From: Bolinopsis microptera
Lineage: Eukaryota > Ctenophora > Tentaculata > Lobata > Bolinopsidae
DNA length: 60,000 bases
Reading direction: 5' to 3'
Assembly: GCF_026151205.1 (NCBI RefSeq)
Contig: NC_087081.1
Span: 3,913,246-3,973,245 of the forward strand
The notes under the pieces were generated by a model, which saw only the letters and a list, made by a program, of their open reading frames with translations, ran no database searches and was not told the origin of the DNA. The translations under genes were made by a program, and so were the position numbers. The first letter of the stretch is position 1, and the number at the start of each line of letters is the position of its first letter. Of this stretch, positions 1-60,000 are shown one piece after another.

Positions 1-348
1 ATAAACTTGATTGCATAGTAATTAATTCGGCTGAATCAACAAACAGCAAGCACCACATTAATGTTGGGGCCGTCTACCAAATTTGAGAATGACAAATATA
101 TCATAGTTTCAAAAAGCATAAAGGTGTTCCAGTTTTCTTCTTTAAAAATAGAAAAATTTCACACCTTTAAGACATGTCCCTTAAATGGCCATACAATCAT
201 AATTCAATTTAGACATCAATCTTAAAATGGAATACAATATTCACATTTTACTGAAATTCATGCAGGGTCTGGGTTTTTGATTTTCAACTCAAATCATTCG
301 AATCATTCATGTACATATAACTATACAAGTTAACACAATGATAAATAC

Positions 349-403
349 TCACTACCGCTTGGGGACTCACTACCCCCCACACTTTGCTCCAGTGCTTGGT
401 CAT
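349..403 (-). CDS. Candidate second exon of the unrecognised gene
   Basis: 55 nt between an acceptor acaag and donor GTATTT, in phase with the exon at 788-893. Encodes DQALEQSVGGSESPSGS. Short and Ser/Gly-rich, so only moderately supported. Confidence 0.45.
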
Positions 404-787
404 CTTGTAAGATCGATATTTATGTTTAATTTATTTTGCCATTTTAAAAATATGTTTTTTTAAAACTTTTATAAACGTATTTTGAACAAATTTTATTTTT
501 ATTTGGGTGCTTATGATGTATGAAAATATGTCATCTCCGATAATGTGTTCACTTATTAGAACATTTTTGTTTAATGTCCCCCGGCCCCTTAACTACACTA
601 AAGACTAAAGGGGAGACAAAACTTAAGCTTGTAGCTGGGTCTCAAATCCCAGTGAACTTTTGCAATACAAATTTATATTCAATATCTAGCTAGATGTAAA
701 ACAAAATAAGTTATTTAAAACTGCAAGGTTTTTTAAATGAAAAAATATACAAAAATTTGCATTATTTAAACTTCACCATCACCTCAC

Positions 788-893
788 CTTCAGCTTCTAT
801 CGTGAATTGCCGTAAAGCCTCTGCATTGACTTTATTAGTGGCATCCTTAAGATTAAGCTTCCCAAATGCAGAAGGTTTCTGATCCTCGGACAT
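788..893 (-). CDS. First coding exon of an unrecognised gene
   Basis: Minus-strand ATG at 893-891, then 35 codons and one base before the donor GTGAGG. The peptide starts MSEDQKPSAFGKLNLKDATN and has no stop. An upstream ATG (atggtgagg) opens a six-codon reading frame that ends just before the start. Phase agrees with a candidate second exon at 349-403. I do not recognise the family; the rest lies off the left edge, downstream of PCM1 and on the same strand. Confidence 0.6.
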
Positions 894-1092
894 GTCAAGC
901 TTTTTCCCTCACCATCTTACTACACAATAAAGTGAATTGTAACTAACAGGCTAATAAACTAGAATAATCAATTTTAACACTTTTAACACTAGTGTATATC
1001 ATAACAAATAATTTGAGAACATGAATATGATGTAGTGACATTGAAACATTGAATGATTTCCTTTTTCCTGAAATGAACAAATAAATTATAGC

Positions 1093-1131
1093 AAAATTCA
1101 AAATGTTAGACAGTCTAACATTTTGAATTTT
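1093..1131. repeat. Near-perfect 19-bp-arm palindrome
   Basis: Arms aaaattcaaaatgttagac and its exact complement are separated by one base. It can form a 39-nt hairpin or cruciform. No gene is visible over it. Confidence 0.9.
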
Positions 1132-3329
1132 CTAGTTAAGTTTTTCAAAATTGTCCCCACATTCAAACAACGATTATTGCGCCCCCCTAAGATGGTGTAC
1201 CCCTCCCCCTCCTCCCCACACAGTGGAGTAAGCGGGGCCCTTTGTTACGCCACCGATAAGAAGTACTGCCGCTTTGATACAGTTATGCTATTTAGTCAAC
1301 TACAGTTTTGGCGCCATATAATAAACTATCTGTTAAAGTGATTAAATTGATTGTGCTGCACTTTTAAACTGGAAATTGCCAATGCTCAATGATCTTAATT
1401 ATCATATGATAATCTCTGTAATTCGATTTGGCATCTTAATTAGAATTAGAATTAGAATCAAATTTACACAGCAATACAATAATAATAGTAAATAATTTAG
1501 AGATGCTTCGATCTGCTGTGCAGGCCAATGGACATTCAAATCAGTCAAAACTGTTAATGGAGTACCCTTCTAAGGACTAGGAATCAAAACATTTAAAGTA
1601 TATAGATAATAAGTTAATGAGTATAAAGTATGGTATAATGGTATGGTGGTTAAAACATTAAACTGTGGGCATGAATGTAACCATTAAATTATTACAAAAA
1701 TTACATAGATACCCACTTTGACATTTCGTCAGAATTATGTACAATTATATATGGACACGTTCATTTGAGTTTGAGGTTGACCATTGTTAATGGTCTGGCC
1801 CGGCGCGCGCTACTTCGTAGCACTTGCCACTAACATTTCGAGAAGAAAGCGGCGCGCGCTACTTCGAAGAAATTTAGACGAGTAACATCCGTCAAAGTTT
1901 GTGGATGTTGGTAAACAAAAATAATAGCGTTTTTGACGATAGTGGCTTAATTTTGACATCTATTAACCTAGCACGTTCAGAAGTTCTGAATAGCATAAAT
2001 GGGTACTCCACATCAAAGAGAATACATGAAAACATAGTAAGTAATCAAATTACACATCAGAAAGATAACCAAATAGGGCGAAAAGGAGTTTCGAAATGCG
2101 ACAATAATACTGAAAAACAACCTAGGTATTCTTGTGAAAATACGACAGTATTTGCTTTAGCGCTCGATTTTCATACCACGGTGTAAATTTTCGAAAAAAT
2201 GCGCGGCGAGCCTAAAATTTAGGTTTCAATAAAAATCTATTGTTTGGTCAACATTATATTTAATGTATTTAAATTAGTTGTTATAACAAGATACATGTTT
2301 AAAAATTTTCAAAATATAGCATGTAAATACCAAAAATAAATTGCGCGCAAAATTTTTACCACTTTTTTAGATTTTTACCCCAAAGAAATAAAGGGATTTG
2401 TTTTATTTTTGTACCATCTTGTGCGGCTGTCTGTTAGCTATCTCCATGCAAGTTTTGTTGACATGCCAACAAAATTAACTTGCTGAAAATATATATCAAA
2501 AAACATGGTTTTTTGGCCTATATTTGGCCCAAAAATCGGTTTCTTATGCGATTTTGGATTTTAACCGGGAAAATATACAGTCAAAAATACGTCTAGTAAG
2601 GTGTATCTGGGGTCCCTAGCGTATCGAGCAGACAGTGCCAGTAAGAGCCTCTACTAAAAGGTAACACGACGTAATTAATTTTAGAACAGAACAAAATGCT
2701 GGCACGAAGGGTGCGCGACGCGCGTGCAAATAAGTTTTAAGTGACGTTGCACAGCCCAAAATTTTTATCAGCCAATAGGAGCGCAGCGTGGTTGCTCTAA
2801 CCAGAGCCCTCTCGCTTGCAGTAGCGCGCGACCGCGTAACGCAGTACGCGTAGACACATGGCTATGCGTGGTATTACGCAAATTATCGACTACACGGTCC
2901 GGTGTATTTTTTGATTCTACACACTTTCGCAGGACTTAAACGCAAATATTTGGAAGTAAATTCTAAGGTCCCCTCATTTTTTAATAACACAGTGTTTTTG
3001 ATTGTAATTGTAAGGGACACCTAAATATGATTATAAATGCGGTATCAATTCGGCTCACATCATATTTGATTACTGGGCCGCGCTCAGCCTGTCATTCCGC
3101 CTAATCTCTTTTGTTTATGAACATGATAGCCTGAGGTCCCCAGGTAACATATTTGACTGCTAAGCCGGGGTATTTGTTATTTTAGATTTTTACCATATCA
3201 CATATTTAGGTATGAATTGAGTTACACTTACTGAAATTAGTGAAAGTTAGTGTAAATTTGTATCACGTTGTGACGGCTTTTACTAATTCGCTCGCCCAAA
3301 AATTTCACGTGACTTTGGTTTTTATCATG

Positions 3330-4275
3330 GTTTTGCAGCCGTACAAAACGGTTTTACATAAACCCTAATCCCAACCCTAACCATAACCCCGAAGCTAACC
3401 ATAACCCTTACCACAACCCTAACCCTAACCCGGGCCCAATACAATCGAATTCGTATTTTACTAGCCTGTCACGTGACCAAAACGGTTTTTGCTCATAACT
3501 CTCCAGGGAAGCATTTTAACCCTACGTCATGGGGGGTGATTCGGAATCAGCGTCAAAAAATACACTGAGATTAAAAACCCCGCAATCTCAGATAAGAGGA
3601 GCGCCAAATCGTCGTTTGAATGTGGAACTATTTTGAAAAGTTGACTACGGTACTAGCAAAACTGCGCGTTTTGCTCTAGAAACACATTTTTTAGAGATTT
3701 TACCGGGTGCGGTTTATCCTTTAATATCATCTAATTTGTTCAATTTTAGGAGGGGGGTTGCCAAAAGGCTAGGGGGCGCTTATGGCTTAACTTTTTCAGT
3801 GGGGCGGGCCGGGGGCTAGTTTGGTTTCCACCGAAACCGAGCGTGCTAAATCACTCTACAGTCGATGTTCGATATTTTTCTCAAAGTAAAAGGGCCCCTG
3901 ACAGTTTAAATCAACCTGGTTGCTGGTTCGATGTATTTTCGAACGCTGATTCCGAATCACCCCACATGACATAGGGTTCTATTCCGGTTATTGTTAAAAT
4001 GCTTCCCTTGCTAGATATCGGCGAAATACTGTCTCGATCACGTGAGTCGTGATTTGACCATGTGACGAAGTTGGTTTAACATTTAATTTCTCGTCAGGGT
4101 TAGGGTTTCAGCATATGCTTCAGTTAGGGATTTAGTTAGGGTTGGGATAAGATTGTAGGGTTAGGATATCGAATAGTCATTCAGAGCCACCTAGAGGATG
4201 TGTTTAAAAAGTCACGTGACAGTCGAGTGTAGAGTGATTAAGATCATCATCCCATCGAAACCAAACTAGAGATTC
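3330..4275. repeat. Inverted-repeat block with TTAGGG-like and CACGTGAC motifs
   Basis: Degenerate CCCTAA repeats at 3360-3432 face degenerate TTAGGG repeats at 4096-4160. Inside, ggtgattcggaatcagcg at about 3535 is mirrored at about 3950. A further pair, tagtttggtttc near 3815 and gaaaccaaacta near 4260, is also mirrored. cacgtgac occurs in both halves. It looks like a degraded palindromic transposable element; no flanking duplication was resolved. Confidence 0.6.
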
Positions 4276-4972
4276 CCACCAAAATTCCTCATCTTTCTTC
4301 CACCGCGTAATTAGTAATACATTTCAGGCTTTTTGAATAGTGCCACATGCTGTAAAACGAAAAAAACTATTTCAACGTTTAGTCGGTACTAATCTGATGG
4401 AAAATATCGAAAAAATACTTATTTTATTGTTTATGTGCAAATAGAGTATAAAGGTAAACCGTACGATTCTGAATTAACAAACTCTACCACAGCCTCACAG
4501 ACTACTATTGTATTTTAACTTTTACGACTACCAGAAAAAGGAAACTTATTTAAGAAAAATTATAGTTCATCTTTTCAATAATAAATTAAAGTATACCACA
4601 TCTTCTAGATAATTAATGCTCAAATTAAAGCGTATTAAATTAGCCACACATTTTGTACATCTCCAAATCTTGTATAGACATCAATTCACTGTGAGGCTAT
4701 ACGGGCAAAATTTATAAACAAAAAATTCCACAGTAAGTCACAATATTGTAGAATGCAGACTGTAGTTGATCATGATATTTTATAAGGGAAGATCAATATT
4801 CTTTCGGTATCAAAAGTTTCAATGGTCAGAATATCGACCTAAAACGTCCAACAAATCTCACTTTTCAACATGCACAATCCTGGAGAACGTTCCAGAAAAT
4901 GTCCTAGAAACAATTCTAGAATCCAGTAGGTGTCATCTGAAAGTCTAAATCAAAACTCCGGTGTAGTTAGAG

Positions 4973-5041
4973 TCACGGAGGTGGGATAATTGTGTTCCCA
5001 TTTCCAGCTAGAGTAGACTCTCCTATTACTTCCAGTACTGC
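4973..5041 (-). CDS. PCM1: PCM1 last coding exon with stop
   Basis: 69 nt including TGA at 4973-4975. Acceptor tttcag, phase 0. The protein ends NGNTIIPPP. A possible AATAAA on this strand lies at 4423-4428, implying a 3' UTR of about 550 nt; this is weak evidence. Confidence 0.87.
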   Translation of the reverse strand, partial: AVLEVIGESTLAGNGNTIIPPP

Positions 5042-8000
5042 CTGAAACAACTGGTATTTTTTGTTTCTGCGGATGTAACAAACAATATATAGTATTTACA
5101 ACTTTACAAATTCAATTGTGTTTCTTTATTAGTGGGAAAAGAGATTTTTCAATCTTAAATTATAACACTTTCTTGTCCAATTTAAATCGAACAGTTTAAA
5201 CATCAGCATGAAACTGTATTTATTTTACTCCTAAATAATTTAATCAATGAAGCCCACGAACCTGAGTGTCCAAATTATCAGGACCATTAGCAGCAGCGTT
5301 CTCAGGCTTATCCCCCACTCCACTATCAGTGGGTAGAAGCGGGGTAGCTAGAGGACTAGAGCCCACTACTGCATCTCTGTAACTGGGGACTACGCCCGGG
5401 ATGTTCAGTCTGCAAGGCAGGTCCTCTACCTGATAGGTGGAATGTTGAGGGTGAGTTAGGAATGTTGGATTAAGATTATATTTCTACACATTAAGATAAC
5501 AGTGAAAAGTTGCAGTTGAGGAGAACGGATAAGAGGGATCCCTGCTAAACATGTGGTCTATTAAGAGATGAGGGAAATCATAAGTAACCTCAGTTACTGC
5601 ACCCCTATATAAAGCAAACCCCGGAATCAGGGTTTACTGTATAATATCGGGGTTTTACTGTAACTAGGAGTTTTACTGTAACTAGGAGTTTTACTGTAAC
5701 TAGGGGTTATACTGTAACTAGGGGTTATACAGTAACTAGGGGTTTTACTGTAACTAGGGGTTTCACTGTAACTAGGGGTTTTACTTTTATCTATTATAAT
5801 TATATAATAGAGAAACTAACGGTGAGAATGTTGTCAGAGCTAAGTTCTTTAACAGGAACGTCATCATTACTCTCATCTTCAGTAACAGGTAGTTCTACAA
5901 TGTCCGACATGTCTCCTCCGTCACTGAACAGCTCTCCTGGGTCAGTAGTTATATTATGAAACATTGCTCTGGTGACGTCACGTGGTGATTGGTGACGTCA
6001 CGTGGTGCTTGATGACGTAACGTGAATAATGGCTTTATTTTATAAAGTACAACTCAATATAGTTAATTGGCAGGAACCCTGATGTCACAACCATGTCACA
6101 ACCATGTCACAACCATGTCACAACCATGTCACAGTCATGTTACAACCATGTCACAACCATGTCACAACCATGACCGGGGGAGACTGTTAGGGGAGCTAAC
6201 TTATGATGATAATTTCCTGAAATTATCTCTCTCTTGACTCACCTGTTTCACTAAATCTGGGTTGTACAGGTTCGTCTTCCTCGACTATCATCAACTCCTC
6301 CTCTTCATCGTCCTCCTCGTCCTGTGACACGTGTTAACTTAATAATCATAATACATATTACAATAACTTTAGGTGAACTCTTTGTCAATCACTAGTATAT
6401 ATCCAGTCACGCGTAAAAACAAACAACTAACAATAAAATTTGCTTAAATTCTAGCAATATAATTTACCTGCGTGTTACTAACTGCGCACTCCACCTCGTT
6501 CCCAACAGTGTCAGAGTACTCCAGCTCAGGGTCGTCTGACTCGTCATATCCAACCCTGAAGAAGTGTGACGTCATAACAAAGTGTGATGTCATAAAGTGT
6601 GACGTCATAACAAAGTGTGATGTCATAAAGTGTGACGTCATAACAAAGTGTGATGTCATAAAGTGTGACGTCATAACAAAGTGTGATGTCATAAAGTGTG
6701 ACGTCATATCAAAGTGTGATGTCATAACAAAGTGTGACGTCATAACAAAGTGTGCCGTCATAACAAAGTGTGACGTCATAACTAAGTGTGATGTCATAAA
6801 GTGTGACGTAATGACAAAGTGTGACGTAATAACTAAGTGTGACGTCATAACTAAGTGTGATGTCATAAAGTGTGACGTAATAACAAAGTGTGACGTCATA
6901 ACTAAGTGTGATGTCATAAAGTGTGACGTAATAACAAAGTCCTGCTGAGTGGGGTGTGCACTAATCCGGTAGAAGCCAGGAACCTAGCCCGAATGTACTG
7001 CTGAGTGGGGGAGTGTACTAACCCGGTAGAAGCCAGGAACCTAGCCCGAATGTACTGCTGAGTGGGGGAGTGTACTAACCCGGTAGAAGCCAGGAACCTA
7101 GCCCGAATGTCCTGCTGAGTGGGGGTGTGTACTAACCCGGTAGAAGCCAGGAACCTAGCCCGAATGTAGTACTGAGTGGGGGAGTGTACTAACCCGGTAG
7201 AAGCCAGGAACCTAGCCCGAATGTACTGCTGAGTGGGGGAGTGTACTAACCCGGTAGAAGCCAGGAACCTAGCCCGAATGTACTGCTGAGTGGGGGAGTG
7301 TACTAACCCGGTAGAAGCCAGGAACCTAGCCCGAATGTCCTGCTGAGTGGGGGTGTGTACTAACCCGGTAGAAGCCAGGAACCTAGCCCGAATGTACTGC
7401 TGAGTGGGGGAGTGTACTAACCCGGTAGAAGCCAGGATCCTAGCCCGAATGTACTGCGGAGTGGGGGTGTGTACTAACCCGGTAGAAGCCAGGAACCTAG
7501 CCCGAATGTACTGCTGAGTGGGGGAGTGTACTAACCCGGTAGAAGCCAGAAACCTAGCCCGAATGTACTGCGGAGTGGGGGTGTGTACTAACCCGGTAGA
7601 AGCTAGGAACCTAGCCCGAATGTAGTACTGAGTGGGGGAGTGTACTAACCCGGTAGAAGCCAGGAACCTAGCCCGAATGTCCTGCTGAGTGGGGGAGTGT
7701 ACTAACCCGGTAGAAGCCAGGAACCTAGCCCGAATGTCCTGCGGAGTGGGGGTGTGTCCGTTCTCCAGCACCAGCTCTTCCTCGTCTCCTGATTCCTCCT
7801 CAACACTCTCCTCATCCTCGTCTACTATAATGTGAGATGCGTTCACGTCTTGGAACAATACCTGGACAAAAATATGCTAAATTTTCAGTTGTTTTCCGTG
7901 CTTATAGAATAGGTTGGCTCCTCGTAAGTGTAAGTTTTGCAATATCTTATCGAACTAAATATCTAACCTCACTGAGATCCACAATGTAATATCTTATCGG

Positions 8001-11000
8001 ACTAAACATCTAACCTCACTGAGATCCACAATGTAATATCTTATCGGACCTAAATATCTAACCTCACTGAGATCCACAATGTAATATATTATCGGACTAA
8101 ACATCTAACCTCACTGAGATCCACAATGTAATATCTTATCGAACTAAACATCTAACCTCACTGAGATCCACAATGTAATATCTTATCGGACTAAATATCT
8201 AACCTCACTGAGATCCACAATGTAATATCTTATCGGACTAAATATCTAACCTCACTGAGATCCACAATGTAATATCTTATCGGACTAAATATCTAACCTC
8301 ACTGAGATCCACAATGTAATATCTTATCGGACCTAAATATCTAACCTCACTGAGATCCACAATGTAATATCTTATCGGACTAAACATCTAACCTCACTGA
8401 GATCCACAATGTAATATCTTATCGAACTAAACATCTAACCTCACTGAGATCCACAATGTAATATCTTATCGGACTAAACATCTAACCTCACTGAGATCCA
8501 CAATGTAATATCTTATCGGACTAAATATCTAACCTCACTGAGATCCACAATGTAATATCTTATCGGACTAAATATCTAACCTCACTGAGATCCACAATGT
8601 AATATCTTATCGGACTAAACATCTAACCTCACTGAGATCCACAATGTAATATCTTATCGGACTAAATATCTAACCTCACTGAGATCCACAATGTAATATC
8701 TTATCGGACTAAACATCTAACCTCACTGAGATCCACAATGTAATATCTTATCGGACTAAATATCTAACCTCACTGAGATCCACAGTGTAATATCTTATCG
8801 GACTAAACATCTAACCTCACTGAGATCCACAATGTAATATCTTATCGGACTAAACATCTAACCTCACTGAGATCCACAATGTAATATCTTATCGGACCTA
8901 AATATCTAACCTCGCTGAGATCCACAATGTAATATCTTATCGAACTAAACATCTAACCTCACTGAGATCCACAATGTAATATCTTATCGGACTAAACATC
9001 TAACCTCACTGAGATCCACAATGTAATATCTTATCGGACTAAATATCTAACCTCACTGAGATCCACAATGTAATATCTTATCGACTAAACATCTAACCTC
9101 ACTGAGATCCACAATGTAATATCTTATCGGACTAAACATCTAACCTCACTGAGATCCACAATGTAATATCTTATCGGACTAAATATCTAACCTCACTGAG
9201 ATCCACAATGTAATATCTTATCGGACTAAACATCTAACCTCACTGAGATCCACAATGTAATATCTTATCGGACTAAACATCTAACCTCACTGAGATCCAC
9301 AATGTAATATCTTATCGAACTAAATATCTAACCTCACTGAGATCCACAATGTAATATCTTATCGGACTAAATATCTAACCTCACTGAGATCCACAGTGTA
9401 ATATCTTATCGGACTAAACATCTAACCTCACTGAGATCCACAATGTAATATCTTATCGGACTAAATATCTAACCTCACTGAGATCCACAGTGTAATATCT
9501 TATCGGACTAAATATCTAACCTCACTGAGATCCACAGTGTAATATCTTATCGGACTAAACATCTAACCTCACTGAGATCCACAATGTAATATCTTATCGG
9601 ACTAAATATCTAACCTCACTGAGATCCACAATGTAATATCTTATCGACTAAATATCTAACCTCACTGAGATCCACAATGTAATATCTTATCGGACTAAAT
9701 ATCTAACCTCACTGAGATCCACAATGTAATATCTTATCGGACTAAATATCTAACCTCACTGAGATCCACAATGTAATATCTTATCGGACTAAATATCTAA
9801 CCTCACTGAGATCCACAATGTAATATCTTATCGGACTAAACATCTAACCTCACTGAGATCCACAGTGTAATATCTTATCGGACTAAACATCTAACCTCAC
9901 TGAGATCCACAATGTAATATCTTATCGACTAAACATCTAACCTCACTGAGATCCACAATGTAATATCTTATCGGACTAAATATCTAACCTCACTGAGATC
10001 CACAATGTAATATCTTATCGGACTAAACATCTAACCTCACTGAGATCCACAATGTAATATCTTATCGGACTAAATATCTAACCTCACTGAGATCCACAGT
10101 GTAATATCTTATCGGACTAAACATCTAACCTCACTGAGATCCACAATGTAATATATTATCGGACTAAACATCTAACCTCACTGAGATCCACAATGTAATA
10201 TCTTATCGGACTAAATATCTAACCTCACTGAGATCCACAATGTAATATCTTATCGGACTAAACATCTAACCTCACTGAGATCCACAATGTAATATATTAT
10301 CGGACTAAATATCTAACCTCACTGAGATCCACAGTGTAATATCTTATCGGACTAAATATCTAACCTCACTGAGATCCACAATGTAATATCTTATCGGACT
10401 AAACATCTAACCTCACTGAGATCCACAATGTAATATCTTATCGAACTAAACATCTAACCTCACTGAGATCCACAATGTAATATCTTATCGGACTAAATAT
10501 CTAACCTCACTGAGATCCACAATGTAATATCTTATCGAACTAAATATCTAACCTCACTGAGATCCACAATGTAATATCTTATCGGACTAAACATCTAACC
10601 TCACTGAGATCCACAATGTAATATCTTATCGGACTAAACATCTAACCTCACTGAGATCCACAATGTAATATCTTATCGGACCTAAATATCTAACCTCACT
10701 GAGATCCACAGTGTAATATCTTATCGGACTAAACATCTAACCTCACTGAGATCCACAATGTAATATCTTATCGGACTAAATATCTAACCTCACTGAGATC
10801 CACAATGTAATATCTTATCGGACTAAATATCTAACCTCACTGAGATCCACAGTGTAATATCTTATCGGACTAAACATCTAACCTCACTGAGATCCACAAT
10901 GTAATATCTTATCGGACTAAATATCTAACCTCACTGAGATCCACAGTGTAATATCTTATCGGACTAAACATCTAACCTCACTGAGATCCACAGTGTAATA

Positions 11001-14000
11001 TCTTATCGGACTAAACATCTAACCTCACTGAGATCCACAATGTAATATTTTATCGGACTAAATATCTAACCTCACTGAGATCCACAATGTAATATCTTAT
11101 CGGACTAAACATCTAACCTCACTGAGATCCACAGTGTAATATCTTATCGGACTAAACATCTAACCTCACTGAGATCCACAATGTAATATCTTATCGGACT
11201 AAATATCTAACCTCACTGAGATCCACAGTGTAATATCTTATCGGACTAAACATCTAACCTCACTGAGATCCACAATGTAATATCTTATCGGACTAAATAT
11301 CTAACCTCACTGAGATCCACAATGTAATATCTTATCGGACTAAACATCTAACCTCACTGAGATCCACAATGTAATATCTTATCGGACCTAAATATCTAAC
11401 CTCACTGAGATCCACAGTGTAATATCTTATCGGACTAAACATCTAACCTCACTGAGATCCACAATGTAATATCTTATCGGACTAAATATCTAACCTCACT
11501 GAGATCCACAATGTAATATCTTATCGGACTAAATATCTAACCTCACTGAGATCCACAATGTAATATCTTATCGGACTAAATATCTAACCTCACTGAGATC
11601 CACAGTGTAATATCTTATCGGACTAAATATCTAACCTCACTGAGATCCACAATGTAATATCTTATCGGACTAAACATCTAACCTCACTGAGATCCACAAT
11701 GTAATATCTTATCGAACTAAACATCTAACCTCACTGAGATCCACAATGTAATATCTTATCGGACTAAATATCTAACCTCACTGAGATCCACAATGTAATA
11801 TCTTATCGAACTAAACATCTAACCTCACTGAGATTCACAGTGTAATATCTTATCGGACCTAAATATCTAACCTCACTGAGATTCACAGTGTAATATCTTA
11901 TCGGACCTAAACATCTAACCTCACTGAGATCCACAATGTAATATCTTATCGAACTAAACATCTAACCTCACTGAGATCCACAATGTAATATCTTATCGGA
12001 CTAAACATCTAACCTCACTGAGATCCACAATGTAATATCTTATCGGACCTAAATATCTAACCTCACTGAGATCCACAATGTAATATCTTATCGGACTAAA
12101 CATCTAACCTCAAGCTCACTGAGATCCACAATGTAATATCTTATCGAACTAAATATCTAACCTCACTGAGATCCACAGTGTAATATCTTATCGGACTAAA
12201 TATCTAACCTCACTGAGATCCACAATGTAATATCTTATCGGACTAAATATCTAACCTCACTGAGATCCACAATGTAATATCTTATCGAACTAAACATCTA
12301 ACCTCACTGAGATCCACAATGTAATATCTTATCGAACTAAACATCTAACCTCACTGAGATCCACAATGTAATATCTTATCGAACTAAACATCTAACCTCA
12401 CTGAGATCCACAATGTAATATCTTATCGGACCTAAATATCTAACCTCACTGAGATCCACAATGTAATATCTTATCGAACTAAATATCTAACCTCAATGAG
12501 ATCCACAATGTAATATCTTATCGGACTAAATATCTAACCTCACTGAGATCCACAATGTAATATCTTATCGGACTAAACATCTAACCTCACTGAGATCCAC
12601 AATGTAATATCTTATCGGACCTAAAGATCTAACCTCACTGAGATCCACAATGTAATATCTTATCGAACTAAACATCTAACCTCACTGAGATCCACAGTGT
12701 AATATCTTATCGGACTAAATATCTAACCTCACTGAGATCCACAATGTAATATCTTATCGGACTAAATATCTAACCTCACTGAGATCCACAATGTAATATC
12801 TTATCGGACTAAATATCTAACCTCACTGAGATCCACAATGTAATATCTTATCGGACTAAATATCTAACCTCACTGAGATCCACAATGTAATATCTTATCG
12901 AACTAAACATCTAACCTCACTGAGATCCACAATGTAATATCTTATCGAACTAAACATCTAACCTCACTGAGATCCACAGTGTAATATCTTATCGGACTAA
13001 ATATCTAACCTCACTGAGATCCACAATGTAATATCTTATCGGACTAAATATCTAACCTCACTGAGATCCACAATGTAATATCTTATCGGACTAAATATCT
13101 AACCTCACTGAGATCCACAATGTAATATCTTATCGAACTAAACATCTAACCTCACTGAGATCCACAATGTAATATCTTATCGGACTAAATATCTAACCTC
13201 ACTGAGATCCACAGTGTGATATCTTATCGAACTAAATATCTAACCTCACTGAGATCCACAATGTAATATCTTATCGAACTAAATATCTAACCTCACTGAG
13301 ATCCACAATGTAATATCTTATCGGACTAAATATCTAACCTCACTGAGATCCACAATGTAATATCTTATCGAACTAAATATCTAACCTCACTGAGATCCAC
13401 AATGTAATATCTTATCGAACTAAATATCTAACCTCACTGAGATCCACAATGTAATATCTTATCGGACTAAATATCTAACCTCACTGAGATCCACAATGTA
13501 ATATCTTATCGGACTAAATATCTAACCTCACTGAGATCCACAATGTAATATCTTATCGGACTAAATATCTAACCTCACTGAGATCCACAATGATGTTGTG
13601 CGCACAGTCCTGTACACTGTCTCCCTCATACTTCTTCATGGCACCCGTCAGATTACTGGCAAAGTTCTCCGAGATCTGTGAAATCAGTGTTACAGATAAG
13701 GAAATAACAGATAAGAAATCAGTGTTATAGATAATAACGGACCTGATCGTTATCAAAGACAGAAGTCTACAGTCTACACGTTATGACGTCACTAAGTCTA
13801 CATGCTATGACATGACGTCACTAAATAATAACGGACCTGATCGTTATCAAAGACAGAAGCAGTGGATCTGATGATGGTAGCGGCTATGTTGAGTTGAATA
13901 GCAGATGATAGGGGTTCGGACATGTGGTCCCGCAGGAGCGGGATAACTTGGATCATAACACGCTTCACCTCCTGTTCCAGGAGCGAGAAGGACGATTCTG

Positions 14001-17000
14001 AGGGAGCAGAGTTTGTTAGGGGTGAACATGTTACAAGTTATGACGTCACTAAGTCTACAGTCTACACGTTATGACGTCACTAAGTCTACAAGTTATGACG
14101 TTACAAAGTTTACAATCGATGACGTCACTAATTCTACAAGTTATGATGTCACTAAGTCTGCAAGTTATGACGTCACTAAGTCTACATATTATGACGTCAC
14201 AAAGTCTACAAGTTATGACGTCACTAAGTCTACAAGTTATGACGTCATTAAGCCTACAAGTTATGACGTCACTAAGTCTACATGTTATGACGTCACAAAG
14301 TCTACAAGTTATGACGTCACTAAGTCTACAAGTTATGACGTCATTAAGCCTACAAGTTATGACGTCACTAAGTCTACATGTTATGACGTCACTAAGTCTA
14401 CATGTTATGACGTCACTAAGTCTACAAGTTATGACGTCACTAAGCCTACAAGTTATGACGTCACTTCAAACCTATCTCGGATGTATCCTCGCACTCGCTA
14501 GTGTTATCAGCAGCACTACTACTCTCACTTCGTCTCACTCCGTACTTTGATATCACCTCCTGCACCACGTCTTCTAGTCGCTCTGAAAATATTTTCTTGT
14601 GTTTAAAACTTCCCCTGCACTGATTCGTTTAAAATATTATTGTTATCGTTTGGGAGCGGGTAGTCAACATGATATTACGTTTCGCGATAAACTGCTATAT
14701 AAACTGCTATATTACGTTGCTTTGGGATTTTCTAGATAAGAAAAAATTAACAGGAAGTTAAACATTTCGCGATAAATCAAAAAATATCATCTGAAAAGAG
14801 GAACTGAACTAAGTACTAAAAACAGTCGACTAAGTGCTAAAAACAGTGAACTAAGTGACAGTAAACTAAATGACACTAATTCACACCAAATAAGTGCTAA
14901 GTGACACTAAGTACTAAGAACTAAGAACTAAGTACTAAGTACTAAGAACTAAGTACTAAGTACTAAGTACTGAGTACTAAGTGCTAAGTGACACTAATTA
15001 CTAAGTACTAAGAACTAAGTACGGCGCACTAAGTAATTACTCACTCTCCATCTCCTCCCTCCTCCTCACATCTGCCAGGTCACTACTCAGGTTAATAGCC
15101 GTGCTACCCAGACTCTCCGAAGCAAAGGGGTGGGAGTTGCTGGTGGATACAGAGCTGAGGTTCTCCACACTCTCCAGGTAGTCGTACTCTGCGTCTTTTA
15201 TCTTACTGGCTTCTCTCTCGTACTCCTGTCAGTAAACGTCAGGTTAGGTGAGGTTAAGAGTGAGGTTAGGTGAGGTTAGGTGAGGTTAGGTGAGGTTAGG
15301 TGAGGTTAGGTGAGGGATATAATGAGAGAGAGAGAGAAAAATAGCTAACGAGGTTGAAGAAGTATGAGTAAATTAGTTTGACAGATGAGGAAATGAGGTT
15401 GAAACGTTGGAGATAACTTCAAACATAGCACAGAAGCGAGAATTACACAAAATGTAGATCACAATCATACAAAAAGGTTTTCAAGATGGCGACAATCAAG
15501 TCGCAAAATAGACTGGGATGAATGATCATATTATTATGTGTTGGTCACAATTTAAGCTCGATTGAGATAAAATATACACGTTCCACTGTTCGAGCACCCT
15601 AAAGTTTCATAACCTATAGATCTATTTGGTTCTTTAAGGGGAAAGTTTCAAAACCTATAGATCAAACGTGACATGTTACCATGGTTACCTATAGATCTAT
15701 TTGGCATGCTACCATGGTTACCTATAGATCTATTTGGCATGCTACCATGGTTACCTATAGATCTATTTGGTTCTTTAAGGGGAAAGTGATCGTTTTTTTA
15801 GAGCTTACATCTCACTGATAGATTTTAGTTTTTCTATAACCATCAAACTTGGCATGTTACCATGGTTACCACGAGTAATTGGAATTCAATCTCATAGTAT
15901 TGGTTGGTTAACAAGTGCTCGAAAAGGGAACTAATTACAATTACCCAGCTCAATTTGCGTACATTATCCACGTCACTGATGATAGAGTTGTTGGAGGGTG
16001 TGGCCTCGCTCGCTGAGAACAAGCTCCAGTTGTTCTCTTTTAGCCACGTCCTATTTGGGGACAATGTGAATGTTTTTATTATTACTAGATTTATATTTGA
16101 CACTTTAGTATGAGCATATTTTTGTTTGATGATAAAGTTCTAGTACTGATACACAGCTTATATTCGCAGAAATTAAGAGAGTGCTTCTTTCCTGTTTCAG
16201 GATAGTAAACAGATATAATATAATCTTGAAACTTTCTTTTGTGAAACTTTAATCCTTACGGGTATCGGCCTTACAAAATGACAGGCCTCACAAAATGACA
16301 GCCCACATAGACCATGCTGTAGCTTAGGTTCCCTATACATTGAACCCTATTCCTTTTACTGTATGAAAGAAAATGCATTAATTAACACTTCCCAAGGAAT
16401 GATAATGACATAGAATCTATATTTCTTACATAAATATGGACGTTTTTGCTGTTCAGTCATTGCCCCGCCTAACTGTTACCCAGAATGGAGACCAAAGTTT
16501 TGAATTTAACCCCAGAAAACCAGGTACTACCATGACTTATGTCAATCAAAGACTACTCTGGTCAAATAAAAAAACTGATTTAGTGACTTTGGTAGAGGAA
16601 ATGACAAAAAAATGACCTAGCCTCACAAAATGACAGTGTTATGCCTCACAAAATGACAGTTTTATTTTATGATACAAAGATGGCATATTTATATTGGATG
16701 CCCCTTGCCTAATTATTGGTATTCTTAAACCCAGTAAGCTCATGATGAGCCTAAATGTGTTTGTTCGATCATCAATTTTGATCAAAATGCCTCACAAAAT
16801 GACACCGAAAAGCCTTACAAAATGACAATGTTTCAGATTGAATTATTTTCATCATCTAAAATGGATCAGAGACAGTCAATACAAGAAGGAGTTAAAAATA
16901 ATCATAATCTGACAGTTAACAATCAAGTAGCATTAAAAAAGTGCAGTTCTGATATCAAAACTTTGATTTCAAACTCTTTGATTTCAAACTCTTTGATTTC

Positions 17001-20000
17001 AAACTCTGATTTCAAAACTCAACGAAATAAAGCTTCTATTTTGTGAAAGCAGAGAGTAATTACAACTCCTAAAACATGTCAAACGTTAACTAAACACTGA
17101 AAAGTGATCTATCCAGTCATAGAAAATATCAAATATAACCAAATACTGTGTTCAAGTATGAAAACAAAAAATGATTTTTACGCCTCACAAAATGACATTT
17201 TTTAAATTTTTTCAAAGTATAAAAAATGTTCCTTTTTAAATATATTTTGGTAAAAACAGAACTGGTATAATATAAACAACATATATATCTAACAGTAAGA
17301 CACGTGAAAGAATAATGAAACTTTTTCCCAAATCGGATTTGAAGTGATGCCGTTTTGGGTTGTCATTTTGTAAGGCACTATCTCACGCGAAATTGCCCAA
17401 CTTTTTTTAATCATCCTTTTTCCTGTAAAAGCTATTCTAATCTTCAATCTATTATATTTATCTAACTGTCCTAGGTGAAATCAAATTTCTATAGGCTGCT
17501 GTTAAAAATGACAAACCGTGACGAAATTGTCATTTTGTAAGGCATGTTTTTTTGGAAGATTTCAAAGATGACAATTTTTATCGCAAAATTTACGGTTTTT
17601 CAATCAAATCAACCCCCGGGAAGAAAAATATACCTGTTGAACTACCTATCTGGATAATAAAACATGAACAAAACTCATTTTTGTGCATTTCAGAGCCATC
17701 TCCTTTTTCGTGTCATTTTGTAAGGCCGATACCCGTACTGTTATAATAATGTTCACATAATTAAATAAAACTCACGCAGCAGCAGAGCCAGGGTTCTTCT
17801 TGTCACTTTGTCCTTCTTGCTGGCTGTTGTTGAGGAAACTACCCCGCAAGTCACGCAACATGTACAAGTGTCGCTGTCTCAGATAGTCGTTCTCAAGACC
17901 TGTAATACACAGTAACCATGGTAACTTTACAAGTGACACTACCTAGTAACCATGGTTTGGGTTCTCAAGACCTGTAATACACAGTAACCATGGTAACTGT
18001 ACAAGTGACACTACCTAATAAACATGGTTTGGGTTCTCAAGACCTGTAATACACAGTAACCATGGTAACTGTACAAGGGACACTACCTAATAAACATGGT
18101 TTGGGTTCTCAAGACCTGTAATACACAGTAACCATGGTAACTGTACAAGTGACACTACCTAGTAACCATGGTTTGGGTTCTCAAGACCTGTAATACACAG
18201 TAACCATGGTAACTTTACAAGTGACACTACCTAGTAACCATGGTTTGGGTTCTCAAGACCTGTAATACACAGTAACCATGGTAACTTTACAAGTGACACT
18301 ACCTAGTAAACATGGTTTGGGTTCTCAAGACCTGTAATACACAGTAACCATGGTAACTGTACAAGGGACACTACCTAGTAACCATGGTTTGGGTTCTCAA
18401 GACCTGTAATACACAGTAACCATGGTAACTGTACAAGTGACACTACCTAGTAACCATGGTTTGGGTTCTCAAGACCTGTAATACACAGTAACCATGGTAA
18501 CTGTACAAGTGACACTACCTAGTAACCATGGTTTGGGTTCTCAAGACCTGTAATACACAGTAACCATGGTAACTGTACAAGTGACACTACCTAGTAAACA
18601 TGGTTTGGGTTCTCAAGACCTGTAATACACAGTAACCATGGTAACTGTACAAGGGACACTACCTAGTAACCATGGTTTGGGTTCTCAAGACCTGTAATAC
18701 ACAGTAACCATGGTAACTGTACAAGGGACACTACCTAGTAAACATGGTTTGGGTTCTCAAGACCTGTAATACACAGTAACCATGGTAACTGTACAAGTGA
18801 CACTACCTAGTAAACATGGTTTGGGTTCTCAAGACCTGTAATACACAGTAACCATGGTAACTTTACAAGTGACACTACCTAGTAACCATGGTTTGGGTTC
18901 TCAAGACCTGTAATACACAGTAACCATGGTAACTTTACAAGTGACACTACCTAGTAACCATGGTAACTGTACAAGTGACACTACCTAGTAAACATGGTTT
19001 GGGTTCTCAAGACCTGTAATACACAGTAACCATGGTAACTGTGCAAGTGACACTACCTAGTAACCATGGTTTGGGTTCTCAAGACCTGTAATACACAGTA
19101 ACCATGGTAACTGTACAAGTGACACTACCTAGTAACCATGGTAACTGTGCAAGTGACACTACCTAGTAACCATGGTTTGGGTTCTCAAGACCTGTAATAC
19201 ACAGTAACCATGGTAACTGTACAAGTGACACTACCTAGTAACCATGGTAACTTTACAAGTGACACTACCTAGTAACCATGGTAACTTTACAAGTGACACT
19301 ACCTAGTAACCATGGTTTGGGTTCTCAAGACCTGTAATACACAGTAACCATGGTAACTTTACACTACCTAGCTCCCCATTGCATCTGGTCCGAGTCTGTT
19401 AGCACAGATCACCTGGGAGTGGTAATCAGTGCTGTATCACTGGGGGGTCGGTTGCTGTGGTGGCGAGAGGATGCAATTGCTGGGTGGTGCTCGGTGATGC
19501 TGTCTTGTGGCAGGGTCATCTGTGTGTCACTCACGGTTCACCATTTTGTCCAAGTCTTGGTTGCCCTGTGTAATCGAGCATTTGCTTGGTGATCTTGTCT
19601 CTGACATGATCACTTACGGTTTAATTTTGATTCCCTATGGGCTTCAGAAGCTCTTCATGCTTTAATTTAACGTATCGAACCTAACCACCAGCTTGCTGGT
19701 GTCTGGACGGAGCGCTAACTTCTTGATGTCGGTGCTGCCTCTGGATCGGGTGCGAAGGTCCGGCAAACCATCCACCTTAAATCAAACCGCTACAGAAACG
19801 TCTACAGTGTCATTCAATAGTATTATACGTGGAGGCGCAGGTGGAGTGATGACGGCGACTAGGCAAAGCCGAAAGGACCCTAGTAGCTTGATGTCTGTTT
19901 GCAACTCCCGTAAGAGCCGACGTAAACACTGTAAATACAGAATTCCTTCATCAGATTTGTCATTTGTAAACAGACAGTCAAGTATGTCTAATCCTGTAAA

Positions 20001-23000
20001 TATTGTAAAGAATCCTCTCTGTATCAGTACATGGAATGTTACTTCTCTTGTCAGTAATTCCAGTAAGATGTATCAATTAGGAAAAGGTGTTGATGATTAT
20101 GGACTAGAGCTCCTTGGGGTAACTGAAACACATATGGCTGGATCAGGAACTCAGACTTTGAGCAATGGGGCTGTTTTGGTTTATTCTGGCAGGAGCGATG
20201 GAGTACGGAGAGAAGGAGTTGGTGTTGTTCTTTCCAAAAAGATGAAGAATACTCTCATATCATACACCCCTGTATCAGGACGGGTTATGACTGCCCGTTT
20301 ACATAGCAAACACATCAACATTTGTGTTACAGTTGTGTATGCTCCAACTGAGGATGCAGAAATCAGTTTAAAAGACTCATTCTACAAGGAATTGAATGAT
20401 GTTCAATCGGGACTACCTGCTCATGATATAAAAATAGTTTTAGGAGATTTTAATGCTCGTGTTGGAAGGGATACTGATGCTCACCCTGGTGTTATAGGAA
20501 AACACTCACATCACACAGAATCAAATGATAACGGAAAACGGATGCTAGATTTCTGTACTATGCACCAGCTGACGATTGGAGGCACACTCTTTGAACACAA
20601 GGATATCCACAAGACAACATGGAGATCCCCAAATGGTAACACCGTCACTCAAATTGACCATATGTGTATTTCGACGAGATGGAGCCATTCTTTGCTTGAT
20701 GTCAGGAGCATGAGAGGAGCAGATATAAATACTACTCACTATCTGGTTAGAGGATATGTATCTATTAAACTTAAGTGTCCTCAGAAAAGAAAGAAGCGTG
20801 TAAGACAGCCTGCTTTAGAGCACCTGCGTGATAGATCTAAGAGCCAGGAATATAGTAACAGAATAGCTGAAGAGTACTATAACAACGATCAGGAGCATGG
20901 AAACTCTCCTTTAGAAGAACAGTGGCAAAATTTAAGAGATATAATAACTGATGTTTCATTTGAAGTTCTGGGTGAAAGGGGCCGGAAAAAGAGAACAGAA
21001 CATCTCTCAAGGGATACTAAGAATCTCCTAAAAGAACGAGGGGAGATTAAAAAGAAACCCAGTACTGCTGAGAACCGTGCTAAGTACTCGCGGATTAACG
21101 GTCTTGTTAGGCAGAACTGTAAAAGAGATGATAATGCTTGGGCTGTTAGAATAGCTGAGGAATTAGAAGATGCTGCCAAGCAGGGTCAACAAAGAGATGT
21201 TTGGCAGAAAATAAAATCCCTAACAAACAAGAGAGTAAACAGATCTGCGGCAGTGCGGGATAAGAATGGGACGCTTATATCAGATCCCGAAGCTCAATCA
21301 CATCGCTGGGCCGAATATTTTGAAGAACTCTTGACGCCAGCAGCAAATGCGGTGGATTTCTCTATATTGGATCAGGATGAAAAGTTACTTTCTTTTGAAT
21401 ACCTTAGTAATGATGATGAACCACCGTCCTTGTTTGAAATTGAGGAAGCTATCAAGAAGTTGAAGAACTACAAGAGTGCTGGAATTGATGAAATTTCAAA
21501 TGAGCAGTTAAAGTACGGTTCTCCTGGACTTCTGCCTTGGTTAAAGGATCTTTTTGAAACTGTGTGGAAAAGTGAGGATATTCCTAATGATTGGAGAAAA
21601 GGAATAATCACCATCATCCCAAAGAAAGGGGACCTCACATATTGCAACAATAACAGAGGTATAACTTTACGCTCAACTATATCAAAGTTATTCCAAATTG
21701 TGTTGTTAAAAAGACTGAGTAATGGGCTTGAAAAATTACTCAGAGAGAATCAGTGTGGTTTCAGGAGAAACCGTTCTTGTATAGATCAGCTGTACTCACT
21801 TCATTGTATAATACACAATTGTATAGAATTCAACGTCCCTTTGTACATAAACTTTATTGATTTTAAAGCTGCTTTTGATTCAATCAATCGTGACTTTATT
21901 TGGAAAGCTTTTGAACATTATGGTCTTCCGACAAAATATATCAATGTTTTCAAAGCGTTCTTTAGAGCAACTGAAAGTGCAGTTCGTGTCAATGGAGAAT
22001 TGACAAGATGGTTTGATGTCGATTCGGGGACTGGACAAGGTGATGTGCAAGGGCCCCCTATTTTCAATCTTGTACTTAACTGGGGATTAGAACTTGCAGA
22101 GAAGTTTAAGAATATATCCCGTGGTTTTACACTTCAGTACAGACAAAGTTCCAGACAACCGGAAAAATGTGTCATTGATCTTGACTATGCTGATGACATC
22201 GCAGGAATGGATGACACTGTTGAAGGACTGCAAGAAACTACGGACAATATTGCGAAATACTGTGGACTTGGGGGTTTAAAGATGAACGCAAAGAAAACAG
22301 AGATCATGGTCATTGGGAAAGATACATCGCAGCACCCACTCCCAGAGAATAGGACCATAGATATAACTGTCGATGGAAACTCTGCAAAGCAGGTCACTCA
22401 ATTCACTTATTTGGGTGCCAAAATTACATCAGATGGCAAGATTGATAAAGAAATAAGGGTCAGGATTGGAAAAGCAACCGGAGCTTTTAACCAACTCAAC
22501 AACATTTGGAAGAATAAGAACATAAGCATTAACAACAAAGTGCGAATCTACATCGCAGCTGTTCTTACCATTCTGACCTATGGATGTGAGATATGGAACA
22601 CGACTCAAGTGCAGACAAGAAGATTGGAGTCTTTCCATCAGTACTGCTTAAGAAGAATCCTGAGAGTGAGGTGGTTCCATCGAGTAAGTAATGAGGATGT
22701 TTTAAGAAGGGCATCAATAACTGCCCTTGCTGACATAATAACAACAAAACGGCTGCGTTGGTTTGGACATGTCAGTAGAATGCCTGAAGATCGGTTGCCC
22801 AACTATTTACTTGAATGGAAACCCAAGCATGGGAAGAGATCAAGAGGCAGGCCTAGGAAGAGCTTAAATGATGTATTCAAACAATATCAATAATAAATAA
22901 ATCAGGGGAGGTTTGAAGGATGCTGAGCAGAGATTGGATCGTAATGGACTCACGATTGATTGTATGAGAAGATTAGCTGCAGACCGAAAGGGATGGAGAA

Positions 23001-26000
23001 ATGTTACCCGCCGAAGTTGTATAATACAAAGTAATGACGCAGTCGACGCAGACTAATCCTTTTGGATGGAGATCTCGCCATGTAACATGTAACTACCTAG
23101 TAACCATACTATCTGTACAAGTGACACTACCTAGTAACCATGGTAACTTTACAAGTGACACTACCTAGTAACCATGGTAACTTTACAAGTGACACTACTT
23201 AGTAAACATGGTTTGGGTTCTCAAGACCTGTAATACACAGTAACCATGGTAACTGTACAAGTGACACTACCTAGTAAACATGGTTTGGGTTCTCAAGACC
23301 TGTAATACACAGTGTGATTGCTTGCGGAGATGTGATGTATAGCTAGCCTGTAATACACAGTGTGTAGAAGAGGGTGAGTTGAAAATAATGTTTGGATTTT
23401 AAATGGCTCTAATTTCTGAGATGAAATTAAAAATCACTCATATTTTTTGCATATTTAGGTCATAAAAATATAGGAAAATTAGAATAATACAATAAGAATA
23501 CTTAATAATTAATAATTTGCTCAACCTATCGTCCTTTATTAGTGAGTACATTACTTTATTGGTGAGTACATTACGGGCAAGTTGATAGAAACAAGGAGGT
23601 GTCTCAACCCGGGCAATTTCATGTTCCAATTATATTTATTATTAATTATGCATAAACGAATTAACAACTGATTAATAACTAATTAACAACTAATTAACCA
23701 CTAATTAAAAACCAATTAACAACTAATTAACAACTAACCTGAGAGTTCTCTGACCAGTTCTATTAAGTAGTGAGGTCTAGTCTCGTTGGCAGATATGAGA
23801 CTGGCAACCTGGAAGTATTAAAAATAAAAGTATTGTATAACCTGGAAGTATTAAAAATAAAAATCACGATTAAAAGTGGATTTGATTCAGCTCTGAAGCT
23901 CTTGAAATGGCACGTAGAACAAAAAATAATGTTTATATTTTGATCGTAAATCCCCAAAACCGTTTCCTCGCAAAAATAAACATAATATTATAAAAATAAT
24001 TAAAAATAAATAAAGAAAAAGGTTTTGTTATTACCTCGCTATAAACAGTGTTCTGAAGTCCCTCAAAAGCAGATCTTCCTGTCCCCTTCTCCTCGGGGTC
24101 CCCCTCCACCTCATCTACTATCTGCAGTGAAACCGAGGAGTCTGTCGAGGACACGCTAATGACGTCATCATCTACTCTGATGACGTCATCCTCCTTTGGT
24201 GTGGTATTACTTGACTCTGAACATTGTGACGTTGTAAGATTGTGGAACGTGTTAAATAGTATTCAGTAATCTTCCTAATCAATTAACTAATTAACCCAAT
24301 AGATTATATACAAATTAATTAACCCCTAATTAACCTACAAACCTGCTAATTTCTTGTATGCCTCGTGTTTCCTGGGTGTTGGGTATTGAGTGCTGATTGT
24401 GTCTCCAGATGTTTTTATCTGAGACAAGGAGAACGACACGTTCTTACTGTTCTTGTTCTGCTGGTTGTAAGGGGACATTAAGCAAAATAATAATAATAAT
24501 AATTTAAATTAAATTAAAATAATAATAATTATAATTTAAATCAAACACATCTACCACGATTCAAGTACAGGCAGATTTTCTTATTTTTATGGGCCGTTTT
24601 GGTAAATTGGTACTTAGGCAATTTTATTATAAGTTCATTTTCATTGGAAAAATGATAAGCAGCCAAAACAAAATGAATTTAATTAATTTAATTAATTTAA
24701 GGGCACACAATGAAACAAGCAGGATGAATTAATTTTGTAAAATGTATCTACAGTTACCATGGTTACTAGACAGTATCACTAAACAGGTTTTATATACTAT
24801 ATCGAACTAAATAGGTATGGGAAAGAAAGAACCATGAAAATTATTTAAAATAACGACTATGCCAATAGCAAAATAAACGTGCGACTAATCCTATTAAACA
24901 CTATAGGTTTATAAAAAGCTCAAAAATTAGACCAATTTAAAAAGAGAGCAGTTAATTAATCACCTCTCCATTTTTCTGCTTCTCACTTTTCTTTTCCTCT
25001 GCTCTCGTTACAAAAGGGGAGTTTGGGTCTGTTGGCGGCCTGGGAAAAAACAGGATTGTAAATTATAAATTATAAATTGAATATCATTTAAGATTTTGAT
25101 TATTTTTTAGTTATTATTTTTAGATTTAGCATTTTTAGATTGTTGGGGGGGGGGGGGGGGGGGGCTGACCATATTAAAGTGTATCAAAATGCAATTTTGG
25201 GCATATGGTTTGAAGCTCATAACTCAGCCATTTTTTGACCAAACTGGATGTAAATTCATGTATATTAAAGTATATTAAAATGTAGGTTTTTTCCCGATTT
25301 AGGGCCGGGGATATACCCCCCCCCGCCCCATTGTTATATTTTTTATATTCGTATGTTGACGTAGTGACTGGTTTAGCTGGTCGCTATCAAATCCAAATCC
25401 AAGAGCCTTTTCCTTGTCGCAACAAACGGGATCAATAAAATTTACAAATATTGCCCAAGAAACATTACAACTATGCGACTTATAAATCATGTTCCGATCC
25501 AGATATTACATGAACTCTATCATATATTTAAATAATTTCTTATCCATTCACACAATTAGCTTTTTTAGTACGTAATCTACTAAGTTAGTAAGTACAGTTG
25601 AAATATTTAAAAGTTAGTCAACATAAGCCAGAAACATAGGACATTGACGGAAACGAGAAGAAGTAACAATCAGAATTTAGAGAAAATGTCCACTATGCAA
25701 ATTCGAACTATCAATATGTTTATTTGGAATCATGCATAATTAGCATAATTAGAACATGGATTTAACAGAATTATAACATATTTGATTTTATCCAGTGAGA
25801 CTTTACGTACCATGCAGAAAAAAGATCTGACCCTGCAATGATCCAGTTTATGACTTAGTATTTTTCATATTATATACTGTTTATTTCATTGCACATGCAA
25901 TTGCAAATGTCTTACGTTTCGTAAAACGATGGTTCGTAAAAGGAAGGGAAAAATGGCCACCTGCTCCTACAAGGAAAGTATCAGGTAACCATGATGATAT

Positions 26001-29000
26001 AAGATTTATAATGATGTAATTCCTTGGTAAAATAAGTTGAACTTTGTCAACGTTATTTTGTCAACTTTGTCAACAAAACTCAACAAAACTCAATAAAACT
26101 TAACAAAACTCAACAAAACACCAAATATTTTATCTTACCCGTGAGGACCAGTGTGATGGGAGGGGTCAGGGTAGTGGTACTGGTCAGGTTGGGATGGAGG
26201 GTACATGCCTCCAAAGTGGCCTCCTGCTCCCGGGCTGGCGCTGTACTCTGAACTGAGGAATTGGAATTTATGTTTTACATGGTCCGGTACTTTTAAGAAA
26301 TTGTGGGAATTCAAGGCTATTTGAAGATCTTAAAAAATCAAAGATTTACTGAAAAACAAGGGTTCTTCTTTTAAACTTTATCCCCTGTACTAGCTAATAA
26401 ACTTACTGTGGAGTAAATTCCCTGGGATGATGGTAAGGATAATAGTAAGACGGATGTGGAGGAGGAGGAGGAGGAGGAGGCATATAAGGATTGTAATGAC
26501 TGTGCCATGGTCCCATGGGGTACTGCGGGAACGCTGACGGAGTGACCGGTTTCCGGAAGTTTCTGTGCGGATTAGGGGAGTAGGGTGTAGAGTATCCGGA
26601 GTATCCGGAGTAGTTAGAATAGGTTTTATCGGCGTAAGAACGCTCGTGGTACGCCCTACTCTTCTCGTTAGGAGTGCTAAACTCACTGTCGCCATGGTTA
26701 CCAGCTCTGTCGCCATGGTTACCAGCTCTACGTTTGCCTGGTACCCCGTCCTGGAAGGCGTCCATACCGTACACTTCGTTTAGTTCTGAGTGAAGAGCGT
26801 CGTTTTCAACTGTCAGTTGTTCTATCCTCGCATATAGCTCTGGTTTACCATCAACATGGTCCTCTGTTGCTTGGCTGCGTCTGGGGAGAGAACAGAGTTA
26901 AAAAGTGTGGCTATCTAGACATGGGGTGGCTGTATCGTGATCAGCAGAAATCTGGTAGGATTCTAATCTGCCCCCCCCCCCCCCTGCAATCTACCTAGCT
27001 GGTTTATCTCCGAGTAACACATGAATAGTATGGCCCCCCTGTAACCTACCTAGCTGGTTTATCTCCGAGTTACACATGAATAGTATGGGTCCCCCCCCCC
27101 TGTAACCTACCTAGCTGTTTTATCTCCGAGTAACACATGAATAGTATGGGTCCCCCCCCTGTAACCTACCTAGCTGGTTTATCTCCGAGTAACACATGAA
27201 TAGTATGGGTCCCCCCCCCCTGTAACCTACCTAGCTGGTTTATCTCCGAGTAACACATGAATAGTATGGCCCCCCTGTAACCTACCTAGCTGGTTTATCT
27301 CCGAGTTACACATGAATAGTATGGGTCCCCCCCCTGTAACCTACCTAGCTGGTTTATCTCCAAGTAACACATGAATAGTATGGGTCCCCCCCTGTAACCT
27401 ACCTAGCTGGTTTATCTCCGAGTAACACATGAATAGTATGGGTCCTCTCTGCAAGCTGCTTACTGAGCTGTTTGCAGTGCTCTATCCAGTAGTTTGTCTC
27501 TATCTCGTACAGCAGTCTCGCATCACGTGCCTCCTTCGTGTCACCTGTACAGTTACCATGGTTACTAGGTAGTGTCACCTGTACAGTTACCATGGTTACT
27601 AGCTGGTAGTGTCACCTGTACAGTTACCATGGTTACTAGCTGGTAGTGTCGCCTGTACAGTTACCATGGTTACTAGCTGGTAGTGTCGCCTGTACAGTTA
27701 CCATGGTTACTAGCTGGTAGTGTCACCTGTACAGTTACCATGGTTACTAGGTAGTGTCACTTGTACAGTTACCATGGTTACTAGCTGGTAGTGTCACCTG
27801 TACAGTCACCATGGTTACTAGCTGGTAGTGTTACCTGTACAGTTACCATGGTTACTAGGTGGTGTCACCTGTACAGTTACCATGGTTACTAGGTTGTGTC
27901 ACTTGTACTGTTACCATGGTTACTAGCTGGTAGTGTCACCTGTACAGTTACCATGGTTACTAGGTAGTGTCACTTAAACAGTTACCATGGTTACTAGCTG
28001 GTAGCGTCACCTGTACAGTAACCATGGTTACTAGCTGGTAGTGTCACCTGTACAGTTACCATGGTTACTAGGTAGTGTCACCTGTACAGTTACCATGGTT
28101 ACTAGGTAGTGTCACTTAAACAGTTACCATGGTTACTAGGTTGTGTCACTTAAACAGTTACCATGGTTACTAGGTAGTGTCACTTGTACAGTTACCATGG
28201 TTACTAGGTAGTGTCACCTGTACAGATACTATGGTTACTAGGTAGCGTCACCTGTACAGTTACCATGGTTACTAGGTTGTGTCACTTGTACTGTTACCAT
28301 GGTTACTAGGTAGTGTCACCTGTACAGATACTATGGTTACTAGGTAGCGTCACCTGTACAGTTACCATGGTTACTAGGTTGTGTCACTTGTACAGTTACC
28401 ATGGTTACTAGGTAGTGTCACCTGTACAGATACTATGGTTACAGGAGTATTACAGAAGGGATAAATTTAAAAAACAGAGTTGTCTGGTAACTGAAAATGA
28501 GTAGCTGAAGAGTATAAAGGTTGCAAAACATCTCCCAACATTCTCACCTTCCTTTTCCTCCTCACTATCAATAGTCTTGTCAGGATACTGTCCTCCCTCA
28601 ATATCGTCCCTTTCTGCTGCCATCAGGTCAGCTGTCTCCACACTCCTGATGCTGCTGCCTCCCCAGGTAGCACGTGTTGTGAACCCGTCATTAGAGTCAC
28701 CACTGGTAACAAAATCACATTATTACAGTTACAAAATCACATATTACAGTTACAAGATCACATATTACAGTTACAAGATGGAATATTACAGTAACAGGAT
28801 CACATATTACAGTAACAAGATCACATATTACAGTAACAAGATCACATATTACAGTTACAAGATGTAATATTACAGTTACAAGATGGAATATTGCAGTCAC
28901 AAGATGGAATATTATACTCAAATATAATTAATTTACAAATTTAGTAATGAACGGTATTTATACATATTATTAAAAATAAGAACGAGTTGGTATAGCAACT

Positions 29001-32000
29001 AGTAGCTAAATAGCATTAACCAATCAAAAGTCAAAACCCAGAATCAGTGTCAAGTAATTAGCCTCACCTCCCAAACTTAAATAATCCTTAGTCAGTCACG
29101 TCTAGGAAGCCGCAAGAAATCGGGGTAGATTTTCATCTTAAAAAACACTCAGTAAAAATACTACAAGTAAATTAATACAATAATAATTTCTACTTACTCG
29201 TATTTGGGTTCACTCTTCTTCAGCCTGTCCAGTTGAGCGGCCTGTTTCTCACGGAGACTTTCCCACAGCAGTTCCCGGTCACACTCTGGCACAACTCTAG
29301 ATCCTTCTATTCCATTAGTCTGGGGTACATTATATGTTAGCTAGTTATATGTTAGTTCCCGGTCACACTCTGGCACAACTCTAGATCCGTCTATTCCATT
29401 AGTCTGGGGTACATTATATGTTAGCTAGTTATATGTTAGTTCCCGGTCACACTCTGGCACAACTCTAGATCCTTCTATTCCATTAGTCTGGGGTACATTG
29501 TATGTTAGCTAGTTATATGTTAGTTCCCGGTCACACTCTGGCACAACTCTAGATCCTTCTATTCCATTAGTCTGGGGTACATTGTATGTTAGCTAGTTAT
29601 ATGTTAGTTCCCGGTCACACTCTGACACAACTCTAGATCCTTCTATTCCATTAGTCTGGGGTACATTATATGTTAGCTAGTTATATGTTAGTTCCCGGTC
29701 ACACTCTGGCACAACTCTAGATCCTTCTATTCCATTAGTCTGGGGTACATTATATGTTAGCTAGTTATATGTTAGTTCCCGGTCACACTCTGGCACAACT
29801 CTAGATCCTTCTATTCCATTAGTCTGGGGTACATTATATGTTAGCTAGGTTGTGAGTAACTTGGTAAGACTTGTCCGTTATGAATGTTGTTGTCGAATCG
29901 TACAGTTTACTGCGTGGGATGAACGTGAACAAAATAACACGTCTGATGACACCAGCATTAATAACCAACCTGTTCCATATTTGAAAGTAATTTCTGCTGA
30001 TCTCTGAGCTGCTTTAGTTCATTCTGGACAGTTTCCAACTCAAGTTTTCTCCTAAGTAAAGCACTCAATCTCTCATCAGTTGACGTATTCTGTTCTTCAA
30101 TTTCTTCGCTTTCTTCAGCAATACTTTCATCATCTTCTTCGGCCGATTCCTGTAATATGATCGCAGGGTGTAACGATCTCGATGGTTTACCGCCAAATCT
30201 GCGCGCGATTTTAGTGCCCCGATATTACACTCAATGATCACTACTATAAACTTTTTCCAAATAAACAAAATTAGGCGTGCGCGCGTTACATTACAATTAG
30301 AAAATCTTTCAGTTGAACTAAGTTCATCTAACACAAATTCCGAATGACTTGCAGTCTGTGGGAAGTACATTCCAAATTTTGATACAATCACATTGACATG
30401 TCAAATTAAACTTGCTATTACCACCCTTAACAAGAAATGCGGCCGCTTTTCTTTTGTGGATGGCCGCTCAATTTCCCGATCCGTGATGGGGTATTTTATC
30501 ATATTCCATACCACCTGGGGACCCCAGTCTTGGCTGTTTATAAGCATGCAGATATGGCGGAATGACAGGCCGAGCGCCGCCCAGTTGATATAATTCCATA
30601 TTGAATTTGAAAATAGTGTATATTTCTATGTAACCATATACCGTATGTTTATTGTTTATGCAACTTGACACGGATCTGTGCAAAATAGTAATACTAACTC
30701 AAAATAATAATACTATGCTATTAGCGGGATGCGTGCATGGTTAAATTAACAATGTACTTGAACATTTCAACACCGCGCGCCGACAATTGTTTAATTCAGA
30801 TGATCGCGCAAAATAACTTTGCGCAGGCAGACACGTGGGCGACACGTACGCTCCCAGGCACGGTCGGTGGTCGCACGCAGGTACGGACGAAAGCTAACAT
30901 ATACAAAAAAAACCTCGTTCGCTAACCCTTGTCCTTGACTCTTTTGTGCCTTCGGCACTTTGAGTCATGGATCGGGAAAAAATGAACTTATAGTTGTTTA
31001 CCTGATCTTTTGGGACTATAAGACTAATTTCATTTAGAACCTCTGCAGGAATACCTTGGCCGCCAGCTCGAGCCTGAAATTTAGAGTAAATTAGTAATCA
31101 AGTTAGTAAATAAACTTTTCAGAAGAATTTATTCGATCGTTTTATCGTAATTATACGATTATTTTTTATTTATTTTCTTAAATTATTTGTTTCACAGTAG
31201 TGTTGAAAGTAAGAAAAATCAATCTAAATGTTTCAACACATTAAAATTAACTTATTACTTTAATATAGACTATTCCCTACTATACACGGAGCAAGTAAAA
31301 CTATTTATCTTGATATCTTTACTGCTTAAAAACATGCGTAGTCTCGGACCTTACCCTATAGCTTCAATAAAATAAGCCCCCACAAATTGATCTCAAAGAC
31401 CGGAAATAGAGGCATGCACATTTTACCTCTTTAACTTTTGAAGCGAGCATGTGTAAGTGTTTTAGTTTCTCCTGGGCTCTAAGTAGAGCTTGCAGTTTCT
31501 CCTCATCGCTAGCAGGTGCTGGAACTGCTGCTTTTTCTACGTCACTCTGAAAGTTGAGGGAATTATATAAGTTATCACAGGGACTGGAGAGGGCATTACT
31601 TTAAACAAATATACATATTACTGATTATATGCACACAGGTAAACGTATGTAATAGTGTGGACAGTGCCATTTTAACTGTACAGTAAATATGCAGAACATA
31701 ATGTTTCTTTTAAAGGTGTAACCAGTCTACAGTTATACCTTAATTATACAGGGGGCCATAAGTCAGTACCCATACGTTGGCCTTAATACCTCAGTCACTG
31801 AGTACCCAATTGAAATAATTCTTTCTGGTACGACTTACTACCACTACTGGTTCGAGGAATTTGTCAAATCGAAAAATATTCGTGTTCATTTTTTTCAGAT
31901 GAAGGTTCATTTTCGCATTTATTTGATAGTTTGGATAGTCGGATCGAGCTAAATTTTATTGAATAGTGTTTGGCCATTTAAATTACGTTTTTCCTGAAAA

Positions 32001-35000
32001 AATGAGAGTTCTAGCTTCTCAGATGACTGAAATATGAAGCATAGGGAGATTTTTCATTGCGTGTGATTAGGTTGAGGCTAGATCCGCATTATGGGAACCG
32101 TGCAGAGAGCCCAATTACGGTGTCGTAATTGGGTAATCATTGATTACCTAATCAATTTTGATAACGAGATAAACAAATTGCTTGATAACTTCGTCATTTT
32201 AAATCTGTTTCGCACCATCCTTTCAGATTATATTCCGGATTAAATGAACTATTGCAATATGTTGCAACGGAGTATCTAACATGTTCACAAACACGAGTAT
32301 AAGAAATTCAATGTTGATTGGGTGGTGTGGCCCCCAAAAATCGAAAGGTTAAAGTTTTGCAACTTAATTCATCAATGAAAAGCTACACTTTAATCCACAT
32401 TTAAATATATGCGCTTATTCAGCATACTAGTTTTAATTTTGTGTGCTTGACGTCGATGGACATTTCTTATCGAGCTCGATCACAAAGCAGCCGATTTGTG
32501 CCTGCCAAAACTTAGACGTTGAGAAATATCGCCATAATTCAAGCTTATTATGGCAGATTACAGTACACACTATGTTACACGCTGTATGTACACACCTCTT
32601 GTCCAGTGTTTGCCAACTGTTGCATGGCAAGCAAATGTTTGGTGCATGTTATGTTTGCACGGTAGAGGTGACAGTTGTGAGTCTAACATTATAGTGTAGC
32701 TACTAACCTTAACATTGTAGTGTAGCTACTAACCTTAACATTGTAGTGTAGCTACTAACCTTAACATTGCAGTGTAGCTACTAACCTTAACATTGTAGTG
32801 TAGCTACTAACCTTAACATTGCAGTGTAGCTACTAACCTTAACATTGTAGTGTAGCTACTACCTTAACATTGTAGTGTAGCTACTAACCTTAACATTGTA
32901 GTGTAGCTACTAACCTTAACATTGTAGTGTAGCTACTAACCTTAACATTGTAGGCAGCGATTTGTGCCTGCCAAAACTTAGACGTTGAGAAATATCGCCA
33001 TAAGTCAAGCTTATTATGGCAGATTACAGTACACACTATGTTACACGCTGTATGTACACACCTCTTGTCCAGTGTTTGCCAACTGTTGCATGGCAAGCAA
33101 ATGTTTGGTGCATGTTATGTTTGCACGGTAGAGGTGACAGTTGTGAGTCTAACATTATAGTGTAGCTACTAACCTTAACATTGTAGTGTAGCTACTAACC
33201 TTAACATTGTAGTGTAGCTACTAACCTTAACATTGTAGTGTAGCTACTAACCTTAACATTGTAGTGTAGCTACTAACCTTAACATTGTAGTGTAGCTACT
33301 AACCTTAACATTGTAGTGTAGCTACTAACCTTAACATTGTAGTGTAGCTACTAACCTTAACATTGTAGTGTAGCTACTAACCTTAACATTGTAGTGTAGC
33401 TACTAACCTTAACATTGTAGTGTAGCTACTAACCTTAACATTGTAGTGTAGCTACTAACCTTAACATTGTAGTGTAGCTACTAACCTTAACATTGTAGTG
33501 TAGCTACTAACCTTAACATTGTAGTGTAGCTACTAACCTTAACATTGTAGTGTAGCTACTAACCTTAACATTGTAGTGTAGCTACTAACCTTAACATTGT
33601 AGTGTAGCTACTAACCTTAACATTGTAGTGTAGCTACTAACCTTAACATTGTAGTGTAGCTACTAACCTTAACATTGTAGTGTAGCTACTAACCTTAACA
33701 TTGTAGTGTAGCTACTAACCTTAACATTGTAGTGTAGCTACTAACCTTAACATTGTAGTGTAGCTACTAACCTTAACATTGTAGTGTAGCTACTAACCTT
33801 AACATTGTAGTGTAGCTACTAACCTTAACATTGTAGTGTAGCTACTAACCTTAACATTGTAGTGTAGCTACTAACCTTAACATTGTAGTGTAGCTACTAA
33901 CCTTAACATTGTAGTGTAGCTACTAACCTTAACATTGTAGTGTAGCTACTAACCTTAACATTGTAGTGTAGCTACTAACCTTAACATTGTAGTGTAGCTA
34001 CTAACCTTAACATTGTAGTGTAGCTACTAACCTTAACATTGTAGTGTAGCTACTAACCTTAACATTGTAGTGTAGCTACTAACCTTAACATTGTAGTGTA
34101 GCTACTAACCTTAACATTGTAGTGTAGCTACTAACCTTAACATTGTAGTGTAGCTACTAACCTTAACATTGTAGTGTAGCTACTAACCTTAACATTGCAG
34201 TGTAGCTACTAACCTTAACATTGTAGTGTAGCTACTAACCTTAACATTGCAGTGTAGCTACTAACCTTAACATTGTAGTGTAGCTACTAACCTTAACATT
34301 GTAGTGTAGCTACTAACCTTAACATTGTAGTGTAGCTACTAACCTTAACATTGTAGTGTAGCTACTAACCTTAACATTGTAGTGTAGCTACTAACCTTAA
34401 CATTGTAGTGTAGCTACTAACCTTAACATTGTAGTGTAGCTACTAACCTTAACATTGTAGTGTAGCTACTAACCTTAACATTGTAGTGTAGCTACTAACC
34501 TTAACATTGTAGTGTAGCTACTAACCTTAACATTGTAGTGTAGCTACTAACCTTAACATTGTAGTGTAGCTACTAACCTTAACATTGTAGTGTAGCTACT
34601 AACCTTAACATTGTAGTGTAGCTACTAACCTTAACATTGTAGTGTAGCTACTAACCTTAACATTGTAGTGTAGCTACTAACCTTAACATTGTAGTGTAGC
34701 TACTAACCTTAACATTGTAGTGTAGCTACTAACCTTAACATTGTAGTGTAGCTACTAACCTTAACATTGTAGTGTAGCTACTAACCTTAACATTGTAGTG
34801 TAGCTACTAACCTTAACATTGTAGTGTAGCTACTAACCTTAACATTGTAGTGTAGCTACTAACCTTAACATTGTAGTGTAGCTACTAACCTTAACATTGT
34901 AGTGTAGCTACTAACCTTAACATTGTAGTGTAGCTACTAACCTTAACATTGTAGTGTAGCTACTAACCTTAACATTGTAGTGTAGCTACTAACCTTAACA

Positions 35001-38000
35001 TTGTAGTGTAGCTACTAACCTTAACATTGTAGTGTAGCTACTAACCTTAACATTGTAGTGTAGCTACTAACCTTAACATTGTAGTGTAGCTACTAACCTT
35101 AACATTGTAGTGTAGCTACTAACCTTAACATTGTAGTGTAGCTACTAACCTTAACATTGCAGTGTAGCTACTAACCTTAACATTGTAGTGTAGCTACTAA
35201 CCTTAACATTGTAGTGTAGCTACTAACCTTAACATTGTAGTGTAGCTACTAACCTTAACATTGTAGTGTAGCTACTAACCTTAACATTGTAGTGTAGCTA
35301 CTAACCTTAACATTGTAGTGTAGCTACTAACCTTAACATTGTAGTGTAGCTACTAACCTTAACATTGTAGTGTAGCTACTAACCTTAACATTGTAGTGTA
35401 GCTACTAACCTTAACATTGTAGTGTAGCTACTAACCTTAACATTGTAGTGTAGCTACTAACCTTAACATTGTAGTGTAGCTACTAACCTTAACATTGTAG
35501 TGTAGCTACTAACCTTAACATTGTAGTGTAGCTACTAACCTTAACATTGTAGTGTAGCTACTAACCTTAACATTGTAGTGTAGCTACTAACCTTAACATT
35601 GTAGTGTAGCTACTAACCTTAACATTGTAGTGTAGCTACTAACCTTAACATTGTAGTGTAGCTACTAACCTTAACATTGTAGTGTAGCTACTAACCTTAA
35701 CATTGTAGTGTAGCTACTAACCTTAACATTGTAGTGTAGCTACTAACCTTAACATTGTAGTGTAGCTACTAACCTTAACATTGTAGTGTAGCTACTAACC
35801 TTAACATTGTAGTGTAGCTACTAACCTTAACATTGTAGTGTAGCTACTAACCTTAACATTGTAGTGTAGCTACTAACCTTAACATTGTAGTGTAGCTACT
35901 AACCTTAACATTGTAGTGTAGCTACTAACCTTAACATTGTAGTGTAGCTACTAACCTTAACATTGTAGTGTAGCTACTAACCTTAACATTGTAGTGTAGC
36001 TACTAACCTTAACATTGTAGTGTAGCTACTAACCTTAACATTGTAGTGTAGCTACTAACCTTAACATTGTAGCGTAGCTACTAACCTTAACATTGTAGTG
36101 TAGCTACTAACCTTAACATTGTAGCGTAGCTACTAACCTTAACATTGTAGCGTAGCTACTAACCTTAACATTGTAGTGTAGCTACTAACCTTAACATTGT
36201 AGTGTAGCTACTAACCTTAACATTGTAGTGTAGCTACTAACCTTAACATTGTAGTGTAGCTACTAACCTTAACATTGTAGTGTAGCTACTAACCTTAACA
36301 TTGTAGTGTAGCTACTAACCTTAACATTGTAGTGTAGCTACTAACCTTAACATTGCAGTGTAGCTACTAACCTTAACATTGTAGTGTAGCTACTAACCTT
36401 AACATTGTAGTGTAGCTACTGACCTTAACATTGTAGAGTAGCTACACAAATTCAGTGAACCCTAAAACCGACCAGAATATAAAACAAATACCGTGATTAT
36501 ATTATGTGATAAGTGACAGTACAGTACAGTACAGTACAGTACAGTACAGTACAGTACAGTACAGTACAGTACAGTACAGTAGAGTAGAGTAGAGTAGAGT
36601 AGAGTAGAGTAGAGTAGAGTAGAGTAGAGTACAGTACAGTAGAGTAGAGTAGAGTAGAGTAGAGTAGAGTAGAGTAGAGTAGAGTAGAGTAGAGTAGAGT
36701 AGAGTAGAGTAGAGTAGAGTAGAGTAGAGTACAGTACAGTACAGTATTTACCCAGAACTTGAAACCTCTCAAGCAAACAGAATGACCAGAACATTCTACT
36801 AACACTGTCTTATTATGTATTCTTGTGTAAATTTGTATTAAAAATACTTTCAACACTACTATATATAACAAATAATTTGAGATCATGAATACGATGTAGT
36901 AACATTGAAATTCCTTCCCTGATAAGAGCATTTTTACTTGTCGCATCAAACGGGATCAATACAAATTTACACAAGAATACATACATTGCAACCATGCGAC
37001 CCAGAAACAATATTCCAATCCGGATTTTACATGAACTGTCTTATTAGCTAAGTATAAGGAGAGTAAAAAGTTATCCGTGTTACTTTTATGTTATGATGTT
37101 CCCAACAAGCTTACAAATTATGATGCCATAGCAACCACAGTATCTATAGCAACCAGCTGATGCCTGTAAATTCCTTCTACCGCATTCCATCACAAATAGC
37201 TTGTCGTATATCGAGCTATACTTATACGTTATCATACAATACACGATATGTAAAACAATGTATAACTGCGGGTACTAGTTAAACTTTATAAAATTAATTA
37301 GTCAATGGATAGGACAGCTTAACAATACACATGTACTATCTACAATCGATAGTATGTGTAACAGTGTACAAGTGTATTATACAAACCAAGCAATCAGAGC
37401 ACAGGATTACTAACACGTGACACAAACCAATCAATCAGAACACAGGATTACTAACACGTGACACAAACAAACCAATCAGAACACAGGATTACTAGCACGT
37501 GACACAAACCAACCAATCAGAGCACAGGATTACTAACACGTGACACAAACCAACCAATCAAAGCACAGGATTACTAACACGTGACCCAAACCAACCAATC
37601 AGAGCACAGGATTACTAACACGTGACACAAACCAACCAATCAGAACACAGGATTACTAACACGTGACACAAACCAACCAATCAGAACACAGGATTACTAA
37701 CACGTGACACAAACCAACCAATCAGAACACAGGATTATTAACACGTGACACAAACCAACCAATCAGAACACAGGATTACCAACACGTGACACAAACCAAC
37801 CAATCAGAACACAGGATTATTAACACGTGACACAAACCAACCAATCAGAGCACAGGATTACTAACACGTGACACAAACCAACCAATCAGAGCACTGGATT
37901 ACTAACACGTGACAGAACTGACCTCCTCAAAGAGAGATAGTCTCTCTCTCAGCTCCTTTACTCTGTTCCTGGTGTTCTCTAGCCCCGCTAGTTTGGAGGA

Positions 38001-41000
38001 TATGTCCTCATGGGAGTCTGTGTCGTTAAAGGACATGGTCCCCATTTCTACTTGTATACGAGACAGCTGGTCTCTCATCGCCTGCAAAGTTACTGGTTAC
38101 TACCCACACTCAAAAATCCTATCATACTCCTTTATGGATTTTACCTGTTAAAAATTGGCGAAAGATATGGGCGTGGCCGGATCGGGATCAAGACGGTCGA
38201 GTAGGAACTTTTTTGTGGTCAATGAACCTAAGTAATGGATATAAGCACTCTTCGCTAATTAATCGTCACATCTTGAAAATATGACCCTAGTGGTAAACCA
38301 CGCTTCCTGTTACGTTACTAACTTTAAGGCCAGAGGGGGGGGGGGGGGGGGGGGGGGGTAAGGGGTCAAAAACATCGACCAAAATATTATTTTCTTATTC
38401 AATATAATTTTTGATGACAAAAACATTGCAACTATTCACATATTTGTAGCTGCTTAACTTTTTTTAATAATTGAGGTTAACCGACTTTCACAAAATTGAC
38501 TATACAACATTGAGGTTAATAAAATTGAGGTTAATATTTTATTACACTCCATAATTTTTTGTTATTTCGGTCAGCAAATGTTAACTCTAAATTTTAGGTT
38601 CATAATTATCAGAAAAAGTAATATCCAAACGTTATTAAATGAGGTTAACCTCTTTTTTTAGATGTAGCGAGAATAGATCAAATGATAGAGCTATTATTTT
38701 CATCGTTAGTTTACGGTATACACATTTCTAAATAGATGACGTGTTGATTGACTTTCTTTTATCTTGGGAAAATGAAAAAATGAGGTTAACCATCACATTT
38801 TGGTACTGTAGGGAATATACATACGATTCTTGCTTATGTAATGTACCACAATATCGCAGTGAGGTATCTATTGGTATCACAATGCCTACAACTATAATCA
38901 CGTGACAAAGGTGATTTGAACTGACCATATTTTAGTAGAAGATTTTATCCGTAAATCGCTAAAAAATGAGGTTAACCTCTCATTTTTTGAATATCTGACC
39001 AGTAAAATACATGTTAACCTCAAAAACTTAATCGTTACACTGTGCAAATGTTTTACTACATATATAATAACATATTAATAAACCAATCCCAGTGTTATAT
39101 GGTCTAAAGCGAGGTTAACAACCAAATTTTTACTACTTTCGAGCAGTTAGTGTTTACAGGAAGTCTTGGTTAACCTCATTTTTTACAATACAAGGACATT
39201 AACTACTGAAAGTGGCTAAAATCGTTTAGGGGATGGCTAGGTCTGATCAAGCAAACGTTGATAGGTGTATAGAAAGTCCTAACTAACGAACTGTGATACA
39301 TTCCAGTGAATATTCAAAATTTTGAAAACACTAAATTGCATCTATCTCTCACACGGCTGTCATCCGTCCAATCCTATCCTACTGCTGTAGTATATGGATC
39401 AGGGCCACTCAAACGGACTATAACGCGAAGAAACTCAAACGTGTTCAGGCATTGGCACTCAGAATGATGTCTGGTGCCATGCCAAGCACACCTTTTATCG
39501 CATTGAATCACCTCACCGACACTTCTGACATCATACTGTTCCTGCAAGGCGAAGCAGCAAAGGGTGCGGCCAGGCTACAAGCTTATGGCAGCCTCACTCT
39601 TGAAACTATCGCCTTCAGGAAGGGAACTATCAAAAATCATACCACTATCAACAAACAATTCATGGCAGACCTCATTATCCCACCTAGAGCAACGAGAGAC
39701 CTAACAACACCAACCATGATGCTGGGACGGCACTTCACCGTCACAACTCCTGGAGCCGATACCACTGAATATAGAAATTCACTTCAAAACACCATTGACA
39801 ACATTACCAGTGAAACGATCACCTGCTACACTGACGGGTCACTCACAGACTCAGGATGCGGGGCTGGCTATATCATCACAACAGACAACAATAACACCAC
39901 CCTTGAAGAAAGATCATTCAAGCTCCCTGATTATTGCACTGTTTACCAAACAGAGCTCACTGCCATCATTGAAGCTTGCAAATATCTCTCTACCTATACC
40001 AACACACATATCATCATATGGTCTGACAGTCTCTCATCTATACAAGCTATCTCTGCGCTTTCAACGCGGAGTAGAACTACAAGAGACTGTTACGACTCTC
40101 TTAATGCACTCGGATCCAACAACACGCTAGAGATACGATGGATTGCAGCACACATCGGATTGTGGGGGAACGAAAAAGCAGATGAGCTGGCCAAGCTTGG
40201 TACAACCAGTGAATCCACTTTGAAGTGTCCAGTTCCACAATCCTACATCAAGCGTCAAATCGACAACAAAGTCAACAGACTGAATCAGGAAACTTGGTTA
40301 ACTGACGGTCCCAGACACACCAAACTGACACTCGGCCACAAGCATGCCAAAATCATCAAAAACCTCAACACTACACTCAGCAAAAACAGACAAGATTACA
40401 GAACTGCAGCACAGTGTGCCCGCGAGCCCGATTTTCTGCAAAAAGTCAGTATTTTTCTTCAACCAGCCTATTTTCAATTTAAAACTACCCTATCTAACCT
40501 AAAATTGCATGAGAAATCGTTTAAAGGGGTTTTCAAGATGATTAGAAGGATTTTTGACCTCATATATTGATTTAACCTGATTTTTGGTGTAAAATTACAT
40601 TTTTTTGCCGTTTTTTTGCCATATTTTTGAACAAATTACAAAAATAAGTGACAAATTCACTTTGATGAGCATCCATAATTTACGCTATCTGTAAGTATAG
40701 GACATTTAGAGTAATCTCAGAAAAATTTACAGTGTGATATTGTGGCATGATTTTTTTATGGGCCATCAAAGGTTTAAGATTAGACAGAAATTTTGTGAAT
40801 TTTAGGACTTTTTGATTCCATTTTTAGACCATTTTAGCACTTATATCAATTATAAACTACTTCTTTGTGTTTTAAATGGAAAGAGGTTATCAAGAGCTTT
40901 CATTTGATACCTCCATACATGGCTTTTGATCAAAATTCGAATTTTCTTGGACAAAAACAATGTTATTTTGAGCTAAATTGAGTTACGCACTTACAAAATA

Positions 41001-44000
41001 AGGTAATTTAGCCCCAAATTGCTGATATTTTCTTCTTTAAAGCCTTTAAATCACCTCAACAAGTGTTTCCGGACCTTACAATGACCAAAAACACTTAAAA
41101 AGCAATCTTGATTCTCTCAAACAGTTCAGAAATCATTATTTTTGCAATTTAAGGTCTAAAAATGGTAGATTTAGCCCTTTTTTAACTTTAAAGGACCCTA
41201 ATTTCAATAAAATTACCAAAATTTTAGGGCAGTAGCTGAAAATAGTTCCCAAATAGTCATTCTTAGGCATAACCATACCTAAAGGTTACTTTAAAACACA
41301 TGTGGAGACTCTTAAACTGCCCCCATGATTAGTTAAGGGTAAAATAGTGATATCCCCATATTTTGGCAGTCAAATTTTTTGAGGGAGGCTGGGGGTACTT
41401 ATGGCCATGGGAAGGTGTCAGATGACAAATTTGGGTTCCCCATTATGTTTTTTCTGTCAATGTAAGGTATCAGGCATAACAAATAACTTAGTTAATAGTT
41501 CCCAAAACTGGGATCTGGAAGTTGATTCTGCACTTTGGTACCATGCGAACGAAATTTTGTCCTTCAAAAATGATGAAAACATCGAATTTTGCCTGCAAAA
41601 ATCGAAATTTCGTATTTTTAACCCAATTTTTATTGGATCTGGCCCCTAACTCCATATAATAATGATGAAAAACAATGTTTATGGTTTTAGACATGTTTAG
41701 AGATTATTATTCTAGTTTATATGCGACCAATTCATCCATTAATTCTTATCCTATTGAATTTTATTCATAAATTTCATACCAATTTGGTGTATATGATTCA
41801 AGATATCTCAAGAACCAAAAATGATAGCCCCTTAATTCTTTTTTTGTTAGAAAATTCAGATTATTTCTGATCAGATCAGGCTAAACTTATCTGGAAAGCA
41901 AATATCACCCTAAATACTTTTTGCAGCCTCTGGGCACACTGTGTGCAGTTCACCTCATCACGGGTCACTGCGGCTTAAACAAACACCTTCACACCATTTG
42001 CAAATCAAACACCAGTGCTTGTCCTATGTGCGGCGACGGAGAGGAAACTGTCTCACACTTCCTTGGACAGTGTCCAGCTATTGCCCAAATTAGAGGTCAA
42101 TATTTCCAGGACTACTACCTCTCTGTCAATGACATATTCGACAACCAACACATCACCACAATTGTCAATTTCGCAAACCGCACCAAACGCTTAATTGTGC
42201 CGGAAGAGCTGGATCAGACCGGGGTGACTTAAAGTATTATCTCATATGCTGTCTCGTCTCGTTTTACTTTTCCAAACCCAGCTGGCATTTAAGCGTATCA
42301 TTTTGACTCATATTATATCATCTTACACCATCCTCCACCAATCACTCTGATTTCACCGGCAACCTTCCCCAAGGTTGCCACACCCCAGAGGTAGGCAGAG
42401 CATCTCAATGCTATCCTCTCGTGGGCTATCTTGGCCCAGCCTCTCTTAAAAAAAAAAAAAAAAATCTATCTCGAAACACATTTTGTGACTTTCAGTTCCT
42501 TAGTTGAGTAAACCAGCCACCCCCTGATATTGGGATTTGGTACAGTGGTTCCTTGGACAAGTATCTAGATATTAGATGCAGCGATTTTTTTTATTTGACT
42601 CGTTTCTCGAATTATGAGGTTAACCAGCTAAATTTGTCGAATTTTTGACATGGTTAACCTCATAATTCAAGAACCGAGTCAAATTAAAAAAATCGCTGCA
42701 TCATAAATGAGGATAATTGTCCAAGGAACCACTGTACCAAACCTCAAGATCAGGGAGTGGCCGGTTTTCTCAACTAAGGAATCGAAAGGTCAAAAAAGTT
42801 ACAGCCGTTTAAAGATCCAGTTTAACATGTAATTACAGGTAAACCTCAAAATTTAGCGCGCGATATCTCAGGAACGCAAGGTCTGATTTTGATCCGGTTT
42901 TTTTCTTCTTGTTCGTCTCCAGCAACTATTATCAAATATGAGAAAACTAGAAAAGTGCCATTTACCCCCCCCCCCCCCCCCTCTGGCCTTAACTTGTTAA
43001 ACTACAGCTAGGCTCTGAGGCTCTGACAGATTACCCTAACCCTTACGTCGTTAACATCTTCCTCGGCAGTCGTCAGCGAAAGGTTGATCTATATTTCATG
43101 TGGGAATCAGCGTCTAAAAATACGACATTTTATGACTTATGTTCGTTTAAAATACCGAGAGCCATTTTGGAACAATCTCGACAGTCAAATGTAGAGTAAT
43201 TAAGCTGACTTGGTGCAAAATCGTATTTAACAGCACATTATTTATTAGCAGCTACCAAATAGTAGTGCAAAATAGTGGTCAAAATTATAAAACTGCAATT
43301 GTGAGTAGTCATAACCTCAATGCCAAAATTTAAATGACATCGAGGTACCACCTACGCCGGTATGAATTTAAAAATCATAAAAGATTTTATGAAGGAGAAA
43401 ATTTTGAAGTAAAAGTTGCTATCATGACATTTTAGCGCTATCCTGTACTTTCATCACAACCAAGTACTTTACAAGCAACAAGTTACAATTTTAACTAGAA
43501 CTAATTGAAGTTACACAAGAATTCTCTGAAATATACATATTATATATTATACATTTATCACATGCCTTCTCATGCGATATCAAAACTTTCGCCCACGAGG
43601 CTTGCCGAGTTAGCGAAAGTTTCGATATTTCCCGAGGCTTGCCGAGGGTTATATCGACATTTTCAATCACGAGGCTTGCCGAGTTTTGAAAATGTTGATA
43701 TCGCATGAGAAGGCATGTGATTAATGTTTTATCACACTTTCTTTGGAGCCAAATTTGGCCGGGAAAGCAGAATTTGATCAAACGTTAGTTATAAATCTCA
43801 CCAAAGCAAAACTAAACATGTCGAACTTATTTATGTTTATAATGTCCAAGCTATATATAGCTCTCGATAAGTTAGTATTTCAGATATTAAAGATACAATA
43901 CGTCAAAATTAGAACCCGCGTTTCACATTTATGACACAGTGAATGCTGTGTGCCGCGCCCAATTTGCTTTCTATTGGTACGTTGTGCATGCGATATTAAT

Positions 44001-47000
44001 GTGTTTTCCGCCTATGGGTCTTGTACTTATGAGTCTAGAATATTCCGCCGCGAGCGCGTTTGATACGTAATTACATCCTGCAAATCAGTCGATGTGAGGT
44101 GATTCTAATACTTTATTTCTATTAGATATTTTTAGAGTCATTAAAACTGTAGATGTATAATGTATAGAACATCCGTTTAAGTGTTGATTATACATCACAG
44201 TCCTTATCGTATAATCTGTATCTGCGATAAGGTGAAAGAATTTCCTGGTTGTTAAATTTGAATAAAGCTGTGGCGCCATGATTGTCTATTTATCAGTCCA
44301 CATTATACACTGCACACCCTAATTTACATCAACAATATTATCGTCCGTCTTGATTCTTGATTGTCTGTTATTTCAGAATGATTTAATCAATGCAACTTGT
44401 AATCGTTGACCTAGAATTTTATCAAGTATTCTGCTTAGTTCTTAGTCAGTATACAATATACATCTTTACTTGCCATATTTGCCATTATTTGCCATTATTT
44501 GGAGCCATATTTGGCCTGGAAAGCAGAATTTGATCAAACGTTAGTTATAAATCTCACCAAAGCAAAACTAGACATGTCGAACTTATTTATGTTTATAATG
44601 TCCAAGCTATATATAGCTCTCGATAAGTTAGTATTTCAGATATTAAAGATACAATATGTGAAATTAGAATCTCGCGTTTCACATTTATGACACAGTGAAT
44701 GCTGTGTGCCGCGCTGAATTTGCTTTGTACTGCTACCTAGTGCATGCGATATTAATGTGTTTTCCGCCTATGGGTCTTGTACTTATGAGTCTAGAATATT
44801 CCGCCGCGAGCGCGTTTGATACGTAATTTAAATTACATCCTGCAAATCAATCGATGTGAGGTGATTCTAATACTTTATTTCTATTAGATATTTTTAGAGT
44901 CATTAAAACTGTAGATGTATAATGTATAGAACATCCGTTTAAGTGTTGATTATACATCACAGTCCTTATCGTATAATCTGTATCTGCGATAAGGTGAAAG
45001 AATTTCCTGGTTGTTAAATTTGAATAGAGCTGTGGGGTCATAATTAGTGTCTATTTATCAGTCCACATTATACACTACACTCCCTAATTTACATCAACAA
45101 TATTATCGTCCGTCTTGATTCTTGATTGTCTGTTATTTCAGAATGATTTAATGCAACTTGTAATCGTTGACTTAGAATTTTATCGAGTATTCTGCTTAGT
45201 TCTTAGTCAGTATTCATCTTTACTTGCCATTATTTGCCATTATCTGCTTCGAGCTAGAAATTATCTGAACTGGAAATTATCAGAACATTTGTAATATTCA
45301 AATGTATCTCTTCAACATTTTAGAACGCAGTACCTACTCCACCAGCCTATAACCACCCTGGTCATGGCCAGGTAGTTCACCCGTACTGTTACCAATATTG
45401 AATTGTCTAAAGAATGGCAGCACATTAATCATCGGACCTGTTTGCCCCAGTGCCCAGACTAATTTATAACCAGATTAGCTGATTAAGTTACGTCATTCGT
45501 CCCTTGATATATTTATATAGATAATATATTTTATAGGATGTTTTTATTGCACTTATTTGCACTAACTAAAATTCAGTTAAAACTAGTCCTGGGATAGAAT
45601 TTTCGCTCTTTATTGTACAGAATCTATAAGTCTCTTTATCAGTCTGTTTATAGATCAGCCACGAATTTCGCAAGCTAATCTAGGCGAAACCGGTTTGGAA
45701 AATGGAAAAGCCAAGTATAATTTCTGCACAATTTCTATATGGAATATGGCTCAAAGAAGGGATCAGAGGGGGTTAAAATTCAGGTCTGAAATGGCTGAAA
45801 TCTGGCTTTGTTTTGTGTGTTTTCTTCCTTCGAATAGATCAAATATCGTTTATGTCTTTACTACTTTTTGTGAGGGTGACTGTAGTTTGTTCTGACACTT
45901 CCTTTTTAATTTCAAGTAAGCGATTAAGGAAATTAATGAGCCTGATTGATTGTATCGCTGACAAGTACGAAAACTTTGTGCAACTTTCAAGTCTGCTTGT
46001 AAACTTTGATCTCGTTTTCAGTAACCTTAAGTCGCTTGAAACTCGTACAAACCAGGGAGTTTTTACTTTGTTTCATCATCCGAAGCCTAATTAGGTTTTG
46101 AACTATGAAGTGCAGTAAAAAAACAACAGCTTGAAAAAGTTTTACAACAAAAAATTGTATTTTGCTTAACACATCTCAAACGCAAGGAAATGTTTTTAAA
46201 ACAAGGTATAAATATATATTTTTCCTAAACCTGGAAAGTTCATCTGATCATTGCATTAACGGTCATAGACTACTTCAGGTTGTTGATTTAAATCTTTATT
46301 TAAATCAGTACCTCACAGTAGTAGAACAGTTGTTGAGAGTGGGCTCCTTGTTCCTATTATTATTATATGGGAATATCGGACTCTCTCTGAGCAACTGATT
46401 GATATTTCATGCCCCCGGGTGAGAGCCATTGCTCCCCATTGCACCGGGGCATGTAATATCAATTCTGCTTTCCTGCCTAATTTGGCTCGAAAGTGTGATA
46501 ATAATGTGTTTTCCGCCTATGGGTCTTGTACTTATGAGTCTAGAATATTCCGCCGCGAGCGCGTTTGATACGTAATTACATCCTGCAAATCAATCGATGT
46601 GAGGTGATTCTAATACTTTATTTCTATTAGATATTTTTAGAGTCATTAAAACTGTAGATGTATAATGTATAGAACATCCGTTTAAGTGTTGATTATACAT
46701 CACAGTCCTTATCGTATAATCTGTATCTGCGATGGGGTGAAAGAATTTCCTAGTTCTTGTATTTGAATAGAGCTGTGGGGTCATAATTATAGTGTCTATT
46801 TATCAGTCCACATTATACACTACACTCCCTAATTTACATCAACAATAATATCGTCCGTCTTGATTCTTGATTGTCTGTTATTTCAGAATGATTTAATGCA
46901 ACTTGTTATCGTCGACTTTTTTATTTTATCGAGTATTCTGCTTAGTTCTTAGTCAGTATCCATCTTTACTTGCCATTATTTGCCATTATCTGCTTCGAGC

Positions 47001-50000
47001 TAGAAATTATCTGAACTAGAAATTATCAGAACATTTGTAATATTCAAATGTATCTCTTCAACATTTTAGAACGCAGTACTCCACCAGCCTATAACCACCC
47101 TGGTGACTGGTCATGGCCAGGTAGTTCACCCGTACTGTTACCAATATTGAATTGTCTAAAGAATGGCAGCACATTAATCATCGGACCTGTTTGCCCCAGT
47201 GCCCAGACTAATTTATAACCAGATTAGCTGATTAAGTTACGTCATTCGTCCCTTGATATATTTATATAGATAATATATTTTATAGGATGTTTTTATTGCA
47301 CTTATTTGCACTAACTAAAATTCAGTTAAAACTAGTCCTGGGATAGAATTTTCGCTCTTTATTGTACAGAATCTATAAGTCTCTTTATCAGTCTGTTTAT
47401 AGATCAGCCACGAATTTCGCAAGCTAATCTAGGCGAAACCGGTTTGGAAAATGGAAAAGCCAAGTATAATTTCTGCACAATTTCTATATGGAATATGGCT
47501 CAAAGAAGGGATCAGAGGGGGTTAAAATTCAGGTCTGAAATGGCTGAAATCTGGCTTTGTTTAGTGTGTTTTCTTCCTTCGAATAGATCAAACATCGTTT
47601 CTGTGTCTACTACTTTTTGTGAGGGTGACTGTAGTTTGTTCTGACACTTCCTTTTTAATTTCAAGTAAGCGATTAAGGAAATTAATAAGCCTGATTGATT
47701 GTATCGCTGACAAGTACCAAAACTTTGTGCAACTTTCAAGTCTGCTTGTAAACTTTGATCTCGTTTTCAGTAACCTTAAGTCGCTTGAAACTCGTACAAA
47801 CCAGGGAGTTTTTACTTTGTTCCATCATCCGAAGCCTAATTAGGTTTTGAACTATGAAGTGCAGTAAAAAAGCAACAGCTTGAAAAAGTTTTACAACAAA
47901 AAATTGTATTTTGCTTAACACATCTCAAACGCAAGGAAATGTTTTTAAAACAAGGTATAAATTTATATTTTTCCTAAATTTGGAAAGTTTATCTGATCAT
48001 TGCATTTACGGTCATAGACTACTTCAGGTTATTGATTTAAATCTTTATTTAAATCAGTACCTCACAGTAGTAGAACAGTTGTTGAGAGTGGGCTCTTTGT
48101 TCCTATGGGAATATCGGACTCTCTCTGAGCAACTGATTGATATTTCATGCCCCCGGGTGAGAGCCAGTGCTCCCCATCGGGGCATGTAATATCAAATCTG
48201 CTTTCCTGCCAAATTTGGCTCGAAAGTGTGATAATATACATTATACATATATATAATATGTATTTCTAGAATCAGACACCAGTAATATTATGTGTCACAC
48301 ATGTGTAAACCTGAATGCCGCTCATTTTCTGCTCCTCATTTTCCTTCTGTCTTCTAATCTTCTCTTCAAGTTCTTGTTTATCTCTTAGTCCCTGTAGAAT
48401 ACTTTTCTAAACTAAACTGTAATATTTACAGTTTACTTTTCAGCGAAGTATAATATATAATAAACTATAAACTCTACAGTCTACAATGTATGATACTCTA
48501 CGTAATATCACTCTAAAAGTCTAAATGCAAGATGGCAGGACTACATTTAATCAAAAAGGAAATCTATATCTCGCCACTTTATAGAATGCTACTTAGAGAA
48601 TCTCACAGTATTTAAGAGTTTGTAACTAAAACGAGTTTGAAAGGGGATGTATTTTAAAATAACAGTAAATAATTATAAGATAAGAGAACGTATGTTCTTA
48701 CTTGGTTAATAAATGAATCAAGACCTTGGTCCCCATGTCTTGCATCTGTATACTCCTCAATAATAACTGCTTCTACACCTGTGGTAACTATGGTAACACA
48801 ACATTACTTCTACACCTGTGGTAACTATGGTAACACAACATTACTTCTACACTTGTGGTAACTATGGTAACACAACATTACTTCTACACCTGTGGTAACT
48901 ATGGTAACACACCATTACTTCTACACCTGTGGTAACTATGGTAACACAACATTAATCTATTGCATTATTTGGAACGAAGAAATTCCGACTGAATTCCAAA
49001 TACTTGTACATGATGAAATTTTCACCAATAATCCTGGTTTTCTGTTTCAGTAAAACACACCATACCTGGCGTGCTAATTTCCTCTATAACAATAGGTTTC
49101 TCCTCCTGTTTAGTAGGATCCTTACCTGGTGTGTTAATTTCCTCAATAACAATAGGTTTCTCTTTCTGTTTAGTAGGATCCTTCTTCTTCTTCTGCTTCT
49201 TCTTGTGGTCCTTATTATTGTGTCCCTGCTTATTGTGGCTCTCCCTTTGTTTATTTAGGTAGTTTAGCTCTTCTTCTGTTGGTTGAGCTCTAGCTTGGAA
49301 AGAGTTGATGTTGTCTAGCAGTTCCCTATCTCTTTCTGATGGCTCTAAAAAGAAGGAGACGTTATGTAAAACAGTAACTAAATACATTAAATAATATAAA
49401 TATTAAATAAGCATATCAAAGCTAAATACATTAAATTGATATTTATATGAAATAAATTAAGTAACGAGTATGAAATTACAAGTGCGGTACATCCCGTTGC
49501 TAGGTAACAGAACGAACAGTAAATCTTCTTTACTACAATGTTATAATATGATGGTTCTACAAACATCAAGTTGTACTAAATTATGCTTTAACGTATTACA
49601 AAGAAGGGAGCTCTAAAACAATTTTAGTTTATTTATTTATTTATTTGGTAAAAGCGTTGAGAATAAATAAATAAAATAAATATCTATTTATTTGATTGGT
49701 GTTTTGAAGTACCTCCGAACTGTTCCTGGCTTTTTGTCAGAACACTTTTATCATCTATTAATTCCTTAGATTCACTGTTGCTGTCTTTTAGTAACTGGAA
49801 ACATTAAAGGTGTGATTTGTGATAATTATTATCAGATAATATTTGGTAATAATAATATTGGGTTATAATTTGCTGCACTGGCTAGGATCTTACGTTCCAG
49901 ATCATTCTGGATCTATATTACTAGAACTAGTGTTTATAACTTTGATTTAAGTTAATATATAGGTAGATCTCATTAGGTCTGCAAATAATAAATATCTTAT

Positions 50001-53000
50001 CAGCCAACCTTCAACCAGAAAATTAGATTGTAAGGAGCTGGTTATATAACCCTGAAACTAACACTGTAATAAGAAAGGAGCTGGTCCATATATTGTTTCC
50101 TCTCCCTCAATTCCTCCACTTTACCGCACAACTCTTCGTAGTCAGTCTCTGTTGCATGACCTGTCTTCTCATATCCAGCTTCTTTTTCTTCTTCTGACAA
50201 TGATGCTAACGGTTATAAATAAATAAAGTAACATTTTTACAGCACTTTATCAGTAAATATTCGAGTCAGCTATTTAAGGAACTACAGATGATGCAAATCA
50301 GCTGATGAGACTGCGGTATACCCTACATCCTACATCCTACACCCTACATCCTACACTTCTAGGCAGATACAGATATCTGTAATATAAAAGTGCTTCAAGT
50401 ATCATTGTTCCTTTGTAGGGAAGCTTTGTGTATTTCAGCTAACGGTAAACGAGAGACGATCTCAGGGAAAACGGGATGCGCACTAAAACACTTCCCCACT
50501 GGGTAACTATGGTAACACTGTGGTAACTATGGTAACACTGTGGTAACTATGGTAACTATGGTAACACTTCCCCACTGGGTAACTATGGTAACACTGTGGT
50601 AACTATGGTAACATTGTGGTAACTATGGTAACTATGGTAACACTTCCCCACTGGGTAACTATGGTAACACTGTGGTAACTATGGTAACTATGGTAACACT
50701 TCCCCACTGGGTAACTATGGTAACACTGTGGTAACTATGGTAACACTGTGGTAACTATGGTAACACTGTGGTAACTATGGTAACTATGGTAACACTTCCC
50801 CACTGGGTAACTATGGTAACACTGTGGTAACTATGGTAACTATGGTAACACTTCCCCACTGGGGATCCAGCCTGAGTTTTTGTGAAACTTGTATCTGAGA
50901 TAACAGATGACCAACAAGTTAGGACCTCGACCCGTGACCGGGATTTTGAGATGGTCCCGGCCCCCAGCAGCCGGTAACTATGGTAACACCAGTGCACGCG
51001 GTACAGCCACACCCATATTTGGTCCCTTGTTGGCCCAATTATTCCAAATCAACTCAACAGTCAATATGCCCAAAACCCAAATTTTGGGTGCTCTATTTGT
51101 GCAGTGCAGTGGTCTCCTGAACTCATTCATTTTTTTTCAATCTGGATGAAAATTCATATTAAAATATAAAATAAGTACTATTTCTTAAATTGATATAAAT
51201 TTCTAACCTTCTTCTTGTTCAGATGATATGTTGACTTGCTTGAAGCTGTTGTTTGCTATGTTCTGATTATTCTTTGACTTCTGAAATGAAAAATAGCAAC
51301 TAATTGAATGTGTAATGTTACAGTGATCATGAAAGTATATCTAGAACATCCATAATAATGAATTTTTATATATTTCAAGATTTATAAATTGTGGCATATC
51401 ATCAATCAAAACTGCATATTTTGGAACGAAACTGATTCACATTGATTAATCAATTAGACAAAAATTCAGTCTAAAAGAAAGTAAAAACCTGCTCGAGATC
51501 CTTCTGCCGTTTATTAAGATCAGCAAGTTTCTTCTGGAGCACATCAAACTGGTTACTGTCCAGAGTCAGTGGCTCGAACTCTTCAATATCCTCCTCGTTA
51601 TCAGACTCATCGTACTCTACTAAACTCAGGTTACCTGTACAGTTCACCAACTTTACTTTAATACTTCTTTTTAAATAGTGATAAGTAAGAAAACAATACC
51701 CTATTTTATATGTTATTTAATATTTTTATTAATTGTACTAAAATATAATACCTTCTTTAACTTGTTCTATTTCGTGCGGTATTTCCCTCATATTGTATTT
51801 AGAATGCATCTTCTTTGGAGTTCCATCATTAGAAACAGCCTGAAAACAATATCTAGTGTAACTATTATAAGCTTCATTTTGAATATTATTATGTATACCA
51901 TTAGTTCTCTTCATTCCTTGCTGTTCGTTACGTCATCATCACTACGTCACCATCACTGTTAACTACGTCAGCAATAACTTGACATTATTTCCGGTTCACA
52001 TTGTTCTTTTCCAAATTGTACAATGTCATAATTTTACCATTCAAGACTAATTCACTATTTTATTATGTCACTAATTCACTAAATTTTACAATAATTATAA
52101 TAACTTATTTCACTATTTCACTATTTCACTATTTCATTATTTCACTATTTCACTATTTCCCCCACCTGGATAGTTCTAGCAGCACTCTCGTTAGCATCAG
52201 CCAGTCTCTCTTCTGCCTGCTCCTTCAGTTGTATCAGTTCTCTCTGTTTGGTTTCAAGACGTTTCAGTTCGTGTTGCTGTTCAGATAAAGCTTGCAGTAG
52301 TGTGTGGTGTTTCCCAACCAAGAAGTCTTCTTCATCTTCTTGCTCCTGACGGTTTTATGGTTATTTTTTTTTGGAATATTGACATGTAAATTGTGGACTA
52401 ATAATATTAAAAATAGTTAAATAAATTGAGTCAAACTTTATACAACATTTTATGGGTTAATATTTAAGTCAGCTATTATATAAGAGTATAAGGAACTATA
52501 GAATAGCTGTATAATAGCTGTTTAATAGCTGCATCGAACTCAAGTACCAAAATTGAATAACTGTATATTTTTATTCCTGTATATTTTATCTATTTATTTA
52601 TATTCAATATGAGTTCTAATTACACTCCTGAGTAAAAGAATCAGTTGCTGAACATGATGACTAAATTGTCGAGAGTTACTGAGTGGAACACGTGGTCACT
52701 AACCATAAACAGCTGCTTCTTAGCATCATCCATGATATTTTTCTCCGAATGAGGCAAACTAGCAGCGATCTTAGTTCGAGAAAATGACTGGTTCATACGA
52801 CCAACCGACTGTTCTTGTCCAGGAGAATTCACCAGTAAACCTGATAGAGAATGAGAACTTTTATGACAAATATGTACACGTGGCATGGTCTATATATACA
52901 GGTATAGTATTATATTAATGCTTTTCATGCAAACAAGTGATATATATAATATAATATATAATAGTGAATAATACATCCACTGAAATTTAATAATACGTGG

Positions 53001-56000
53001 GTGCGCATAAGAACGGATGCGTGCAGGGGCTGGAGTACGCTTGTATGTAGATTAATGAAATGTTGCATTGTAAATACTGAGAATTGACGATATATTATGA
53101 TCTAATACTAAATATTACAAAGCTGGCTTTGGATTTAGGTAAGATTATAATTCATTAAAAAAACCACGGATAGTTTAAATTTATTTCTATTTGTCGTATA
53201 ATTTTTAGCTCAGCTATTGACTCATGTTGTAAACTCGACAAACCCAAACTCACCAAACGAAATCCTATAAGCAATCCCTGGATATCCGACAGCATAATTG
53301 AAGCAATTGAAAAGAAAGGTCAGCTGTATGATAACTGGGTGAACTCAAAAACGCTCCCTGACTTCAAGCCAGTTGGAGATCTGAAACTCCACAAAATTTT
53401 TCGTGATTACAGACGCTGTCTTAAAAAGATAATAAAAAACCAAAAAGATACCTATAACTGTAACAAAATTCTTGAGAATTCTGATAGTTCTAAAAAGATG
53501 TGGGAAGTAATAAATGAGATAAGAGGGAAAAGGAAAAAAACCATCAAACCCCAATTTATGGTAGATGGAGTCCGTGTTGTTGAAAGACGGGTGATAGCCA
53601 ACAAATTTAATGAGTACTTTGCCTCTATTGCCTCAAAAATGAATGAAAATACTCATAATGGCCTTCTTTTAGAACCTCTTCCCTCTTTCCTCGAATTCAT
53701 GCCACCAAAAACTCTCGATTCAATTTACTTCCATAACTGTAGTGAAGATGAAATTTCTGAGATTATAGCCAACTTGAAGAGTGGGAAAGCTAGCGACTTT
53801 CCCATAAGAGTAATCAAAAAACTATCGGGTATTCTTAGCCCAACTCTTGTTGTTCAATTTAATCGCCTGATATCTCAAGGGATATTTCCGTCAGTTCTGA
53901 AGCTTGGTAAAATAACCCCAATATACAAAAAAGATAACGAAGAACTGATTGAGAACTACAGGCCTGTTTCCACACTTCCAATTTTTGGTAAAATTTTTGA
54001 AAAAATAATATACAAACGTCTTTACAGCTTCTTGGTTAGTCAAGGAATCCTTCACGACAGTCAATTCGGATTCCGAAAGAGTCACTCAACATCACATGCA
54101 CTTAACTACTCAGTTTTTCACATCCAAAAGGCCCTAAAGCAAGGTCTTCATGTTCTAGGAATTTTTATTGATCTAAGCAAGGCCTTTGACACAATAGACC
54201 ACACAATTTTGCTTGAGAAACTTGAAATATATGGGATTAGAGGAGTGCCACTTAAGTTACTGGAAAGTTACTTGTCGGACAGAGAGCAGTGTGTGTCCGT
54301 CCTGGGCGAAGTATCAGACAGACTTCCTGTTCTCTATGGCGTTCCACAGGGGAGCTGCCTTGGGCCTCTCCTGTTTTTAATATACATAAATGACTTAACA
54401 AACTCTCAACTCGATAACACTAGCTATGTCTTATTTGCTGATGATACAAACATATTTGTAGTTGCCAAAACTAGAGCAGAGGCCTACAATAATGCTAATA
54501 GGGTCCTACGATCAGTCCACGAGTACACATTGGCTAATAAATTACATGTTAACGCCAAGAAAAGTTGCTATATAGAATTTAATACAGCTAAAAGAAAACT
54601 TGATGATCAATCTTTATTAATTGAAAATAGACTTTACCTCAATGGCCTACCTCTCTCAAAGGTGCAGGAAACGAAATTCCTGGGAGTAATTGTCGACGAA
54701 GGCCTAACTTTCAATCCCTATAGAGACAAACTAGTTAGAAAACTCTCGTCCTGTTCTGGGAGGCTATACATGATTAAGGATAAAATTCCATCATCTATCC
54801 ATAAGGACCTGTACCACACACTGTTTGAAAGTCACCTATCTTATGGACACGTTCATAAAAAGGTGGCACTAGAGATTGATTTTTCACTGCCAAAATTGTG
54901 TGAAGCATTTTAAAATACTTGTATCTCAAAGAGTATGCTATGAAAGTTAACCAAATTTTAATATGTGGTCCAAAAAGATTCAAATGTCACATAATTAAGT
55001 CATTCATCTCTTTATATCTGTTAATTGTGCAGATATGAGCCAGAAATCACAAAATATTCATTTCTTGCACCTCTAATGATGAATTTACATTCTGTGAGTG
55101 TGTCCTGCTTATCAATGTGATTATTGAACCTTTTTGAGATAGTTGAGTGTTAAAAGTGCAAAGAGTCACCGGTTAAATGTGGAGTTAAGATGCGATTATC
55201 ACACAGCTACAGGGTTAATTCTGACTAATTATTTTAGAATGATGAATGTGATATGAATATCAACGGAATGATTGTAATAATGAACTCTATCGATCACAAT
55301 TATAGCATGCTAACTAATATTTAGAGAATTTAGATGGTTAAAAGTGCCATAATGAGTCAAAAATCACATAAATGAGCATGTATTGAAATGATGCTGTATC
55401 AGGGGAATGTATCACTTTTTGGCTCTATATCAGGTTGGTATTCATAGTAAATCTGTAGTGATTTGTTGTGACACTTGTTTATGGTCATGGAGAAGTTCGT
55501 TATTAGAGTAATAGTGGAATCAATAATCACAAAACACTGATTTTAAACTGAGTAAACTAGGCAAGTACTTTTACTACTCAAGCCATGATAATTTTGTCTC
55601 CATAATGTGACAAATGAATCAATCAGTAACGTATAATACTTAATTGGATTTTTGAAATGTGATTATCGATTCATTACCTTTCCTTTCAAAATGTCATTAC
55701 AACTTGAACATTACATATGATTCAATTGTCACACTTTAAACAAAATTACATATTTGGTAGCTCGATTTATGTGATTTTTGAATCATTTAAGCACCCAGAT
55801 CAAAAATTATCGCTCAAAGACCTTCAATATGGTATAAGCTTAGACATGGATTCAAAAATCACATAATAAGAATCATAGAATGGATATAAATTGTCATATC
55901 GTGCACTTAATTTAAGGCTTACTATAGTGTGACTTAATAGCGCACCTTTAACGAAAATGTGACTTTTGAATCATATTAACTGGTTTTAATACTATTAAAT

Positions 56001-57890
56001 AACACTATTTTGTACCCTAAAAAATGATAGAAAGCCAATAAAAACGTTAGATGATTCAATAATCACTGCTCAAAATAGGCTCATTTCCAACGTTTAAGTT
56101 GTGATTTTTGACTCATTTTGGCACCAATAACAATTTCAGATAAGACATTCCATTCCTTACATGCATTATAGTCACCATATCAATTTTGGCTTCTTTGTGA
56201 ATAGTACTTTTCAGATTATCTAGGGTTGATTCATCTTGCATTTCTAATTGTGTGACTTTTGACTCATTGGCACACTAATAACGATAACTCCTGTGATATA
56301 AGCACTAGAGACTCCGTGATTTCAGGATCATGAAATTTAATCGAATTTCTAAAGGTATAGATAGATATATCAACCAACAAAGAGCAATGACTATTTTTAA
56401 AACGCATTTAAAAAAACCAATCTCTAGTGCCACCTTTTTTTGAACGTGTCCTTATGGCATTACCGTTTGGGGAGGTGCAAGTAATAATAAACTTCAACCA
56501 CTATTTGTAGCCCAGAAAAAGTGTGTTCGTATCATGTTTGGTGACAAAAAAGCATACCTTGATAAATTTATGACATGTGCTAGGACTAGACCTATCAGTG
56601 AACAGAAACTTACTAGCAAATTCTTTGAGAGAGAGCACACCAAGACAATTTTTGCCCGTCAATCACTCATGACATTGCATAATTTATACGCGTATCACTG
56701 CTGCAATGAACTTTTTAAAGTCTTTAAGTATCGAACACCAATTGCACTATTTGAACTTTTCTGTTTGTCTAAAAGACCCGGCAAAGAAAGTCTTCTTATA
56801 ACAACCATGCCCTCAAACAGTTTCGTTTACAAATCTAGTTGCCTTTGGAATTCATTCCGTCAGATGTTGGCACTGAACGACCTTGAAATCACTCATGGTG
56901 TATTCAAATCAAAGGTAAAAAAGTCATTCTCTCGTCTCAGGGTAAAGGTGACAAGAATACCTGGGCCCCTTTGGCAAACTTTCTGAACTCAGGCAGCTTG
57001 AACAACTAAATTTGAAAAAGTAAAACTTCTTGTCTGAATGAACTATCAGAACCTCAAGAAGCTGATCCGCATGTCTCCGCTACTAAAATGTTTAATGAGC
57101 CCAATCACTCATCACTTAACAGTTTAATCTTCAAAGTGAGTTGTACAATCTAGGTTGTTTTAAGTAGCTGTTGATAGTGTAAAACAGTAGTGACTTGATC
57201 GTTTTCATAACTTCGATTTACAATTTGTACCATAATAAAACTAGCACTGCCATGGGGTTCAAAAAGGGTCATTGTAAGCCTCCAGCGTAATGGTCCTAAG
57301 TCTCTGCCCCATGCAGTGCCTGTCAGCTAACAGAATAGCCCTAACATAACGATCAAGCCACAAATTAGGTTCTATAATGATTTAATATTGTTGAATAAAG
57401 AGATTTGAATATAATATTTGTTTTATTCTGAATATTTGTTTTATTCTGAATCATAAACAATTTAATCCTGTTTCAAGAATGCGCGGCTTTGGCGGCCAGT
57501 TATTGACTTATACATTAAATTGAATTTTAAATAGAAATGTGAATATATTAAAATTCAAAACTTTGAAAACGGAGGCTTATAAATATTATTATATTATGAT
57601 TGTAAAATAAAGGATAAAATTTTAAATTTGTTTCACTAAAATTTGTTTCACTAACTAGGCATAACATTGCAATTTAACATTCAGTATTAATTGATCTAAT
57701 TCTGGCTACTAAAAAATGGAAAAAGCATGACAAATAAGTTTTGAAATTTGAAGTAACCCACTAGATTCATGATCAGCTATAGGATTGGAAATGTTGCTCC
57801 GTTGACGGTCATGTAGGACCTGTTTTATGAGCTCCTTGTCTGGAGATGGTCTCTGATTCTGATTCCCTGGTCTCTGAGTCTGAGTCCCTG
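4973..57890 (-). CDS. PCM1: PCM1 orthologue, 36 exons, 5' incomplete
   Basis: Scaffold protein of centriolar satellites, the cytoplasmic granules that deliver proteins to centrosomes and cilia. I joined 36 minus-strand exons by GT/AG sites; every junction phase agrees, giving about 4,799 nt (about 1,598 residues plus stop). Order of landmarks, N to C: coiled coils (52.8-48.3 kb and 38.0-29.2 kb), the ATWGGS motif (28.6 kb), a Pro/Tyr-rich segment (26.4-26.9 kb), SLISANETRPHYLIEL (23.8 kb), ENDYLRQRHLYML (17.8 kb), VIPLLRDHM (13.9 kb), DLSEVLF across 13.6/7.8 kb, an acidic tail and VEDLPCRLNI (5.4 kb). Vertebrate PCM1, recalled from memory, has counterparts of each in the same order and is about 2,000 residues long. 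The start codon and first exons must lie beyond 57890, probably beyond the window. Introns are swollen by minisatellites and transposons. Confidence 0.93.
5262..5429 (-). CDS. PCM1: PCM1 exon 35, VEDLP motif
   Basis: 168 nt, 56 codons, phase 0 to 0. Acceptor atcag, donor GTTCGT. Starts VEDLPCRLNI; the vertebrate C-terminal region has VEDLPLKLTI. Confidence 0.94.
5640..5790. repeat. 20-bp minisatellite
   Basis: About eight copies of ttttactgtaactaggggt in the intron between the exons at 5821-5936 and 5262-5429. The rest of that intron shows nothing coding. Confidence 0.85.
5821..5936 (-). CDS. PCM1: PCM1 exon 34
   Basis: 116 nt, phase 1 to 0. Acceptor acccag, donor GTTAGT. GGDMSDIVELPVTEDE, acidic. 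Confidence 0.88.
5970..6180. repeat. TGACGTCACGTGG repeats and 11-bp minisatellite
   Basis: Three diverged copies of ggtgacgtcacgtggtg at 5970-6030 carry joined CRE-like and E-box-like palindromes. About eight copies of catgtcacaac follow at 6080-6172. Intronic. Confidence 0.8.
6243..6321 (-). CDS. PCM1: PCM1 exon 33, acidic
   Basis: 79 nt, phase 0 to 1. Acceptor tcacag, donor GTGAGT. DEEDDEEEELMIVEEDEP corresponds to the vertebrate GEDENEDEEMEEFEEGP stretch. Confidence 0.92.
6468..6555 (-). CDS. PCM1: PCM1 exon 32
   Basis: 88 nt, phase 2 to 0. Acceptor cttcag, donor GTAAAT. Acidic: VGYDESDDPELEYSDTVGNE. Confidence 0.87.
6556..6944. repeat. TGACGTCA minisatellite next to a PCM1 acceptor
   Basis: About 25 copies of aagtgtgacgtcata variants, alternating 14- and 17-bp forms. 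It begins about 9 nt from the acceptor of exon 6468-6555. Many units keep the full palindrome tgacgtca; others read tgatgtca or tgacgtaa. Confidence 0.9.
6945..7706. repeat. 57-bp minisatellite carrying exon end plus donor
   Basis: About 13 units of 57 bp. On the sense (minus) strand each repeats the end of exon 7707-7861 (peptide IRARFLASTG) followed by GTTAGT. Unit length is 19 codons and no stop occurs, except that the last unit has lost one G. The open frame through the array is therefore a by-product of unit length or a true extendable exon. Confidence 0.92.
7707..7861 (-). CDS. PCM1: PCM1 exon 31, extendable acidic exon
   Basis: 155 nt, phase 0 to 2. Acceptor gtccag; it opens VLFQDV (vertebrate VLFNEL), then an acidic run. 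I place the end at the donor ACCGG/GTTAGT. A second possible donor, GTTCCT, lies 18 nt earlier in the same phase. The 57-bp array downstream repeats this exon end and donor with no stop. Confidence 0.85.
7937..13573. repeat. Giant 47-bp minisatellite, about 120 copies, each with a 5' splice site
   Basis: Unit on + strand: tatctaacctcactgagatc, then cacaatgtaatatcttatcg, then gactaaa. On the sense strand it contains the last 18 nt of exon 13574-13675 joined to GTTAGATA. Variants differ at a few fixed positions (gga/gaa/ga before cta, caatg/cagtg, aatat/aacat). It fills almost the whole intron; only about 75 nt at the acceptor side are unique. Confidence 0.97.
13574..13675 (-). CDS. PCM1: PCM1 exon 30, edge of the giant array
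   Basis: 102 nt, phase 0 to 0. Acceptor ttcacag, donor GTTAGA. ISENFASNLTGAMKKYEGDS then DCAHNIIVDLSE; vertebrate has KLKDCGEDLLVEISE. The last 18 nt with the donor form part of the 47-bp unit repeated about 120 times downstream. Confidence 0.95.
13731..13772 (-). repeat. Partial copy of PCM1 exon end and donor
   Basis: A copy of the last about 24 nt of exon 13837-13997 with its donor gtccgttat lies 100 nt downstream in the intron. It is flanked by agtctacacgttatgacgtc repeats like those at 14040. Confidence 0.85.
13837..13997 (-). CDS. PCM1: PCM1 exon 29
   Basis: 161 nt, phase 1 to 0. Acceptor cctcag, donor GTCCGT. VKRVMIQVIPLLRDHMSEPL matches vertebrate IKAIMKEVIPFLKEHMDEV. The last part of the exon plus donor is duplicated at about 13731-13772. 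Confidence 0.96.
14030..14466. repeat. 24-bp TGACGTCA minisatellite
   Basis: About 17 units of atgacgtcactaagtctaca-type sequence, each with a CRE-like palindrome. The array runs to within 6 nt of the donor of exon 14472-14582. Confidence 0.93.
14472..14582 (-). CDS. PCM1: PCM1 exon 28
   Basis: 111 nt, phase 1 to 1. Acceptor tttcag, donor GTTTGA. RLEDVVQEVISKYGV followed by a Ser/Glu-rich linker. Confidence 0.88.
14795..15040. repeat. ACTAAGT heptamer repeats
   Basis: Irregular actaagt and actaaga repeats in the intron, abutting the donor of exon 15045-15225. Confidence 0.8.
15045..15225 (-). CDS. PCM1: PCM1 exon 27
   Basis: 181 nt, phase 0 to 1. Acceptor tgacag, donor GTGAGT. SSVSTSNSHPFASESLGST followed by AINLSSDLADVRRREEME aligns with vertebrate LSVSSNFEPFATDDLGNT and the helix after it. 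Confidence 0.95.
15231..15316. repeat. 10-bp GAGGTTAGGT minisatellite
   Basis: About eight copies of gaggttaggt directly upstream, on the sense strand, of the acceptor of exon 15045-15225, where it forms a pyrimidine-rich tract. A short AG-dinucleotide run follows. Confidence 0.85.
15590..15860. repeat. CCATGGTTACCTATAG repeats
   Basis: About four copies of a 33-bp unit containing taccatggttacctatag and atctatttgg, plus a diverged copy near 15850. Intronic. Confidence 0.85.
15945..16050 (-). CDS. PCM1: PCM1 exon 26
   Basis: 106 nt, phase 2 to 0. Acceptor aaatag, donor GTAATT. TWLKENNWSLFSASEATPSN resembles vertebrate TWIASNSELTPSESLAT. Confidence 0.88.
16259..17735. mobile_element. Non-autonomous DNA transposon E1, TA duplication
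   Basis: Inverted ends begin CGGGTATCGGCCTTACAAAA and match on both sides; each is flanked by TA. Length 1,477 bp with no transposase. The motif cctcacaaaatgaca occurs about seven times in the left part in one orientation and three times in the right part in the opposite one (tgtcattttgtaaggc). TA suggests a Tc1/mariner-like target, by inference only. It lies in the PCM1 intron between 17776 and 16050. Confidence 0.85.
17776..17899 (-). CDS. PCM1: PCM1 exon 25
   Basis: 124 nt, phase 1 to 2. Acceptor attacag, donor GTGAGT. ENDYLRQRHLYMLRDLRG matches vertebrate NTDYLRQRALYALQDI. The acceptor and first about 10 nt are repeated about 20 times upstream. Confidence 0.96.
17900..19371. repeat. 72-bp minisatellite carrying an acceptor
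   Basis: About 20 units containing accatggtaactgtacaagt and, on the sense strand, attacag/GTCTTGAGAAC, the acceptor and first bases of exon 17776-17899. Sub-units with only the ccatgg part occur near the right end. The array resumes at 23092-23320 beyond a LINE insertion. Confidence 0.95.
19372..23091 (+). mobile_element. Near-complete non-LTR retrotransposon LINE-A (APE type)
   Basis: Inserted in the 72-bp array; actacctag flanks both sides (19363-19371 and 23092-23100) and is probably the target duplication. The 3' end is atgtaacatgtaac, a short tandem tail rather than poly(A), which fits RTE-like clades. Clade is not certain. Confidence 0.88.
19726..22893 (+). CDS. LINE-A endonuclease/reverse transcriptase polyprotein
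   Basis: Makes the enzyme that nicks target DNA and copies the element's RNA. I chose the ATG at 19726 (1,055 residues); the frame is open a little further upstream. Residues about 95-345 form an APE endonuclease with ISTWNV, VTETHM, LGDFNARVG and QIDHM, so all catalytic positions look intact. The reverse transcriptase spans about 560-850 with FIDFKAAFDS, GTGQGDVQGPPIFN and DYADD. A basic RWFGHV and GRPRK tail follows. Just after the stop, frame +2 (22910-23056) continues with the usual LINE tail (RRLAADRKGWRNV), so a small AT-rich insertion or frameshift has cut off the C-terminus. Confidence 0.93.
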   Translation: MSVLPLDRVRRSGKPSTLNQTATETSTVSFNSIIRGGAGGVMTATRQSRKDPSSLMSVCNSRKSRRKHCKYRIPSSDLSFVNRQSSMSNPVNIVKNPLCISTWNVTSLVSNSSKMYQLGKGVDDYGLELLGVTETHMAGSGTQTLSNGAVLVYSGRSDGVRREGVGVVLSKKMKNTLISYTPVSGRVMTARLHSKHINICVTVVYAPTEDAEISLKDSFYKELNDVQSGLPAHDIKIVLGDFNARVGRDTDAHPGVIGKHSHHTESNDNGKRMLDFCTMHQLTIGGTLFEHKDIHKTTWRSPNGNTVTQIDHMCISTRWSHSLLDVRSMRGADINTTHYLVRGYVSIKLKCPQKRKKRVRQPALEHLRDRSKSQEYSNRIAEEYYNNDQEHGNSPLEEQWQNLRDIITDVSFEVLGERGRKKRTEHLSRDTKNLLKERGEIKKKPSTAENRAKYSRINGLVRQNCKRDDNAWAVRIAEELEDAAKQGQQRDVWQKIKSLTNKRVNRSAAVRDKNGTLISDPEAQSHRWAEYFEELLTPAANAVDFSILDQDEKLLSFEYLSNDDEPPSLFEIEEAIKKLKNYKSAGIDEISNEQLKYGSPGLLPWLKDLFETVWKSEDIPNDWRKGIITIIPKKGDLTYCNNNRGITLRSTISKLFQIVLLKRLSNGLEKLLRENQCGFRRNRSCIDQLYSLHCIIHNCIEFNVPLYINFIDFKAAFDSINRDFIWKAFEHYGLPTKYINVFKAFFRATESAVRVNGELTRWFDVDSGTGQGDVQGPPIFNLVLNWGLELAEKFKNISRGFTLQYRQSSRQPEKCVIDLDYADDIAGMDDTVEGLQETTDNIAKYCGLGGLKMNAKKTEIMVIGKDTSQHPLPENRTIDITVDGNSAKQVTQFTYLGAKITSDGKIDKEIRVRIGKATGAFNQLNNIWKNKNISINNKVRIYIAAVLTILTYGCEIWNTTQVQTRRLESFHQYCLRRILRVRWFHRVSNEDVLRRASITALADIITTKRLRWFGHVSRMPEDRLPNYLLEWKPKHGKRSRGRPRKSLNDVFKQYQ
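23092..23330. repeat. Right part of the 72-bp array
   Basis: Continuation of the array at 17900-19371 after the LINE insertion, with diverged first copies (accatactatctgtacaagt) and a partial last copy. Confidence 0.9.
23331..23738. other. PCM1 intron, AT-rich
   Basis: Nothing coding. From about 23640 there are repeats of aactaattaac that run up to the donor of exon 23739-23808. Confidence 0.7.
23739..23808 (-). CDS. PCM1: PCM1 exon 24, most conserved block
   Basis: 70 nt, phase 0 to 1. Acceptor ttccag, donor GTTAGT. SLISANETRPHYLIELVREL is nearly identical to the remembered vertebrate LISQNESRPHFLIELFHEL. The acceptor region is duplicated once upstream (to about 23865). Confidence 0.96.
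23809..23870. repeat. Duplicated acceptor region
   Basis: aacctggaagtattaaaaat occurs at the acceptor of exon 23739-23808 and again 36 nt away, so ttccag/GTT is present twice. Confidence 0.8.
24035..24216 (-). CDS. PCM1: PCM1 exon 23
   Basis: 182 nt, phase 1 to 0. Acceptor gttcag, donor GTAATA. Ends SAFEGLQNTVYSE, the counterpart of the vertebrate MFEALRDTIYSEV. Two gatgacgtcat palindromes are coding here and give the peptide DDV twice. Confidence 0.94.
24343..24460 (-). CDS. PCM1: PCM1 exon 22
   Basis: 118 nt, phase 0 to 1. Acceptor aaccag (a CAG follows, so start may shift 3 nt), donor GTTTGT. Ser/Lys-rich: NVSFSLSQIKTSGDTIST. Confidence 0.87.
24461..24963. other. PCM1 intron
   Basis: AT-rich. 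It includes AAT repeats at 24488-24540 and a single gttaccatggttact near 24755. No exon seen. Confidence 0.7.
24964..25039 (-). CDS. PCM1: PCM1 exon 21
   Basis: 76 nt, phase 2 to 0. Acceptor tcccag, donor GTGATT. PPTDPNSPFVTRAEEKK; the other two frames contain stops. Confidence 0.87.
25040..26138. other. PCM1 intron
   Basis: Contains a run of 22 G at about 25142-25163, a C-rich run near 25316, one copy of a dispersed repeat (25385-25517) and caacaaaact repeats near 26070-26115. No exon seen. Confidence 0.7.
26139..26252 (-). CDS. PCM1: PCM1 exon 20
   Basis: 114 nt, phase 2 to 2. Of two nearby acceptors only cctcag/TTCAGAG keeps phase. Gly/Pro/Tyr/His-rich: PSQPDQYHYPDPSHHTGPHG. Donor GTAAGA. 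Confidence 0.88.
26407..26880 (-). CDS. PCM1: PCM1 exon 19, Pro/Tyr-rich
   Basis: 474 nt, the largest exon, phase 2 to 2. Acceptor ccccag, donor GTAAGT. It starts with a short helix (ARIEQLTVENDALHSEL). A basic stretch with an AGNHGD direct repeat, YSGYSGYSTPYSP and a run of eight prolines follow. The vertebrate protein has a Pro/Phe-rich region at this place. The AGNHGD repeat is encoded by two ccatggttacc motifs, the same motif that forms intronic arrays. Confidence 0.92.
26985..27402. repeat. 60-bp minisatellite carrying exon end plus donor
   Basis: Seven copies, each of about 56-62 bp, of the 3' part of exon 27403-27544 with its donor (sense: ACCAGCTAG/GTAGGTTACA) joined to a variable poly-C/G run. 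Unit length varies with the homopolymer. Confidence 0.93.
27403..27544 (-). CDS. PCM1: PCM1 exon 18, flanked by arrays on both sides
   Basis: 142 nt, phase 1 to 2. Acceptor tgtacag, donor GTAGGT. EIETNYWIEHCKQLSKQL parallels the remembered vertebrate EKEQWQEQINQLKKQL. Copies of its 3' end plus donor fill 26990-27402, and copies of its acceptor plus first bases fill 27545-28440. Confidence 0.92.
27545..28445. repeat. 34-bp minisatellite carrying an acceptor
   Basis: About 26 units of cctgtacagttaccatggtt plus actaggtagtgtca. On the sense strand each contains tgtacag/GTGACAC, the acceptor and first bases of exon 27403-27544. The core is the reverse complement of the core of the 17900-19371 array. 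Confidence 0.94.
28548..28702 (-). CDS. PCM1: PCM1 exon 17, ATWGGS motif
   Basis: 155 nt, phase 2 to 1. Acceptor taccag, donor GTGAGA. TRATWGGSSIRS carries the ATWGGS motif I remember as characteristic of PCM1. An acidic stretch ending TIDSEEEKEG follows. Confidence 0.94.
28706..28925. repeat. 21-bp minisatellite
   Basis: About ten copies of tacagttacaagatcacata, directly adjoining the acceptor of exon 28548-28702. Confidence 0.9.
29198..29319 (-). CDS. PCM1: PCM1 exon 16, coiled coil
   Basis: 122 nt, phase 0 to 2. Acceptor cccag, donor GTAAGT. ELLWESLREKQAAQLDRL is the counterpart of the vertebrate NELWSEMRRHEMLREEL segment as remembered. The acceptor and first 65 nt are copied six more times upstream in an 84-bp array. 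Confidence 0.93.
29320..29850. repeat. 84-bp minisatellite carrying acceptor plus 65 nt of exon
   Basis: Six further copies of the start of exon 29198-29319 with its acceptor (cccag/ACTAATGG) joined to a ttatatgttagctag spacer. Copies are nearly identical, so the expansion is recent. Read as exon, each copy reaches a TAG in the spacer. Confidence 0.95.
29970..30149 (-). CDS. PCM1: PCM1 exon 15, acidic plus coiled coil
   Basis: 180 nt, phase 0 to 0. Acceptor ttacag, donor GTTGGT. An acidic run rich in E, D and S is followed by LELETVQNELKQLRDQQKLL. Confidence 0.9.
30150..31001. other. PCM1 intron with a possible short inverted-repeat element
   Basis: tttcccgatccgtga at 30472 faces tcatggatcgggaaa ending near 30979, which would bound an element of about 510 bp that is GC-richer than its surroundings. 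No target duplication resolved. No exon seen. Confidence 0.4.
31002..31073 (-). CDS. PCM1: PCM1 exon 14
   Basis: 72 nt, phase 0 to 0. Acceptor tttcag, donor GTAAAC. Encodes 24 residues with GIPAEVLNEISLIVPKDQ. Confidence 0.83.
31427..31546 (-). CDS. PCM1: PCM1 exon 13, coiled coil
   Basis: 120 nt, phase 0 to 0. Acceptor tttcag, donor GTAAAA. Contains EEKLQALLRAQEKLKHLHML, matching the remembered vertebrate INRLMAAKQKLRQLQDLV helix. Confidence 0.92.
31547..32440. other. PCM1 intron, unique sequence
   Basis: AT-rich, no exon or repeat recognised apart from ggtgtcgtaattgggtaatc-like short palindromes near 32120. Confidence 0.6.
32486..33160. repeat. About 210-bp direct duplication linked to the satellite
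   Basis: The segment starting cgatttgtgcctgccaaaac occurs at about 32490-32690 and 32956-33155, each followed by 25-bp satellite copies. The block plus its satellite was therefore duplicated together. Confidence 0.9.
32690..36446. repeat. 25-bp satellite array, about 140 copies
   Basis: Unit cattgtagtgtagctactaa plus cctta. About ten copies, the 210-bp block, then about 131 near-identical copies. Rare variants are cattgcag and gtagcgtag. It fills most of the intron between 37923 and 31546; unlike other arrays, no exon junction is included. Confidence 0.97.
36517..36745. repeat. Pentanucleotide microsatellite with two alternating variants
   Basis: Blocks of (acagt)n then (agagt)n, a short acagt pair, (agagt)n again and three acagt. 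The block pattern suggests spread of point variants by slippage. Confidence 0.95.
36746..37394. other. PCM1 intron with a dispersed repeat copy
   Basis: A copy of a dispersed repeat family lies at about 36838-37035; parts recur at 974-1070 and 25385-25517. Nothing coding seen. Confidence 0.6.
37395..37915. repeat. 41-bp minisatellite with CCAAT and CACGTG
   Basis: About 13 units of accaaccaatcagaacacag plus gattactaacacgtgacaca. Each has an inverted CCAAT box and a CACGTG E-box. It starts about 8 nt beyond the donor of exon 37923-38081. Confidence 0.94.
37923..38081 (-). CDS. PCM1: PCM1 exon 12, coiled coil
   Basis: 159 nt, phase 0 to 0. Acceptor ttgcag, donor GTCAGT. Starts AMRDQLSRIQVEMGTMSF and ends NRVKELRERLSLFEE, the counterpart of the vertebrate EVRKRLNELRELVHYYEQ helix as remembered. 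Confidence 0.92.
39350..40409 (+). pseudogene. LINE-B ORF fragment, RNase H domain
   Basis: Open from the truncation point. Starts with the post-RT segment AVIRPILSYCCSIW. RNase H catalytic residues are visible in order: CYTDGSLTDSG, ELTAIIEA, WSDSLSS and NEKADELAKLG. The frame is broken at 40409 by element E3, with only its insertion duplication added, and picks up again at 41949. Confidence 0.93.
40410..41943. mobile_element. Non-autonomous DNA transposon E3
   Basis: Perfect 12-bp inverted ends CACAGTGTGCCC; a second conserved block ctgcaaaaagt sits just inside both ends. TGCAG flanks both sides (40405-40409 and 41944-41948). Removing the element and one TGCAG restores an uninterrupted LINE frame. 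1,534 bp, no transposase. Superfamily not assigned; CAC ends are seen in CACTA elements, but a 5-bp duplication does not fit well. Confidence 0.87.
41949..42232 (+). pseudogene. LINE-B ORF fragment, C-terminal zinc motif
   Basis: Continues the reading frame after E3: ITGHCGLNKHLHTI, then CPMCGDGEETVSHFLGQCPA, a Cys/His zinc-binding motif common at the end of such LINE proteins. Stop at 42230-42232, followed by a 3' UTR to the poly(A) at 42448. Confidence 0.9.
42487..42791. repeat. Long palindrome inside E2
   Basis: Two arms of about 140 bp: ggtacagtggttccttggac, tgcagcgatttttt and tatgaggttaacc on the left are mirrored as ggttaacctcata, aaaaatcgctgca and ccaaggaaccactgtacc on the right. A few mismatches are present. 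Confidence 0.88.
43555..43724. repeat. Palindromic element with CGAGGCTTGCCGAG repeats
   Basis: Outer arms ttatcacatgccttctcatg and gatatc are mirrored at the right end (gatatcgcatgagaaggcat, gtgattaa). The centre has three copies of cgaggcttgccgag. A fold-back, MITE-like sequence. Confidence 0.85.
43729..48234. mobile_element. Element E4 with internal segmental duplications
   Basis: Left end TTATCACACTTTC then gagccaaatttggc is mirrored at the right end and again at 46480-46501. Inside, a 756-bp segment (43742-44497) is repeated at 44498, and a 1.74-kb segment (44751-46500) is repeated at 46501-48234. The copies are only slightly diverged. Small repeated reading frames show no known domain. 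Looks like a non-autonomous element that grew by tandem duplication. Confidence 0.75.
44751..48234. repeat. Tandem duplication of 1.74 kb
   Basis: The two copies, 44751-46500 and 46501-48234, both start with aatgtgttttccgcctatgg and end with the cgaaagtgtgataat terminus. They differ by scattered substitutions and small indels (for example a ttattattat insertion near 46358). Confidence 0.93.
48311..48391 (-). CDS. PCM1: PCM1 exon 11, coiled coil
   Basis: 81 nt, phase 0 to 0. Acceptor ctacag, donor GTTTAC. RDKQELEEKIRRQKENEEQ is a charged helix. The following intron is over 10 kb and carries the nested transposons. Confidence 0.87.
48392..48701. other. PCM1 intron
   Basis: AT-rich unique sequence; nothing coding or repetitive recognised. 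Confidence 0.6.
48702..48778 (-). CDS. PCM1: PCM1 exon 10
   Basis: 77 nt, phase 1 to 0. Acceptor ttaccacag, donor GTAAGA. Contains VIIEEYTDARHGDQGL. Its acceptor and first bases recur in the adjoining 37-bp repeats. Confidence 0.85.
48779..48955. repeat. 37-bp minisatellite carrying an acceptor
   Basis: About five copies of acttctacacctgtggtaac plus tatggtaacacaacatt. On the sense strand each contains ttaccacag/GTGTAGAAG, the acceptor and first bases of exon 48702-48778. Confidence 0.92.
49066..49125 (-). repeat. Duplicated end of PCM1 exon 9 with second donor
   Basis: Copy of the last 60 nt of exon 49126-49344 (peptide KDPTKQEEKPIVIEEISTPG) followed by GTATGG. In frame and in phase, so it could be an alternative extension of that exon. 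Confidence 0.85.
49126..49344 (-). CDS. PCM1: PCM1 exon 9, Lys-rich, with duplicated 3' end
   Basis: 219 nt, phase 1 to 1. Acceptor ttttag, donor GTAAGG. Contains LLDNINSFQARAQPTEEEL and a basic run KKKQKKKKDPTKQKEKP. The last 60 nt are duplicated just downstream (49066-49125) with a second donor, GTATGG, in the same phase, so a 20-codon longer form is possible. Confidence 0.85.
49713..49794 (-). CDS. PCM1: PCM1 exon 8
   Basis: 82 nt, phase 0 to 1. Acceptor tttccag, donor GTACTT. Polar linker with KDSNSESKELIDDKSV. Confidence 0.83.
50063..50205 (-). CDS. PCM1: PCM1 exon 7, coiled coil
   Basis: 143 nt, phase 1 to 0. Acceptor cgttag, donor GTTAGT. Contains KVEELRERKQYMDQLLSYY, the counterpart of the vertebrate LFSKMRVLQEKKQKMDKLL stretch as remembered. 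Confidence 0.9.
50206..50497. other. PCM1 intron
   Basis: Contains ctacatc/ctacacc repeats near 50320-50352. No exon seen. Confidence 0.6.
50498..50868. repeat. GGTAACTATGGTAAC minisatellite
   Basis: Higher-order repeat of actgtggtaactatggtaac with cttccccactgggtaactat about every 80-125 bp. Intronic; not at an exon edge. Carries near-X-box palindromes. Confidence 0.93.
50869..51207. other. PCM1 intron
   Basis: GC-richer stretch at 50920-50980, then AT-rich sequence. No exon recognised. Confidence 0.55.
51208..51280 (-). CDS. PCM1: PCM1 exon 6
   Basis: 73 nt, phase 0 to 1. Acceptor atttcag, donor GTTAGA. Asn/Ser-rich linker KSKNNQNIANNSFKQV. Confidence 0.83.
51489..51634 (-). CDS. PCM1: PCM1 exon 5
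   Basis: 146 nt, phase 1 to 0. Acceptor tgtacag, donor GTTTTT. An acidic patch (EYDESDNEEDIEEF) is followed by a coiled-coil end (LQKKLADLNKRQKDLEQ). The acceptor sequence aactgtacag/GT is shared with the exon at 27403-27544. Confidence 0.88.
51752..51839 (-). CDS. PCM1: PCM1 exon 4
   Basis: 88 nt, phase 0 to 1. Acceptor tttcag, donor GTATTA. Encodes a short basic stretch ending MREIPHEIEQVKEG. Confidence 0.85.
51840..52165. other. PCM1 intron
   Basis: Contains tacgtcatcatcac repeats at 51930-51970 and tttcactat repeats at 52108-52158 near the donor of exon 52166-52345. Confidence 0.65.
52166..52345 (-). CDS. PCM1: PCM1 exon 3, first coiled coil
   Basis: 180 nt, phase 0 to 0. Acceptor cgtcag, donor GTGGGG. 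Contains QQHELKRLETKQRELIQL and ends ESAARTIQ, strongly coiled-coil. It matches the remembered vertebrate segment of QxxLLKRMLQQQEQL type. Confidence 0.9.
52704..52840 (-). CDS. PCM1: PCM1 exon 2
   Basis: 137 nt, entry phase 1, exit phase 0. Acceptor tatcag, donor GTTAGT. Contains LLVNSPGQEQS and ends MDDAKKQLFM, a charged segment before the first coiled coil. Confidence 0.8.
53203..54845 (+). pseudogene. LINE-C reverse transcriptase fragment
   Basis: Open frame from the truncated end (AIDSCCKLDKPKLTKRNP). It runs through a full reverse transcriptase domain: ENYRPVSTLP, QFGFRKSHST, FIDLSKAFDTIDH, GVPQGSCLGPLLFLIYINDL and FADDTNIF. The catalytic FADD is intact. The endonuclease part is missing. 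The frame is cut at HLSYG by E5. Confidence 0.93.
54846..56450. mobile_element. Non-autonomous DNA transposon E5 with iterated TGATTCAAAAATCACA
   Basis: Inverted ends of 39 bp with two mismatches: GACACGTTCA, AAAAGGTGGCACTAGAGATT. CTTATG flanks both sides (54840-54845, 56451-56456); because ends and target share bases, the duplication could be read as 4-8 bp. Length 1,605 bp, no transposase. About 18 diverged copies of a motif near atgattcaaaaatcacata lie throughout in both orientations (for example 55350, 55520, 55765, 55850, 55955, 56095, 56250). Confidence 0.9.
56457..56986 (+). pseudogene. LINE-C C-terminal fragment
   Basis: The same reading frame resumes after E5 (ITVWGGASNNKLQPL, then KKCVRIMFGDKKAY) and ends at a TGA at 56984-56986. 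A 3' UTR of about 430 bp follows. Confidence 0.9.
57421..57761. other. PCM1 intron
   Basis: Begins with a 17-bp direct repeat tttgttttattctgaat at the LINE-C tail. Otherwise AT-rich and unremarkable. Confidence 0.6.
57762..57890 (-). CDS. PCM1: PCM1 exon 1 of those visible
   Basis: Most 5' exon found. It is open across the exon and contains PGNQNQRPSPDKELIKQ. The acceptor is a tandem ttcagcag, so its start may shift by 3 nt. The only donor in phase with the next exon is A/GTGGGT, which is weak. Low complexity and no remembered homology make this the least certain exon. It enters in phase 1, so an upstream exon is required. Confidence 0.55.
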
Positions 57891-58581
57891 CTGAATTAAG
57901 AGACAAACTTAGATATAGTATCTTAGTATTATACAGATCTTCTAGTATTATACAGATAGAGCACAGATAGGGAGATAAGGGTCAGAAAGGGAAAAGCGTG
58001 GGGTGCCCTAGATAGACTGAAGGATGTCTGGAAATCCAAACTCTCAAAGAGCCTCAAGATTAGATTGTTCATAGCGGCTTGTGAATCAGTACTGCTCTAC
58101 GGATCAGAAACCTGGACACTGACATAGGCTCAAGAGAAAAGGTTGGACGGGACATACACAAAAATGTTGCTTATGGTGCTGAGTATCTCATGGAAGTAAG
58201 GTTTTTTTTTTCTGGGTGCCACAGACCCACCCAATGGTGCTGACTTTTTTGGGTTAAAGACCCACTTTTCCATTGAATGTGGCTCGCTGGCTGAGCTGCG
58301 CTCCCCTTAGCAGTTCACCACCAAATTTTTTAATCCAATTTTTTGAACTTTCCCTATCAACAATCTTAGAGATTGGACTAAATATTACATTCCATAATTT
58401 AGGACTTGAAGTTGATGACCTTCTTCCGTCAGAATATTTATATGTACTATTCATATGCATTATTCCACCACATTTTGGTTGATAATTTGATTTCCAATGT
58501 CCACTCATACATATGTGGAAAACTTACAAATACCCCTTAAAATGCTAGCTTTATACTTATAGTATAAAGATGTAGGTATAG

Positions 58582-58975
58582 GTCAGGGACGTAGCCAGGA
58601 TTTTTATTTGAGGGGGGCTGCCAGCGAGCGAAGCGAGCCGACGCGCCCAATCCAGCTGTGCAGCGAGCAAGCTCTGGCAGGGGTCTGGGGGCGCAGCCCC
58701 CCGGAAAACTTTTGCGAAACAGGGTGTTTTAGACGACATTTGGCATTAAAGAAATTTGTAGGATAGCAATAAACTGGGATTGAAAAGAATCAAGTACTCA
58801 CGTACAGGGACGTAGCCAGGATTTTTCTTTGATGGGGGCTGTCGGGAGCTAGGGGGGCGCAGCCCCCCGGAAATTTTTTGCGAAACAGGGTGTTTTAGAC
58901 GACATTTGGCATTAAAGAAATTTGTAGGACAGCAATAAACTGGGATTGAAAATAATCAAGTACTCACGTAAATTT
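58582..58975. repeat. Two tandem copies of a GTAGCCAGGATTTTT segment
   Basis: Both copies start agggacgtagccaggatttt and end aatcaagtactcacgta; each contains a ggggcgcagccccccgg hairpin. The first copy has about 50 extra bp. Inside E6. Confidence 0.9.
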
Positions 58976-59204
58976 GGTAACTTCACAACAGCAATCTGCA
59001 TTCTCCAATCAGAATTTACGACTTACTCAGGCCTCATCGTCTTAAGATTTTTACATTTCCTACGGTCTAGGGGACACTATTGACTATTTATAGAAGTCTT
59101 CTAGAATGTTTGCTTGGATGTTATGACAGATATTTATTAATCCACAGTTCAAATCTTTGACTGACTGCAGTCATAAACACAGCCCAGTTACCAGGCGACC
59201 ATGG

Positions 59205-59810
59205 GGGAGTAGACACACAGTTGATAACAACAGACCCAAGTTATCAATATCAACAGACCCACTATTTCATCTTAAAGACCCACAAGTCAATCCACAGACC
59301 CATTTCAGAGTAGCAAAGACCCACTATTAAGCGAGTAGACACACACTTAATAACAACAGACCCACTATCAATATCAACAGGCCCACTATTTCATCTTACA
59401 GACCCACAAGTCAATCTACAGACCCATTTCAGAGTAGCAAAGACCCACTATTAAGCGAGTAGACACACACTTAATAACAACAGACCCACTATCAATATCA
59501 ACAGACCCACTATTTAATCTTACAGACCCACAAGTCAATCTACAAACCCATTTCAGAGTAGCAAAGGCCCACTATTAAGCGAGTAGACACACACTTAACA
59601 ACAACAGACCCACTATCAATATCAACAGACCCACTATTCCACAAAGACCCACTATTAAGCGAGTAGACACACACTTAATAACAACAGACCCACTATCAAT
59701 ATCAACAGACCCACTATTCCACCTTATAGACCCATGTAAGTAAGTCTACACTGTAATAAAACACATCCAAGCTATCAACAGGCCCACTATTTGAGCATGT
59801 ACAGACCCTC
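59205..59810. repeat. About 125-bp array of CAGACCCACTAT motifs in E6
   Basis: Four to five units built from cagacccactat, aaagacccacaagtcaat, gagtagacacacac. The agacccac core also occurs near the left end (58225-58265). Confidence 0.9.
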
Positions 59811-60000
59811 ATTAACCATGGTCAATTCAATCCTAACCTCACCCACCCCCCCCCCCCCCCCCCCCCAAGAAAATATGTTTTTTTTTCGTTTCAGACAATT
59901 TTAATTCTTCGATGAAAAAATTTGAGGCAAGGGTGCTGGCACCCTTGGCACCCTTTAAAAAAAAACCTTACATGGAAGGACAAGGTCAGCAATATAACTT

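Follow-up and report, generated by a model that had tools for sequence, protein, structure and literature searches.

Minisatellites across exon-intron boundaries of a PCM1-like gene in the ctenophore Bolinopsis microptera

The window analysed here, i.e. the whole stretch of 60,000 nt (contig NC_087081.1, positions 3,913,246 to 3,973,245), carries on its minus strand a gene that is PCM1-like by its predicted protein, the joined exon peptides matching PCM1_C twice (E 2e-22 and 3e-8). Its junctions were set by GT/AG and reading phase. The phase agrees in 20 of the 25 neighbouring exon pairs, and the five phase breaks (a-b, b-c, m-n, r-s, x-y) may conceal missed exons. No PCM1 paralogue was seen in a genome search, a weak one that recovered one exon of the PCM1-like gene itself (exon s, a single weak PCM1_C match with E 5.8e-4, under the curated cut-off). 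No known structured RNA reached its gathering score within the window.

Table 1. The PCM1-like gene and its repeat arrays, duplications and insertions (window coordinates)
Feature	Position	Strand	Remarks
PCM1-like gene, modelled part	4957..52345	(-)	26 exons a-p, r-z, zz (no q); model stops short of 5' end
18/33-nt array	6562..6940	(-)	ends 6 nt before exon x acceptor
57-nt x 14 array	6942..7757	(-)	unit with exon w end and donor ACCGG|GTTAGT
47-nt x 120 array	7941..13592	(-)	unit with exon v end and donor GTGAG|GTTAGA
Two identical 35-nt copies spanning exon u donor	13731-13765, 13825-13859	(-)	flank 59-nt insert 13766-13824
24-nt x 17 array	14059..14465	(-)	begins 6 nt past exon t donor
72-nt x 20 array	17889..23313	(-)	exon r acceptor (TTACAG|GTCTTGAGAAC); split by LINE-like frame into main block 17889-19363 and 3 more copies 23092-23313
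1075-codon LINE-like frame	19666-22893		interrupts 72-nt array
11-nt array	23655..23737	(-)	begins 1 nt inside intron after exon p donor
59-nt x 8 array	26977..27445	(-)	unit with exon k donor GCTAG|GTAGGT
34-nt x 26 array	27538..28442	(-)	unit with exon k acceptor TACAG|GTGACAC
21-nt array	28709..28937	(-)	ends 6 nt before exon j acceptor
84-nt x 7 array	29270..29848	(-)	unit with exon i acceptor and 50 nt of exon i
41-nt x 13 array	37381..37914	(-)	begins 8 nt past exon f donor
37-nt x 5 array	48770..48954	(-)	unit with exon e acceptor
60-nt exonic duplication, exon d	49063..49183	(-)	ends at donor; CCAG|GT ends both copies
76-nt array	50487..50852	(-)	between exons b and c
8/24-nt array	52046..52159	(-)	begins 6 nt past exon a donor; a-b intron is a phase break

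An earlier note on this DNA described repeat units that contain the end of a PCM1 exon joined to its own splice site, and Tandem Repeats Finder recovers the arrays that it named. Copies of junctions were scored as matches of at least 20 of 24 nt (10 exonic plus 14 intronic bases) found within the intron or the 400 nt on each side of it. By this copy test 8 of the 50 junctions in the PCM1-like gene are copied, confirming the named donor and acceptor copies, against 0 of 120 in 60 myosin and dynein introns from the same genome (Fisher 3.7e-5). The copied donors are those of exons k, u, v and w, and the copied acceptors those of exons e, i, k and r; seven lie in arrays, while the eighth is a single donor copy, present at 13731 as the note had it. 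All eight fall within the 20 phase-agreeing introns, and this agreement is compatible with regular splicing of the mRNA. None of the introns bounded by these 50 junctions shows its donor and its acceptor copied together, and no single array in the gene extends to both junctions of an intron. The other supposed single donor copy, at 49066, does end at a donor, but it is part of a duplication inside exon d and stands outside the copy-test count.

Unit profiles revealed no consistent pattern of preservation of the copied splice sites inside the arrays: GT is kept in all 120 copies of the 47-nt array, and the acceptor G is the least-kept position of the 34-nt array (18/26 copies). On the coding strand the 57-nt array reads as one open frame built of 19-codon units, so the donor actually used at exon w may be any of its copies. 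The exonic parts of the units at exons r (GLEN) and v (NIIVDLSE) fall within the PCM1_C matches; at these two the exon is therefore the source, and an array as the supplier of the splice site is rejected. At exon k, with 7 exonic nt, either the exon or the array may have been the source.

Further arrays stop just short of junctions. The five edges that the note had placed within about 10 nt of a junction (at 6562, 14465, 23737, 28709 and 37914) were all recovered, and one more was found at 52159. The arrays at 32684-36445 and 50487-50852 lie far from junctions. For comparison, 87 introns between adjacent profile hits (40 myosin, 47 dynein) were available, with lengths estimated from the profile matches; 30 of them measure 98-171 nt, the first quartile is 150 and the median 259. 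Of these, 62 were taken (38 myosin, and 24 dynein picked around introns longer than 200 nt, with one of 144 nt included), and 60 were used after two myosin introns failed splice mapping; two of the 60 have a common acceptor owing to a duplicated exon match (L029). Arrays occur in 17 of 25 introns of the PCM1-like gene versus 9 of the 60 control introns (Fisher 3.4e-6), and make up 29% of the bases of the window versus 9.3% in a 200-kb random genome sample. This heavy load is peculiar to the PCM1-like gene among the genes examined.

A junction-seeking process should not be invoked until the clustering of arrays at junctions has been set against intron length. Stripped of their arrays, the seven introns with junction arrays measure 7 (intron w-x, which is almost all array), 79, 94-96, 105, 108, 121 and 342 nt, the last after removal of the LINE-like sequence; as only 7-121 nt are left in six of the seven, a random unit of 34-84 nt will often cross a junction. 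Given each intron's array-free length, a conditioning that is itself partly circular, 7 of 22 arrays have junction-containing units against 7.18 expected (P 0.68). On the same basis, arrays that cross a junction or come within 10 nt of one number 13 of 22 against 8.73 expected (P 0.006; with long introns capped, 0.014 at 841 nt and 0.15 at 259 nt), an excess that a uniform array start does not predict. With the choice of intron left free and array-free introns taken in full, junction units number 8 of 23 against 1.63 expected (P 0.0003), or with near edges included 14 of 23 against 2.13, a count reached in 0 of 4000 simulations. Capping introns at 400 nt brings the two expectations to 5.37 (P 0.13) and 7.03 (P 0.003), and capping at 200 nt to 7.68 (P 0.53) and 10.15 (P 0.07). 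The verdict on a junction excess hinges on the treatment of long introns. Among the control arrays, 0 of 11 hold a junction (1.20 expected) versus 7 of 22 in the PCM1-like gene (Fisher 0.07), and 2 of 11 lie at or near one versus 13 of 22 (Fisher 0.03). With the shortness of the introns taken into account, the note's argument that random expansion would seldom hit junctions fails: units holding a junction are at expectation, although arrays that cross or come close to one remain in modest excess.

The junction copies at the exon u donor enclose an insert of which 46 of 59 nt match 14054-14099 in the t-u intron at 95.7%, and the 24-nt array is of the same sequence family. The 72-nt unit, present about 20 times, combines 46 nt that match the 34-nt array of a different intron at 100% in inverted orientation with a 22-nt copy of the junction. 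The 37- and 76-nt arrays have 21 nt in common. Such sharing is to be read against control pairs, one of which, with a score of 64, exceeded every pair in the PCM1-like gene except the best. The 72-nt sequence had 25 reported genome matches, 23 inside the PCM1-like gene and 2 weak ones on C7. A genome-wide mobile element is unsupported for this unit, these two being the outside matches among those reported. For introners, mobile elements that make introns and have many copies spread over many genes, the 72-nt unit was compared with the genome, giving the matches just listed, and the other units with sampled genome pieces. ACCATGGT has 66 occurrences in the window and a single one in 197 kb of random-sample sequence.

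The structure in the PCM1-like gene is already known as the 'mirages' of amphioxus, described as minisatellites spanning the exon-intron boundaries of Adh3, globins, troponin C and PGBD5, with length instability and undisturbed splicing reported (PMC3087553; PMC3902484). In both animals units hold a splice site together with the exon end next to it, donor (5') as well as acceptor (3') boundaries are affected, here at 8 of 50 junctions, many units keep AG/GT, and unit lengths overlap (10-160 nt in the amphioxus reports, 34-84 nt here). The PCM1-like gene differs by gathering eight copied junctions within itself, by copy numbers of up to 120, by units common to more than one intron, and by a junction duplication around an array-derived insert; its host is a ctenophore, and it is known here from the DNA of one assembly. 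If both lancelets and a ctenophore have such arrays, they are not peculiar to lancelets. Minisatellite expansion at boundaries is likewise described for human internal tandem repeats, which alter gene structure and sometimes give new introns (PMC2812944); those were found via recent paralogues, whereas in the PCM1-like gene we saw neither a paralogue nor a sign of a new intron. A minisatellite has also been reported near alternative splicing in C. elegans (PMC4039745).

We consider it probable that these arrays are mirages produced by heavy local turnover in one gene whose short introns are crowded with arrays, with no process that seeks junctions. Calculation shows that 20-90-nt duplications with a random start in an intron this short often span a junction. 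They could survive because the exon end and its splice site would be restored by whichever copy lies next to the exon, while the added DNA stays intronic; those wholly within exons would mostly be removed unless in frame. Later copies could arise by unequal exchange or slippage and then be homogenised, and a role in splicing would be unnecessary. The earlier note had suggested that extra splice sites are tolerated or selected: tolerance fits, since a junction-spanning duplication can presumably leave the spliced mRNA unchanged, but selection is unsupported, the copied sites showing no consistent preservation.

The formation of boundary-spanning minisatellites is called unclear in the amphioxus globin paper (PMC3087553, section 16), and the locus at 13731-13859, an insert between identical donor-junction copies, gives a hint of origin that is possibly new. 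Here a fragment of the neighbouring array would have been inserted with a 35-nt target duplication across the donor, and the 72-nt array is of similar build. Perhaps, then, mirages start when a minisatellite fragment inserts at a staggered break in a neighbouring short intron, the target duplication of 20-35 nt spanning the junction and so hiding the insertion from the mRNA, and the two target copies seed a new array. In this way minisatellites would spread through the gene from one intron to the next, with junctions as safe landing sites. We offer this scheme tentatively and hold it to be rather unlikely. The gene may show several stages together, from the junction repeat around a foreign insert through short arrays to the 120-copy array.

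The earlier note itself proposed that expansion starts at splice junctions through R-loops or paused polymerase, to which co-transcriptional breaks can be added. The copied junctions, absent from the controls, and the at-or-near arrays, in excess over both expectation and controls, speak for such a junction-linked start, as do coding-like flanks at 37.5% of 48 array edges in the gene versus 12.2% of random points. The random 200 kb shows no such excess: of its 95 array edges, scored by codon usage rather than annotated exons, 6 lie beside coding-like sequence, as expected, so that the genome-wide excess anticipated by the note did not appear in this limited sample. Nor does base composition consistently support R-loops, the coding-strand skew of the seven junction arrays being mixed in sign (-0.20 to +0.39). 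With junction-containing units at expectation for intron length and two arrays far from any junction, we regard a junction-linked start as unlikely.

Still less probable, in our estimate, is that junction copies owe their persistence to the AG|GT which most of them contain. A misused copy would act first as acceptor and next as donor, splicing would end by further rounds (dual-specific or recursive sites), and the arrays would be filtered or even favoured for this property. Dual-specific AG|GT sites are described in tandem repeats of human UBC and VCX3A, and dual-specific introns as 8.4-fold enriched in human tandem repeat genes (PMC10809524). The PCM1-like gene resembles them in its tandem units and in the AG|GT of its duplicated junctions. 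With the donor of exon d counted and the acceptor of exon a omitted, 7 of 9 have it versus 16 of the 41 remaining junctions (Fisher P 0.06), or 3 of 4 versus 4 of 21 for acceptors alone (P 0.05, same omission) and 4 of 5 versus 12 of 20 for donors (P 0.62). These numbers are small and the P values borderline, the 57- and 84-nt units have no AG|GT, and the AG is lost in 8 of 26 copies of the 34-nt array. Dual-specific introns as described also sit inside an array, with lengths that are multiples of the unit, while no array here contains both junctions. Intron birth through tandem duplication of exonic sequence containing AGGT (the Rogers model, PMC4974935; 24-nt repeats in fission yeast, PMC3629103) shares with our gene tandem duplications carrying proto-splice sites; the exon d duplication and the nearly all-array intron w-x speak for it. 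Against it, we found no intron copied at both its ends, and six of the seven junction-array introns retain 79-342 nt outside their arrays, which agrees with arrays growing inside introns that are older. The arrays appear to enlarge existing introns, with no new intron position evident, and we hold such births to be highly improbable here.

We finally note the relative of the 72-nt unit on C7. The exon beside it carries VVDLDQT, which we take to be a phosphatase motif, and gave no Pfam match at E 0.001; the C7 array itself has six copies of a 32-nt unit and ends 8 nt from an apparent acceptor.

In seven arrays of the PCM1-like gene the tandem unit contains an exon end together with its own splice site, as the earlier note had read it; a single donor copy in the intron between exons u and v (intron u-v; other introns are named likewise) and a 60-nt duplication in exon d, whose end is the donor of that exon, are further cases. 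Under a fixed copy rule (20/24 nt across the junction), copies are found at 8 of the 50 junctions of the gene, i.e. the donors of exons k, u, v and w and the acceptors of exons e, i, k and r. The same rule gave 0/120 junctions for 60 myosin and dynein introns of the same genome (Fisher P 3.7e-5), in a comparison where one control acceptor entered in duplicate and the dynein introns had been chosen for length above about 200 nt. These junction arrays are real, striking in density and of a known kind: their structure is the same as that of the 'mirages' in amphioxus Adh3, globins, troponin C and PGBD5 (PMC3087553; PMC3902484). In the passages of those papers on mirages, either boundary can be affected, splicing is seemingly undisturbed and the mechanism of formation is stated to be unclear. 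Related ideas appear in work on Rogers-type intron gain (PMC4974935, PMC3629103), boundary repeats in human paralogues (PMC2812944) and dual-specific splice sites in tandem repeats (PMC10809524).

Exons of the gene, which lies on the minus strand, were placed by open frames and GT/AG sites, followed by a reading-phase test in which 20 of 25 adjacent exon pairs agree, about a third being expected by chance; all eight copied junctions lie in introns of consistent phase. Phase breaks at five pairs (a-b, b-c, m-n, r-s and x-y), where exons may have been missed. The PCM1 label is supported by PCM1_C matches of two joined exon peptides (E 2e-22 and 3e-8) and by a genome search with PCM1_C, whose one weak hit lies in exon s of the gene (E 5.8e-4); two other joined exon peptides gave no significant family. 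Exons r and v are the source of their repeat units, because the exonic parts of the units fall within the PCM1_C matches (GLEN of exon r, residues 84-87 in match 48-120; NIIVDLSE of exon v, residues 118-125 in match 43-145). A pyrimidine-rich, acceptor-like stretch in intron p-r, ending CACTGTGTATTACAG (23347-23361), lies upstream of the entire 72-nt array and may be the old acceptor, the array having grown downstream of it. Long open frames in and near the gene are tabulated with their presumed likenesses, that of the two retroelement-like frames being given for the pair.

Long open frames in and near the PCM1-like gene
Feature	Position	Strand	Location	Presumed likeness
1075-codon LINE-like frame	19666-22893	+	between two parts of 72-nt array	LINE endonuclease/reverse transcriptase
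Retroelement-like long open frame	39335-40570	+	intron e-f	retroelement RNase H and reverse transcriptase
Retroelement-like long open frame	53174-54913	+	5' of modelled gene	retroelement RNase H and reverse transcriptase

Whether arrays meet junctions more often than chance allows depends on the question asked, i.e. whether the choice of intron is free or conditioned on, and how long introns are treated. With free choice and array-free introns taken in full, the expectation for 23 arrays is 1.63 junction units, where 8 are seen (P 0.0003), or 2.13 with near edges included, where 14 are seen. The bulk of this uncapped length sits in a few very long introns; capping introns at 400 nt brings the expectation to 5.37 (P 0.13), or 7.03 with near edges (P 0.003), and capping at 200 nt to 7.68 (P 0.53), or 10.15 (P 0.07). 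Conditioned on each array's own intron, junction-containing arrays are at chance (7/22, 7.18 expected, P 0.68), because with so little array-free room a 34-84-nt unit hardly avoids a junction: only 7-121 nt are array-free in six of the seven introns concerned, and 342 nt in the seventh after removal of a LINE-like insert. Lengths of 98-171 nt are found for 30 of the 87 introns of the control families.

The earlier note had held that random expansion would not choose junctions so often. Given intron length, this fails for junction-containing units; there is a modest excess when arrays stopping within 10 nt of a junction are added (13 vs 8.73 expected, conditioned, P 0.006; P 0.014 or 0.15 with long introns capped at 841 or 259 nt). 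Among control arrays, 0/11 contain a junction (1.20 expected) and 2/11 lie at or near one (1.82 expected); against these the PCM1-like gene gives Fisher 0.07 (7/22) and 0.03 (13/22). Short introns and intense local array turnover probably explain most of the junction arrays and leave a residual excess at or near junctions. The comparison with control arrays slightly lowers confidence in this account and slightly raises it for a junction-linked process. The six arrays that end before reaching a junction include four with a gap of exactly 6 nt (6562, 14465, 28709, 52159), as though this class kept clear of the splice-site hexamer.

The PCM1-like gene is unusual in its array load, with arrays in 17/25 introns vs 9/60 in controls (Fisher 3.4e-6). 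A random sample of the same genome (20 pieces of 10 kb) holds 50 arrays on 9.3% of its bases, and the window 25 arrays on 29%. Coding-like flanks were detected by a codon-usage score, with 4,061 codons of myosin and dynein genes as the training set; of 46 true exon-end windows in the PCM1-like gene, 54% score positive. The score is positive at 6.3% of 95 array edges in the random sample vs 6.5% of random points, the corresponding figures being 22.7% of 22 edges vs 14.9% at the myosin/dynein loci (rank test P 0.31) and 37.5% of 48 edges vs 12.2% in the PCM1-like gene (P 0.0006). Edges in the random sample thus score like random points and give no sign of a genome-wide tie of arrays to exons; the general excess that the earlier note had in view is absent there. 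In L029, a stretch of the same genome outside the window, two neighbouring matches (G000:C3:9154012-9154203 and 9154255-9154485) align to one region of the myosin head profile (105-167 and 102-167) and are a possible alternative exon pair.

After a donor-spanning duplication the first exon end and its donor would still be whole, and after an acceptor-spanning one the last acceptor and exon start; judged from sequence, the mRNA would be unchanged provided that the outermost site is used. An AG|GT junction is present at 7/9 duplicated vs 16/41 other junctions (P 0.06), which is only suggestive; with it, a copy used by mistake would remain open to another round of splicing. Comparison of repeat-unit copies found no consistent preservation of splice sites within arrays: GT is kept in 120/120 copies of the 47-nt array, and no position of the 34-nt array is lost more often than the acceptor G (kept in 18/26 copies). 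Units of length divisible by three are those of 57, 72 and 84 nt; only the first is open, the other two having in-frame stops (read by eye).

Intron u-v contains a 59-nt piece (13766-13824) flanked by two identical 35-nt copies, each taking in 23 nt of exon and 12 nt of intron across the donor. Within this piece, 46 nt are 95.7% identical to 14054-14099 of the preceding intron, whose 24-nt array also matches shorter parts of the piece at several places. In the 72-nt unit of intron p-r, 46 nt recur inverted and without a mismatch in the 34-nt array of intron j-k, and a further 22 nt are a copy of the junction, half exonic and half intronic (11 nt each); 21 nt are common to the 37-nt unit of intron d-e and the 76-nt array between exons b and c. 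Measured against 2,208 control pairs, four of the 276 unit pairs score above the 99.9th percentile, yet one control pair scored 64, above every pair in the PCM1-like gene except the best (68). From this anatomy we infer an order of events and a mechanism: array fragments would insert into a neighbouring intron with a target duplication spanning the junction, and tandem growth would follow. Such insertion and the occurrence of shared units in different introns are worth following.

The TTACCATGGTTAC core occurs in a 32-nt x 6 array of another gene, 8 nt from an apparent acceptor (502-711 of L070, a stretch outside the window, G000:C7:8889800-8891000); among the matches listed, this array is the only match of the 72-nt unit outside the PCM1-like gene. 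The coding part of exon l has a 21-nt duplication with a AACCATGG core (26686-26729, minus strand), giving the in-frame repeat RAGNHGD. The palindrome TGACGTCA, core of two intron arrays, recurs in coding DNA of exon o (24035-24216, minus strand), and the window has it at about six times the density of the random sample.
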